64,000 nucleotides of DNA from Hemileia vastatrix (taxonomy: Eukaryota; Basidiomycota; Pucciniomycetes; Pucciniales; Zaghouaniaceae), in the NCBI GenBank assembly GCA_030280995.1, contig JASXTE010000012.1, forward strand, positions 10,148,001-10,212,000, in the 5' to 3' direction. The stretch's first letter is position 1. The number at the start of each line of letters is the position of its first letter. A program made the position numbers and the translations under genes. The notes under the pieces were generated by a model that saw only the letters and a program-made list of their open reading frames with translations, was not told the DNA's origin and made no database searches. Shown here piece after piece: positions 1 to 64,000 of this stretch.

Positions 1-525
1 CACCAAAAAAAAATTATAAATGATAAATGTTCAGAATTAGTAATTTGTTATATTTCAAGCACCTTAAGAAATAGTGAATTGAAATATGGTGCCGCCCAAT
101 TGGAGTGTTTAGAAGCTGTATGGGCCCTAGAAAAACTTAATTACTACCTGGATGACCAGAAATTCTAATTGGTTACTGACTGTAGTGCAGTGAATTCCTT
201 CTTAAACTTTAAAACACCAAAGAGATATATTTTTAGGTGGCAACTAGCTTTTCAGCAGTATAGGGGTAGAATGACATTTATTCATAGAGCTGGTAATGTT
301 CACTCTAATGTGGATATGTTGTCAAGATTGCCTTTACCAAAAAATGTTTCAAATACTGCCTATGTGCCAGATGATGATACAGTTCATATACATGGTATAT
401 ATATTGCTTATATGGAAGAAGAATTTTTGCAATTAATCCTGGACTCATATGAGAAGGATTCTAATCTTAAAAATATAGTTACAATCTTGAATGATTCTAA
501 GAAAGCTTCAATCAAGCATTGGTAA
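1..525 (+). pseudogene. Element A RNase H domain and connection to integrase
   Basis: The translation shows the end of reverse transcriptase-RNase H: YGAAQLECLEAVWALEKL, a stop near 166, then LVTDCSAV, RWQLAFQQYRG and a terminal DMLSRLPLP. These are the RNase H strands and the DGLSR-type end typical of fungal Ty3/Gypsy pol. The role was degradation of the RNA strand during reverse transcription. An open stretch of 118 codons (169-525) survives, followed by stops. The family assignment is firm; the gene is nonfunctional. Confidence 0.8.
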
Positions 526-599
526 AAATTCTCCCCTCAAAGTATCAAAATGCTTTGAATGAAGGAAAATTCTCTATTGAGGATAGATATATTAATTAC

Positions 600-1310
600 A
601 GGAGAAAACTTAATAATGTCCATGTAATTCCTCCTTCAATGAAAGAAAATATCTTGAAATTTTTCATGATGACATATTAGCTGGTAATTTTAATCTGGAA
701 AAACCCATTATCAGGATTAAAATCACTTCATGGTGGGCTAATATCTCTGAGGACACCAAATTATATGTTGAGTCCTGTGATTCTTGCCAAAAATCTAAAT
801 GATTAACAGGTAAAAGGGCAGGATTGATGCAAAATATTGAAGCACCTGATGCTCCTGGAAGATCATTAATATGGATTTTATCACTGATCTTCCTGTGGCA
901 GGGAAAGACAGTTATAATTCTTGTTGGGTAATAGTGTATAGATTCACCAAAATGTGTAAATTTATTCCCACCCATAAAGTTTTCTGAACCAAAGATTTAG
1001 CTTTCTTATGGTGATCACATATGTTTAATATTGTTGTATTTTCCAAATCCATAATCTCTGACAGAGACCCTAAATTTACCTCTGAATTTTGGATGTCATT
1101 GATGGATATACGTGGCTGTGAGTTGAAATTATCTACAGCTCACCATCCCCAAAATGATGGTTTAGCTGAGAGAGTGAATTAAACTCTGGAAGATATGATT
1201 AGAAGGTATTTTTCTTTGAATTAGAATATAAAGAAAATGAAAGATTTACTCATTACTGGGCTACTTTATTACCAGGTTCTGAATCTCCTTATAATAGCAC
1301 TGTTCACTGT
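600..1310 (+). pseudogene. Element A integrase core, fragmented
   Basis: Pieces in several frames match the integrase zinc-binding and catalytic core: DSCQKSK near 780, DFITDLP near 875, ISDRDPKFTSEFW near 1050 and AHHPQNDGLAERVN near 1140. They supply the expected D, D and E positions of a DDE integrase. Stops and frame changes occur throughout, so no intact reading frame remains. It lies between the RNase H remnant and the chromodomain of the same element. Confidence 0.75.
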
Positions 1311-1317
1311 CACTTAG

Positions 1318-1912
1318 ATGAAGCCTTTTGAGCTCTGGCTAGGTTATGTCCCAAATACTCCTGCTCAAATTCTTAATAATATATTACCGAATCTGGAACT
1401 ACATCCTGGTGTAAAATATTTTATGCAAATGCAACAGCTATGTAAAAAACATGCTCAAAGTTGTATTGGTAGGGCATTCGAATATGAGAAAAAAAATATG
1501 GGATAAATCCCATAAAGATTACACATTTACAAAAGGTGATAAAGTACTGATATCTACATTCCAATTCAATTTACAGTGTAATAAAAAATTAAAAGATCCA
1601 TTTGTAGGTTTATTTATTTTTAAAAGAATGGTTGGTGATAATTCAGTAGAAGAAGAACTGTATTCACCATATGTTGGAAAAACATTCTGTTTTTCCCATT
1701 TCCCTCCTAAATCCTTATACTTCCAACAGTGACTTTTTTCCTAAAAGGAAAGGGAGACCTAAGAAAAATTGTCAAGAAGTCATATAAACTGCAGAAATTG
1801 ATAATATTTTCAATGATAGAACTATCACTGCTGAAAAGGGTACTGAATATTTGTTGAGATATAAGAATAAAACATATGAGAATGATTCATGGATACCTGA
1901 AAAAGAAATTTC
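1318..1912 (+). pseudogene. Element A integrase C-terminus and start of chromodomain
   Basis: Two overlapping frames (1318-1506, 1451-1732) give the post-core integrase region, with KSHKDYTFTKGDKVLIST and KLKDPFVGLF. A third (from about 1830) gives a chromodomain start: EYLLRYKNK, then NDSWIPEKEIS at the B junction. Chromodomains in this group direct integration toward particular chromatin. The domain is cut by element B and finishes at 10354-10425. Confidence 0.75.
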
Positions 1913-2688
1913 TGTCACCGGACGACCTACGCACAAGGTCGAGGATGTTCCTGAAAGTGAGATGAGAGATTTAGAAACTTCTTTGAAGCACAGAGGAATG
2001 ATTCAAGGAAGTGGTTCGAAGGTCACTCGAAGTAAGAGCTACAGGTTCGAGGTTCGTTTGAGAAGAATTATAAAATAGTTTCATAGGTAATAGGAATTCT
2101 TAAGATCTCACGAAGGGTTGGAAATTCAATAATCAAATATTTAGGATTTAGAAATGAATATTGAGAAAATAAAAGAAAGATACAATAACAATGATTTAAC
2201 TTTAAAGATTTACCACTATTAATGTAAATACGATTTATAATTTAATTCTAAGGAATATCGAACCAAATACCCAACCCCTTTTATATCCTTTGTTCCTCCT
2301 TGCATTGACCTCCCTTCCATCGCACCATTCCCATTCCATTGACCATTACTAACATACACTTAGACTCTCTTCACTAAATATCCGTCCATGCTCAATTTAC
2401 CCCTGTTTAATTAATTAACAAAACTTTAATGAAAAAAAACTACTACTGTACTATTTCGTTGAACCTAGCGCTGTGCATCGTTTATTGAAAAGGAGACTAA
2501 GGCACCCTATTGGGAGATTGACTAATTTAGATTTAGAGTTTAGGCTAGCGCAGTTAAATAGTAAGTACACAAAGGAAAATCGCAGTTGCTATGGAGAATT
2601 GCTTTCTGCGCTTCGAGTATAGATTTAGGACTGGATATTACTGATTTAATGATCTGCTTTTGCCTCGAGTGTCACGTGGCGCGTGACA
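1913..2688 (-). repeat. Element B 3' LTR
   Basis: 776 bp matching 9579-10353 with scattered substitutions. Termini TGTCAC and GTGACA form a short inverted repeat. The preceding five bases, ATTTC, match those after the other LTR. Its inner edge abuts the opposite-strand gene that starts near 2850, so this LTR could also supply that gene's promoter; that is inference. Confidence 0.92.
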
Positions 2689-2849
2689 GATGCCCGGGTA
2701 TAAGAATTGCGAACTCCGTTGAGCTTGAGCCATCTTCCCACACTAGTTTCCCTTCTTCTATAAATTTTTCCTCACTTATTAATTTCTCTTTTTATAATGA
2801 ACTGCCCTCCTCCACACCTACGCCTCCACACCCTAAAGCGGATGGGGGA

Positions 2850-3747
2850 ATGATTACGCGACAATTTTCACAAACTTTCACGGCTTGTGAAAGCATGGAA
2901 TATTTTTGTGTCGAAAGTACGGCGACTCGAGGCCCTCGCCAGAAATGTGAGTTTTGCCGTTGGCGATGAGTGGCGTGCAATGCGTTGACAAAGAACGCAG
3001 AGATCGAACAACGGTTCACCAAGATCAAGTTTTGGGTAATCCCTAAAACAAAAGAGGTGGTCAAAGACATTTGGGATGTCTTGATTGAAGATGAAAAATC
3101 GGTGGGGGAAAATGATAAGGAGCTAAATAACGAGATCACGACCTGGGTAACCCAGGCCACGAGTTTGAAGCGAGGTGTCGAGGAAGAGGTCGACGAGTTG
3201 GTGGAGGAAGATGAAGATGAAGTCCCTGTTCCAGGGCGGGCACCCAAGAAACAACTGGTGGTCATAGAAGACGACGAGGAGGAAAGAGAGGCAGAGGTCA
3301 AGGTGGCGCCAAGGTTATTCTTAGAGCCTGACCCCATCTTCGAGGTAAGTTTTCAATTGTTATTTTTTAAGGATGAAGTTACTGATGAGTTTTGTTTAGA
3401 CATCAAATACCCTTGAAGACCCGATTGGGGAGCCTGCGCCGGTTTTACCAACTGAGGCAAACCCTCCGGTCACGGATGTAGTTGAAGAACCTGAAGACAC
3501 ACTGGACCAGGTGTGGTCGAAGAAACCTTGTCAAGGTCTACGAGTAAGGTTTGCGGAAGAGTTATGTGGGGAGGTCGACACAATTATTGACGCTTCTTCC
3601 TTCGACGTGGCAGAGGAACTCTTGGAGATTGGAGAGGTGGTTCCAGTAGGAGAGGCGGAGGTATTTGAAAAATGCAGGAAGGAGATAAGGGTAGTTTTGG
3701 AGAAAATCAAAAGATTGGTTCAAGAAAAATTAAAAGAAAAAATTTGA
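2850..3747 (+). pseudogene. Opposite-strand gene of element B with Zn2Cys6-like motif
   Basis: Runs opposite to B's gag-pol, between the 3' LTR and the chromodomain. From the ATG at 2850 the frame shows F10-x2-C13-x6-C20-x12-C33-x2-C36-x6-C43. This is the spacing of a fungal Zn(II)2Cys6 binuclear cluster, with the first Cys replaced by Phe and one TGA (2967-2969) inside the last loop. The frame continues into a very acidic segment (Glu/Asp runs near 3180-3230). A GT-AG intron of 55 bp (3345-3399, phase 0) joins exon 2 (3400-3747), which ends in a Lys/Glu-rich helix-like tail. The in-frame intron and the shared layout with elements Z and X argue for a real gene. DNA or RNA binding is possible; the function is unknown. 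An upstream in-frame ATG at 2586 lies within the LTR. Confidence 0.6.
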
Positions 3748-4685
3748 AATGAAAAGGAGATGTAAAGAAGTAGAAAAGTTTGTATTTTAGTTTTATTTTA
3801 TTTTATTTTATTTTATTTATTTATTTATTTTTATATATTGTAGGTGAATATTATTGATTTTATAAGATTTGGGAGAGAGAGAAAAAAGGAAAAAAGAAAA
3901 AAGAAGTTTTAAATAAAAATTTTAGAATTTGAAAGAAGAAATTTAAAGAAAGAAAAAAGTTGTTTAATTTGAAGGAAGTTTTAAGGTATTAGAAGGAAAA
4001 TTTTATGTAAGAGAAGAGAGAGAAAAAGAAACGGTTGGTGATTGAGGTGAGTTTGTTAAATTGAGAATTTAATGATTTTTTTTTTTTTTTTTTTTTTTTT
4101 TCTAGAAAATTTTAGTTGAAAAGAGAGGAAGAAGAAAAAAAAAAAAAACAGAATTTAGAATTTAAAGAGAATTTGAAAAGAAGAATTATTTGTTTGAAGA
4201 ATTATTATAGGGAGATTTAGAGGTTGAAGTTAAGTTCGAGGAAGTGGTCGTGCCGTACATGATTTGATGGTTTGAAGAAAAGAAAAATATTTAAAGAGAG
4301 AAGAAAATTTTTAAAGTGAATTTTAAATTTAAGAAAAGAATGTATTTTTAGAGAATTGAAAAGAGAAAAGAAAGAAAATATTTAGAGAGATTTAAGAGTT
4401 TTTTTTTTATTTTATTTTATTATTTATGTTTATTTTATTTTATTATTTTTTTATTTTATTGTTTATGTTTATTCCATTTATTTTATTTTATTTTTATTTA
4501 ATTTTACTTTTGATTTTACTTTTAGTTGGTTTTTAGAGAAAATTTATATAGAAGTAGAAGAAAGAAAAAGAAGAGAGAGAAAAGAAAAAAAACAAGGCTA
4601 AGAAATTTAAGAGGTGTTTAGATTTTAAAGAAAGAAAGAAAAAGAAAAGAAAATTTAAATAAAAGAAATTTTAAGGTTTTGGTTT
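3748..4685. repeat. Strand-biased purine-rich spacer of element B
   Basis: About 940 bp of simple sequence. The plus strand is almost all A and G (GAAAAGAAAAAAGAAG-type runs) interspersed with TTTTATTTTATTT runs and a T tract near 4078-4101. It lies between the chromodomain and the opposite-strand gene. No coding frame is convincing. Confidence 0.7.
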
Positions 4686-4689
4686 TAAA

Positions 4690-5928
4690 GGATATTTCAA
4701 ATGAAAAGATTTTAGGAGTTCAGGGGCGTTAGAAACATTGATGGCTGGTTCCCAGGATGTTTTGTCTGAGTCATTGAGGAAGCCTTCCCATTCCACGAGG
4801 TATTGAAGTTTCCCCTTGCGTATTCTTGAATCAAGGATACGACTTACTTCTCACTCTAGATGATCTTCTATTTCGACCGGTTCCGGAGGGGGTTGGTTCT
4901 TGCCCGGGTATATTTCTCTAGCCAGTTCCAGGAGAGATACATGGAAAACAGGGTGAATCGCCTGCCATTTAGGAGGTAACTTGAGTCGAAATGCAGTTTT
5001 AGAGACTTCAGAGTCGATTTTGAATGGTCCCAAGCGCTTTTCAGCCAGTTTCTTTGATGGTTGTGTTGTTCGAATGTTTCGTGCATCGAGCCATACTTTG
5101 TCGCCTGGTTTAAAGGAAGGAGCAGATTGTCGATGTTTGTTGGCCTGTTCCTTGTATCTTCGAATCGCTGATTCCAAATTTTTTTTAAGTTCTTCTTGAA
5201 GTCGTGATATAGTTCGAAGATAATGTTCCGCAGGATGATTGGTTCCTACATGGATTGAGTTGAATCAAGGATGTCGTCCATAAATGGTTTCGAAGGGAGA
5301 TTGTCGTGTCAAAGAATGAGTCGAGTTATTATAAGCAAATTCGGCCAATGGTAACCATGTGGTCCAATCGTCTTGTTGGTAACTGACATACATTCAAAGA
5401 TATTGTTCAAGGATTTGGTTAACTCTTTCTGTTTGACCATTGGTTTCAGGGTGATAGGCCGTGGAGAGGTTCCTCGTAATATTGAGTTGTCGACACAGTT
5501 GGGTCCAGAATGTGGATACAAACAATGAGACTCTATCTGAAATAATATCATTTTGTAAGCCGTGTTTGGAAAATACATATTCTAGAAACAATTTTGACAA
5601 ATCTTCTTCTGTAGCAGTAGTAGTGGTTTTAATGAAAATAGACATTTTTGAAAATCTATCTACTATTACTAATATAGCATCAAAATCATTAGAAATAGGA
5701 ATTTGAGAAATGAAATCCATCAATAAAGATTCCCAAGGTTTAGAGGGAATAGGAAGTGGTTTAAGCAACCCATGCTTCCGGTGACGGGGAGCCTTATTCC
5801 TATTACATTCGTAACAAGCTTTTATATAGGCCTTGATTTTCCTGGTCATACCTGGCCAGAAGAAATCCCTTGCTATTAACTGGTAGGTTTTATCAAGCCC
5901 AAAATGACCAGCTAATGGAGAATCATGT
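4690..5928 (-). pseudogene. Element B integrase and chromodomain
   Basis: A DDE integrase: a Cys pair (ACYECNRNKAPRH) of the zinc-binding region, then MDFISQIP (first Asp), DIISDRVSLF (second Asp) and ETNGQTERVNQ (catalytic Glu), all at about 5394-5849. After stops near 5391 and 5180-5310 the same frame gives the C-terminal SH3-like region (GDKVWLDARNI, RLGPFKI, HPVFHVSLLE; 4851-5177). A chromodomain follows (EVSRILDSRIRKGKLQYL, VEWEGFLNDSDKTSWEPA; about 4690-4850). It catalyses cDNA insertion; the chromodomain is expected to bias target choice. Stops make it inactive. Confidence 0.85.
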
Positions 5929-7430
5929 CAACTGTTGAAAATCCATAATTTTATCTCATTGTTGTCGTGTATGACTACTCTACCTTCGAAGACTAATAGA
6001 CCTGATTCAATACTAAATCTTTTGGCCCCTTGCTTCGAGAGTATTTTGTCTTTTAACCCTAAACAATATTCGTCCTTCGACTGAGCTTCGAGGATTTTGG
6101 ATAGTGGATTTTGAAAAGGTTGAATTGTCATCAAATTAAGTTGATGAGTTGTTAACATTGATTCATTGAAGATTTATTGCACATTTGCTGGGTTCTTGTC
6201 AGCAAATGCGTCCCCCCGCTGTGGGTAAACGTCGTCCCGAAGTGACAAGATATCTGGGACAATGCAGTTTTTTCCTGGGCGATAGGAAATAGAGAAAGAA
6301 AATTCAGACAAAAATTCAGCCCACCTGGCTTGACGCATGGTTAACACTTTAGAAGACATGAAGTATTTCAAAGTATTATGATCTGTTAAGATTTGAAAAG
6401 GACTATCTAGGCTGAGAAGAAAAGAACACCATTTTTTAAGACAATGGATAATAGCTAAAAGCTCTTTGTCATGAATTTCATAATTTAATTCTGCGGCTAT
6501 GAGTTTGCGTGACTCAAAAGCAACAGGATGAAACAAATTTGTTTCAGGGTTTAATTGGGAGATGACCCCTGCAATAGCATAATTGCTCGCATCTGTCTCA
6601 ACTATTGTCGAGGCAGAAGGATCAAAATATCAAAGAATTGGGGCTGTGGTGAACGCTGTTTTTTGTGCTTCGAATTCCTTTCGTGCTGTAGAAGTAAAAA
6701 CAAAAGGAATTTCTTTTCTAAGAAGAGAAGTAAGATTAAAAATAGTTTTAGAGTAATCTTTAATAAATCTTCTATAGAAGTTTGCAAAAACCAAAAATCC
6801 TTGGAGCAATTTAATGTTTTTGGGCTCAGGCCATTCCAGGATTTTCTGGACTTTTTTCTCATCCATGACTTAACCATCAGTGGACAACTTAAAACCCAAA
6901 ATATCAATTGATTTGAGGTGGAATTCACATTTATTATGCTTGGCGTAGAGACCATGATCTCGAAGACGATTTAGTACCTGTCGAACATGATGAATATGTT
7001 CATCTAGTGTTTTCGAGAATATTAAAATATCATCTAAATAGACGACTACAAATTGTTCAACAACATCTTGAAAGATATCATTAACAAAAGTTTGAAAAGT
7101 TGAAGGTGCGTTACATAATCCAAAAGGCATAACTAAATATTCAAAACTACCAAATCTAGTGCGCATTGCAGTCAGTGGTTCATGACCTTCTGCAATGCGA
7201 ATTAGATTGTAAGCGCCTCTAAGATCAATTTTAGAAAAGAAATTAGCACCATTGAAAAGGGTAAGAAGTAATGACATAGGAGGAACAGGATATGCATTCT
7301 TCTTTGTGACTGTGTTGAGCTTTCTATAGTCAACACACAACCTAAGACTACCGTCCTTCTTTTTTACAAAGAGGACAGGGGAGCAGGTTGGAGATTTACT
7401 GGCTCTGATGAAACCTTTGGCTACATTCTC
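5929..7430 (-). pseudogene. Element B reverse transcriptase and RNase H
   Basis: RT begins with VDYRKLN near 7335 and contains [22 protein letters not shown] and the catalytic YLDDILIFS (near 7040-7060). The thumb and connection follow at 6602-6866, and RNase H at 6174-6536 (VAFESRKL, YEIHDKELLAI, LTDHNTLKYF, RPGKN). A spacer region follows at 5928-6158. All lie in one frame, interrupted by stops near 7441, 6867, 6600 and 6537. It copies element RNA to DNA. The catalytic residues look intact despite the nonsense mutations. Confidence 0.87.
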
Positions 7431-7442
7431 GGCAATGTAGTC

Positions 7443-8321
7443 TCAAAGAAATTGAGATTCGTCCTTCAATAAAGAATAGACAGGACCTGCCGGAGGTACT
7501 GGGCCTATTAACTCTATTTGATGGTCGTAGGGTCGATGAGGTGATAACTTATTGGCCTTGCAGATTGAGAAAACATTGAGGAAATCGTGGTAGATTTCCG
7601 GTAGAGTTGATTTAATGGCTTCAACGTTGATTTGGTCGTCCTCTTCATCTTCGAGAGAATCTGTCGAGGGGATACCTGTATTGAGAGAGCAGAATTTGAT
7701 TACTTCGAGGCAATTTAAATCCTCTTCGAGTGAAGTCATCGAGCTAGAAGGGTTAGGCAATTGCTCATTTAGAGAAGGATCAGATTCTTGCAAGTCATCT
7801 GGCAGAGACTTGTCCTCTAGCAGGACGTTTTTAGGCGGGTTGTTTAACTCCCTATTGACCTGCATTGAAGAATCAGAAATATACTTAGAGTGTGGGGTGA
7901 TCAATCCCTTAGTCCAATCAATTTAAGGATTCCAATGCATTAAAAAGTCATGGCCAAGAATGGTATCGTCCATCCTTGGGGCGTCCAAGACTGATAATTC
8001 CCACTCGAAGGGGGGAAAGTTTGGAAAGTTGAAAACCCATAAAACTTTCTTACTTACCCAATATTTGGGTTCCTCTGATTCGACCAAATAGATTGGAGTT
8101 CGATCGATATCTATAAATGTTAGTTGAAGCTTCTCGGAAAAAGATAAACTAACAAAAGAAATTGAAGCTCCAGAGTCTACAAGACAACTGAAGGGAATAT
8201 CCTCCTTAAAAAGAATGAATCTCAAGCGGTTTAAGGCAACTCCAGTCCTTAAGACATGGAGGTTCTGTGCACCGGGAGAGATAAGATAGTTTGCTTTGCA
8301 CACAAGTAAACTATCTACTAG
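7443..8321 (-). pseudogene. Element B protease and linker
   Basis: The pol frame opens at 8321 directly after the frameshift site. A retropepsin motif, CLVDSGASISFVS, lies near 8150-8195, followed by LGHDFL-type flap sequence. A stop near 7920 separates a 153-codon linker (7443-7904), rich in Ser, Asp and Glu, that leads to the RT. Aspartic protease of Ty3/Gypsy type; it would process gag-pol. Confidence 0.75.
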
Positions 8322-9505
8322 TTTTTTGACTTCGAACTAGTACCTTCTCTTTCCTTCAACTTTACACAGTCTTCCAACTTGTGCTTACCCCCACAATACA
8401 TACATAACCCATTATCTGCTCGTCTCTTCCTCTCAGCTTCTTTAAGTTCCCCTTTAGGATCCAGTACTTTGCTGATATCGCCTGGGGTTGAGCCTTTTGG
8501 TCGAGGTTTATCCTTTCCCTTATTGGGTTTGGATTGAGTCGAGGAGGATTGATTTGGTTGTGGGTGTGAAGAAGGTCCCGTTTTAAAATTTAGGCCTTGA
8601 GATTTGTTGGAATATCAACAATGTTGAAGTCATCCTTGATAAACGCCGTCAAGTTTGAGGGTTCGATTCATTAAATCGGTTAAAGTAGTCATCTTCTGAC
8701 CGTGAAGATTTAATTGATCCAGAATCCTCGAAGGGAGTCCTTTCTTGAAATGATAATTAAGGGCAACATCATTCCAACCTACTCGAGTTTGAAGTGCTCT
8801 GAAGTTCAAGATATATTCAGAGGCTTTACCATTATTGCTCATGCGAAGAAAATCATGTTCAATTTCTGCGTTGTCCGTTTCATTAGGGTCCCCAAATAAC
8901 GTAAAAAGTTGGTCTTCCAACTTTTCCCAATTATTGATAAGTAAGTGGGTTTCTGTCAAAGAGAGCATGAGCAGATAAGGTTTAAACCATCTTGCTACTT
9001 TCCCTGCTAGGAATGAAGAAGCGTAAACAACCTTTGATCGGTCGCTGTTAAAGGTTTGAGGGTCATTATGGAACAGTAGCTTGCAGGTTTGCAAGAAGGG
9101 TTGCAATCTGTCAGGGTGATATCCGTCAAATTTATCAGGAGATTTCATAGAAGGAGTTTTGAACTTAGATCCCTCTGAAGACGTTGGATTTGAAAGGGTT
9201 TTCATGAAAAGTCTCATGAAATCTTCCAGAGAGTTTGATGGTCCAGGTTCTGAGGATTGACCAGAAGGGTGATTGGCTGGGGCCAATGGTGCCTCGTGCA
9301 TTGTATCCTCTCCTTCTTCTTCATTGCTAGAATCCTCAAAATCTTGTGGGATGTCTTCTACAGATTGAACTGAATGTTGCCGTTCCCTAAGGTCGAGTGG
9401 TCCCAAAGAGTGAGTGCGGGAAACAGACCTTGTGGCTGTTGGCCTGCCCCTAGCGCAAGCTATAGTAGTAGCGCCCTGAGGAGGAGTGCGTTGAACAGGT
9501 GCCAT
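8318..9505 (-). pseudogene. Element B gag with CCHC knuckle
   Basis: Starts at ATG 9505, 74 bases inside the LTR. It opens with an Arg/Pro/Ser-rich N-terminus and an acidic stretch. A retrotransposon gag (capsid) domain spans about residues 115-285 (PDKFDGYHPDRLQPFL, KVARWFKPYL, NWEKLEDQLFTLFGD). Two TGA stops near 8630 and 8615 precede a zinc knuckle, CMYCGGKHKLEDC (near 8366-8404), in the same frame. The knuckle has three residues, not four, before His. The frame ends at TAG 8318-8320 after the slippery site. Gag forms the virus-like particle and binds RNA. Confidence 0.82.
8321..8327 (-). promoter_or_regulatory. Programmed -1 ribosomal frameshift heptamer between gag and pol
   Basis: On the minus strand the gag frame ends TCA AAA AAC TAG. 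This places a canonical slippery heptamer A-AAA-AAC (X-XXY-YYZ) in the zero frame, immediately before the stop. Slipping back one base enters the frame that encodes protease, RT and integrase. That frame agrees with the phases of the two reading frames (gag starts at positions equal to 1 mod 3, pol 2 mod 3). I did not model a downstream pseudoknot. Confidence 0.7.
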
Positions 9506-9578
9506 TTTAAAACTTTAAAAAACACCTAAAAGGACGTAGTAGTGCAAAGAATGAGAACTACGTAGAATTAAATTATAC

Positions 9579-10353
9579 TGTCACCGGACAACCTACGCAC
9601 AAGGTCGAGGATGTTCCTGAAAGTGAGATGAGAGATTTAGAAACTTCTTCGAAGCACAGAGGAATGATTCAAGGAAGTGGTTCAAAGGTCACTTGAAGTA
9701 AGAGCTTCAGGTTCGAGGTTCGTTCGAGAAGAATTATAAAATAGTTTCAAAGGTAATAGGAATTCTTAAGATCTCACGAAGGGTTGGAAATTCAATAATC
9801 AAATATTTAGGATTTAGAAATGAATATTGAGAAAATAAAAGAAAGATACAATAACAATGATTTAACTTTAAAGATTTACCACTATTAATGTAAATACGAT
9901 TTATAATTTAATTCTAAGGAATATCGAACCAAATACCCAACCCCTTTTATATCCTTTGTTCCTCCTCACATTGACCTCCCTTCCATCGCACCATTCCCAT
10001 TTCATTGACCATTACTAACATACACATAGACCCTCTTCACTAAATATCCGTCCATGCTCAATTTACCCCTGTTTAATTAATTAACAAAACTTTAATGAAA
10101 AAAACTACTACTGTACTATTTCGTTGAACCTAGCGCTGTGCGTCGCTTATTGAAAAGAAGACTAAGGCACCCTATTGGGAGATTGACTAATTTAGATTTA
10201 GAGTTTAGGCTAGCACAGTTAAATAGTAAGTACACAAAGGAAAATCGCAGTTGCTATGGAGAATTGCTTTCTGCGCTTCGAGTATAGATTTAGGACTTGA
10301 TATTATTGATTTAATGAGCTGCTTTTGCCTCGAGTGTCACGTGGCGCGTTACA
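9579..10353 (-). repeat. Element B 5' LTR
   Basis: 775 bp, nearly the same as 1913-2688, with the outer end reading GTTACA instead of GTGACA on the plus strand. Followed at 10354 by the ATTTC duplication. The internal side (9500-9578) holds a short leader before gag. I could not assign a primer-binding site to a tRNA there; self-priming, known for the Tf1/sushi group, is possible. Confidence 0.9.
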
Positions 10354-10425
10354 ATTTCTAACCTTTCCAATCTCTTAAATAAGTATAAAAGAAAAAAACT
10401 TAGCATTATTTTATTGTTTTTTTAA
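10354..10425 (+). pseudogene. Element A chromodomain, C-terminal end
   Basis: When element B is skipped, the frame from 1912 continues here as EKEISNLSNLLNKYKRKK and ends at TAA 10423-10425. This supports both the position of the B insertion and the 5-bp duplication. The sequence then reaches a purine tract (AAGTGAGGGAG) and a TG start at 10436. Confidence 0.75.
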
Positions 10426-10435
10426 AGTGAGGGAG

Positions 10436-11600
10436 TGTTAGCCAGGCTGTACCAGGAGTCCAGTAAAGTGTTATATTATTTTATTTATTTTCAGAATGGG
10501 CAAATTTTTTATTTTATTTATGTAATTAAATTAATATTATATGGATAAATAAAATTACATAACTAAATTCTAATAAATTAAAATATGAGTTATATAAATT
10601 TTATTACTATATAAATTGTAAATACAATGAAATAAATGTATAATACATTATATTCTATAAAATACAAGTGCTTTTTAATGTATTTAATATTTATATATGA
10701 TTAATTAATATAATATTGTATTATAATTACATATTATAATTTCTAAAAATTAATAATTTACTTAGTTATTTAATTATATAATTATATTCTACATATCTTA
10801 TAAATCATAATTATTGGGTGCTTTTTTGACCCTTAATTGTGTCAGAGAACTATTAATTAAGCTAAAACACTTAATCAATAAAACAATATTAAAGTTTCTA
10901 CTTTAAATTAGTTATTACATTAAATTAAATTTTTTTAACTCAAAAAAGTTAGAAAAATAATTTAATCATATTTTATACTAAATTAATTAATTACATTAAA
11001 TTTGTTATTTTTTTTTGACTGAAAATAGCTTAAAACAATCAATTAATCATGTTTTATACTAAATTAATTAATTACATTAAAATTTTGCATAAACAATAGT
11101 ATACTTTTTGTTACATTTAAAAATGACTATTGTTTTAATCTTTGGAGAAACTTGTTTTAAATTAAATTAGTTATTCTCTTTGTGTTTTATACTAATTTAA
11201 TGTCCCCATTAATTTTTTTGCAGCATCTGAACTTTAGTTGGTGAGAAAATGGGCTCTTACTCTTATTTTTAATTACATGTTTCAACTTCAATAGTATTTT
11301 TTCTTATTACATTTTTTTTATTTTTTTATCTTATATTTCAATTGTATATACATTATTTAGGCGCTTCAGAGGGCCCTTTGCCTATATAAGGACATTGGGT
11401 AATTCCCTGAAGCCACATGACTTATTTTACTCATCTTTTACTCTATATTTTATTTTATAAATAAATAAATACTTACAACTATTTTTGCACATAATTATAT
11501 TATTGCAGAATTTACCCATTTAAGAATTATAAGTTTAAAAAATTTAATAGGTCGCATTAAGAGACTCTTTTTAATATAGATTAATTGCGTCATTTAAGCA
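10436..11600 (+). repeat. Probable element A 3' LTR (right end not located)
   Basis: Begins TGTTAGCCAGGCTGTACC right after a polypurine tract, where a 3' LTR is expected. It is very AT-rich. A TATA-like CCTATATAAGG lies at 11391-11401. The 5' partner is outside the window, so the right boundary and length are guesses. Confidence 0.4.
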
Positions 11601-12708
11601 GAGAAGTAAAATACTTACAAAAGCTCAAATATAATACTAAGCCCATTGCAAGTCCTTTACTCGTTCCCACTGTTGTCTTTCCTTTTGTTCATCCTTCAAT
11701 TTCTCTCCTTTCTCTTCTTCTTCTTCTAGACAACTGGCCATCAAATAGCTAGAATTAAAAAAAGACAAATAAAAATGGTATAAAAAGAGATAAAACAAAA
11801 AAATTGTTATTATATATTTTTAAAAGGAATGTAATAAAGTGAAATAAAATAAAATCATATAATAAATAACCAAATACAATACAATACAATAAAGTTTAAT
11901 TTAATTTGATCTGAGGTAATGAATTAAATAAAATGAGTGTTTTAAGATATAATAGAATAAAATCAATTTATAAAATTAAATAATATAACATAAAATCAAT
12001 TCATACTGAATTTACTTTTATTATTTTATTCAATATAAATTTTAATATTTAAATGAAATGTAATTTTTTGTATGCATATTTATTTTTTCATTGCATATAA
12101 ATATTCAATATGAAATATGCAATTTTATTTTTCACATGCATATTCACGATGAATTTTAATATTCATTGTCAATATAAATTCTTTATGCATATTTTTTTGA
12201 TGAATATTTGAAATTATTTTCATTATACATATGAATTATCAATTTACATTTACATACTGAATACCACTTATCAATGAATATTCAATTTCACTTTTTCTGA
12301 CTCAAAATAATGTTACGTGACTGTAAAATATCAAAAAGTGAATAAAAAAATTCAATTTATAATGGTTCTCTGAAATGTGTAATTTTGAAAATTCTTGTAA
12401 TTTTTTTCAAAAAATATTAAATATTTAAATATGATTTTCAATATGTTTCAATCTATTTTAAAGAAGTAATAAATAAGAGTAAAAGTATCACCTGAAAAGC
12501 TATAAGTTTCAAATGAATTTTCAGCTCCATCTTGAACTATAATATAAAATACTGAGTTGAAATTTTGAGCTTAATGTGTGCTGTGTTTGGAATGATTACT
12601 GAAACTTTTTTCAATAAAAATTTAATGTGAGTTCATTTCACTTTTATTATGATATCAAAAAAGATTCTGCTAGGTTTTTATAACAGTTTGATTTAGTTTT
12701 CAAGCACA
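11601..12708. other. AT-rich spacer without recognisable gene
   Basis: A pyrimidine-rich patch at 11680-11730 and long AT-rich stretches. No frame longer than about 60 codons and no family resemblance seen. Confidence 0.6.
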
Positions 12709-12812
12709 GTTCAGGAAGAGCTTCATAAAAGTCCAGTCTGAGTTCCATCTGAGTTCTGTCTGACTTCAAGTTGAAGCCTTACTAGCAAGTCCCCCCCAAA
12801 TATTGTTTGGTG
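12709..12812. mobile_element. Right end of a CACTA-like inverted-repeat element
   Basis: Six tandem 11-bp units (12709-12774; best units GTTCCATCTGA, GTTCTGTCTGA) are followed by TACTAGCAAGTCCCCCC and ...TATTGTTTGGTG. The reverse complement starts CACC and matches the ends of 16321-20887 and 21917-22176. I could not find its left end, so it may be truncated. Confidence 0.5.
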
Positions 12813-12821
12813 GGAGCAATG

Positions 12822-13206
12822 GCGCTTGACTGAATATCTATTTTTAGTAAGAGTAGCACAGATTGAAAAGAAGGTTGAGTTTTTGGAGAAGGAATATGAA
12901 ATAATGATGCATATTAGGAAGAAATCAGTGAAAGATTAGGATGAGATCATAGCGCACAGATTAAGGGAGCTATTAAAAACATGGGATTTGGTATTAGTAT
13001 ATAATAGAATTCTTGAGAGTTAATGGGGTAAAATTTTTTCAGACAGATGGAACAGTCCTTATAGGATCAGAAAGCAGATAACTGAAGGGTCTTAATTACT
13101 GGAGGGATTGGATAGTACTGAGTGGAAGCAGCATGTAGTGGCTAATCAGATCAAAATATTTTACCCAAGAGGGGCACCAGTAATACAAGAATTACCTATG
13201 GAATAA
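12822..13206 (+). pseudogene. Gypsy remnant Z: integrase C-terminal region
   Basis: The translation aligns through its length with the pol ends of elements X and Y: VLVYNRILES (Y has VLVYNRSLES), SDRWNSPYRI, VVANQIKIFYPRGA. Several stops (for example near 12938 and 13021). Only the last part of pol remains; the rest is lost at the CACTA-like end at 12812. It establishes a third, more divergent member of the X/Y family. Confidence 0.75.
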
Positions 13207-13224
13207 GGAAAAACTACCGGATTA

Positions 13225-13247
13225 CCTCTTCAAAGAGGAAAAACTAA
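13225..13247 (+). other. H1 hairpin, element Z
   Basis: CCTC-TTCAAA-GAGG followed by AAAAACTAA, 19 bases after the pol stop. This is the same relative position and architecture as the first post-pol H1 hairpins of X (58624) and Y (41614). Confidence 0.5.
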
Positions 13248-15204
13248 CAGTATTATTTATGCTTGCTCTGGAAATTGTTTAAACAATTATTACTGCAATG
13301 GATAGGGAACTAGCGGCAGTAAAGCTACTATGGCTGAACAAACAGTTGGAAGTATTCCCTAGAGTATATTTTATGGAGTGAAGAATCAATTTAATACAAG
13401 GGGATATGAAGAAGCAGATGAGCTAGATAGAGGAACAGCTGTCTGGGAAAAACAGAAGGCTACTAGGGACTTAGTAGATGGAAGTTACTTTAACTGAAGA
13501 AGGTTGGAGGATTGAGCGCCCAAATTTAGGCATCTAGGTTCTTGAAAAATCTCTTCCAATAAAGATTAATATATGGGTTTGAAGTTATTTAAAGATAGTA
13601 GAAGGAGCATAGGCAAGTTTTCTCTAAGAATGTGTATATGGAAAAAGGTAAGTGCATCGCAAGCACTACATGCTTTACTCATTTTTGAGGAAGAATTAGG
13701 AATTGTTTTATGATAATTACAGAGGTTAGGAACAGTAAAAAAGGGAAAATATGTACAAGCATTTGTGTTACAATTCTGATCAGAAGGAAATGAAGGAAGA
13801 TAATGATTAATCAAAATCATTATCAAAACTGGTGGTGAATCCTTTCAATTCTTTAGGCACAATGAAGTTATTAAGATCTGTAAGAAAACCAGGGATTGAT
13901 TTAGAGCTGATTTTGTTCATTAGTTGACCAATCATTTCAATATGATGGTAGCAGGAATTTAAATAATTTTCGGAAACAGCAGGAGCACAATTGTATGAGC
14001 ATGACATGGTGTCGTATATAAAGCAAAGGCGCAAAACAATTTGCATCATATGCACTAATGGGAAAGGCCAGGGAGCCCATCCTAAGAAAAAAGATTTGAT
14101 AAAATTTGAAGAAAGTGGAATTATGAAAGATTATGCAAAAGTGAAGTTGATGAACTTACTGGATAGTAGATTTGAAGGCTGCACAGAGGGGCAGAGCATA
14201 TGTGGAGCATGGCTGTATCTTGAAATCTTGTTCAGGAGGAAAAGGAGATTCTATTTTAGGATGAATTAAAATTTATCTCTGAGGGTACATTTGGAGAGAC
14301 ATGCTATCTGTGGGTAAATTTTCAGCAGAAGAATTAGTAGTGCTACTGGACTATCTATTACAGTAGGAGCACTAGAGGTATTTCCAGAAGGGAGCTGGAT
14401 ATGACCATTAGGTGAAGAAGGATAATGGTAAGAAAAGGTAAAGGTATTATGAAATAAAAAGCATTTATCACAAGCAGGTCTAAAGGTAGAATGATAACAA
14501 GGCTTTTAGAAAGCACAGTTAAAATTGTGATGGTGGAAAAAAGGGCAAGACTGATCTCTAGTTAAATTATGGTATTGGGTCATGGCTAATTTGATTTGTG
14601 AAGTATAATGGATTGGATAAGTAAGGAGAGCTGATTACAGGCCTATTTATAATGAAACAGGTTCTCTAAAGAAACAAAAGAAATGCAAGTTCTTAATATT
14701 ATCAAAGTGGGGATACCAATGAGCAGAGGAGTATAGTATATTGAGTTTAACTGGGAAAGAATGTTAGTGCTAAGGAGTGCAAGATCTTGGTGAGATCTGA
14801 GCCTACTTCAAGAATAAGATGTATGAAGAAGGAGATGCACTAACAAATCAAGTCATGTATGAATAATTTTAGTTGTTTCAGGGATATCTCAGAAGAAGTC
14901 AATGAAGAGCTTTCAGGAGGAATGAAAAATAAATTTTATCTTCCATAAGAACTGGTAAGATTCTTTCACTCTCAAAAAGTAATTATATGCAATATTTGGC
15001 AACAGGAGTTTTTTGGGAATAATTTTTTATTACAAAAATAATAAAATATACTATGTACACCTTTTTTTACAGAAAGATAAATATTGGAAAAGTTTAATAG
15101 AGGAAAAGAAACTGGAAAGGAAGAAATTTAAAAAGAAGTTAGCATTATAGGAAAAGATAAGTAAAATGGTGCGACTTACTTTAGCACCTATCAAGAAAGG
15201 AGTA
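13248..15204 (-). other. Element Z post-pol region with opposite-strand coding relics
   Basis: No intact gene. The minus strand holds relic frames. At about 14430-14580 there is a Cys/His-rich stretch (SCPFFHHHNFNC, a stop, then KPCYHSTFRPACDKC), and at 13807-14055 a helical-looking 82-codon frame. Their position matches the opposite-strand genes of element X. I do not recognise a family. Confidence 0.35.
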
Positions 15205-16244
15205 CTCCCTATTTTAATAAATATTATTGTAAATTGAATTGAGAGTTTTAACTAGGGTACCTTGATTCTGCATATCTTGTTCCTCAAGAGCCAGAGTATT
15301 TTTGAGATATGTAAATACTTTTTCAAAGGTGGTATTGAATTGATTTATTGTGAATTAATAGGGCCCCACAATGACTTAATTTAGAACTTTTCAATCTTGA
15401 GGGAAAGGAGGGTGAATTCAAGGAGATTCTTCCTCAACTTAATTGACTGATTTTGGTGTATTTGTGAACCAATCATCAAAGATTATCAGTGGATGGATAG
15501 CCTTTTGGTCAGGCCAAGTAATTTCACATTCAGCTGTAGGTGAAAAGATGGCACCAGGAATTATGGCCCAGATTTGATCTTCTTCAAGACCCAGGATGAT
15601 GATTTTGACATGTGGAGTAGGAGGTGTCACAGAATAAGGAGTTTTAGGTATATCCTAAGAAAAAAAAGAAAAAAAGTGGAAAGTATTTTTTGTTAGCAGG
15701 AGAAGTACACAAAAAATTCTTAAAAAGAAAAACTTACAGTATGGATTGACTCTTCAGAGAAGAGTGATTGGTGCATTGTATTTGATGCAGTGCTGGGTGT
15801 AGGAGAGTGATGGTTTTGTTTATCTCTCTTAGAAGCAGCAATAAGAGCTGTTGAAGAAGAGAAATTGATGGCCAACTTACTCATTAGGTTGGAAGTGGAA
15901 ATGTTAGGATTGACAGTAGTAGCAGAGGGAGTAGTAATGGCAGGTGGACCATTGTGACTGCATTTCTTTTTGCAACTTTTACAGAGGTTGCATGACTAAC
16001 AAAAAAAAAGAAAATGGAATTAGTGCCAAATATTTAAGAAGGAAGAAAAAAAAATTACAGTGAAAAAGCCATTACCATGATGAGATTTTTAAAAACAACA
16101 GGGAGTGATGCTGTTCTCAGTGCAGTGCTGAAAATGTTTGTCTCCAGTTAGAATGGATTTGACTGAAGGAGTAGGAACCATTGCAACATGTTGAGCATCA
16201 ACAAATTGGAAGATGGAATTGACAATGTTGTTTTTGGTTTTCAT
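15205..16244 (-). pseudogene. Opposite-strand gene of element Z with Zn2Cys6-like motif
   Basis: Starts at ATG 16244 close to the lost 3' LTR side. Exon 1 (16244-16076) carries FQHC-x7-C and a probable 1-base frameshift. The intron at 15996-16075 (GTAATG to TTAG) falls inside the long loop of the cluster. Exon 2 (15995-15738) begins SCNLCKSCKKKC, giving C-x2-C-x6-C, then a Ser/Thr-rich region. The intron at 15655-15737 (GTAAGT to CTTAG) is phase 0. Exon 3 from 15654 contains GLEEDQIWAIIPGAIF and ITWPDQKAIHPLIIFDDWF. The frame runs on past stops at 15439 and later to a helical end near 15205. The splice signals and cysteine spacing support a genuine but decayed gene of unknown function. Confidence 0.5.
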
Positions 16245-16320
16245 GATTAGGATAATGAGAAGATAGAAGAATTCAAATAATATAGTTATAGAAGGACATA
16301 TAGAGAAAACTAGTAAGAAT

Positions 16321-19300
16321 CACCATGCAATATTTGGGGGGGACTTTCTAGCAAGTCCTCAAGTTGAAATTAGATGGGATACAGATTGAACTTATACAGA
16401 ACTTATAATGAACTGATACTGAAATTTAATTTGAACTCATCTTGAGCTCTTAACCAATAATGGGTGAGTCTGTGCTGGAATAATAGTGAAAGATTATTGA
16501 ATAATTTATAGAAATAATGACAAGGGAAGATTAAGATTCTGATCCATTCACAGAATCTTTTTCATAAAACACAATTTAATATTCATTTTGAATTTCTCTT
16601 AATCATTAAAAAGACTGAAAATTATACTATTTATTTCAAAGCATAACTTTTAACCTCTCTAATGATTTTATTAGTTTTTTTTTTTGAAAAAATATATAAT
16701 AAGATCTGTGGTTCCTTTTATTGATAACTCCTTTTAACCAAGAATTTGAAGCTTTCATTTTTTAATTTAAACCACATTACCTGATTTTTTTGTATTTTTA
16801 TCATTTCTGATTATGTAATATAAATATTTTCAGCTCAATAGATTTATTTAACAAACATATTGAACCATTGAAATTCTCAGGTATTTTATTCTATAATACT
16901 GTGAAAAGACTCAAAATTAAAAAATTGAAAGATAGTAATATGTTTTCATAATTTCTCTTTCAATGAAGTCCTCTCATAGCTTCTTTACACTAAGCACTAA
17001 TAATCAATGAATTGTTTTATTATAAGATTAGAAAGATGTATAATTCTTATACCAGTGGATTTTAATCAATATTTTTTTACATTTTTATATGCAATAAGAT
17101 GATTAAATCTAAAAGAAAAAATATTTTTGCTCTTTTTTTTGTTCTATTTAATATTCAACTACTAAGAGTCTTTGAAATAAACATTTATTAAATTTAATAC
17201 ATATATGATATTCTGGAACTTCTCATGATTTATTTTATCAAAATTGCATGTAAACATGGTAATTTGGTAGAGTAATCTCATGAGTTGATATAATAAATCA
17301 CAACTTAGTAAATTTTTCATATGAAAAACTGAAATTCAAGCTAGATGTAAAACTTGAAAGATAATAAAAACAAAGTGGTATAAATTTATTTAAACTTTAA
17401 TCTTAGTGCTTGATTTTGATTCAATGCTATATTGTGGGATAATTTCAGTGTTAACTTGGGAATAAGAATCATATATTTTTCAAAGTTATCATGATAAAAA
17501 GTTTGCTTCAGATATAAATTTTGATTGTATTATTGTTCTAGAACTAAATTAAATAGGTAGAAGTGGTACTTCTTTATAATTCTATCAGTTTCAACTTGAA
17601 AAACTATTACATCAAATTTATTTTGTAAAAAAGACACAATAGGTACTTAAGATCATTGCCATGTAGCAAAGCAGCTGTAAAGGCAATAATTTTTTGATTA
17701 AAAATAATATTATTCCATATTTAAAATTAATAGAATTAAATATTTCAATTCTATGGTGCTGAAAAATAAATTGAGTGAAATTTTTCAGGTGCACTTTTTT
17801 AGTCTTTAGAATAAAAGTTTTGATAGGAGTAATTCACAACTGAAAACTTACACACAATTCTAAAATTAAATTTATGGGTTCAGGATCTATCAATGATTTA
17901 TTGAAATAATGATATTCATGCTGATTGGTAGATCTTATATTATGTTTCTATTCAATTTCTAAGTGTATAAAAAACAATCCCTTGCATTTTTCATTTAAAC
18001 AGAAGAATTTATAAATCTTCTTGAAATTGGAATTGTCACAAAGCAATACTAGAATAAGTATATTGTTATAAAAATTAATTTAAATAGTATTATTTCAAAT
18101 CTTTATTACATATTTAAAACAGAAAATAAATATTAACTTTTGACTTTTTATAGAAATATATATTGATTTAAAGAATATTTACTTATTTTTTTTACAAAAC
18201 CATCAATTTTATCCTGTGAGGCTTCCCTTCAACTTAAAAATATAAGTCTAAAAAATTAATATCATGCTTTGAAGACTCTATATGATATTTACCTATAGCA
18301 AAAAAATTTTTTTTTTGAATTACTTCAAATCTAAGCAAAAGAGCTGATACCTTTTTTATATAATATAGTTGTATAAAATTAATTTTAAATTATTTTCTTA
18401 ATCTTCCATATGGAATGAACTCATATCATAATAATATATGATAAACTTAAAACTATTTTTAGTATGATATCTTATCAAGACGATTTTTAATTTGTACTTA
18501 TTTTCACAACTTCAAAGTATTTAATAAAAATATTTTGATATAAAAAAATTATTTTTATATTTAAAAATACTTAATAAAAATTATAAAAAATTATAAATTT
18601 TTTCATGGCTTAACTTAGCTTGAACCACACTTGGAAACAGGATTTCTTTGAGAATTCAATCTAAGTTTCACCAAAAACATGATAAATCTTTTTTTGAAAA
18701 CTTATATAGTCATTGAAATGAATAAAAATAGTAAAAGAAAGGACTCCAAAAAAAATTTCTGTTATTGAATAGATTATTTAAAATATATTGAGGAATATAA
18801 ATTATTAAAGCTTCTTAAATTTGCAATTATACAGTCAATTATACAGTTTTATATATTAATCACAAAAAAAGAAATGAAGCTAAATGGTTATAAATGTAGT
18901 TAGATATTTTCTTCAAACTTTACTTGAATTATTTAATTTAATTCAAAGATATATTTAATCTAACCAACATATTTTACTATTTTAATTAAAAATAAATACA
19001 ACAAACTCTTAAAATACATAAGTTCAACTGTTTAAAATTTATTTAAATGTTGTGTTTTAGTTTTCAACTTTTTGCTACAATTTTCCTATTATATTATTTA
19101 TTTATATCATGTATAGTTATCAGAAGCATACTTTCAATTATTGTGTAAAAAATCAAAATATTTTTTTGTTACCAATTATTTTATTATATTACTTTCTTAG
19201 TCTTAAAGTGTATTGTAAATAAAAAATATTAAATAAAGATTTATAAACTATAGGTTTAAGTTCAAAAATATCAATTAAAGGTAATTATCAATCATTTTTC

Positions 19301-20887
19301 ATATTGGCGGAATAGAGCTGTAGATTGGGGGGGTGAGCTCTGATGTTCGCCCAAAGAATAGAGTAAACTCTCCATTTTTTGCTACCTCAATCAACAACCT
19401 TTCAATCTCCACACAACTCTTTCTACCTTGTCATTTCTGTTAACTCTATTACCACCCCAATCCTTTTATTGCTCTCCTGATAATTTTGCTACACCCTCTA
19501 AGCGTCAAAATCTAAGTTTTAGCCCTTCTCTCTATTCCCCTCAAATCTATTTTCACTTTTAACACAACTCCACCCCTTTCGCTACCATTCTCATCCCTCA
19601 CCACTTCTTTCTCGCCTCTCCCTACCTTAACCCATCCCTTTCAACCTTACCCTATCTATTTTTGCCTCAACTCCACCCCACTCCTTTTCTAACTAATTAA
19701 AATGCTTTCTCTTTCAACCCCCTTTTTTCACTCTTCTCCCCAGACATTTCCCACCCCACCCCAATCCACCCATTCAATTTTTATCCAACCCCTATGTCTT
19801 TCCAAATCACCCCCTTTTCTGCCTATAGAGTAAAAGGTGTTAGAAGCGGAGCAAAAGGAGTAATAACAACAAATTTGGGGTGGAAAGTGGAGAAAAACAG
19901 GAATAAATAGGGTGTTAAGGGGAGAAGAATAAGTGAGGAGGGATGGAGAAGGGGGAATAAGGGTTTGGGGTGGGACAGTTCTTGGTAGACTTAAATAAAA
20001 TGTAAGAGGGAGAAGATTGAGATTTGATGTCTGAGGGAGGAAAGTACTTTTAAGGAACATTTTGAAACAATGTAAGCAAAAAAATTATATAATATATTTT
20101 GAAACTTTGAAATCATAATGGCATGAAACATCCCAAAAAAACTCAAAAATATTTTTAAAATATTTATTAACCATAGATTTTATTCTCATAAAAATTGGGT
20201 TTTTTATTCTTTTGATATAATGAAGATGATGATAAGTTATATTTTTAATAGAATTGTGCCCATTTCCTGTTTTAACTTATATAAATATGGGATGTAAATC
20301 AATCTTACAAATTGTTCTATTGACTAAATTTAATGTTAAATTATATTAAAAAGTGTTTCAACTTCCACAAATTTTTTGAAAATGAATAAATAAATAATAA
20401 TATTGATTTATATCTCAATTTTTTACTGATAAAAATTAATGAAGTATAGAAATTCAATAAATATTTCTTAATAAATAATTTTTTATAATATTGGATGTTT
20501 TATCTATATATTCATAGGGTGAATACCCTATAAATTTTTGTGAAATCTTTTATAATTCAAAGTATCTGAGAGTTTCATTAGATTCAAAAAATGAAAAAAT
20601 TTACAATTTATAAAAATCTTATGAAGCCACAAGGATAGATTTATAGTGGGGCTCATTTAGTTCTTTATCCCTTCAAAAAATCATCTAAATCAAGTATAAA
20701 TATTTTTTGAACTATTAATCAACTATGGTTCAATGAAGGTTCAAATTAGTGTGAAGGTGTTTTCAAATTAAACTCAATATTTCTTCATGATTTTATCATA
20801 ACTGCCTCAATGTGTGCTCAATTAGATATAAATTAGGGTTAAAGGCTGCAGACTTGCTAGTAAGTCCGCCCCCCATATTGCATGGTG
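16321..20887. mobile_element. 4.57-kb CACTA-like element without visible transposase
   Basis: Ends are an inverted repeat of about 37 bp: left CACCATGCAATATTTGGGGG, right (reverse complement) CACCATGCAATATGGGGGGC. A 3-bp duplication, AAT, lies on both sides (16318-16320, 20888-20890). Sub-terminal 11-bp units (GAACTTATACA, GAACTTATAAT, GAACTGATACT) start near 16390. CAC termini, 3-bp duplication and sub-terminal arrays fit the CACTA/EnSpm superfamily. The interior is AT-rich with no transposase frame, so it is presumably non-autonomous. Confidence 0.6.
19360..20060. repeat. Pyrimidine block followed by purine block
   Basis: About 450 bp with the plus strand almost wholly C and T, then from about 19840 about 220 bp rich in A and G. 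A purine strand switch of this kind can fold back imperfectly or form triplex DNA. The long open frame on the minus strand here (19728-20060) is a by-product of the low complexity. Confidence 0.5.
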
Positions 20888-21537
20888 AATGGAAATAATT
20901 GAAGAGAGGATTAAGGAATGTGGAAGAAGTGTAAGATATGCACCTAGTGACAGTCACTAGTAGAGGGAGAATGTTGTACACATCTCCCAGTAGCTCAGCA
21001 AATGCAGCACTGGGTTTTCTTGGAAGATTGGTTACAGAAGCACAAAAAAGGAGTCTTCAAAAGCGCAGAAAAAAAGTAGACTCTCTGTGCACAGTTTTTT
21101 TTTTGGGTACTATGGATATAAAAGCCGTGGAGAGTAAAAATTAGAAGAAAGTGCATACTGGACTATAAGACAAAAAGGTATGGTATGTACTTGAGGAAGC
21201 CATGGGTAGGGCTAGAGGCATTATATGGATTTAAGAAGCAGCAACAAGAGAGGAAGGTAGCACTAGAAGAAAAAGCAGTTAATAAGTGGTTCAATAAGTT
21301 GCACTCAACAATAGGAAAAAGAAAAGTAAGACTTGAGATAAGGAAGGGTACTTACTTAGCACAAAGGGTTTCATGATTAGTGGATACTCACATGGAAAGC
21401 ACAGGTTATTAAAATAGGTATGGAAGGTGGTACAGTGCCTATTATTTAGTCAATAATCTCAAGAAGAATAGGTTTTGTACAAAAGGTGGAGTGTCAGGCA
21501 CTAATGATTGTTCTTGCATAAATGGTTTGGTCACTAT
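20888..21537. other. Unassigned interval between two inverted-repeat elements
   Basis: Contains short plus-strand frames (20938-21144 and 21185-21376, the second Lys/Arg-rich). Neither resembles a family I know. Probably decayed transposon sequence. Confidence 0.4.
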
Positions 21538-21749
21538 CACTGCAAAAAATAAGTGTCACCTGAAAGCAGGTGCCAATCCCTATATTCAGTTTTGATTAAA
21601 GAGGAAATTTGATTTGATTTTGCACAAGCTAGTGTGCTCATTGTTCAGTGTGAAGTCTTTCCAGAAGAATTACATCTGAGCTGAATTTGAGTTAAATTAA
21701 AGATAGGGATTGGCAACTGCTATCAGGTGCCCATGTTTTTTTTCTGGTG
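21538..21749. mobile_element. 212-bp CACTG-type MITE
   Basis: Inverted ends: left CACTGCAAAAAATAAGTG then TCACCTGAAAGCAGGTGCC and AATCCCTAT; the right end is the near reverse complement (CACCAGAAAAAAAACATGGG, then GCACCTGATAGCAG, AATCCCTAT). About 47 bp of each end pair. Flanked by TAT on both sides (21535-21537, 21750-21752). Non-coding. Confidence 0.72.
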
Positions 21750-21810
21750 TATTAGGACAAAGACTTATGCCAAAAATTGTATATAGATTATTGATATACT
21801 TAGTCATTGT

Positions 21811-23190
21811 TGTGGCAGTCTAAAGCTTAGTAGAGCACTGAATTTTATTAAAAAAGGATTTTTGGGAGATTATTATTGAGATTGGAAAATCCAATCTAAT
21901 TTTAAAATGGTTATATCACCGCACAATATGGGGGGTGGACTTACTAGAGATTCTTCAACCTTGGAACCAAACTCACCACAGATTTAACACACATTGAGCT
22001 ATTGATAAAGAATCATAAAATCATGGATAAAAACCACTCAGAAGAACAGTTTTAGTTTGTTGTTCAAGTAGAGTTCCGTATAGGTTCAGTATGAGTTCAG
22101 TCTGAGTTCCATCTGATTTCCATCTGAGCTCAGGTTGAGGATATTCTAGCAAGTTCACCCCCTGTATTGCCTAGTGTATTTAAAAACAAGTATATAAAAG
22201 GGGTTTGAAAAAGGATAATTTTATGAGTTAAAATTAAACAATAAATTAAAGGTAAGAAAATGAAATTATAGGTCTAAAAGTGCATTGAAATTAAATTTAG
22301 GAGTCTCAAGAACCTTTGGGAATTTTCATGGAATTTTTACTTTTTTTTTACTGTTTTTCATAATTTTAAAAAAGTATTTTTTTGATTTTTGATCTTTATA
22401 GTTTACCTAACTTTGATAATTTTTAATAGGTGATTTGGGCAGCACAGACAATAAAAAATTGAATTTATTATAAAGGAGAAGTAGCTTTATCATCTATAAT
22501 TTTTCTAGATTTTCTATTAGTGTTTTAAAGTTCTAATTAATTCTGGAAGTCTGGACAAGCTCCAGATGAGCTCTGGACAAACTCCAGTGATCTCCAGACA
22601 AGCTCTGGGATGCTCCAGATAGGGAATATATGTCACATGACATTCTATGCATATAAAGCCTGTAGAATTGAAATTAGACAGCATAGATCATCAATCTAAT
22701 AGAACAACTTAATTATCAACCACAACAATGTATTTTAACAACAATCATTATTATTTTACATAATAAATTATAAAAATTTTAAAAACATTATAAATATAAC
22801 ACTTTAACATAACAATTTATTAATCTCACTCATCATCACATTTTATGATTTATAGGGTACCATTTTAAAGGTATAATCACCAGGGATCTGAATTTAACAA
22901 CTAAATCATGTGAAAATAAAATCTTCATAAAAATAGAATATTAAATCATTTAAATAACTTTTCTAAATACAGCTTCACTTTTGTGTTTCTTACCCTCATT
23001 ATTAAAAACACTTATTTATAAATCTCAACACCATTAATAACAAATATTTTATTAGTCATTTCATAACAACTAGAGGTTTTAGCTTAGTTAATTTTGAACT
23101 CTTTATTTACTTAAAGGGACTTGTCTTCTTTGGTTTATCCAACTCCCTTGGATTCTGCTTACAGCAAGGCAACTGTAAGATTCTTTCTAC
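21811..23190 (+). repeat. Degenerate LTR related to the element Y LTR
   Basis: Starts TGTGGCAGTCTAAAGCTTAG, matching the Y LTR start (TGTGGTAGCCTAAAGTTTAG). It shares GAGTCTCAAGAACCTTTGGG, an 11-bp array at about 22558-22618, and a terminal region near CTTGGATTCTGCTTACAGC (23148-23166). After subtracting the 260-bp MITE it is about 1.1 kb, the size of the Y LTR. No internal region is recognisable beside it, so it is probably a solo LTR. Confidence 0.65.
21917..22176. mobile_element. 260-bp CACTA-like MITE with 11-bp tandem array
   Basis: Inverted ends of about 45 bp: left CACCGCACAATATGGGGGGT, right (reverse complement) CACTAGGCAATACAGGGGGT, both continuing into GGACTT/GAACTT and CTAG. TAT lies on both sides. 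Seven 11-bp units occupy 22062-22138 (for example GTTCAGTATGA, GTTCAGTCTGA, GTTCCATCTGA). It interrupts the degenerate Y-like LTR. Confidence 0.72.
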
Positions 23191-24035
23191 ACCATTTGAT
23201 ATTCTTTTATTAGCACTAAAATTGTGTAGGAAGGCTACTGGGAAAAAGAGTATAGAGAAAGGGTGCTGAACATACAAGTTATATAAAAGAAAACTTACTT
23301 TTAAAAAGAGGCATGAAGAAAGTGAAGTATATTTATTATTAATATGTAGAAAAAGAGACATAGATTGATTCTATTTTTTATACATAATGGGTGTGCATAC
23401 CAGAAGTAGCGCTGAAGAGTTATTTTATTGCTACAGTAAGGATAGTATTAAAAAGGGCACTTCAAGTGGGAGTGACTGAGAGTGATAGCGCTTACTGACA
23501 ATATATCTAGCCAACATATAGATTACTTATAATAAAATATATTACCTTTTTCTTTAAAGATCTCTACAAATTTATTATAATTTCTTCTCCTTTATATATT
23601 TATATAAACACACTTACAATGTGTGCTTTCACTGTCTTTTAAAAACTAGAGTGACAGGCACTTCTTTTAAAAAAATAGTTTTTTTTTTGGAAAGGAGAAC
23701 CAACCCATCTTGGATTGTGTATATAGCTTAGTATTAGAGAACTTTCTTTCTACGGCAGTCCTAAAACATAAATGATAACACTTTTTACCATTAAAGCAGA
23801 AATTTTTTTTTCTAAATATCAGCATAGTTATTGACACCTTATTAAAAATATCATACTACTTGCTTCAATCATTAGGGATAAAATTATTTTTTCCAGAACT
23901 AAAGTTAATAGTGGTGGATAAGAAAATTGAAATACCCCATTTATTTGGCTCTAATGCCCCACTTTTCAGTCATAATTTCAGATTCAACACAAAAGAAAAT
24001 GTCTGATTAAATCCATAATTTAATATGTTCTAAAA
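23191..24035. other. AT-rich interval, nothing recognised
   Basis: Follows the end of the Y-like LTR. Only short frames and no repeats or termini that I could define. Confidence 0.5.
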
Positions 24036-24234
24036 GTTTTTATGAAGCGTAAGTTGACTCCACTTATGAATCCTTGAGACAACTGATGCTGATAAAGTTC
24101 ACTAACTATTTATGAAGCGTAATTTGATTCCATTTATGAATCCTTGAGACAACTGATGCTGATAAAGTGTGCTAACCTATTATATGAAGCGCAAGTGATT
24201 CAGATACAAATAATACAGCTAACTGTATGTGTGT
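24036..24234 (+). repeat. Satellite-like repeat units, left block
   Basis: Two adjacent units of about 70 bp, each with TATGAAGCGTAA, CTTATGAATCCTTGAGACAA or a variant, and GATGCTGATAAAGTG. A third, different unit (TATATGAAGCGCAAGTGATT then CAGCTAACTGTATGTGTG) runs into the solo LTR. Confidence 0.6.
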
Positions 24235-25326
24235 TGTAGATAATCCTATAGTACTATCTATAGGCCTTGACCAAGGGAGCTGCAGAAAAACCAGAGAGAA
24301 AATCCCCTGTCCCTTTAGAAAAATAGAGTGAGATTTACTTACTAAAGTAAGTTGGTTCCTGTTTGCTAAAGCCCCTTTTTCAACACACTTGACTGCTAGA
24401 TGAGCCAAGAAAGTAGTCCCCAGACAGACTACCAGACAAAAGAACTGAAATGTAGACCAATGTCCACACCTGAGAAAGCAAAGATACTTGATGTAGGCTG
24501 CAAATACACACCAGAGACAGCAATAATAATTAATATAGCTTGCAAGACTATACCAGAGAACCTGTTGCTAAAGTTGAGTTAAATGAAGAACTAACCTTGC
24601 AACAAACACAGCCAATTGTGGCCAAAAACAGTGAAAACTAAGTGAGGAATAAGGATATCACCTTTAGATGGTTGTATGATAATTAAAGTTTCTCCAAACT
24701 GTCTTATTCACTATGTACACACAGACCACTATCTAAGATCCCATGCACACCAACAAATTTGGCACCTGTACCAGCCAAATTGAATAAAAACCCTCCAGAA
24801 GGGCTCCCCAACCTTCTAAGACAGAGGCGGGCCGGCCGCCCAACGTTGGAGGTGCCGCCTGAAGCAGCCCGGCTTCCCTGAAGCCAGAAAACCAATAAAA
24901 AACACCTAATCTACTTAGAAAAATTCACTACAACTACTAAAACCCTTAAAACACAAAATTACACTATAACAACATTGAGACATGAAATATAGAGCTAATT
25001 TAGCCCTATCTAATAGTACTAAGCACTTAACCCTAAGACTTAAGGTTAGCATGTAAAACACAAAAAACAAAATTTAACAGCTATCTTTTGTAACAGAAAA
25101 ATGAGGAAATGACCCCTTAAAACTTAGAATATGAAAAATATTACCAAGACATGAAATATAGAGAAAAACCGGGGCTATCCAATGAAAGTACTCACATACC
25201 CACAGTCCCAATATTCACGGAATAAAACCAGAAAAACACCCAATTCTTCAACAGATGCCAATTAAGACATGCACAAACAGCGCCAAACAACACAACAAAG
25301 GCCCCTGCTAATCTTGGAAGACCACA
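24235..25326 (-). repeat. Solo LTR of the element X family
   Basis: 1092 bp, exactly the length of X's 3' LTR, in reverse orientation. It begins TGTGGTCTTCCAAGATTAGC at 25326 and ends ATCTACA at 24235. No gag or pol lies beside it. It interrupts a repeat array whose uninterrupted version is at about 25530. The 4-bp flanks (GTGT and GCAT) no longer match. It ends in the canonical CA, whereas both X LTRs end TCTAAA. Confidence 0.82.
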
Positions 25327-25690
25327 GCATTGATGCTGACCTTTTATGAAGTGTGAGTTGACTCCACTTATGAATCCTTGAGACAACTGATGTTGATAAA
25401 GTGTGCTAACCTGTTTAATTATTTATTAGAAAAAGTATTTGTGATAATTGAGAGAGTCAAACAAATAAAATTGCAAACTCAGCACACCTATTATATGAAG
25501 CATAAGTAATTCAGATACAAATACTACAGCTAACTGTACATGTGTTGATGCTGACCTATAACAGGAGGAGAATTAAACCTAAGACAACACTATTATAATA
25601 ATTGTTAATTCAAACCTTTTTTGAAGCATAAGTTGACTCCAATTATGAATACTTGAGAAAAATGATGCTGATAAAGTGCACAAACCTATA
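25327..25690 (+). repeat. Satellite-like repeat units, right block
   Basis: Further copies of the ~70-bp unit at about 25340-25410 and 25617-25687. The companion unit is at 25490-25560 (TATTATATGAAGCATAAGTA, GCTAACTGTACATGTGTTGA). A fragment resembling the Copia D LTR end lies at 25408-25480 (CTGTTTAATTATTTATTAGA). Confidence 0.55.
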
Positions 25691-25748
25691 ACAAAATAGA
25701 AACTAAATATAATGAAATAACACAACTATATGTTCAATACTACAGACC

Positions 25749-26033
25749 TGTTTAATGATCTATTAGAAATAGTATTTGTGATATTTGAGAAAGACAAAAA
25801 AATGATAAAAATATAAGAACAGACTTGTTATTTATAATCAGGGTCTTTCTGTACACACAAATACTAATTTTAGTAAGCTATATCAAAAAAAGGTATAACA
25901 TGTAGCATGAAACATAGTAACTAGGTGAAAGTAATGTTTTTTTATGGTTTCAGATGATCACCAAAGTAGTTGGATTATTAATGCTTTGACTGATTTCCAT
26001 AGTCTTGTTTTGGTAATTTGAAATATTCTAACA
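25749..26033 (-). repeat. Copia D 3' LTR
   Basis: In minus sense it begins TGTTAGAATATTTCAAATTA right after the pol remnant and ends ATCATTAAACA, giving TG...CA termini and about 285 bp. A related end fragment at 25408-25480 suggests further decayed copies. Confidence 0.5.
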
Positions 26034-27831
26034 TTCTTCCTCATTACATGAACTATTGACTTCATACATCAATTCAAACCAAGATCAGACCTCAATTTTT
26101 CAAATTTGATGCGGTCAAGAGATTTCATCATAATATATGCAATCATATCATTGGTAGAACAATATTTCAGATCAATCTCTCCATCCAAAACTTTCTCCCG
26201 GACCCAGTTAAAATTAACCTCAATGTTTTTTGTTATTTTTTTCCTATGGGATTCTTGAATAATGCTATTGCATCCTGATTATCACCATAAACCAATGTAC
26301 CTTAATTATTCTCATATTCTAGTTCACTTAGTAATTTATGTAGCCATACTCCTTCCAGGCCAGCATCTAAGTATCCTTTATATTCTGATTTAGTAGCTGA
26401 AGTAGACACTGTAACTTGTTTTCAACTTTTCCAAGATATTGCTCCACTTCCAAGCATAAATTTATAATCATTTGTGGATCTTCTTGTAAGATTGCATCCT
26501 TCCCAGTCTGTATCACTGAAACCAGTTGGTTTTTATATATTGTTTGTTCCTTGTATATTTACTAGATATTTGAAATCCCTTTTGTAAAAAATACCAACAT
26601 TCATTTTTCCTTTAAGGTATTGGAGAATTTGTAGCACTGCTTGCCAATGGCTGATATTAGGTTTGATCAAGAATTGAGACAGATAGTTTACAGAGAATGT
26701 GATGTAAGGTTGTGTACACTGTGATAAGTATCCTAAACTGCCTATAATACTTCTATAATCATAACCTTTTTTTAAGAATTGACTATGTTGGTCATCATCC
26801 GAAGGTAATATTTGAATATTTGACTGCATAGGGGTGGGATAGGTTTTACAATCACTCATTCCAAATGTAGCTAAAACATCTGAGATATACTGAGTTTGAT
26901 GAAGTGGAATAATATTGTTATCTAATCTTGTAATTTGTATACCAATCAAATAATTATCTTTAGTGAAATTGTGTACTTTAAAATCCCTAGATAGTTCTGA
27001 ATAAAATTCATGAGCTCCATGTCCAACTATTACCATATTGTCAAACCAAATACAGACATATAAGAAGTTTTCATCAATGTTTTGTTTGATGAAAAATAAA
27101 GGATTTCTACTTCTAGTTTTAAATTTATGACTATGAAACCATTTTGAGCCCTCCTGATACCAGGCTCAAGGTGCTTGCTTAAGCCCATATAAGGCCATAC
27201 TTAGTTATAATATTAATTTTCCTCTCTTTAGATTTTCAATCTTTTGATTACAGTTTTAATTTGAGTGTTCCAGCTATTCTGTGAATCCTTCAGGTGGTGA
27301 TATGTAGATATCTTCCTCTAATGTAATGTTTAAGAAAACAGTTTTTACATCAAGTTGATGAATTGTTAGTCCTTCAATTGCTGCTTTTTCAAGTATTTTT
27401 CAAAGACTTGCCATTTGACCTGTTGGAGAGAATGTTTAGTTGAAATCAATACCTTGTTTTTGTAGATATCCTTTGATAACAATTCAAGCTTTATATTTTT
27501 TGAGCACACCATTTTCATCATATTTAGTTTTGAAGACCCATCAAGTAGGAAGAGTTTTTTGCTGCTTGTATGGTGTGATACACCATACATGATTTTCATG
27601 TAATTAATCAAGTTCTTCTTTGAGTTCTCCCAACCAGTGAGATTTTTTTGGTCCATTCATTGCCTTTTTGTAACTCTCAGGGTCCTCTGATTGTTGATCC
27701 ACAAAATTAATTAAAGCATTATGAGTTCCCTCTAATTGTAAAATAATATTTCTTGTATGTGATCTAAGAGTCAAGCCATTAGGCTAATTATTTGTTGCTT
27801 CTGCAGATGGTGGCCCCAATCTCATTATCAG
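26034..27831 (-). pseudogene. Copia D reverse transcriptase-RNase H remnant
   Basis: Minus-strand Ty1/Copia pol. The RT N-terminal region is at 27366-27656 (WVFKTKYDENGVLKK in one frame, then an FSPTGQMASLR-type block). ALYGLKQ-type sequence is near 27190. The YVDD position is degraded to WFDN near 27040. The RT C-terminal region at 26533-27036 carries LIGIQITRLD, IGSLGYLSQ and LQILQYLKGK. RNase H lies downstream to about 26100. Stops and frameshifts occur throughout. Element X sits in its upstream part; the frame rejoins at 63965-64000. Confidence 0.8.
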
Positions 27832-27835
27832 ACGT

Positions 27836-28318
27836 TGTGGTCTTCCAACATTGGTAGGGGCCTTTGTTGTGTGATTTGGCGCTGTTTGTGCATGTCTTAA
27901 TTGACATCTGTTAAGGAATTGGGTATTTTTCTGGTTTTATTCCGTGGATATTGGGTCTGCGGGTATGTGGGTACTATCATTGGATAGCCCTGGTTTTTCT
28001 CTATATTTTATGCCTGGAAGACATTTTTCATATTCTGAGTTTTAAGGTGACATTTCCTCATTTTTCATTTATAAAAGATTTCTGTTTAATTTTGTTTTTT
28101 GTATTTTACGGGCTAAACTTAAGTCTTAGGGTTAAGTGCTTAGTACCATTGGATAGAGCTCATTTTTCTCTATATTTCATGTCCCAACGTTGTTATAGTG
28201 AAATTCTGTGTTTTAAAGGTTTTAGAAGTTGTAGCTAATTTTTCTAAGTAGATTAGTGGTTTTTATTGGTTTTCTGGCTTCAGGGAGGCTGGGCCGCTTC
28301 AGGCGGCATCTCTGACGT
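27836..28318 (+). repeat. Element X 5' LTR, left segment
   Basis: 483 bp matching the start of the 3' LTR at 62873 with scattered differences. The last four bases, ACGT, are the target of element Y. The LTR resumes at 51366. Left plus right segments total 1092 bp, the same as the intact copy. Confidence 0.9.
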
Positions 28319-29392
28319 TGTGGTAGCCTAAAGTTTAGTATGGCACCTAAATACGTAAATGGAGTTATTACGAAATTGGTCAAAAGCAAATGACTACGCG
28401 AAAACAATTTATTTTACGGAGAAAACTTATTTTTACCGTCTGAAAAATTTATAAGTATCAAGTCGAGTCACTCAAGAACCTTGGGAAATTTTCCCAGAAT
28501 TTTTACAATTTTTTCTTATAATTTTAAAATAATTTTAAAGATTTATAGAAATATTTACGTTTTTAGAAATTACTTAACTTTGATGAATTTTCACGGGGAG
28601 ATTAGAGCTGCGCAGACTACGAAAATTAATTGGGAATGTAAAGGGGAAGTGGCTCTATCATGTGTAATTTTTCTAGATTTTTTATTATAGTTTTAAGGTT
28701 CTAATTGAGTCTGGAGGTCTGGACAGACTCTGTTTGGACTCTGGGCGGACTCCACTTGGACTCCGTACGAGCTCTGTACGGGCTCCGGATGGGCTCTGGC
28801 TGAGCTCTGGAGGGGAAACTTAGGCACGTGACTAGGTATACTTAAGAGCCTCTCAGACTCGAAATTGGGCATCATCATACATCATACAGACATCATACAG
28901 CTAAATATTTAACCACCACAGTCTCATTTTTTATTACTCAACAAATTAAATAAAATTGTAATACCCTTATAACTTTATATTTTATATATAACATTTTAGA
29001 AATACTACTCAACAATTTAAATCACACTTCATACAGGGTATCTTTAGAAAGGCCTTCATCACTGGGACTTGATTATTGCTGTCTCATAAAAATTCAAATT
29101 ATTATAAAAACATAAAAGTCAATCTTTTCAGATCTTTCACTGGTACACCTTAATTGTTGTAATCAGTATTTCTTTCTCAACAGCCACTTTAATTTAAATC
29201 TCAAAAAGCGTTAAATATTTCAAGAGTTTCAGTATTAATTTTTCATCTGATCTAAATAGACTGGGTAGCTTAGTGATTTGGAACACCTACTTTGTTAATT
29301 TTGTTGGAAGGACGGGGTTTTCAGCTAAATCCACATATCTCCTCCGGATTCTGTTTACAGTAAAGCCGACTTTAAGAGTTTACCTTACCATA
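28319..29392 (+). repeat. Element Y 5' LTR with eight 11-bp units
   Basis: 1074 bp. A perfectly phased array of eight 11-bp units lies at 28726-28813 (GACTCTGTTTG, GACTCTGGGCG ... AGCTCTGGAGG). The 3' LTR has six units at the corresponding place. The primer site follows two bases after the end. Confidence 0.88.
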
Positions 29393-29394
29393 GT

Positions 29395-29411
29395 TGGCGC
29401 CCAACATGGAA
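29395..29411 (+). promoter_or_regulatory. Element Y primer-binding site
   Basis: TGGCGCCCAACATGGAA, two bases after the LTR, starting with the TGG that pairs with a tRNA CCA end. Element X has the related TGGTGCCCAATGTGG at the same place. The tRNA identity was not determined. Confidence 0.75.
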
Positions 29412-29574
29412 TTTCAAAATCTCTAGCTTTTTCTATGACTTTTTTTTTGGGTCAAGGACTTTGTTAATAGCCTGCAAGAGGCTTATTCTTTGGAACTCTA
29501 ATCGATCTTTGTTATTAGCCTGCAAGAGGCTTGTTTATTTTAACGGTTTTTAACGCTTTTCTTTACTTATTGGG

Positions 29575-31515
29575 ATGTCTTCTGCTGTTGCTTCTGGATC
29601 TTCTCACCCTCTTACTCCCTCAGTTAGGATTGTTTCTTGGGATGGCCCAAAGTTTGATGGGGAGGAGTTTAAATGGTTCATTAGCAGGTATGAAGCTGCT
29701 GCTGCTGTTGATGGTGCTTCTCATGTGGATATGGTGAAGCAAGTTAGATTTTTTATTGCTGATAGGGAGATGGAAAAAGAGGTTATTGCTATGCAGGCAT
29801 TCAAGGACAAGGATTGGGTTAAGCTTTCTAATGCTATGGTTGATAGATGGGGTGTTAGGTTTACTATGATGGACCTCAATAAAATTGTTGGGGACTGGAA
29901 AGCAAAGGGTGGTGCTTCTTCTATGGCAGACTTCAAAAAGCTGTGTGTTCAGTTTGATGAAGTGGTTGAATATCTCATACTGGTGGACGAGTTAGTGCAT
30001 GAGAACCAGGCAAAATATTTGTTTTGGTCAGCATGCAGTAGGGATATTCGAATGGACGTCTTGAAGGATCTTTCAAGAAAAGATTTGATGAAGGAACTAC
30101 CTAATGGTGAGGAGAAACTGCCGGCTCTGGAGGTTATAAAGGACAACATTCAAGCCCATCTAAAGTTATTGGCATTGGACAAATATCAAGAGTCATGCAC
30201 TCAATATGTTAGCAAGGTTAGTGAAGTTTTGGCTGAGAATAACGATATCATGGTCAAAGCTCAGGAGGCCAAGAAGGCTCAAATGGGACTACCGGCTGCA
30301 AAGGTTGAGGGTAATGTGGATAATAAGATGGTTGATCACCTGGCTGATTTAACTAAACAGTTAAAAATATTTGTTCAAGAAACCCAGAAGGCCAATAAGT
30401 CCCCAATTGCTTCTTCATCGACATTGACTTCTTATCAATCTAGAGGCTATGAACGTCAAAATTATAATGGCAATAATAACGGTAACCGCTTCCCAGGCAA
30501 TGGGAGAAATGGTGGGAATGGTGGTAGTAGTTACAGAGGTGGCTACGATGAGCCAAAGGTGTGCTCCTATTGTAAGAGGAGGGGGAACAGAGCAACAGTT
30601 TGTTTTTCTCTTGATAAGGATATGCATGCTGGGAGAGTTTTATTTGATGGTAAAGTTTATAAATTTCCTGATGGTTTGTTCATCAAGCCCAGTGATGGAC
30701 AGTCTCCTTCTGATTTGGTCAGAAGAAATTTAATGGCTGAAAGGAGAGCCAGATTTGAAGAGATAAATGATGAAGATGTTAATGCCAAGGGTGGCAAAAA
30801 TGGTAATGGTAATGGTGGAAAAGCTGACAAAGGTAAAGAGAAAGAGGTCAGTAAAGCCACATTTTCTACATCTTTTGGTGGTTTAGATCTGGCAACGGTT
30901 GCCCAGGTGGAGGGTAGCTGTATGGCTGGAAAATACAATGTTAATGCTGCTACTAAGGCGAAGAGTAGCATTCAGAGCCAATTGAGCGCTAATCCTGGGA
31001 AGGCCAATAACAAAGTGAACCCTTACTCTAAGGACAAAAATTCTAGTGCTCAAACTGCCGCCAACAAATTGAACCCTTACTCTAAGGGCGAATTATATAA
31101 AATGCAGAAGGGGATTGCTGATATGGGGCCCCCTGGTTATGGCAAGTTTGATTTAAATGGTGAGCCTATGCCAGAGGATGATTCGGATTCTGAGGAGGAC
31201 GTACCGTTGGTGTCTCTACCCAGACCAAGTTCTAGCGGTCCCATCCCAATGGAGGGTGTAAGAAGGACTAGTGATGGATCAGGATTAGTGCAAGAAGCTG
31301 GTGATGGAGTTAGGGTTATAGAAAGTGAAGATGGCTCGGTTGGACCTCAAGAGGTACCCAGGGCCAAGGTTGTTAAATCAAAGGTCCAGTATGAGCGGCC
31401 AGTAGTTTCTGTTCAAGCTAATGCAACGGACGTAGTTTTGAATAGGGTGAATCAACTGCAGATTCCCTTATCTTTGGGGGAGTTATTTACGATTAGTCTG
31501 GTGCTTGCTGAATAG
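29575..31515 (+). CDS. Element Y gag polyprotein (646 codons, open)
   Basis: Starts at ATG 29575, at the same place as the ATG of X gag after a ~180-base leader. The N-terminal capsid-like region holds WDGPKFDGEEFKWF, YEAAAAVDGASHVDM and AMVDRWGVRF, and aligns along its length with X. A Gly/Asn-rich stretch precedes the zinc knuckle at 30562-30603, which reads CSYCKRRGNRATVC. The usual His is Asn; X has the intact CSYCSRRGHRSNDC. A Lys/Ser-rich C-terminus follows. The frame ends at TAG 31513-31515 where X continues, so this stop truncates a longer gag-protease frame. It packages element RNA in particles. RNA binding may be impaired by the His-to-Asn change. Confidence 0.85.
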   Translation: MSSAVASGSSHPLTPSVRIVSWDGPKFDGEEFKWFISRYEAAAAVDGASHVDMVKQVRFFIADREMEKEVIAMQAFKDKDWVKLSNAMVDRWGVRFTMMDLNKIVGDWKAKGGASSMADFKKLCVQFDEVVEYLILVDELVHENQAKYLFWSACSRDIRMDVLKDLSRKDLMKELPNGEEKLPALEVIKDNIQAHLKLLALDKYQESCTQYVSKVSEVLAENNDIMVKAQEAKKAQMGLPAAKVEGNVDNKMVDHLADLTKQLKIFVQETQKANKSPIASSSTLTSYQSRGYERQNYNGNNNGNRFPGNGRNGGNGGSSYRGGYDEPKVCSYCKRRGNRATVCFSLDKDMHAGRVLFDGKVYKFPDGLFIKPSDGQSPSDLVRRNLMAERRARFEEINDEDVNAKGGKNGNGNGGKADKGKEKEVSKATFSTSFGGLDLATVAQVEGSCMAGKYNVNAATKAKSSIQSQLSANPGKANNKVNPYSKDKNSSAQTAANKLNPYSKGELYKMQKGIADMGPPGYGKFDLNGEPMPEDDSDSEEDVPLVSLPRPSSSGPIPMEGVRRTSDGSGLVQEAGDGVRVIESEDGSVGPQEVPRAKVVKSKVQYERPVVSVQANATDVVLNRVNQLQIPLSLGELFTISLVLAE

Positions 31516-32118
31516 CAAAAGAAGCATTTGATGAGGCGTCGGGTTTCCACTGGAGAGGTGGAATATATTTTTGAAAATGTTGAAAAGTTTGGGGAAGATG
31601 TAGATACACATTTTTCCGCTCCCCTGGTTTAACTGGTGGTAACTCTTAACTGTAAAGAAGTAAAGGCCTTGGTCTATTCAGGGTCTCAAATTAATTTAAT
31701 TTCATTGGAGCAAGCGACGAGTATAGGCTTGCCAATTAAAAGTGGAACTGGGGGAAACCTCAGAGGCATTGGAGGGCATGAAACAGAGCTGATGGGCACA
31801 GATGAGCATGTCAAGTTAGGTATTGGTGGATCTGTTGGTAAGGTTCACTTTAATGTAGCCAGAGGAGCAGTCAAAACTGTTCTTGGTGGTCCTTTTTTGA
31901 TGGATTTTGAGGCCAGGATAGGGTATCAAGCTGGCATGGGGATTAGTTTGGAAATCACTGGTGAAGATATGCGGAGGTTACATATGCGGTTAGCACCTCC
32001 TGGAGATGAAGGTTGGGAAACATGGCCAGGGATTACTACTCTGTGCCAGTGTTGTGTTTGCACCAAGAAGCGGCATAAAAAACAGACGGCTTCTGGTGAA
32101 TTATGTTTGTTGGAAAGG
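31516..32118 (+). pseudogene. Element Y protease, mutated and cut by Copia C
   Basis: Same frame as gag after the TAG. A second stop lies near 31630. The aspartic protease core reads ALVYSGSQINLIS, with Tyr (31675-31677) where X has the catalytic Asp (DSGSQINLIS). GGPFLMDFEARIGY and RRLHMRLAPPGDEGWET follow. The C-terminal Cys cluster CQCCVCTKK corresponds to CQCMDCCRRR in X. The frame is interrupted by Copia C at 32119 and resumes at 37278. Confidence 0.8.
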
Positions 32119-32308
32119 TATGATAGCAACGTCAGTGCTGTCTCCGGAGTGAACCAATAATATTTCATTCTAACATACCTATGATAGCAACGTCAGTGCT
32201 GTCTCCGGAGTGAACCGGAGATAATACGACGAAGTATCATAGGTTTATATACTTCTCTATGTACATAACACATAATATCGCTAAGTCTATGTCTGCCTAG
32301 TCATAACA
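32119..32308 (-). repeat. Copia C 3' LTR
   Basis: 190 bp, no difference seen from the other LTR. Contains an internal tandem duplication: CCTATGATAGCAACGTCAGT and the following CTGTCTCCGGAGTGAACC occur twice about 60 bp apart. Confidence 0.93.
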
Positions 32309-32318
32309 CCCCCCCTCT
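32309..32318 (-). promoter_or_regulatory. Copia C polypurine tract
   Basis: Minus-strand AAGAGGGGGGG directly upstream of the 3' LTR (which starts TGTTATGAC in that sense). Second-strand DNA priming site. Confidence 0.8.
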
Positions 32319-32336
32319 TAGCGATTTTCCCACTAC

Positions 32337-35300
32337 CTAGTAAACTCCCAATAGATGCCTTTTATCTCTCCATACATTTGCCCCCAGGTTCTTGGTTAGA
32401 AGGTCCGCTATTTGATGTTGGGAGGATACCCACTCAATATCAATTTCACGACGGTGTAGTTGCTCGTTTACAAAATAGAAATCACGATCCACATGGCGGC
32501 ATCGTTTATCAGAGGGGTTGTCAGTTGCCGCTACAATAGCACCTTTATTATCGCAGAATAATTTGGTTGGCCCATGACATAAGTCAAGTTCGCGTAGCAA
32601 ATTCCTCATCCATAAAGCTTGACGCGTAGCATTTGACATTGCCATGAGTTCTGAGTGCATGGAAGCAGTAGCAACTCGAGATTGACGTTTTGATTGCCAT
32701 AGTATCAGGCAATTATTAAGTCGGAGAATATGACCACCAGTTGCCCGGGCAAATTCTCCACCCCATGTAGCATCACAGTAGACGTCCGTGAGAGGTTTAT
32801 GGACAACTGTCGGAAATAAATGAAATTTTTTATCCTTGGTGAATTCGAGATATCGGAGTAACTGATTCAGTGCAACCCATTCCTCTTTACCTGGTCTTGA
32901 TGCAAAACGTGCCAGGAAGTTGACTGGGTATGCCAGATCAGGTCGAGATCCCGCTACAAGATAGGACAAAGAACCAATGATGGATAAAAATTTAGTTGAG
33001 TCAATAGGGGTGTTTGTTTTTTCTTGTAGTGAAGTCAATACTAGACCAGTGGGAAGAGGCGCATGTGAGGTCAGGTGTGCCGCATTATGCTCATTCAGGA
33101 TTTTATTGACAAGAGCTGGTTGGTGTATTGTAAATCCTTTTTCGCATCTAGAAATTGCCAAACCCACAATGGAAGAAATACAATCAGACCATTTAACCTT
33201 CAAATACTTTCCCATATCCTTTTCTAACTCATCTAACACCGCTTTACTACTACCCATTACCACTCCATCATCAACATGAATCCAAAGCATAGCTTTGGAT
33301 CCCTGTTTAACAAGAACATAAACACTGGCATCTTGATTACTTGATCGGTAACCAATTTGCGATAGCAAAGAGCTCAGATGTTTCCACCAACATCGTGCTG
33401 CTTGTTTGGTGCCATATAAAGCCTTTTTCAGTTTACATACATGCAATGGATTATCAGTTTCAAAACCTTCAGGTTGTTTGACGTATATTTCTTCATTCAT
33501 GTCGCTATGAAGATATGCCGTGGTAACATCAAATGTCTTGACTGGCCAGTTGTATGTTGCTGCTAGGGTAAGAAGGAGACGAAGTGATGCAAAAGTGGCA
33601 GTGGGAGCAAAAGTAGCATCAAAATCAACACCTTTTACCTGTTTAAAACCCTGCGCAACATATCTTGCCTTGTGCTTGACAATTTCACCTAATTCGTTCC
33701 TTTTAAGAGCAAATACCCATCTGGCGCCAGTGACAGTCTTTCCTTCTGGAAGAGGAACAATGTCCCATACCTTCATGTCAGTAAGATTGTGAATTTCATT
33801 GCTACATGCATTTCTCCATGCCTCTGCATCAGGTCGATTCATGGCTTGTTTAAAGGTACGTGGTATTCTCTCAGAAAGATCAATAGCATTATTGTTAATG
33901 AACTCTACCAATGAATCTTGTGCAGAAATTGTCTCTTCAGTGGTGAAGTCGCCAAAACGTAGTGAATTGAGAACAAAAGATAGGTCCCCTTTTGATTGGT
34001 GTTGCACAGATGAAGAGTTTGGGTATGGGTTGGTGAGGGCAGAGGTAGATTTCTCTTCACCATCTGGGATAAAATTTGCCATTGCCGATTGGACAAAAGT
34101 GTTAGTCTCTGGGTGCCAGAACATCCACCCTTTTCCACCATCTAGGAAACCGACGACACGACACCTCATTGCACGGGGTTCCATACGGGTTCGTTTTTCG
34201 GATGGTATATGAACGTATGCCCATTGGCCAAAAATCTTAATCGGCGACAAATCGGATACTCTATTAAATATAAGCTGATAAGGTGTTGAGTCATTCACCC
34301 GTACATTAGGGATTCTATTGTGAACATACGATGCCCAACAGTAGGCCAGGGGCCAGAAAGTAGCAGGCAGATTTGTGGCGAGTAAGATTGTTCTTGAAAT
34401 TTCGCCAATTGTCTCATTGAATCTTTCCGCCATGCCATTCTGTTCGTGGTGGTATGGCATTGAGTGCTCATGAAGAATTCCTTTATCAGACAGAAAATCC
34501 AAAAATTTTTTGTTCATATACTCTTTGCCATTGTCCGTACGAAGAATTTTCATGCGCTTGTTGGTGACATTCTCTAGGCGGTTTTTAAAATTGATGAAGG
34601 CATTAAAAACATCGGATTTCTTTTGAAGGATAAACACCTCACCATACGTGGAGAAAGATTCTCTAAACGTAGCTACATAAATTTCACCATGATCAGTTAT
34701 ATCAACCATAGGTCCCACAAGGTCAGACACAACCAACTCCATCAAACCATGTTCACGCTTTATAGATTTGCATGTGTTTTTCCGTTTGCTTTTTGAAACT
34801 GCACATATATCACAGTGCAATTTACACGAAGGGACATGGTCAGGTGCACCTTCACAAAGACCCATTTTAACAATGCGCTGTAGGATTCGGGTGCTTGTAT
34901 GTCCTAGGCGTCGATGCCAATCCATGATTGAATTGGGGACCGCTTTCGGATAAGGTATATTTGAAGGTGGGTTAGATACAAATGGCGCTGGCAAGGTTGC
35001 TGATGATAAAGAGTTAAAATAATTAATTGCAAAAAGACTAGTGTCTAGACTACATGGATATACTAGATCAACAGTCCATCTGCGTTCAGAAGGAGAAAGG
35101 CAAGCAACAAATAATGTTTTATTGTTTTTTGAAATAACATAATCATGGCAATCATTAAAACGTAGAGAGACACCATTTTGTAGAAGATCAAAAGGTGATA
35201 AGAGAGTTGATTTTGCCTTGTCACAGTAGAAAACGCCTTTAATCGTGATCAGCTCTTCATTGGTGCCTTTAACCAGAATGTTACCATAGCCCGTAATAAA

Positions 35301-36827
35301 AGCAGCCATGGAGTCAGTTGCTGTTTTCACTGATATTGGAGTGGGGAGTGATTTAAAATCAGATAGAAGACGTACGTCACCGGTTACATGATGCGTTGCC
35401 CCAGAGTCAAATACTCCTTTTACACTATCACTCTCCAGTTCCGCCAACCAGTCCTCACTTCCTAGATCAAGCTCATTGAGGGCAGAGGTGAGTACATTCA
35501 AAGCTGATGAGTCAATTTCGTTTAATCGTACTTTAGATGAAGTTGAAGGGTGTTTTCCTCTTTTGTCGGTTAAAGAACGACGGATTTGACCGACCGCATT
35601 TCGTGCTTGTTGAAGACGTGCTTCTCGTTGTCCCCATACTTCAACATTAAAAGCTGAGCCATTTCCATTGTATGGACATGTTTTCCAGAAATGTTCAGTT
35701 GAACGACAAAAACGGCATGAAGCGTCGTCTTTGTTGTATGCGGGTCGATAGCTATCTGTTTTACCTTTGCGGAAAGCTAGAGTAGAGACTTCATCATCCG
35801 ACGGGTTCAAAGCTGTGGTCAGGGCAGTGGACATGGTTGGACCAGCAGACAGAGCATTTGAGGATGAATTCGAGTATGAGTTTTGTAGGACGTCCATCAT
35901 TTCGTCAAAAGATGGTTGGACAATGTCTTTTCGAAGTTCAAAATGATGATTCGCCTCCGTGTAGAGATTATTAGCAGATGCTGGAAGGAGCAACTGTGTG
36001 AACGTCGCAGCCATCTCGTCAAATCCAAAGGTAAACCCCGAACGTTGTATCGCTTCCAAAATCGACTTGACGTTTTTTCCATGCGTCATTACATTTTCGA
36101 AAGGGAGATTCTTAACTTTTAGTAAGTCATTGAACAGGGACATGCGAGCTGTGTGTGACGCTTTATCAAATTTTTTACTAAGTATAGTAAAAGCCTTTTT
36201 ACATGATGTGCCAAAATCAATAAACGATTGGAGTTCCTCATCTAGGGTGTAGTATAGAATATGCCAACTCATTTCATCTTCAAACCGTGCGATCGAAGTA
36301 TTTAGATCAATTGATTCAGTAGCATATTTCGTAGTCCTGATCCGTCGATTCAGAAACAGATTTAGATTTTTAACCCAGACATGCCAATTCGAACCATCGA
36401 CTTTTAATTTGGCCATATGTTTTGTTTTTGAAATAATGTCTTCGATAATGTCGGCACAGTCCTTCCCTTTGTACTCCGATAGTGGTGCCAGTTCAGATTG
36501 GTTAGGCATATTGTGACGTGGAGGGGAACAGTGGGCAAAGGGATTGGGCAAATTATCAGTTGGGGAACGCGTGGAAGTTGAAGTATTATTTAGAGGTGAT
36601 TCTGGGGGAGAGTCCGCTGGGAAGAAAGGTCGGGCAGTGTTGCCACTAGAAGACGAGATGGGAGATGCAGTATGGGAGAAAGATTTTGAACGCCGTCGAT
36701 CACGTGTTGTGATTTTTGCGTTGTCGGTGTTAGAGAGGTGAGGAGGAAGATCCAAGTTACGGATTTCGCGTTGTAGTTTTGGTTTGGATTTGAATGGGTT
36801 AGGGTTATTGACGTCGAATGCTGGCAT
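32337..36827 (-). CDS. Copia C gag-pol polyprotein, 1496 aa
   Basis: A single intact frame from ATG 36827. Domains, with approximate residues: Ser/Pro-rich N-terminus (1-125); Copia gag (about 130-330); zinc knuckle CRFCRSTEHFWKTC (about 368, C-x2-C-x4-H-x4-C); protease FDSGATHHV (about 472); integrase zinc region WHRRLGH with C-x2-C (about 633-675); integrase core with VVSDLVGPM, RTDNGKEY and NGMAERFNE, giving D, D, E (about 703-800); RT with DVTTAYLH (about 1103) and the catalytic WIHVDDGVV (about 1185); RNase H with VYCDATWGG, ASMHSELMA and ADLLTKNLG (about 1350-1480). All catalytic residues are present. Length and order fit fungal Ty1/Copia elements that translate gag and pol as one protein. 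Confidence 0.95.
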   Translation of the reverse strand: MPAFDVNNPNPFKSKPKLQREIRNLDLPPHLSNTDNAKITTRDRRRSKSFSHTASPISSSSGNTARPFFPADSPPESPLNNTSTSTRSPTDNLPNPFAHCSPPRHNMPNQSELAPLSEYKGKDCADIIEDIISKTKHMAKLKVDGSNWHVWVKNLNLFLNRRIRTTKYATESIDLNTSIARFEDEMSWHILYYTLDEELQSFIDFGTSCKKAFTILSKKFDKASHTARMSLFNDLLKVKNLPFENVMTHGKNVKSILEAIQRSGFTFGFDEMAATFTQLLLPASANNLYTEANHHFELRKDIVQPSFDEMMDVLQNSYSNSSSNALSAGPTMSTALTTALNPSDDEVSTLAFRKGKTDSYRPAYNKDDASCRFCRSTEHFWKTCPYNGNGSAFNVEVWGQREARLQQARNAVGQIRRSLTDKRGKHPSTSSKVRLNEIDSSALNVLTSALNELDLGSEDWLAELESDSVKGVFDSGATHHVTGDVRLLSDFKSLPTPISVKTATDSMAAFITGYGNILVKGTNEELITIKGVFYCDKAKSTLLSPFDLLQNGVSLRFNDCHDYVISKNNKTLFVACLSPSERRWTVDLVYPCSLDTSLFAINYFNSLSSATLPAPFVSNPPSNIPYPKAVPNSIMDWHRRLGHTSTRILQRIVKMGLCEGAPDHVPSCKLHCDICAVSKSKRKNTCKSIKREHGLMELVVSDLVGPMVDITDHGEIYVATFRESFSTYGEVFILQKKSDVFNAFINFKNRLENVTNKRMKILRTDNGKEYMNKKFLDFLSDKGILHEHSMPYHHEQNGMAERFNETIGEISRTILLATNLPATFWPLAYCWASYVHNRIPNVRVNDSTPYQLIFNRVSDLSPIKIFGQWAYVHIPSEKRTRMEPRAMRCRVVGFLDGGKGWMFWHPETNTFVQSAMANFIPDGEEKSTSALTNPYPNSSSVQHQSKGDLSFVLNSLRFGDFTTEETISAQDSLVEFINNNAIDLSERIPRTFKQAMNRPDAEAWRNACSNEIHNLTDMKVWDIVPLPEGKTVTGARWVFALKRNELGEIVKHKARYVAQGFKQVKGVDFDATFAPTATFASLRLLLTLAATYNWPVKTFDVTTAYLHSDMNEEIYVKQPEGFETDNPLHVCKLKKALYGTKQAARCWWKHLSSLLSQIGYRSSNQDASVYVLVKQGSKAMLWIHVDDGVVMGSSKAVLDELEKDMGKYLKVKWSDCISSIVGLAISRCEKGFTIHQPALVNKILNEHNAAHLTSHAPLPTGLVLTSLQEKTNTPIDSTKFLSIIGSLSYLVAGSRPDLAYPVNFLARFASRPGKEEWVALNQLLRYLEFTKDKKFHLFPTVVHKPLTDVYCDATWGGEFARATGGHILRLNNCLILWQSKRQSRVATASMHSELMAMSNATRQALWMRNLLRELDLCHGPTKLFCDNKGAIVAATDNPSDKRCRHVDRDFYFVNEQLHRREIDIEWVSSQHQIADLLTKNLGANVWRDKRHLLGVY

Positions 36828-37071
36828 GAATTAAATGCCGGCGTGGTTAGGATGAATAGTAGAATTCTGTGGCAAGGATTAGTTGACCACGACGAGATTA
36901 AAGGGAGATGGAGTATGCGCCAAGAGTTAGTTGAACACAAAAAAAAAAATTGTTGAATTGTGAATGCCGATGATTAGTGGGCACCACTTCAGGCACGTTT
37001 AACGTGGGACAAACACGGGATTCACACTTGCTTCCGAGAGAATAATACAAGAACTTCAATTGTTCAGGGAC

Positions 37072-37082
37072 GGCCCATAACC
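37072..37082 (-). promoter_or_regulatory. Copia C primer-binding site for half tRNA-iMet
   Basis: Minus-strand GGTTATGGGCC directly follows the 5' LTR. Its complement, GGCCCATAACC, matches the anticodon arm of initiator tRNA-Met (CAT anticodon, then AA). This is the half-tRNA priming known for Drosophila copia. Confidence 0.7.
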
Positions 37083-37272
37083 TATGATAGCAACGTCAGT
37101 GCTGTCTCCGGAGTGAACCAATAATATTTCATTCTAACATACCTATGATAGCAACGTCAGTGCTGTCTCCGGAGTGAACCGGAGATAATACGACGAAGTA
37201 TCATAGGTTTATATACTTCTCTATGTACATAACACATAATATCGCTAAGTCTATGTCTGCCTAGTCATAACA
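37083..37272 (-). repeat. Copia C 5' LTR
   Basis: 190 bp, identical by eye to 32119-32308. Followed by AAAGG, the target duplication. Confidence 0.93.
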
Positions 37273-37277
37273 AAAGG

Positions 37278-38167
37278 GATGAAGGCCCTCATTTTTTGGG
37301 GTAGGAAGGGCTGATCACTCTAATGTTGTAATCTCTCCTCAGGATGAGATCCCGGATTGCAATAGGTCAGCTCACTTGGAGATAATTCAAGTGGATTCTC
37401 AATTATTTTCTGTTAATATTACTTTGGAGTGCAAATACGTTTTGGACTTTTCTATATGTTTATTGGATTTACCCTGTTTTTCTATTAAATTTAAAAATGG
37501 TGAAAAAGGCAAAATGGGCCAAATTAGGTTGGATAAAAATTGGAAGGGTATGTTTTATGACCTCCAGCAAGAGGGTAAACTGCAAAAATCACATCAAAAC
37601 CCGATTAAAAATCTCAGTATAATTAAAACACAAAAAAATAATTTATGTGAAAATGTTATTCCAGACCTCCAGAACAAGGTTAAACTGCAAGTATCTCCTT
37701 CTATTATGGACCTCCAGAAAGAGGGTAAGCTGCAAATATCACATCAAAACCCGATTAAAAATCTCAGTATAATTAACACACAAAAAAATAATTTATGTGA
37801 AAATGTTATTCCGGACCTCCAGAAAGAGGGTAAACTGCAAAAATCTTATCAAAACCCAATTAAAAGTCTCAGTGTAATTAAAACACAAAAAAATAATTTT
37901 TGTGAAAATTCAATTCCGGTCCTCCAGCAAGAGGTTAAACTGCCAAGTTTCTTTACGGGTGATTTACTTTTGGATAAGGGAAGCAAAGGTGTTGGAAAAT
38001 CTATTTATAAATTAGACAAGGGAAAGGAGAAAAGGGTAAAATTTAAAAATGAAATAAAATATTTTTCTAATTTTTCTTATTTCGATTCTGACAATGAATA
38101 AGATTCATTTGATGAAATTTTTAATGGCGAAACAAAAGTAAATGTTTTACCTCAAGTTTATTTAGAT
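37278..38167 (+). pseudogene. Element Y pol N-terminal region with in-frame hairpin repeats
   Basis: Homologous to X from GGGCTGATCAC (37306) on: LEIIQVDSQL here, LEIYQVDFQL in X. From 37557 to 37945 five H1 hairpins occur in one frame, each read as DLQxEGKLQ or a variant. They lie within longer direct repeats that encode SHQNPIKNLSII-like text. The region ends in a Lys-rich stretch and a stop at 38099-38101, before the frame continues toward RT. It has no known domain. The nucleotide conservation of the repeats is greater than the protein role would suggest. Confidence 0.65.
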
Positions 38168-39837
38168 GTGGACGCAGCCAAATGTAAGAAAGTAGCAAAT
38201 AAAGTTCGACCTATTAATGAACCGCTACCTGCCGAATTAAATCCACACTTGAGAAGACCAAGGTTATCAAGAGATCCTTATGAAAGTCCCTTGGTAAAGA
38301 ATCCGCCTGAGTTTTTTGAGACGTCAAGAATCACTTTTGAGAGACTGGGTGTTGTTAATTTTGGACCTGATGGTTGGTTGTCTGGAGAAGAGAAGAAGTT
38401 GTTGTTGGATGTGATGGTCAAGCGAGAGAAGGCCATTGATTTTGTAGAAGAGGAGAGGGGTGTGTTGAAGCATTTCTATGGGGAGCCTTACAAGATTCCT
38501 GTGGTATGTCATGAACCGTGGCAGCAGAAACCAATTCCTATTCCGGCTGCATTAAAAGAAGCCTATATTGAAGTTTTCAGAGAATGGATACGCACTGGAC
38601 TGTATGAGCAATCAACTTCAAGTTATTCTAGTCCGGTATTTTGTATCATGAAACCGAATGGCAAGCTTAGAGTTGTTCATGATCTTAGGGAATGAAATAG
38701 GGTTACAATAAAGGATGCTGGGATACCGCCTAGTGCTGAGGAGTTTGTCAAAGCCTTTTCAGGGAGAGTGTTTTATGGTTTGGGAGATAATATGGGTGGA
38801 TATGATGAGAGAGAGTTACATCCGGACTCAAGGCCTCTCACTACATTCAATACGCCACTAGGACATTTACAGTTAACAAGATTACCTCAAGGAGAAACAA
38901 ATTTGGTTGCAGTTTATCAAGCTCAGATGGCTTGGATCTTCAAGACGAAATTCCACAATATGCTTGAATCTTTATAGATGATGGAGGAATTAAGGGACCA
39001 AAAACCGACTATGATAACCAGGTGTTGGAAGAGAATCCTGGGATATGCAAATTCATTTGGGAGTTTTCAATTACATTAGAAAGAATCTTGTTTTGAATTG
39101 AAGAGGCTGGTTTAACTATTTCAGGCTCAAAGTTTTCATGTTGTGTGCCAGCCTTAGAAATATTAGGCCATGTGGTATGTAGAGAGGGTAGGATTATGTC
39201 CAAGAAGAAAGTTAACAAAATTCAGTCCTGGCCAAGACCCAAGAATACGACCGAAGTCAGAGGGTTTTTAGGCGTTTGCGTATATGTTAGAATATTTATT
39301 AAGGACTTTTCTTCATCGGTAGCTCCATTGAGATGGTTAACAAGAAAGGATGCAGACTGGGAGTGGGATGAAGAGTGTGAGAAGGAGGTTGTGGGGAAAG
39401 ATTTAGTCCTGCACAAGTTTGATTATGTAAAAGATGCTAGCAGAATTTATTTAGCAGTTGATTCAAGTCAGGTTGCAGCTGGGGCGGTTTTGTCTCAGAT
39501 GGATAAAGCTGGTTACATCAGGCCGGTTAGGTATGAATCTGTAGTATTTACTGAGGTTGAATCAAGATATTCTCAACCAAAATTGGAATTATGTGGTGTG
39601 GCAAAAATACTAAAGAAACTTCAGCATATTTTGTGGGGGCAACATTTTGAGTTGCAAGTGGATGCGAAATTGTTAATCCAGATGATTAATTCCCCAAGTT
39701 TACCGAACGCACCCATGACAAGATGGGTAGCTTTTATTCAACATTTTTTGTTTGATTTAGTTCATAAGCCTGGCAAGACTTTTACTATGCCAGATGGTTT
39801 ATCAGGGAGACCACCCACTGAAGAAGATTCAGACTAA
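38168..39837 (+). pseudogene. Element Y reverse transcriptase-RNase H
   Basis: Aligns throughout with X: LVKNPPEF, GVVNFGPDGWLSGEEKK, YEQSTSSYSSPVFC, NGKLRVVHDLR (RT fingers), GLGDNMGGYDER, LTRLPQGETN. The catalytic FIDDGG block (near 38970) sits in a shifted frame. Stops lie at 38693 (TGA) and 38975 (TAG). After the frameshift, 39145-39837 gives the thumb (LGHVVCREGRIM, TTEVRGFLGVCVYVR) and RNase H (YLAVDSSQVAAGAVLSQ, RYSQPKLEL, VDAKLLIQM, MPDGLS). The lineage is the fungal Gypsy group with a YIDD- or FIDD-type active site. Nonfunctional. Confidence 0.85.
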
Positions 39838-41638
39838 GAAGAGTTCGATGAAGATATACCTATTATCAAAGCCAGCACTAAAGGAGCTGAAGACTTTCCA
39901 TACCTCCCCCATAAGGTTAAACTTGCAGGATTATTGTGTTTAGATTATGGTGATGATTACCTCCACCAAGAGGATAAACTGGAAAATAGTTTTTATGTTA
40001 ATAAAGGTGTTGGAAAAGGTGTAGATAAATTTGGTATAAAGGAAGTAGAAGAATATGTGGTGTATGTAGAGGAAGATGTATTGGTAGTGTGGGATAGTAG
40101 TAAGTTAAGGAATAGCGTATATGTTGGAGAATTAGAGAATTTAAATAAAAAGGTGGATAAAGAGAAAGAGGTATTTTTGTATACGGTTTACAAAAGATCC
40201 AAAGGTTCAGAAGAAAAATGTCAACATAGCTCGATTAAAGATTTATTTATGGGACAACACTTATTGGCTCATTCATGTGCAGGTGATATTGGTGATAGAG
40301 AAGTCCCTATTGATGTTATATTAATTGATTTTCAAGATGAAGTCTGGGGTCAGACTGGTTTTTATTTTTTTAGTCAAATATTTGTTGACTTTAGAGAGAC
40401 CAGAAGATTGTGAAGACGATGAATGGGTGGCTATCAAGAGGAAGTCATCTACATTTTACCTATCTGGTCGACGTTTAATGAGGAGAAGGTATCCAAATCC
40501 TCAAGTAGTTATAACTCAACAGAAGGGGCAAGAATTAGTTTTGAAATCACTGCATGAAGATCTTGGGCATAGAGGCGTTGGAGAAACGTTTAGATAAATT
40601 TCTGATTGATTATGGTGGCCTGGCATGAAGATGGCTGTTAAACAGTGGGTTCATTCATGTGAAGAATGTCAAAGACAAAGTTATTTAAGGCCAAAAGAAC
40701 CTGGACGCGCTACCGGAGAAAATACACTCTTTCGGAGAGTCAGTTTGGATGCTGTTCATATCAAAGAGGGACAGTATAAATATTTAATTGTAGCCAGAGA
40801 GGAATTATCTGGTTGGGTAGAGGCAGCGCCTCTTATTAATTTTACTGCCAAAAAAGTGGCAGAATTTTTGTTAAATAATTAGGTGTATTGATATGGAGTG
40901 ATGAAATTGGTGACAGTAGATGGAGGTCCTGAATTTGGGGCTGAGTTTAGAGAGGCTGTATCTAAAATTGGATCAAAGGTTAGGGTAGCAACCCCATATT
41001 ATCCTGAAGCTGAAGGCATGGTTGAAAGAGGGCATCAAGTTATTAAGGATGCTTTAGTTAAAATGTGTGGGACAAGTGCCGAAAAGTGGAGGCACTATTT
41101 ACCTTTAGTTTTATTTGCTGATTGAATCACTGCCAAAAGGACGACCAGATTTTCACCTTATGAACTTGTTTTTGGACAGAAAGCAGTTTTACCAGTTGAT
41201 TTAGAAGCTGAATCATATCTTGGAGTTGACTGGGACACGGTCAAAACTACTGATGAATTATTGTGTGCAAGAATGATGCAGCTAGAAAAGAAAGAAGAAT
41301 ATTTAGAAAAGGCATATTCTCGGATGATGAAGATCCAAAATAAATCAGTTAGATATTGGGATGAGCGGTTGGCAAATCGATTAAGGAAACCTTTGAACCC
41401 AGGAGATATGGTCTTGGTGTATAATAGGAGTTTGGAAAGTCAGTGGGGAAAGATGTTTGCAGATAGGTGGAATGGACCGTATAAAATCAAGGAGCAAGTT
41501 TCCGGCGGTTCATATGTGTTAGAAGAGTTGGATGGAGTTGAATTGAAGAAGAGGGTAGCGGCCGATCAAGTGAAACGGTTCTATCCTAGAGGCACCAGGA
41601 GTGCCAAAGTCTCCCTCCGCAATGAGGATAAACTATGA
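39838..41638 (+). pseudogene. Element Y linker and integrase
   Basis: Linker (39838-40330) with two H1 hairpins (39903, 39960). Then LTLERPEDCEDDEWVAIKRK, HEDLGHRGVGE and CEECQRQS form the zinc-binding HHCC. The integrase core has SLDAVHI (D), TVDGGPEFG (D) and EGMVERGHQ (E). The C-terminus reads VLVYNRSLESQWGKMFADRW and ends FYPRGTR at about 41605. Stops are at 39835, 40595, 40880 and 41123, and one frame change lies near 40330. Confidence 0.85.
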
Positions 41639-41774
41639 TATCGACGAAATTTTATGGATCCCTCCGCAATGAGGATAAACTATGACATTTATCAGATTTT
41701 ATTAACCTCCGCAATGAGGATAAACTATGATGTTTATAAAAATCTTATCAACCTCCACAACAAGGATAAACTAT
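41614..41774 (+). repeat. Four H1 hairpins directly after element Y pol
   Basis: CCTC-CGCAAT-GAGG-ATAAACTAT at 41614, 41661 and 41706, and a weaker copy (CCTC-CACAAC-AAGG) at 41752, spaced 45-47 bases. The first lies within the final pol codons. Confidence 0.8.
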
Positions 41775-41987
41775 CTTCTTTTTATCAAAATACTTTTCTA
41801 TCATTACACTGCATATGGGCAACGAAACTGTGATGAAACTTAACGAAATGCAAGAAAACCTTCTTTGAAATTTTTGAAATTTAAAATTCTTAAAATATGG
41901 GTGAAGATAGTGTTGGAAAAATTTATAAAAATTTATTGGAAGAAGTGTTCACAGGGGAACCTTCTTAATTTAAATATTGGCAAGTGT

Positions 41988-42029
41988 GGGGGTAATTGAT
42001 GGGCTGGCTGCTCTATACACAATTACCCC
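41988..42029 (+). other. H2 hairpin, element Y
   Basis: GGGGGTAATTG ... CAATTACCCC with the inner hairpin GGGC-TGGCT-GCTC. Compare X copies at 58764, 59022 and 61932, where TAACTG/CAGTTA replaces TAATTG/CAATTA. Confidence 0.7.
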
Positions 42030-42259
42030 ATAATTTTCGTTTCCAAAATTTTCCCTGTTTCTATTTGAATCCTGGCTTTGTCTTTTAATTATAGGAAGTC
42101 CACTAAGACTATAAACTGGAACGAATCAAGAGACAACGCTCTCAACTCCGGATTCAAGATTTATATATATATATATTTTTTTTTGATTTTGATTTTTTAT
42201 GTTAGATTGTGATTTCTTTCCTTTAAATATAAATTATGAATTATTGCAAAGGTGATGCT

Positions 42260-42309
42260 CACTGGTGGTCTCTAATCATTTTTATAAATTGGAGGGAGCC
42301 CACCCAGTG
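42260..42309 (+). other. H4 hairpin, element Y
   Basis: CACTGGTGG ... CCACCCAGTG closing over TTTTTATAAATT. Same 50-base layout as X 59207-59256. Confidence 0.65.
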
Positions 42310-42383
42310 ATCATCATTATAAAATTATCTTCTAAAAACTTTCATTTATTTTCTTTTCTTTTCAATTTCTCAAAATTGTGTAA

Positions 42384-42453
42384 CCACATCAAGTTGCACT
42401 TGGATGTGGGTATGATGTCGAGGGTACGGCTCATCAAATGGCCGGGGGGCATC
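42384..42453 (+). other. H3 double hairpin, element Y
   Basis: CCACATC-AAG ... CTT-GGATGTGG followed by GATGTC ... GGCATC around GGCTCATCAAATGGCC. Two copies in X (59454, 59639) have compensating changes in both stems. Confidence 0.65.
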
Positions 42454-42868
42454 TTTTGAAATTTTAATTTTGATAATTCTTTTTTTATTTCCTTTTTTAT
42501 CTTTCTTTTCACATTCGTTTATCTTTCTTTAAAATTAAATTTTAACTTTTATTTCAAAACTATCTTTTCTAAAATCTTTTATTTTAAATTAAAAAAAAAT
42601 AAAATTAAAATTAAAAATAAAAAAAAATAATAATAAAATAAAATAAAACAAAAAATAATAAAAAAATAAAAATAAAATAAAAAAATAAAATAAAAATAAA
42701 AAATAAAAATAATAAAATGAAAAAATTAATTAATTAAATCAAAATTATTATATTTCATAGTTTTATTTTTCAGTCTTCATTCTTTTTAGTGTTATTCAGT
42801 TAGTTTAGAGAGGAAACAGGGTCTAAGGGAACTCAATACCTATGGGATTTTTCTTCAATATTTCTGTT
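42454..42868. other. AT-rich tract in element Y post-pol region
   Basis: T-rich to about 42560, then A-rich AAAATAAAAT runs to about 42740. No gene. Confidence 0.6.
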
Positions 42869-43596
42869 AGTCCTCCAAGACTTTAAACTGGCTACTGTTC
42901 AAGACTTTCCTTAAGGTTTTATACAAATTTTGGAGCTGTTAGTCCTCCAAGACTATAAACTGGCTACTGTTCAAGACGTTCTTTAAGGTTTTTTATACAA
43001 ATTTTGGAGCTGTTAGTCCTCCAAGACTTTAAACTGGCTAATTTTCAAGACTGTCATTAAAAATTTTATATTGGAGCTTTTAGTCCTTCAAGACTTTAAA
43101 CTGAATTTCAAGGATGTTCAAGATTTTATGGATATTTTTAGAGAAGGGTTCTAGGATAGAGAAGTTGTTAGGTCCACCAAGACCTTAAACTGGACTATTA
43201 TCAAGTTGTTGGGTCCCCCATGACCTTAAACTGGATTTCTTATCGATCAAATGTTTGGTCCATCATGACTTTAAACTGGTAGTTCATTCATTGTTTTAGT
43301 CCACTATGACCTTAAACTGGAAAATTAATATCTGCAGGAAAATTCAACATTCATTGGTCCACTATGACATCAAACTGGATTATCAAGTTTATTTAATCTT
43401 TGGTCAAGCCTAGGCCTTACTTAAGAATATTTCAAGTTATTTATCCACTTAAACGATCTTTGGTCCACCAAGACCATAAACTGGAAATCGATTATATGTT
43501 TGGTCCACCAAGACTTTAAACTGGAATGTCAATCTTGTTTGGATAATTCAATTCAATCTTTTAATTTATCACTGTCCACTAAGACTCTAAACTGGT
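42869..43596 (+). repeat. H1 hairpin array, element Y
   Basis: Twelve H1 copies: 42869, 42941, 43015, 43082, 43171, 43212, 43257, 43298, 43356, 43462, 43502 and 43573, with an earlier one at 42097. Stems are AGTC/GACT in the first part and mostly GGTC/GACC or GGTC/GACT later. The loop is six bases (mostly CTCCAA, CACCAA, CACTAT) and the tail is TAAACTGG. Spacing is irregular (40-106 bases) and the intervening text differs, so this is not a simple tandem repeat. Confidence 0.85.
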
Positions 43597-44081
43597 TATT
43601 CAATCATTTCTGGAATTGGGTGCTGATAAGCTTTAGGAGGTTAAAATTTTAGGTGGTGATGATGCTAACAAAAGCATAATGGTTAATTAGGTGAAATTTG
43701 GGCGCTTTAACATGGTCTAAAGTTAATATTAGGGGGTATCAATGTTGACCGATCCGCAATTAAATTAATTGCGGAGAATAATCTTCATACCCCAATTATC
43801 TTCCACAATTATTTTTGCTAATAATTGGGTTATTAGACACTTTATGTGTCAATGTTCACCTCTTATCTGACATTTTTATCCTCAATATTTGATAACCACA
43901 TCTTGGACAACTTTCTGGATATCCCAGCCTTCTACCTTGCTGCGCACTTCCATTCTCATCCCATCCTGTTCATTCTATCCGCTCAGAATTTCTCCCCATT
44001 TCATCTATTTGATTCTGCTCCTTTTCATCTCGCTATCTCATCTGCTTGTTTCTGCTCCTTTTCACCTTCATTTATAATAAC

Positions 44082-45426
44082 ATGCCTCATCATCCTAGAT
44101 CTTCTCAAAGGCAGTTATCACCCAGTTGTTCTTCAATTCCCAATACTTCCTCTTTCCCCCGCTCAGCTGAGAAATCAAAGACCGTTCAATTAAAAAAAGA
44201 TGAACATCTCATTCTTATCAACTGGCTGAAAACCAAATCTAACTATGATTCTTGTTTTGGTACTGAGTATGCCACTAAAGTAGGACGGCCCCCCACATCA
44301 AAAATTAATGGCTATCTTCTAATGGCAAATGAATTACGGAATAAGACCAAAGGAAGGATTGATCTTTTGCCTAAACAGATGTCTGAACGATTCAAGCATT
44401 ACCGAGAAAAATACAAGAAGGCAAAGGCTCTTTCATCTTCCACTGGTTTTGGGGGTACCGACAACAATATAACTAAGGGCATAAAATCCATAGACGATAA
44501 ACTTGAAACTTTATGTCCTTACTTTAAAGAGATGGATGCAATTTTTGGAGAGCGAGCCAATGTTAATCCTGTAAACATGTTGGATGTTGAAGATCCTATC
44601 TACAAAAATGATGTCGAAGAAAAACTTTTCCCATCCTCTTCCTCCACTCAAGCCTCCCCTCTTCTAAATTCTACAAATATAGATAGCTTTTCTATTGATC
44701 CTATTGACTTTTTAACCTAACCCAATCTAACTCAGGTCTGTTTTTTTTCTTTTATCTTATCAATACTTTTTTTTATTTACTTAGATTTTCTTATTTCTTA
44801 AAAGGCTGATGAACAAGCCCAGGACCCACAATCAACTGAGTCTGAAGCTAGTGACAATGATGAGGAGAAAAATATGACCTTGAAAAAGAAGCTTAGGGCT
44901 TCAAGTAGTCTATATTTCCACTCCCAAAGAAGACAAAAAAGTGATACTTCATCACAAACCCCTTTTTCTTTGATGGAACAGTTTTTAGAGAAACGTGATG
45001 CTGGTAAGTGATATCATACCTATTAATACTTTACTCTGCTTTTCTTCTACTTATTGTTAGCATTGCTTATCACTCTAGAAAAAGTGGAAGCTGCTAAAGA
45101 GACTCTAAAGTTTGAAAAGCAAAAAATGAGCTCTCTTTAAGGAGGGATGATAGGCTACAAGATTTGGAAGAGAGGAAGTACGAGCTCTCTTTACGGAAGG
45201 ATGATTGGGCCCAAGATTTGGAGGAGAAGAAGTTTAAGTTAACTCTAAGTATTGAAAAATCAAAAAAGAGGAGAAAACACTCAAACATTGAAACCTATTA
45301 GAGCAGATGAAATATAAGTTTGATCATGAAGAAAATTCCAAAAAGAAAGATTTCTTGATAGAATGTGTTAAAGCTAATAAATCTGTTGAGGAAATTGAAC
45401 GTTTAAAGAAATTGTTGGATGACTAG
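44082..45426 (+). pseudogene. Harbinger Myb/SANT-like DNA-binding protein
   Basis: ATG 44082. Exon 1 contains the trihelix/Myb-like block WLKTKSNYDSCFG, GRPPTSKINGYLLMANEL, QMSERFKHYREKYKKAKAL, then GIKSIDDKLETLCPYFKEM and FGERANVNP. This is the partner protein usual in PIF/Harbinger elements; it helps bring the transposase to the nucleus and DNA ends. A TAA (44718-44720) precedes a probable intron ending near 44803. Exon 2 is acidic (TESEASDNDEEKN). An intron starts at 45005 (GTAAGTG) and ends CTCTAG at about 45079. The last exon is a charged coiled coil with an internal duplication (ELSLRRDDRLQDLEER, ELSLRKDDWAQDLEEK) and frameshifts. It ends at TAG 45424-45426. Confidence 0.75.
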
Positions 45427-45599
45427 TTTGTTTTATTTCTCTCACACTTCAACTGTTCATATTTATTTGTACATAAAATTTACAATAATTTCCTGTATTT
45501 CATTACTCTATCAATCATTACTTGAATTTTAATATTTTAATGTTAAATATTCTTTTTTTAAATAAAATTTTCATGTCTCCTTTGAAAATTTGATGATCC

Positions 45600-46015
45600 C
45601 CCACCCCTGTATTTTTTTGAAGTAAGGGGTGGGTATCACAAAAATTCTTTCATATCATGAATCTTGAAAGTCTTATATGAAAATTTGGCTTTACTACCTC
45701 CTGCATTTTACTGGTATCCCAAAAATTCTTACATGTCAAGAATTTCACAAGTCTTAAAAGAAATTTTGGCAAAACCCCCCATGAATTTTATTGAAGTAAG
45801 GGATGGGTATCACCAAAAAAATTTCACCAAAATATTTACAAGTCAAAAAAATTCTATATCTGTTTTAGAAAATTGGCAATACTCTCCCCTGCATTTTATT
45901 GAAGCAAGGGGTGGGTATCACCAAAATTTTTCTAAGTCATCAATTTCACATGTCAGATTTGAAAATTTGGCAATACCCCCTCTTCATTTTATTGAAGTAA
46001 GGGGTGGAAGTCATC
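45600..46015 (+). repeat. Tandem ~100-bp repeats inside Harbinger H
   Basis: Four to five imperfect units, each with GAAGTAAGGGGTGGGTATCA or a variant, then AAAATTT and CCCCTGCATTTTATT-like text. They lie between the Myb-like gene and the oxygenase gene. Confidence 0.65.
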
Positions 46016-46362
46016 TAAATTTAATATAATTACATAAATTATTAAATAAATATCTAATATATATCAATTTCCCTAGTTTATAGTGATGACAATTCCTTAA
46101 GCCAAAATGCAGACCAAGTCTAGAAATAAAAGTTTGGGACTTTCTACAGGTATAGGCAAGAGGAACCTCACAAATCAAACAAATAAATGTTATCATGATT
46201 ACCTGTTATACAACCAATGGTTGATGGCTCATCACATTACTTGAGAAAATTGATATATAAAAAATATTTATTAAAAATTTATGAAAAAATATAAAATTTT
46301 CGATGACAACTCTAATCCCCATACTTTTTGGATCTAGATAAAGTTTTTTTAAATTGAATAAC

Positions 46363-46993
46363 TTTACCTTATTGATTCTTTGTATCAACTTATTAATGAT
46401 TTGAAATGAGCAACCAAAATGTGTGAAATCTTGACAGGATTCCAAACCAGGAGGAGCTTTGGTTGTTTGATGATTATCCTGAGAAGAATTCCAAATAGTT
46501 TTGATGATACCATTTCCCAAACAAAAATCAATGATGCACCAGTGGTCTGGAAAATATAAACCATGTCCTTTGATTTTAGCTGGAGATGGTATTGGGTGGC
46601 CAGCTATCGGATTGATATATGAGAATATTCCAAAAGTAAGAAAATTGGCATCATTCCTATCGATATGAATCCTATTGTGAAATCCAGAATGAGTGATAAT
46701 AACATTAGAAAATAAAAGATATTGGTGGCTGATATCTTCCCATTTGGAGTCACACCAATTTGGTATTCCAACTTTGGTTGCAAGTTCATGATTTTCTTCA
46801 AATGCTTTATTACAGAGCTTTTTGAGTCAAAAAGCAAGAAAAGAGTCAAAGGAAGGTAGAGTGTCCCATAAGCAAAAATCTTCATCTTTTTGAGCTTTAG
46901 TGATATTCTTGACCAAAAAATATATGCCTATATAGTTGAAATGCCTAGATAATAATCATATAAGAGTTTCAGAATCCTTATCCTCTAAATATG
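46363..46993 (-). pseudogene. TET/JBP-like 2OG-Fe(II) dioxygenase inside Harbinger H
   Basis: A continuous minus-strand frame apart from stops at 46956-46958 and 46827-46829. It contains the N-terminal block VGIPNWCDSKWED and the metal site HNRIHIDRNDAN (H-x-D, near 46651-46675). GIFSYINPIAG and GLYFPDHWCIIDF (double-stranded beta-helix strands) follow. The second His is in SSQDNHQTT (near 46465), and the last blocks are FTHFGCSFQI. A GTAAAG donor follows at 46367. The order and residues match the fungal TET/JBP family (oxidation of 5-methylcytosine or thymine bases) expanded in basidiomycetes with transposons. The upstream part was not found. The assignment is by motif memory; a prolyl-hydroxylase-like relative is the main alternative. 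Confidence 0.7.
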
Positions 46994-47029
46994 CAATATA
47001 AAAATGTGAAATAAGACAAGTGAAATTTG

Positions 47030-47350
47030 GAAAAAAGGCTCAACTTCAAAGGTCAAAATCTCAGCAACCACTGAACCTAATTCAAACCTGTTTGTGGAAA
47101 ATGAAAGATATGCTTTATTAGAATCTTCAGTTAAAGGACATGTGATTTAAATAAACCTAACTCTAATTTGTTACATAAAAAAATGAAATAAAAATTTAAA
47201 TTGGGAAAAAAAAGGCTCAACTTTAACGGTCAATATCTCAGCAACCACTGAATCAAATTCAAATCTGTTTGCATGAAATGAAAGGTAGCCTTCAGGAAAA
47301 TCTTCAGTAAAAAGAACATTAGATTTGAATAAACCTAACCCTAATTCCGA
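47030..47350 (+). repeat. Direct duplication of ~140 bp in Harbinger H
   Basis: AAAAAAGGCTCAACTTCAAA, ATCTCAGCAACCACTGAA and AATAAACCTAACTCTAATT recur about 180 bases later with substitutions. The rest of 47351-48181 is A-rich with no recognisable gene. Confidence 0.6.
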
Positions 47351-48181
47351 GTCTGATTTTCAAAATTTTACAAAAACTTGAAAAGTGGTAATGAAGATGA
47401 GATCAAAAGGAGTTTTATAAGTTCACTGTTATCCAGATAAGAGTCATACATATATTTAAGTATGAAGTTTTCATAAAAGGAATGAGATATCATATAGGCA
47501 TGAAAAAAAGGAGATGAAACTTACCTTGATTGAAAAGTAGGAAAAATAGAGTGAGAAAGATTGATGTTGGAATTGTGGGGAAATTGAATATGGAGTAAGT
47601 GAAATGCATAAAGAATGTGCAATGTATGTGTTTCAATGAAATGGAGCCAAAAAAAAGTGAAATAAGGGAAAGGGGGGATAATGACAATGCCAAGGAGGGA
47701 TGAAGAGTAGGGTGATGGAGCTAAAAAATAAAATAAAGAGGGAGAGAAAAAAAAGGTTAATTATACCATTGAAATCCAAAATAACCACTTACAAAAAAAA
47801 TTTAGATAAAAAAAATAAAATAAACAGAAAAAAACAAAAAAAATTATAATTAGTAATCAAAAAATCAAAAAAAAAATGACTTACCTGGAGAGATGAGATG
47901 ACAAAATGAATGAAACCAAATTGTTTGAGGGATGTTGGAGGAGAATAGGAAAAGGATATGAGGGATGAATGAAAAAAAAATCACTGACAAAATATGCAAT
48001 TTCAGAAAATATGCAATTTCATGTTGAGCTGGTGAAAGAAAACCAATGAGCCATCCAAAAAAAAGATATTCACCGTAAATTCAAAAAAAAAATGAATATG
48101 CAACAAACTAAAATACAAAACCAATTGAATAAAGTACACAAAGAGGACATTTAGAAAGTATGAAAACTTAAAAATGAAAAA

Positions 48182-49424
48182 TTAAAAGCATTGCAAAGTG
48201 AAATGTTGGAGAGTAATTGGCATTATAATGGAACGTATGCCAGTTGATTGAATGATTTGTGAATCAAGGGAGGGGAGTGCCGGTGGTGGTTCAGGATCCT
48301 CTTCTTCATGAAGATCATTCCACTCATCCTTTAAATCAGCAAGAATATTGTGGAGTATTACGCAAGTCAAGATCCAATGATTTGCAGTTTTGATCTCCAA
48401 TTTTTTTTGAAATTGGATTCTGAGCTCCCGAAGACTCTAAAATTGTCCTTTTAAAATACCTATAGCATGTTCAATTTGTACTCTTGATTGTGCAAGGTGA
48501 TAATTAAAGGCAGTTTTGGGGTCATTTTCTGAAGTTGCACCACGGAGAGCAGGTATAATGTACTTTCCACTTGCATATGCTGAGTCTGCAAGGAGGTACT
48601 GAGATTCGTCAAAGTATGAGTCAGGGGATCGAGAAATCCTCATTCTTTGGAAGACGGAAGAGTCATGACATGATCCAGGGCAGCCACTGTGAAAAGCAAT
48701 AAATTTTTTATTGACATCACATACAAGTTGAACGGCGATAGAGTATCTAGAAAGAAAATAAAAAGTTAGATTGTGAAAGATGAGAACTTGGAGAAGATTT
48801 GGAAGAAACCTTTTTTTGCAATAAAAAAAATGGTTGCCATCATGAGCAGGCTTTTGACTCAAAGGTATAGTTGTGCCATCAACAAATCCTACACAGCCAG
48901 GGAAACCTTCAGCTTGCATTACTTGAGAGGATTCAAGTCGCTGTTCTGGAGTTGGCCAAGCAAGAGTTTGAGACTTGAGGGAAAGGATAGCAATCATACA
49001 GCGCTTGGTGTATAATATCACGGTACCATATCCTATGTTAAAGAGATTATCCAAACGTCTTACGGCAGCACCATTTCCATTTGAGCCAAAGCGACATAGA
49101 GCAACAGCAAGTTGGATGTCAGGATTACGCTGTTTGTTATGAGAATTGTTATGGAAGATAGGATGTTCAGAAATGAGTTGATAAAGTTTGAAGAAAGAAT
49201 CGGGTGAAGTTTAAATGAGGAATGTTGAGAATGGAGCCCAGATCATATCGGGGATCATGATAAAGATTTGGCCCCCTGGTGATGATGTAACACTTTTTGG
49301 AAAGTAAACACATATAAGATAAAGCATCTTCAAAATCAGAGTCAGATTTATAGTAGAGAACTAAAAGTAAAGTGATGGAATTAATAGTGGAATGAAGTAG
49401 CCGTCAAGTAGAGAGATGTTTCAT
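48182..49424 (-). pseudogene. PIF/Harbinger DDE transposase
   Basis: From ATG 49424, with an early TGA and a 1-base frameshift near 49205. The N-terminal region reads ITRGPNLYHDPRYD, ALCRFGSNGNGAAVRRL. The catalytic core has GFVDGTTIPLS (first Asp), a short intron (about 48749-48806), HSGCPGSCHDSSVF, LLADSAYASGKYI (second Asp) and SRVQIEHAIGILKG (Glu). This is the HARBI1/DDE_Tnp_4 type. A TAG after LKGQF (48437-48439) interrupts a C-terminal region (SLRELRIQ, HWILTCVILHNILADL) that continues in frame to 48182. It would cut and paste the element; it is inactive as read. Confidence 0.85.
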
Positions 49425-49801
49425 TGTTGCCAGTGGAAGGGTTATGTGATGAGGGAAGTGGGAATTCACCGCCAAATGTGCAGTTGGGTGTGTAAATAGA
49501 AAAAAACTTAAGTGTTCGCCACCAAAATTAAGTAGCATAGAGTGAGGAAAGACTTAAGGATGGCATCAGCAATTATGAGTCATGTGACTTTCTTGCAAAT
49601 CCATCATGGATGAGATGAGTTTGGGATCAGGAATTAGGAATGGAAATTGGGGTATAAGAGGCGGGATAATGCATTATCGTGGATTTCTTATCCACTAGCC
49701 CTGGGGCTAGTGGATAAGAATCTTACTCAATTAATAATGTCTGATCCCTGGAAAAAAATTACTGATCCCTAATTGCGGATCCCTGAACATTGATACCCCC
49801 T

Positions 49802-50334
49802 ATTATTATTTTTGGAAGCCTTGCAAAAGTATTTTATGGGTTTGCTGCATAGCAAAGTTTGAAAATTGTGATGAAGGAATCAGAAGTCAGGATGGTTGTT
49901 GGATTTTAGGGAATGATTTTTTTTAGTGCCTCATTGTTAGGCCATTTTTGGTGTGAAGCTTGGAGGACCTTATGGCGAGATTGGAATCATAGAATTCAGC
50001 TCAGTGGGGGGCCCTATGAGATTGGAATCAGGAGTATTCGGCTCATTAGGAAGATCCACTTTCTCAATGCTGTGACATGAAGGAAGACTGGTTAATGGGA
50101 GTCTGAAGGGATTCAAACCTTGCTCTCAGAAGTAGAGTCATCACAAGATTTATTTTATTTTATGGTATATCAAGCCAGAGAAGAAGAAACAACATTTTTA
50201 TTTTAAAAAATTAAAAGAAGACCAGCTAAAACAAATTTATCAAATTATTTTATTAGAAAAGATAATTCTTTTGGAATTTCTCAATCACTTATGCAAAGCT
50301 TTAAGAATGGGGACATTCTCAATTGGAGGGAGGA
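49802..50334 (+). other. Element Y tail and polypurine tract
   Basis: Remainder of Y's post-pol region. No intact opposite-strand gene is seen. It ends GGACATTCTCAATTGGAGGG then AGGA just before the 3' LTR, matching X at 62850-62872 almost base for base. Confidence 0.7.
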
Positions 50335-51361
50335 TGTGGTAGGCTAAAGTTTAGTATGGCACCTAAACACGTAAATGGAGTTATTACAAAATTGGTCAAA
50401 AGCAAATGCCTACGCGAAAACAATTTATTTTACGGAGAAAACTTATTTTTATGGTCTAAAAAGTTTATAAGTATCAAGTCGAGTCACTCAAGAACCTTAG
50501 GAAATTTTTCCAGAATTTTTACTATTTTTCTTATATTTTTAAATGAATTTTAAAGATTTATAGAAATATTTACATTTTTAGAAATTACTTTACTTTGATG
50601 AATTTTCACGGGGTGATTAGAGCTGTGCAGACTACGAAAATTAGTGGGGAATTTAAAGAGGAAGTGGTTCTATCTCTAGATTTTTTATTATAGTTTTAAG
50701 GTTCTAATTGAGTCCAGAGGTCTGGACGGACTCCGTTTGGACTCTGTACGAGCTCCGCACGGGCTCTGGATGGGCTCTGGCTGAGCTCTGGAGGGGAAAC
50801 TTAGGCATGTGACTAGGTATACTTAAGAGCCTCTCAGAATCGAAATTGGGAATCATCATACATCATACAGCTTAATCTTTAACCACCAAAGTCTCATTTT
50901 TTATTACTCAACAAATTAAATAAGATTGTAATACCCTTATAACTTTATATTTTATATATAACATTTTAGAAATACTACTCAACAATTTAAATCACACTTC
51001 ATACAGGGTATCTTTAGAAAGGTCTTCATCACTGGGACTTGATTATTGCTGTCTCATAAAAATTTAAATTATTATAAAAACATAAATATCAATCTTTTCA
51101 GATCTTTCACTGGTACACCTTAATTGTTGTAATCAGTATTTCTTTCTCAACAGCCACTTTTATTTAAATCTCAATAGGCGTTAAATATTTCAAGAGCTTC
51201 AGTATTAATTTCTTATCTGATCTAAATAGACTGGGTAGCTTAGTTATTTGGAACACCTACTTTGTTAATTTTGTTGGAAGGACAGGGTTTTCAGCTAAAT
51301 CCACATATCTCCTCCGGATTCTGCTTACAGCAAGGGGACTGTAAGAGTTTACCTTACCATA
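50335..51361 (+). repeat. Element Y 3' LTR with six 11-bp units
   Basis: 1027 bp versus 1074 for the 5' copy. The 11-bp array (50729-50794) has lost two units relative to the 5' LTR, and a short CATACAGACAT repeat is also shorter. Followed by ACGT. Confidence 0.88.
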
Positions 51362-51365
51362 ACGT

Positions 51366-51974
51366 CGGGCGGCCCCCCCGCCTCTGTTTAGGAGGTTGGG
51401 GAGCGCTTCAGGAGGGTTTTTTATGAAATTTGGCAGGTACAGGCGCCAGATTGGTGGGTGCGCATGGGCTCTTAGTTAGTGGTCTGTGTGTACATAGTGA
51501 ATAAGACAGTTTGGGGCAACCTTAATCATCATACAACCATCCGGAGGTGATATCATTGTTCCTCACTCAGTTTTCACTGTTTTCTGGCCACAAATGGCTG
51601 TGTTTGTTGCAAGTGAGTTCTTCATTTTACTTAACTTTTGCAACTGTTTTCTCTGTTATAGTCTTGCATGCTATAGCAAGTATTATTGCTGTCTCTGGTG
51701 TTGATTTTCAGCCTACATCAAGTATCTTTGCTGTCTCTGGTGTGGACATTGTTCTACATTTCAGTTCTTTGGTCTGGTAGTCTATCTGGGGACTACTTTC
51801 TTGGCTCATCAAGCAGTCAAGTGTGATAAACAGGAGCTTTAGCAAAACAGGAACCAACTTACTTTAGAAAGTAAATCTCACTCTATTTTTCAAAAGGGAC
51901 AGGGGATTTTCTCTCTGGTTTTTCTCCAACTCCCTTGATCAAGGCCTATAGCTAGTACTATAGGATTGTCTAAA
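51366..51974 (+). repeat. Element X 5' LTR, right segment
   Basis: 609 bp matching 63356-63964, resuming at the base after the Y target duplication. It contains a GC-rich patch (GGGCGGCCCCCCCGCCTCTG) and two copies of TTGCTGTCTCTGGTGT. Confidence 0.9.
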
Positions 51975-51978
51975 TTTC

Positions 51979-51996
51979 TGGTGCCCAATGTGGGGA
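51979..51996 (+). promoter_or_regulatory. Element X primer-binding site
   Basis: TGGTGCCCAATGTGGGGA, four bases after the LTR. Corresponds to TGGCGCCCAACATGG in Y. Confidence 0.75.
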
Positions 51997-52065
51997 AGAA
52001 CTTGCTAGTTCTTTGGAATCTCTGTTTTCTTTGTTTGTCTCTTTTTCGTGTTTTGGACTGGAAGA

Positions 52066-53520
52066 ATGGCTTTTGGTTCTGCTATTCCTGTGGTGACTGC
52101 CAGTGGGGGGGATGGTCCTCCTTCTGTGATGGTTAGGGAGTGTGTGAGGATTAAAACTTGGGATGGTACCAAGTTTAATGGGGAGGATGTCAAGTGGTTT
52201 CTAGAGAAGTATGAAACTGCTGCTGGAGTGGATGGTGATTCCTACCTGGACATGGTGAAGCTGATTATCTTCTTCATTGGTGATAGATCAGTGGAGAAGG
52301 AGATTGTGGCTATGTCTGGCTACAAGAAGAGGGATTGGAAATTGTTGTGTAGGGAAATGGTGGATAGATGGGGTGTCAGGTTCACTATGGTGGATCTGAA
52401 CAGGTTTGTCAGTGAATGGCAATCTTATGGTGGTGTTGGTAACTTACATAGTTACAGGAAGTTTCTGCTACAGTTTGATCCTGTGGTGGAATATTTGGTG
52501 GAAGTGGAGGAGCTGGCACATGAAAATGCTGCAAAAGATGTTTTTTGGTCTGCCCTGGCTAGAGATTTCAGGATGGATGTGTTGAAGGAGTTGTCAAGAA
52601 AGGAATTGATGAAAAGTCTTTCTAATGGGGATCAGAAGTTTACTGCCTTGGATAAGGTGAAGGAGGCTGTTGAGGCCCATTTGAAGTTATTGGCTGTGGA
52701 CACCTATCAGGAGGGGTGTGCCAAGTATGTCAGCAAAGTCAGTGAGGCTTTGGCTGAAGAGGAAGTTAGGGAGAAGAAGGAGGAGAAAAATTTGGTGCAG
52801 GTTCCCAAACAGGAGAGGGACCCAATGGTGGAGCAGTTGGCTGATCTTACAAAGCAGCTGCACATCTTTGTTCAGGAGGCTAAGAAGGTTAATAAGGCAC
52901 CTTCTCAGCCTAGAGATTTTGAAAGGAGGGCTGGTAGGAGTGATCCTTGGGTTTGCTCTTATTGCAGTAGGAGGGGGCACAGGTCCAATGATTGTTGGGC
53001 ACTGAACAGAGATGTGTCTGAAGGAAAAGTGGAGTTTGATGGCAGGGTTTTTAAGTTCCCTGATGGTTCTTTTGTGAAGCCCAGTGAGGGGCAGGCTCCT
53101 GTGGATTTGGTCAGGAGAAGGGGTGATCTCAATTAAAAGAGGCCAAGGTTTGAGGAGATTCCTGATCAGGGGAAGTCTTCTGTTAAGGTAGATGAGGACG
53201 TCAAGGGAAAGGGGAAGGAGGTCAATAACGTCTCTTTTTCTACTTCCTTTGGTGGTTTGGAGTTGTATTCTTGTGGTGGAAAGTCAAGTGGTGAATGCTT
53301 GGCTGGTGTTTATGATGTGGAAGCAGGAAAGGTGGGAAGGCCTAAGAGCAGTTCTCAGGCCCAACCAAGGCCAAACGCTTCAAAGGTGGATCCTAAGCTG
53401 AGTGCAGCTAGGAAAAGGTACAGCAAAGAGGAGCTGTACAAGATGTAGAAGGGTATGGCTGATATGGGCCCCCCTAGTTTTGGTGCATTGGACATGAATG
53501 GTGAGCCAATGCCAATGGAC
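52066..53520 (+). pseudogene. Element X gag
   Basis: ATG 52066 chosen over the upstream in-frame GTG because it matches Y's start. Capsid-like region: WDGTKFNGEDVKWFLEKYE, MVDRWGVRF, EVEELAHENAAKDVFW. Intact zinc knuckle CSYCSRRGHRSNDC (52954-52995). Stops lie at 53134-53136 and 53446-53448, and a frameshift lies near 53520, where Y reads EPMPEDDSDSEEDVP. Confidence 0.82.
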
Positions 53521-54439
53521 TGACTCTGAGGAGGATGTCCCTTTGGCTTCATTGCCAAAGCCTCCTGGATTTAGAGGTTCTGGTGAGGGATCTGGTTTGG
53601 TTCCTGTTAATGGTAAATCTGTTGGTGGTTCTGGTCCTCAAGAATTTTCTAGGACCAAGGTGGTGAAGCAAAGAGCTCACTTTGAGAGGCCAGTAGTGTC
53701 TGGTCAAGTTAATGTTATGGACTCTGTCCTGGAAAGGATGAATCACGGTCAGGTTTCCCTATCTTATGGGGAATTGTATGCTATCAGTCCAAGGTTGGCT
53801 GATAGACAGAAAAAGTTGTTGACCAGGAGAAGAGTTTCTTCTGGTGAGGTAGAATACATTTGTGATTCTGCTGAAAAGTTTGTTGAGGGTTTGGAAACTC
53901 ATTTTTCTGCTCCTCTGGGATATGTCAATGTCACTCTGAATGGCAGGGAGGCAAGGGCATTGGTGGATTCAGGTTCTCAGATAAACCTGATTTCTTTGTT
54001 TGAGGCAACTCATATGGGCCTCCCCATCAAAACTGGTATTGGTGGGAATTTGAGAGGGATTGGTGGTCATGTCACTTAATTCGTTGGAACTTCAGAGTTT
54101 GTGAAGTTAGATGTTGGCGGAGCCTCAGGGAAGGTTCATTTTTACATTTCTAAAGGTAATGTAAAAGCAGTTTTGGGTGGGCCATTCTTGATGGATTTTC
54201 AGGCAAGAATTGGTTATCAATTTGATTTGGGAATCAGTTTGGAGTTTACTGGTGAAGATGAAAGGAGACTTCACATGAGGTTGTCATCCCCTGGAGAGGA
54301 TGGTTGGGAGACCAGGCCTGGTTTATCTTTAATGTGCCAGTGCATGGACTGCTGCAGGAGAAGGAAGGAAGTGGGTGCTGCCTCTAGTTTTTTGGAGTGC
54401 GGCTCAGGCTCTATTGAGAGTCTGTATTTTTTAGAGTAA
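53521..54439 (+). pseudogene. Element X protease region
   Basis: SEEDVPLASLPKP, then AYISPRLAD-like text (ELYAISPRLADRQKKLLTRR). The aspartic protease ALVDSGSQINLIS has an intact catalytic Asp (53966-53968). GGPFLMDFQARIGY and RRLHMRLSSPGEDGWE follow, then a C-terminal Cys cluster, CQCMDCC. One TAA at 54077-54079 interrupts it. The frame ends at TAA 54437-54439, overlapping the next ATG. Confidence 0.8.
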
Positions 54440-54441
54440 TG
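54437..54441 (+). promoter_or_regulatory. TAATG stop-start overlap between protease and pol frames
   Basis: The protease frame stops with TAA, and ATG begins on its last base, opening MRADHPSAKTSPQDEE. This layout suits coupled termination-reinitiation. In Y the same place reads TAGGAAGG, so the overlap is lost there. Confidence 0.45.
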
Positions 54442-55317
54442 AGGGCTGATCACCCTAGTGCTAAAACCTCTCCCCAAGATGAGGAAATCCCAGGTTGTAG
54501 TATGTCAGCTCCCTTGGAGATATACCAAGTGGATTTTCAACTTTCTCTTTTTAATGTTTCTCTTCTCTGCAAGTATTCATCAAGTTTTTTATCAAGTCTC
54601 TGTTCTCTCTCAAGATTCTTAATTATTTTTAATTCAAGTTCAAAGAAGAAGATTGGTTATATATCTTTATTGAAAGATATGCGGAAAAGTTTTGGGGCGG
54701 TGAGATTGGGGTCTAAAAGTAAGTCCTCCCAATTGTGCACCGCTAGGGTTTCTTCTACACCTTTCAAAAACATTACCTGGGCCACACCTGTGAGCATTGG
54801 TGAAACCCCTGGTTTTTTTTGTAGGTCAGAAGAAAACTCAAGAAAAGAAGATAAAAATTTCAAGATAATTCATGAAAATCAAGAAAAAAAATCTGAAGAT
54901 AATGAAGAAAGAAGATACAAAATATTTTTGTGAAGATCGTCAAGATCTATTTTTGGGCTTCCAGTATGAGGTTAAACTGCAGAAAATTATGAAGAGAGAA
55001 GATCATCAAGATCAATTTTTGCGCCTCCAGCATGAGGATAAATTGCACAATTTTAGAAGATGTGATTCAGCAGATGAATCAAGATTTCAAGATTTGGAAG
55101 TTGGAAGTGAGGATGAAGATGTGAATTTGCGGAAAAGTTTTGGAGTGGTGAGATTGGGGTGTAAAAGTAAGTCCTCCCAATTGTGCACCGCTAGGGTTTC
55201 TTCTACACCTTTCAAAAACATTACCTTGGCCACACATGTGAGCAATGGGGAAACCCTTGGTTTTTGTTCCAGGTCTGGTGGTGAAGATTTCCTGAAGATC
55301 CCTCAAGTTGAAGGTGG
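54439..55317 (+). pseudogene. Element X pol N-terminal region with 146-bp duplication
   Basis: Begins LEIYQVDFQL (homologous to Y). A 146-bp segment (54680-54825: GCGGAAAAGTTTTGG ... GTAGGTC) is repeated at 55128-55274 with few changes. H1 hairpins are at 54958 and 55024, read in frame as LGFQYEVKLQ and LRLQHEDKL. The frame changes once near 54880. Confidence 0.65.
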
Positions 55318-57040
55318 AGCGGCAAAGTATAAGAAGGTAGCGCAGAAGATTAGGCCTGTCAATGAGCCTATGCCTGTGGCCTTGTATCCGCCCTTGAAGA
55401 GACCTCCTTTGTCAAGAGATCCGTACTGTACTCCTTTGGTGAAGAATCCTCCAGAATTTGTAGAGACGGCTAGGGTGACCGTGGAAAGATTGAAAGTTGT
55501 TAATTTTGGTCCTGATGGGTGGTTGTCTGAAGAAGAAAAGAAGTTGTTGTTGCACGTTATTGTGCTAAGGAAAGAAGCTGTGGCTTTTGTTGAGGAGGAA
55601 AGGGGTGTATTGAAACACTCTTATGGGGAACCTTACTTGATTCCTGTGGTTTCCCATGAACCTTGGCAAATCAAACCTTTTCCAATTCTAGCCGCTATTA
55701 GAGAGGATTTTGTAGAGATTGTTAGGGAAAGAGTCAGGACTGTGTTATATGAACAATCAACATCCAGTTACTCAAGTCGGGTGTTCTGTGTAAAGAAGAA
55801 GAATGGAAAGTTGTGGGTGGTTCATGATCTTAGAGCCTTGAATAGAGTCACTATCAAGGACGCTGGTATGCCACCAAGTGCAGAGGATTTTGTTGAATCT
55901 TTCGCTGGAAGGGTGTGTTATGGTTTAGGTGATATTATGGGTGGTTATGATGAGAGGGAACTCCATACGGATTCAAGGCCTCTCACAAATTTTGAGACTC
56001 CTTTGGGAAGATTTCAGCTCACTAGGTTGCCTCAAGGAGAAACTAATTCAGTGGCAGCTTATCAAGCACAGATGGCTTGGATTTTGCAGGATGAGGTTCC
56101 TACTCATGCTGGTATTTTTATTGATGATGGTGGAGTTAAAGGACCATCCACTGATTATGGTAATGAGGTGTTAGCGGAGAACCCTGGCATAAGGAGGTTT
56201 GTGTGGGAATACGCAATAACTCTAGAGAGAGTGTTGTTTAGGATTGAAGAGGCTGGTTTGACCATTTCAGGGTCAAAATTCTGTTGTTGTGTCCCTGCTT
56301 TGGAAATTCTGGGTCATGTGGTATGTAGAGAGGGAAGGATTATGGCGAAGAAGAAGATTAATAAAATCCAGTCATGGCCAAGGCCTAAAAATACTACTGA
56401 AGTCAGGGGATTTTTGGGTGTATGTGTATATGTCAGGATTTTTATTAAGTATTTTTCTTTGTTGGCTTCACCTTTAAGGAAGTTGACCAGAAAAGATGCA
56501 GATTGGGAATGTACTGAAGAGTGTGAAGAGGCTTTTCAGAAATTGAAAAATGTTGTTGGTGAAGATATTGTTCTTCACAAGTTGGATTTTGGTGTTGGTT
56601 CTGGAAAAATTTATCTGGCAGTGGACTCAAGTTATATTGCTGCTGGTGCTGTTTTTTCTCAGGAGGATTAGACTGTGAGGGTCAGGCCAGTAAGATATGA
56701 GTCTGTGGTGTTTAATGAGGTGGAATCTAGGTATTCTCAACCTAAGTTGGAATTTCGTGGCATAGCTAAAATTTTAAAGAAGCTACAGACGGTTTTGTGG
56801 GGGCAGCATTTTGAGCTGCAGGTGGATGCAAAATCTTTGGTTCAGATGATCAATACACCTAGTCTTCCAAATGCTCCAATGACTAGGTGGGTGGCATTTA
56901 TTCAACATTTTTCTTTTGACCTGGTACACAAACCAGGTAAAACTTTTACTATGCCTGATGGATTATCAAGGAGGCCACCTACAGATGAAGATTCTGAGGC
57001 TGAAGAGTTTGATGAGGATTTTCCAGTGGTTAGAGCCAGC
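55318..57040 (+). pseudogene. Element X reverse transcriptase-RNase H
   Basis: Fingers: YEQSTSSYSSRVFCVKKKNG, VVHDLRALNRVTIKDAG. Palm: GLGDIMGGYDEREL, LTRLPQGETNSVAAYQAQ and the catalytic GIFIDDGGVKGP (near 56116). Then GIRRFVWEYAITLERVLFRI, LGHVVCREGRIM, TTEVRGFLGVCVYVR. RNase H: IYLAVDSSYIAAGAVFSQ, RYSQPKLEF, VDAKSLVQM, HKPGKTFTMPDGLS. Only one stop (TAG 56669-56671) interrupts it. Fungal Gypsy lineage with FIDD or YIDD. Confidence 0.87.
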
Positions 57041-58624
57041 ACAAAGGGTGCTGAAGATATTTCTGACCTCCCCCAAGAGGCTAAACTGGCTGGATCTGAT
57101 CTTGATTCTGGTGATCAGGATGTTTTTCTTGATGAAGATGGAGTTGTTGTTTGGGACAGCTCAAAATTGGAAAAGGGTGTTTTTGTTAGTGAACTGGATT
57201 CTCAAAAGGTTCAGTGGAAAGAGAAGGAGATGCCAAAATTTAAGGATTGGTGTCCTGGTTGGGCTGCTCAATTGGCTCATGTTCATACTGGTGATTTTGA
57301 TGACAGAATTGTACCCTTGGATGTGGTGTTTTTGGATTTTGAAGATGAGACCTGGGGTAAGTCTGGGTTTTATTTTATTTTGGTGGAATATCTGTTGACC
57401 TTGGAGAGGCCAGATAGTTGTGATGATGATACTTGGTTGGCAATCAAAAAGAAGATTCCTGGATTTCATGTGTTAGGAAGACAGTTGATGAGGAGGAGAC
57501 ATCCGAATCTTCAAGTGGTGGTGACTCAGAAGAAGGGTTAAGAATTGGTTTTGAAGTCTTTGCATGAAGACCTTGGTCATAGAGGCTTTGGGGAGACTTA
57601 TAGAAGAGTAGCAGACAGATTTTGGTGGCCAGGTATGAAGTTGGCTGTGCAGGGTTGGGTTCAATCTTGTGAAGAGTGTCAGAGAAGAAGCCACTTGAAA
57701 CCTAAAGAGGTGGGCCGTGCTACTGGTGAATCAACTGTTTTTGGAAGGTTCAGTCTGGATGCTGTCCATATTAAAGACGGCAGGTATAAATACTTGATTG
57801 TTGCTAGGGATCATTTGTCTGGTTGGGTTGAGGCAGTGCCTCTGGTTAATTTGACTGCCAAGAATGTGGCAGAGTTTTTGAAGAAGGAGTGGATTTATAG
57901 GTATGGGTTGATGAAGTTGGTCACTGTTGATGGTGGGCCAGAGTTTGGTGCCGAATTCAAAGAAGCTGTGGCTAGTGTTGGTTCTAAAGTTAGAGTGGCT
58001 ACACCTTATTATCCTGAAGCTGAAGGCATGGTTGAAAGAGGCCATCAAGCTATCAAGAATGCTTTGGTGAAGATGTGCGGAGATAGTGCTGAAAAGTGGA
58101 GGCATTATTTACTCTTAGTGTTATTTGCTGATAGGGTCACTGTGAAGAGGACAACTGGCTATTCTCCTTATGAGTTCATGTTTGGTCAGAAAGCTGTTCT
58201 ACCAGTGGACTTAGAAGCTGTCTCTTATCTGTGAATTGATTGTGATGACGTGCACTCAACAGAAGATTTGCTCTGTGCCAGGATGCAACAGTTGGAATGT
58301 AGAGAGGAATGTCAAGAGAAGGCTTACTCTAGAATGATGAAGATTAGGAATCAATCAGTCAGGTACTGGGACAAGAAGTTGGCTCATAGACTCAGGAATC
58401 CCTTGAAACCTGGTTGTTTGGTTTTGGTGTATAATAGAAGTTTGGAGAGTCAGTGGGGGAAAATGTTTGCTGACAGATGGAATGGACCTTACAGAGTCAG
58501 ATCTCAGGCGTCTGGAGGTTCTTATGTTTTGGAAGAGTTGGATGGTGCAGTCTTGAAAAAGAGGGTGGCTGCAGACCAAGTGAAGAGGTTTTATCCCAGA
58601 GGCACTAGGCATGAAGAAGATTGA
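57041..58624 (+). pseudogene. Element X linker and integrase
   Basis: H1 hairpin at 57067 (DLPQEAKLAG). Linker to LTLERPDSCDDDTW. TAA at 57539-57541. HEDLGHRGFGE ... CEECQRRS is the zinc region; FSLDAVHIKDG, TVDGGPEFGAEF and EGMVERGHQAI give D, D, E. TGA at 58232-58234. The C-terminus reads VLVYNRSLESQWGKMFADRW and ends FYPRGTRHEED at TGA 58622-58624. No chromodomain is seen. Confidence 0.87.
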
Positions 58625-59156
58625 CTCCGCAATGAGGATAAACTATGGAACGTTCTTTTTTGTTTTTGAATTTTGTGGTGTTGCAGAGCAACTTTTGTGT
58701 TGGAAACTTTTGTTAGAAGGTACCCATGGGTGGGGCTTCTAGATTTGATCTTGGAAAGTGTATGGGTAACTGATGGGCTGGCTGCTCTATCAACAGTTAC
58801 CCCAGATTGTCTGTTTCTAACCCTTTATCTTAATTTGGTTGAACCCTAGTATTGGTTTCTTTTCACAGGTTTTAGTCCTCTATGACTTTAAACTGGAATT
58901 TCCTCTGGTTTTCATGTGCTGGTCTCTTCACTCTTATTGGTTTTGGTTTTTTTGTGTTGGATGTGGTGTTTTTGTTAGAAGGTACCCAGGGGGGGCTTCT
59001 AGATTTTATTTTGGCAAGTGTGGGGGTAACTGATGAGCTGGATGCTCTGTAGAACAGTTACCCCAGAATGTCTGTCCCAAGTTTTTTGTTTTTCCTAGTT
59101 GAATTCTAGTTCTGTTGTTTATTATTCAGGTTTCAAGTCCACTATGACTTTAAACT
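58624..59156 (+). repeat. Post-pol H1 and H2 hairpins, element X
   Basis: H1: ACTC-CGCAAT-GAGG (58624), AGTC-CTCTAT-GACT-TTAAACTGG (58874), AGTC-CACTAT-GACT (59136). H2: GGGTAACTG...CAGTTACCC at 58764-58803 and again at 59022-59064, where the inner stem is a perfect GAGC/GCTC. Both H2 copies are preceded by GGTACCCA and GGGGCTTCTAGATTT, a module of about 100 bp. Confidence 0.75.
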
Positions 59157-59206
59157 AGTTCGGGACTGGCTTCTTTATCTTTGGGTTTTTTAGATTGGTG
59201 GTGGAT

Positions 59207-59256
59207 CACTGGTGGTCTCCCATCATTTTTACTTATTGGAGGGAGCCCACCCAGTG
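59207..59256 (+). other. H4 hairpin, element X
   Basis: CACTGGTGG ... CCCACCCAGTG, extended by GAT before and ATC after. Matches Y 42260-42309. Confidence 0.65.
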
Positions 59257-59453
59257 ATCATTTCTATGGATCTGACTTTCCCTTATTGGACCATCTATGG
59301 AGCTGGACTGTCTTTGATTTTGCAGTTATGTTTTTTTTTTTTTGCTAGATAGCAGTTTTAGATTATTTTCTTTTTTCTCTTTTTTTCTTTTAATTTTTTA
59401 TGAGGGTTGTTTAAAATTGTAAAAACAAAAATATAGGGTGTTACCACATCAGG

Positions 59454-59512
59454 GTCACCTGGATGTGGGCAAGCATTGGTGGGGAAAGGCTCATCAATTG
59501 GCCGGGCAATGC
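59454..59512 (+). other. H3 double hairpin, element X copy 1
   Basis: CCACATC-AGG ... CCT-GGATGTGG, then GCATTG ... CAATGC around GGCTCATCAATTGGCC. The AGG/CCT pair replaces AAG/CTT of the other copies. Confidence 0.65.
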
Positions 59513-59638
59513 TATTTTCTTTTTTATTTATTATTTATTTCATGTGTTTCGGTGTTTCATTATTTTTATTATCTTCTGAATTTCTAAATTTTTTGAATTT
59601 TGTTTTCTGTTAATCATTTTAGGGATTTAATTGTGTAT

Positions 59639-59708
59639 CCACATCAAGGTGCACTTGGATGTGGGTAAGGTATCAAGGGATCAGCTCATCAATTGGCTGG
59701 GGGATACC
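59639..59708 (+). other. H3 double hairpin, element X copy 2
   Basis: CCACATC-AAG ... CTT-GGATGTGG, then GGTATC ... GGATACC around CAGCTCATCAATTGGCTG. The T-rich 59709-59874 beyond holds nothing else recognised. Confidence 0.65.
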
Positions 59709-59874
59709 ATTTCTATTATTTTTTTTATATTATATCTTATTTCATTTATTTTATTTCATTTTATTTATTAATTTTTAATTTTAGTATATTAGTAGACATC
59801 AAAAAAAAAAATCTGAAATTATTTTTTATTAATTGTCTTATATTATTATTATGTTTCTAATCTTTTGCAGGAGC

Positions 59875-61426
59875 TCATTGTCTGGATGATGAAGCTTCTG
59901 GAGGCTGGTCTGGATTGTGATGAAGTTTTTGTTTTTTGTTAGGATTGTGGGAAGCACTGTGTTCTTTGAAGTGCATCCTGCTGGAGAGATTATAGGGATT
60001 GTAATTATCAGGAATTGGATTAGAGGGAAGTTCAGAGGAGGAAGAAGAAGAGGCAGGAATGGAGTGCTGGAGGGTGTGCTTAATGATCCTAGACATTTTC
60101 CAGTGGTTGTCCAGTAGGCGCTTTCTCAGGGATTTTTCAAATTCATTCAAAGGTCCATGGAGGGCGAAGGCTTTCAGCATGTTGAAACACATGGTGCTTA
60201 GGTGTTTTTTCATGTCTCCATAATCCAGGGTCAAAGAAGTTTCAAGAGGTTGGCCAACTCGAATAATAGATTCAGGAGGAGGGGTGCCAACTAGACAAGA
60301 AGAATTGGATCAGTAATTATTTTTGTTGAAGAAATGAGATAATTAATTTGGTACTTACAGATTGGAAGCTTATCAAATCTGTAAGCAGCTGGGATTTGGA
60401 TCTCTGACAATTTTGTAATGGTCATAGTGGGTGGATCAACTAGGGAGAGATATGGATTCTCATGGTCTTCCTCTGAAAGATTTTGAGAAGGTGAACTAGG
60501 AGGCTGATGTTCCTGGGGCCTAGTTGGAGCAGTGAGATTTTTGTTGTTGTTGTGGTTGTTATTTCTGTTGGATTCAGCTGGAGGAGGTGATGGTGATGGA
60601 GTACCAGGGTTGTTAAAGGATGGAGCAGGAGATGGGGATTTGGAAGCAGATTGATCTCTTTTGGATGGAGATTTTGAAGAGATGGAACTGTCAGAAGATT
60701 AGTTGGCTGACAGAGGAGAGGTGTAGTTTCTTTGACTTAGTTGGGGACGAAGTTGTTGTTTGGGTGCAGCGTGTGGTGTTCTGGTTTCTTCTTGGGGTTC
60801 TCTGGCAGGTCTCTTAGAAATCTGGGAAATTTTGGTGCTTTTTGACTTTGGAAGAGTTGATTGCATTGCTCTGGGGGCAGTAGGAGGTAGTTGGGTTGAG
60901 TTGTTATTGTTGCCTGGATGAATTTGGCTGTTTACTGGCCGTTTTTGGAGGTTTTGGCCCTGATTTTCACTGTTTGGTGAGGCGGGCGGGCCGCCTGGAC
61001 GCGGTCTAGAAGCCTGGGAGTTGATCTTGAAGCTTTTGGAGCTAATTTGACGGAGATAAAAGCAGTTTCTTGGGAAGCTAAGGCTGGTCTTTTGGGAAGA
61101 GTTCTGGAAGCAGAGCTTCTGGATCTTCTGGAAGGTGCTGAAGATAAAGAGGAAGAGGAAGGACCAAGCTCTGGGGATCTAGTAGGGGATCTAGAGATGT
61201 ATTTGTGAGAAGGTGAAGGAGGAGGAATAGGGAAGTTGGCATCTCTGTCACATCTTTTCTTTTTGGAATAGCGAGAATCCCAAGCCCTGTTGTAGAATTT
61301 GGATTCAGGAGTTGAAAGAGTGAATGTGCAAGGTCTGCACATGTGGATGCACTGTTTTCAGGCATAGTCCTTGGGAGCAGTGAAGCAAGGGAGAGTAGAA
61401 GGGTTAACATCAGGAGATCCAACCAT
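59875..61426 (-). pseudogene. Opposite-strand gene beta of element X
   Basis: From ATG 61426: an N-terminal Cys-containing segment (LPCFTAPKDYA, a TGA, KQCIHMCRPCTF) and a basic patch. A long Ser/Pro/Lys-rich low-complexity region follows with stops near 60932 and 60700. A 68-bp intron (60291-60358, GTAAGT to GTCTAG) is followed by a last exon (60290-59875) with a helical region, HLSTMCFNMLKAF, FEKSLRKRLLDNHWKM, and a Ser/Asn-rich tail. Not recognised. Splice signals and length suggest it was a real gene. Confidence 0.45.
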
Positions 61427-61577
61427 GATCTGTGGTGAGAAAAGATGATGAAAAGGGATAGGAGGAGATTTTTGTCAGTGATGGGTAGATGATGAAGTGA
61501 AGGTGGAAGTTCAGCAGGTTGGCTGTAGAGGTGTTCTGCATGAAATTGGCTGGGTCTATTTTAAGCAAAATTCTGGC

Positions 61578-62121
61578 AGTCCATTAAGACTCTAAACTGA
61601 AAAATCTATGGTAGCAAGATCAGTCCATCAAGACTCTAAACTAAAAAATCTATGGTATCAAGACCAGTCCATCAAGACTTTAAACTGAAATCTGGTTTCT
61701 GTAAGTCCTCCAAGACTTTAAACTGGCTGGTTTCAAGATTTTATCAAGATAGTCCGTCAAGACTTTAAACTGAACACTGTGTTAGTCCCCCAAGACTTTG
61801 AACTGAGGGTTTGAGTCCCCCAAGACTATAAACTGAGGAAAAAGGGCTTTGTTGTTGGAGTTGAGTTTGAAAGATTGGTGGAGGGTATCCACAGGGGGAG
61901 CCTCCGAATTTAGCAAAGGCAAGTTTGGCTGTAATTGATGGGCTGGCAGCTCTATTCACAATTACCCCAGAATGTTAGTTACTTCTCTAAATCTTTTTCT
62001 GGTTGATCTTTTGTTCTGGGTTTATGATTTAGGTTTTTGAGTCCCCCAAGACTTTAAAATGAGGGTTTTTGAGTCCCCCAAGACTATAAAATGAGGATGG
62101 TCCCCCAAGACTTAAAACTGA
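61578..62121 (+). repeat. H1 hairpin array with one H2, element X
   Basis: Ten H1 copies at 61578, 61622, 61666, 61704, 61751, 61784, 61814, 62040, 62072 and 62099. Stems are AGTC/GACT (the last GGTC/GACT), loops CATCAA, CCCCAA and similar, tail TAAACTGA or TAAACTGG. H2 lies at 61932-61969 (GTAATTG...CAATTAC). The array sits between the two opposite-strand genes. Confidence 0.82.
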
Positions 62122-62183
62122 GGGTTGTTTTGTGGTTACATCCTATAGAGGGTGTGGTCAATTTTTCTTTTCTAGAATCAAAC

Positions 62184-62824
62184 TCAAGTACTAGTGGAAT
62201 TACAGAGGGAATCAAGAGATGAAATGAAGTGTTCAGAATTAGCCTTGAACTGGTGAATGAGGTGTCTTCTGTTCTCAATGTCCTGTGGATCTCTAGCAGG
62301 AGTGGATTGGAAGTAGTGAAGCAGAAGTTTTTTCTGTTGAGATGTGTTTTGTTGGAACTTGGCCTTGATAGTGGGCAAGTGCGTTGGTGTTGGTGGTGCA
62401 ATGGATCCTACACTGTTATCATCACTATCAGAAGATGGAGGAACTGAGAAGTCATCAGTTTTAAAGTTGAAGGAAGAAATGAATGTTCTTTACCATCAGA
62501 GGGACCAGGGATTGTGGAACTAGTTGTTTTATGGGTTGTGGCAATCTTCTGGGAAGGGTGGAGCTTTTTGATTAATCTGGGTATCAGGATGGATGGCCTA
62601 GATCTTTTGGTGCTGGCAGAAGAAGGACCAGGTTGAGGTGAAGTTGAATCTGTTGCAGAAGAAAGTGGACCAGGTCTGTGGCAGGTCTTTTTTCTGGATT
62701 GGCAGACATAGCAGGACGTTCTGTATGGATGGACAGGTGGTGTCATGGTGCAGATTAAATTATTGTCGATGCAGTATTGGCAGGGACCCATTTCAGAGGC
62801 AGCTTTGGGAAGAAGGTTAAACAT
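62184..62824 (-). CDS. Opposite-strand gene alpha of element X, Zn2Cys6-like
   Basis: ATG 62824 lies 49 bases inside the 3' LTR. Residues 15-48 show C-x2-C-x6-C-x12-C-x2-C-x6-C exactly (CQYCIDNNLIC, then CYVCQSRKKTC), the Gal4-type binuclear zinc cluster spacing, with basic residues in the second half. A Ser/Pro-rich region and a basic patch (STKRSRPSILIPRLIKKL) follow. A 50-bp intron (62444-62493, GTAAAG to CTCAG, phase 1) keeps the frame open. Exon 2 (62443-62184) is acidic at first, then a charged helical tail (FQQNTSQQKKLLLHYF, DIENRRHLIHQF). I see no stop in this model. A DNA- or RNA-binding regulator encoded by the element is the simplest reading; it is unproven. Confidence 0.6.
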
Positions 62825-62859
62825 GGTGGTTGGATGAAGAAAGAATGCGGACATTCTCA

Positions 62860-62872
62860 ATTGGAGGGAGGA
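62860..62872 (+). promoter_or_regulatory. Element X polypurine tract
   Basis: ATTGGAGGGAGGA directly before the 3' LTR. Same sequence before the Y 3' LTR. Confidence 0.8.
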
Positions 62873-63964
62873 TGTGGTCTTCCAACATTGGCAGGGGCCT
62901 TTGTTGTGTGATTTGGCGCTGTTTGTGCATGTCTTAATTGTCATCTGTTAAGGAATTGGGTATTATTCTGGTTTTAAACCGTGGATATTGGGTCTGCGGG
63001 TATGTGGGTACTATCATTGGATAGCCCTGATTTTTCTCTATATTTTATTTCTTGTAGACATTTTTCATATTCTGAGTTTTAAGGGAACATTTCCTCATTT
63101 TTCATTTATAAAAGATTGCTGTTTAATTTTGTTTTTTGTGTTTTACGGGATAACCTTAGGTCTTAGGGTTAAGTGCTTAGTACCATTGGATAGAGCTAAT
63201 TTTTCTCTATATTTCATGTCTCAATGTTGTTATAGTGAAATTCCGTGTTTTAAAGGTTTTAGTAGTTGTAGCTAATTTTTCTAAGTAGATTGGTGGTTTT
63301 TATTGGTTTTCTGGCTTCAGGGAGGCCGGGCCACTTCAGGCGGCATCTCCAACATCGGATGGCCCGCCCGCCTCTGTTTAGGAGGTTGGGGAGCGCTTCA
63401 GGAGGGTTTTTTATGCAATTTGGTGGGTACAGGCGCCAGATTGGTGGGTGCGCATGGGCTCTTAGTTAGTGGTCTGTGTGTACATAGTGAATAAGACAGT
63501 TTGGGGCAACCTTAATCATCATACAACCATCCGGAGGTGATATCATTGTTCCTCACTCAGTTTTCACTGTTTTCTGGCCACAATTGGCTGTGTTTGTTGC
63601 AACTGAGTTCTTCATTTAACTTAACTTTGGCAACTGTTTTCTCTGTTATAGTCTTGCAAGCTATAGCAAGTATTATTGCTGTCTCTGGTGTGGATTTGCA
63701 GCCTACATCAAGTATCTTTGCTGTCTCTGGTGTGGACATTGTTCTACATTTCAGTTCTTTGGTCTGGTAGTCTATCTGGGGACTACTTTCTTGGCTCATC
63801 AAGCAGTCAAGTGTGTTAAACAGTAGCTTTAGCAAAACAGGAACCAACTTACTTTAGCAAGTAAATCTCACTCTATTTTTCAAAAGGGAAAGGGGATTTT
63901 TTCTCTGGTTTTTCTCCAACTCCCTTGGTCAAGGCCTATAGCTAGTACTATAGGATTGTCTAAA
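62873..63964 (+). repeat. Element X 3' LTR
   Basis: 1092 bp, uninterrupted, TGTGGTCTTCC ... ATTGTCTAAA. Followed by ACGT (63965-63968). Confidence 0.92.
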
Positions 63965-64000
63965 ACGTCTAGTTGCTATTTCTGGTTGAGATACCTCATT
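63965..64000 (-). pseudogene. Copia D fragment beyond element X
   Basis: In minus sense the frame reads NEVSQPEIATRR. After removal of X and one ACGT it joins LIMRLGPPSAEATNN at 27831, the linker before Copia RT. This independently confirms the X insertion. Confidence 0.65.

Follow-up and report, generated by a model that had tools for sequence, protein, structure and literature searches.

The 64,000-nucleotide stretch of Hemileia vastatrix DNA analysed here (the window) holds nested Ty3/Gypsy retrotransposons in which a unit of some 23 nucleotides recurs many times, and it raises the question of what this unit forms and what it could do for the element. The initial annotation had described it as a hairpin with paired stem changes, followed by a fixed single-stranded tail. 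Here, the copies were compared within the window, between loci and across the genome.

A repeated unit in sense orientation within the nested Gypsy elements X and Y

The assignment of X and Y to Ty3/Gypsy held, with LTRs and aspartic protease, RT, RNase H and integrase found in this order, but the two are nested: X sits in the 5′ LTR of Y and splits it into 27836-28312 and 51361-51974. X carries a nested insertion with identical 190-bp ends (32119-37272) and a DDE transposon gene on the minus strand (48437-49210). The frames of Y encode gag (52009), with a CCHC knuckle, protease (53498), RT (54869), RNase H (56672) and integrase (57542-58621).

A search with 12 fixed letters, of which at least 11 were required and which is blind to the two outer pairs of both stem 1 (S1) and stem 2 (S2), found 40 units on the plus strand of the window and none on the minus strand. 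All of them lie on the sense strand of the nested elements, with 24 in X and 16 in Y, and 25 of the 40 are in the 3′ UTR past the end-of-pol copies (Table 1). The coordinates and stems given earlier were also correct, namely CCTC/GAGG at 37561 and 41661, AGTC/GACT at 42869 and 61704, GGTC/GACC at 43171 and 43462, and G.U pairs at 43257 and 62099. The copy at 13225 in the remnant Z has the stem CCTC/GAGG, but with the loop TTCAAA, the tail AAAAAC-TAA and one of three S2 pairs it was treated as unproven.

Table 1. Elements X and Y and the positions of the repeated units in the window.
Feature	Position	Strand	Copies (start positions) and details
Element X, Ty3/Gypsy	28319..51361	+	LTRs 28319-29392 and 50335-51361, 91% identical
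X, protease-RT coding linker	37561..37943	+	5 copies: 37561, 37666, 37711, 37816, 37921; loop/tail GCA/TGC in 37561 and 37921, middle S2 pair broken in the other three
X, RNase H-integrase linker	39903..39982	+	2 copies: 39903, 39960; S2 in 39960 only
X, integrase end or just past	41614..41774	+	4 copies: 41614, 41661, 41706, 41752; loop CGCAAT or CACAAC, tail TAT; S1 4, 4, 4 and 3 of 4; S2 unformed
X 3′ UTR	42097..42119	+	1 copy, directly after a TAG-G boundary that the large hairpin module 41974-42095 precedes
X 3′ UTR array, first six of 12	42869..43595	+	42869, 42941, 43015, 43082, 43171, 43212; S2 3/3 pairs in all 12
X 3′ UTR array, last six of 12	42869..43595	+	43257, 43298, 43356, 43462, 43502, 43573
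Element Y, Ty3/Gypsy: internal part plus 3′ LTR (62873-63964)	51361..63964	+	
Y, protease-RT linker	54958..55046	+	2 copies: 54958 (GTA/TGC), 55024 (GCA/TGC)
Y, RNase H-integrase linker	57067..57089	+	1 copy, CCA/TGG
Y, just past integrase	58624..58646	+	1 copy, CGCAAT/TAT type; S1 3/4; S2 unformed
Y 3′ UTR	58874..59158	+	2 copies: 58874, 59136; each 3′ of a large hairpin module
Y 3′ UTR array, part 1	61578..61836	+	7 copies: 61578, 61622, 61666, 61704, 61751, 61784, 61814; T-A, C-G and bulged TGAGG types intermixed; 61622 with 2/3 S2 pairs
Y 3′ UTR array, part 2	62040..62121	+	3 copies: 62040, 62072, 62099; CCCCAA loop, TGAGG tail

Strand bias was also seen when the window was searched by geometry (4-bp stem, 6-nt loop, one nucleotide and the tail, with up to 2 mismatches), which gave 40 hits on the plus and 3 on the minus strand. 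The hairpin with C1, A5 and TAAAC gave 33 and 2, with 5 in the reversed sequence and a mean of 2.0 (maximum 6) in 60 first-order Markov resamplings; the hairpin with TAAAC alone discriminated far more weakly (70 plus, 35 minus, 65 reversed, resampled mean 40.7). C1, A5 and UAAAC are nearly constant across copies, being letters that were also used for selection. Across the 747.6-Mb genome, one form of the unit had 157,990 matches with up to two mismatches versus 3,454 for its reverse, and the TGA form had 27,603 versus 9. The strand of the unit is that of pol in the window and in all 12 loci carrying both, and the unit in all likelihood acts as sense RNA.

No known Rfam family accounts for the unit: cmscan of 37000-63000 with E up to 5 returned two weak hits, both outside the units, to which no curated covariance model matched. 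Nor was such a unit reported among the listed literature matches on Pucciniales or retrotransposon pseudoknots, Gypsy-UTR pseudoknots, rust-fungus Gypsy hairpins and genome assemblies, and Hemileia Gypsy elements, a set outside which most subscription papers fall.

The tail varies with the loop and very probably forms a second stem

Paired changes in S1 were borne out in copies selected blind to its outer pairs. Among 113 distinct 23-mers, the outermost position was paired in 97 and the second in 103, with AT, CG, GC, GT and TA as outer pair types, which is the compensatory change expected of an H-type pseudoknot. In a separate copy set 93.6% of S1 cells were paired, a figure that is partly built in because those copies had been pre-chosen for at least three of four S1 pairs with fixed inner pairs. 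Six copies folded alone gave hairpin energies at the level of chance against shuffles (z -0.75 to +0.17), and folding energy is thus no evidence for the unit.

The tail, in turn, is not fixed, and the reading of it as a constant single strand is not supported. The exact sequence TAAACTGG occurs 15 times; a TAAAC core is nearly constant, and the end is TGG, TGC, TGA, TAG, TAA, TTG, TAT or TGA followed by GG. These ends mostly follow the loop, the last three bases changing with loop bases 3-5 (CCA/TGG, GCA/TGC, TCA/TGA) and making a second stem. The hairpin of the initial annotation is real but only half of the structure. Judged by this comparison of copies, the unit is very probably an H-type RNA pseudoknot of 23 nt that would fold in the element's own RNA. 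Its predicted layout is a 4-bp S1, an L1 of two nucleotides (C and one free base), a 3-bp S2 that joins loop bases 3-5 to the base triplet 3′ of UAAAC, a one-base junction that is mostly A or U, and an A-rich six-nucleotide loop, NUAAAC, lying along S1; in the TGAGG type, S2 would have 3-4 bp around a bulged A.

S2 is formed in 30 of the 40 window copies, in 25 of them plainly and in 5 with a bulged A, as against a mean of 16.2 and a maximum of 23 in 3,000 shuffles of the tails; the 10 exceptions include all five TAT-tailed end-of-pol copies. When the window was combined with 11 loci taken at fixed places, a set not picked by motif loop or tail, 38 of the 57 distinct copies had S2, against a mean of 20.7 and a maximum of 29 after shuffling. 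The full set comprised 240 copies from 33 sequences, many of them loci picked by C/TGG or TGA patterns so that those classes are inflated; here S2 was formed in 91 of 129 distinct 25-mers (shuffled mean 57.2, maximum 73 in 5,000), and 38 had neither version. Loop base 3 and tail base 8 combined as C-G 18, G-C 10, T-A 6, C-A 8 and others 3 in the 45 TGx-tail copies of the window and the 11 loci, and as C-G 36, G-C 10, T-A 19, C-A 20 and others 8 in the distinct 23-mers of the full set. GG follows 35 of 38 distinct C-A copies and none of 26 T-A copies (Fisher 6e-15, relatedness not discounted); in the C-A "mismatches" these two extra Gs restore S2 pairing.

Among 70 distinct copies, 80.5% of S2 cells were paired versus 69.0% after shuffling, and the covariation score was 0.288 versus 0.149, neither value being reached in 500 shuffles, and slid registers were paired at 6-30%. 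The number of doubly changed pairs was reached in 26 of 500 shuffles and that of further pair types in 298 of 500, so that compensatory change in S2 was found with two of five measures not clearly above shuffles. With G.U pairs counted, one control register (loop 4 against tail 8) likewise exceeded its shuffles (53/84, p 0.0003; Watson-Crick only, p 0.07). A single compensated step is seen at 43082 in X, where C to T in the loop is accompanied by G to A in the tail, giving T-A where the tandem neighbours show C-G.

Two other readings bear on these pairings. A double-stranded DNA signal, either a cruciform or a protein site, is very improbable: S1 alone is an inverted repeat, and G.U pairs do not clearly outnumber A.C (31 to 31; 31 to 16 once the bulged class is left out), so that base-pair asymmetry supports the RNA strand little, but an S2 pseudoknot is a single-strand fold and the orientation relative to pol is fixed. 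Selection could instead act on a peptide, L-x-x-E-x-K-L, for example at protease sites between pol domains, with RNA pairing as a by-product and the 3′-UTR copies as strays. Coding copies share one frame across X and Y (DLQQEGKLQ, DLPQEAKLAG, YLHQEDKLEN, SLRNEDKL), TAA bars one of three frames and leaves two open, and a similar peptide, LRNExKL, is found in what seems to be the equivalent linker in two related proteins, of which one is from Puccinia coronata. The 25 copies beyond pol, however, are untranslated, and S2 is formed in 24 of them versus 6 of the 15 that lie within pol or at its end. The peptide reading, improbable on the whole, is already strained by this S2 covariation in untranslated copies.

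Units are kept in the 3′-UTR arrays while flanks drift

The earlier impression of a kept unit within differing text was confirmed in the 3′-UTR arrays, where variable columns are about three-fold fewer inside units than between them. They numbered 14/299 in units versus 80/618 in spacers across the X arrays of 5 elements (p 6e-5), and 11/207 versus 53/359 across the Y arrays of 4 elements (p 5e-4). End-of-pol units were not clearly conserved (differences 8/115 versus 44/481 in spacers, window compared with one further locus). Adjacent copies have flanks in common and belong to local tandem duplications with shifts of ~44-47, 72 and 105-149 nt, and copies have therefore spread along with their flanks. 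The suggested small selfish hairpin spreading within the element is not favoured, since flanks travel with the copies and later diverge faster than the unit. A plain tandem satellite was likewise rejected: although local duplications occur, copies within elements are spaced irregularly (27-2442 nt) and their changes are compensated.

These data also bear on whether the unit has any function. Recent tandem duplication and recombination of a duplication-prone sequence, with the covariation reflecting few inherited events, would fit the clear duplications in the arrays, the chance-level energies and the lack of clear conservation in end-of-pol units. Between copies with alike flanks, moreover, one-sided S2 changes (281 pairs, 176 of them C-A versus T-A) exceed compensated ones (21). 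But this reading does not accommodate the low variability of 3′-UTR units relative to spacers of the same arrays, and it leaves the compensated changes and the TGAGG rule unexplained; we regard it as improbable, though slightly less so than the peptide.

A candidate multivalent recognition signal

The overall explanation that we prefer, with a probability of about 0.5, is that pseudoknots in the Gypsy RNA serve as a multivalent protein-recognition signal, with Gag as the first candidate partner. It builds on what comparison of the sequences establishes, namely S1 and S2 pairing, sense orientation, array conservation and placement. One group of Ty3/Gypsy elements would carry many sense-strand copies made by local tandem duplication, the 3′-UTR arrays would keep units while flanks drift, and one protein, possibly the element's own Gag, would bind the copies together. 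Bound copies could then mark full-length RNA for packaging or assembly, akin to the dispersed packaging signals of some RNA viruses. With these the unit shares a multiplicity of copies that carry one recognition motif (the nearly constant C1, A5 and UAAAC) along the RNA, placed here in pol linkers and 3′ UTR.

The Gag or packaging role itself is tentative, and so, by a shade more, is the reading of a pseudoknot code with 16-24 copies per whole element and ~150,000 genome-wide as a genome-recognition (packaging) signal. Retroviral packaging signals usually lie in the 5′ leader or gag; a motif search of the window found no unit in the 5′ leader or gag of Y, which counts against packaging.

A host factor rather than Gag may be recruited, for export, translation or stability of the long RNA, much as with 3′-UTR pseudoknot domains of certain plant RNA viruses, and this is only a little less plausible than packaging. 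The 3′-UTR copies adjoin other conserved hairpins, and consecutive 3′-UTR pseudoknots are described in viruses, as in the TMV upstream pseudoknot domain; copies in pol linkers, though, are where 3′-UTR action does not apply. Less likely, the pseudoknots are road-blocks that hold up translation from one pol domain to the next or reverse transcription close to the 3′ end. The coding copies do sit between pol domains, and the 4-bp S1 and 3-bp S2 match luteoviral geometry (PMC3835772), but no slippery heptamer was noticed, by eye only, upstream of the displayed copies, most window copies are past the pol stop, and one mechanism would not suit both places.

If the multivalent signal is real, duplication spread pseudoknots along the 3′ UTR of a Gypsy group and as far as its pol linkers. 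The placement hints that protein linkers have come to hold structured RNA, and pol linker peptides may consequently be a by-product of RNA selection. A repeated short pseudoknot with natural compensatory variants offers ready ligands and mutants for Gag tests, and the variant series would be useful for the study of minimal pseudoknots.

Comparison with known systems

The preQ1-I riboswitch is a small H-type pseudoknot with an A-rich tail, bacterial, single-copy and with a ligand core; no Rfam match fell on the rust units (37000-63000). TMV-type domains belong to tobamoviral RNA and have few copies and different stems. Like the rust units, they consist of small 3′-UTR pseudoknots. Sireviruses carry multiple PPTs and palindromic RM boxes, that is, many short conserved motifs in non-coding parts; the boxes, of which most have a CGG-CCG core, are placed in the LTRs and 5′ of env (PMC2829016). 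They resemble the rust elements in these many repeated non-coding motifs, but the boxes are palindromes in the copia superfamily, and the available part of that source mentions no pseudoknot.

In Ty1, mapping placed a major Gag binding site within the 5′ pseudoknot, and the same study reportedly could not show that this pseudoknot serves in encapsidation (PMC4974528). That pseudoknot, like the rust unit, lies in LTR-retrotransposon RNA, but it is single, long-range and at the 5′ end. The pseudoknots of FMDV lie 5′ in picornaviral RNA. The FMDV 5′-UTR pseudoknot region is described as a packaging signal that is supplemented by others in different parts of the genome (PMC11734982), and dispersed packaging signals have been proposed as a model for RNA viruses (PMC6281560). 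Multiple structured sites are common to such signals and the rust units, which differ from the FMDV pseudoknots in lying in the 3′ UTR and pol linkers.

In luteoviral pseudoknots, as in the rust unit, L1 begins with C and the crossing loop is rich in A. The P1-P2 frameshift pseudoknots of BWYV, PLRV, PEMV-1 and ScYLV are described as compact H-type folds with an S1 of 4-5 bp, an S2 of 3 bp and extensive loop-stem contacts (PMC3835772), including a minor-groove triplex (PMC7618472). The rust unit falls within these stem sizes. It differs in belonging to a fungal retrotransposon and in recurring many times per element, mostly past the pol stop, and the likeness is one of geometry.

Abundance, strand and placement of the units

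Under a rule of 12 fixed letters, 11 of them required, which is blind to the outer pairs of both stem 1 (S1) and stem 2 (S2), the window contained 40 units, all on the + strand, with 24 in element X and 16 in element Y; the coordinates and stem sequences in the initial annotation were correct on re-checking in the window. When the structure, TAAAC, the first loop base C (C1) and a full S2 were all demanded, 22 units were found on the + strand and none on either the − strand or the reversed window sequence, compared to a chance mean of 0.4 and maximum of 2 in 60 first-order resamplings. Across the assembly (747,610,610 bases in 791 contigs), one motif form with ≤2 mismatches gave 79,162 + 78,828 matches versus 1,735 + 1,719 for the reversed pattern, and the exact TGA-tailed form gave 13,944 + 13,659 versus 9. 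Several units were present in three of 11 fixed-place 10-kb loci (L009, L010 and L019), and the single match in another, L016, found under a looser rule, is likely chance. In viral_contigs, one form was matched in 59 stretches, once in each, which is taken as chance, and a known Rfam RNA was rejected after an Rfam scan of 37000-63000.

Self-comparison of the window resolved two nested Gypsy elements, X being itself interrupted by insertions, with ~74% pol DNA identity between them. For Y, Pfam and tblastn located protease, RT, RNase H and integrase in that order; for X, they located the domains from gag to integrase. The units of the window lie outside gag and outside the Pfam domains of pol, in the protease–RT linker, the RNase H–integrase linker, the integrase end and the 3′ UTR, reaching in Y to ~750 nt upstream of the 3′ LTR. 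A more distant relative, L012 (62% identity in an RT stretch, where the locus ends), had no unit in its protease–RT linker. The two weak hairpins of the divergent remnant Z form two (13195) and one (13225) of the three S2 pairs, and are possibly a diverged or ancestral form of the unit. Separately, the DDE_Tnp_4 gene within X is probably part of a DNA transposon; of the six antisense frames in the Y 3′ region, the three scanned had no Pfam match, and the one at 62408 is cysteine-rich with a CxxC...CxxC pattern.

Coordinates of the features identified in the window
Feature	Position	Basis or place
Y 3′ LTR	62873-63964	Self-comparison
Y 5′ LTR, split by X	27836-28312 and 51361-51974	Self-comparison
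X LTRs	28319-29392 and 50335-51361	Self-comparison
Second conserved module	41974-42110, 58748-58890, 59008-59155 and 61913-62055	X and Y 3′ UTRs
Third conserved long hairpin (TCACTGGTGG ... CCCACCCAGTGA)	42240-42325 and 59195-59275	Both 3′ UTRs
DDE transposase gene (DDE_Tnp_4), − strand	48437-49210	Nested in X (region 43700-50334)
Six antisense open frames (135-179 aa), − strand	59875-61560 and 62408-62947	Y 3′ region
Two weak hairpins with AAAAAC tails	13195 and 13225	Past the integrase end of remnant Z

The units are on the pol strand in the window and in all 12 loci holding both (L001, L003, L004, L006, L008, L009, L010, L019, L081, L087, L090 and L091), and a DNA cruciform was rejected on this fixed orientation and on S2. 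Base-pair asymmetry failed as proof of the RNA strand: G.U and A.C were counted 31 times each, and 31 against 16 once 15 cells of the bulged class described below were left out. In other copy sets the counts were 23 against 16 for a smaller, unfiltered one and 31 against 16 after filtering.

The tail covaries with the loop in a probable second stem

The covarying S1 that had been described was borne out: among 113 distinct copies selected blind to the outer S1 pairs, the outer pair was formed in 97, the second in 103 and both in 89, in several pair types. Six hairpins folded alone were no more stable than shuffles. The tail had been claimed as constant, and this proved wrong, since loop bases 3-5 and the three bases that follow TAAAC form pairs as CCA/TGG, GCA/TGC or TCA/TGA, GCA/TGC occurring in the protease–RT linkers of both X and Y and TCA/TGA in both 3′-UTR arrays. 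A constant-tail hairpin is thereby ruled out; the repeated structure noticed at first is real, but its pseudoknot stem S2 had been missed.

In two sets chosen independently of loop and tail, S2 pairing exceeded that of redealt tails, although the relatedness of the copies means that shuffles overstate the support. All three S2 pairs were formed in 25 of the 40 window copies, a bulged version in 5 and neither in 10, compared to a redealt mean of 16.2 and maximum of 23 in 3,000 trials; adding the fixed-place loci, which are free of selection by C/TGG or TGA, gave 38 of 57 distinct copies versus a mean of 20.7 and maximum of 29. In 70 distinct copies from the window and 13 loci, selected blind to S2 with at least three of four S1 pairs, 80.5% of S2 cells were paired with a covariation score of 0.288, reached by none of 500 shuffles, and slid registers were 6-30% paired; the S2 pairs with a double change (equalled by 26 of 500 shuffles) and the further S2 pair types (298 of 500) were not outstanding. 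Among 240 copies from 33 sequences, S2 was formed in 91 of 129 distinct 25-mers, the shuffled mean being 57.2 and the maximum 73 (5,000 shuffles). An earlier selection of 39 window copies gave p values of 0.0003, 0.008 and 0.06 for the three S2 pairs with G.U allowed, and 0.017 for a wrong register (loop 4 x tail 8), which in 84 copies reached 0.0003 with G.U and 0.07 with Watson–Crick pairs only. A small number of matches that are probably due to chance (39197 and, on the − strand, 28729 in the window, and L016) were retained in the 39-, 84- and 70-copy tests, and the overlapping loci L002, L005 and L007 were left out of the counts. Most of L001-L008 and L079-L102 were picked by a C/TGG or TGA match, so all-copy class totals should not be read as population frequencies.

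Of the apparent mismatches, the largest class carries the loop CCCCAA (some CTCCAA or CACCAA) with a TGA tail, a C-A mismatch. GG followed TGA in 35 of 38 distinct C-A copies versus 0 of 26 T-A copies (Fisher 6e-15, relatedness not discounted), and in the window alone in 5 of 5 versus 0 of 4. Judged from these sequences, the class can pair as A-U, C-G, a bulged A and C-G, with an extra C-G if loop base 2 is C. Among 100 TGA-tailed genome matches listed, loop base 3 was T in 54, C in 45 and G in 1, with C at loop base 2 in 39 of the 45 C-type places. The ten non-fitting window copies (five TAT-tailed at the pol end, three CAGAA-TGC in X, 39903 and 61622) may be decayed or serve otherwise.

Changes among related copies

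Among copy pairs with alike flanks, 908 had an identical S2 pair, and 281 differed on one side of it (176 C-A against T-A, 24 C-G against C-A, 10 C-G against T-G, the rest others). Where both sides differed, pairing was intact in both copies in 21 cases (C-G against T-A) and in one copy or neither in 10. We read the C-A class, involved in most one-sided changes, as the bulged type. Counted by eye, the independent double changes at this pair number about three to four. In the X tandem family 42869/42941/43015/43082, copy 43082 has both a loop C to T and a tail G to A change; its counterpart is also T-A in L008, L082 and L088.

Variable columns were fewer in units than in spacers in both X-type (14/299 versus 80/618, n = 5, p 6e-5) and Y-type 3′-UTR arrays (11/207 versus 53/359, n = 4, p 5e-4), and in the end-of-pol piece compared between the window and L008 the units were not better kept (8/115 versus 44/481). 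Alike arrays hold 12 copies in the window, 13 in L008 and 15 in L082, and neighbouring copies have common flanks by self-comparison; copies are therefore gained and lost by tandem duplication. A plain satellite is ruled out by the spacing and the compensated changes.

Encoded peptide and other conserved hairpins

Coding units use a common reading frame, in which they specify L-x-x-E-x-K-L or a near variant of it. A loose pattern for this peptide matched 10 of 105 related proteins, many of which do not reach the linkers; ten sequences were inspected, and most of the matches, lying in pol blocks, we take as unrelated. LRNExKL occurs in P0057 (near residue 89) and P0074 (Puccinia coronata, near residue 78), which align there at what looks like the protease–RT linker of related rust elements, and resembles LRNEDKL, the peptide that the CGCAAT unit encodes where X pol ends; P0081 has LRNDIKL close to the protein start. 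These carriers, known from protein alone, hint at a possible origin of the unit predating Hemileia. Residues 70-200 of P0057, used as a query for further LRNExKL-linker carriers, found only P0057 itself.

The 3′ UTRs hold two further conserved structures. The second module is a hairpin, GGGGTAAYTG ... CARTTACCCC, whose stem reaches at most 10 bp. It has an inner GRGC/GCTC stem, shows a single compensatory change from U-A to C-G and is followed, ~65 nt downstream and immediately 5′ of a pseudoknot copy, by YAG/G (the slash marking the boundary). Because of its GTAAY start and YAG end, it looks like an intron with the 5′ splice site in the stem. The third, long hairpin had no double change between its two copies.

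Fold and candidate role of the unit

The unit is a real and very abundant RNA structure that is apparently under selection. C1 and UAAAC, conserved and single-stranded, are the bases through which a compact pseudoknot would be expected to form its tertiary contacts; published work describes loop–stem contacts in luteoviral pseudoknots with the same stem lengths (PMC3835772) and a minor-groove triplex in BWYV and its relatives (PMC7618472). By analogy, this likeness would account for the fold of the unit, not for its job. The job must account for many copies on one strand, in coding and untranslated places, and in numbers that tolerate loss. A frameshift cassette as the sole role is ruled out by copies lying past the stop, and against a classical packaging signal, the 5′ leader and gag of Y are without units. 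Among candidate roles, a multivalent protein-binding signal would best meet these demands. The first candidate to bind the units would be the Gag of the element, in which a CCHC knuckle, CSYCSRRGHRSNDC, was recognized by eye and had no Pfam match; host factors come next after Gag. Multi-copy pseudoknots are already known from viruses, and what is unusual here is the host, the number and the placement.
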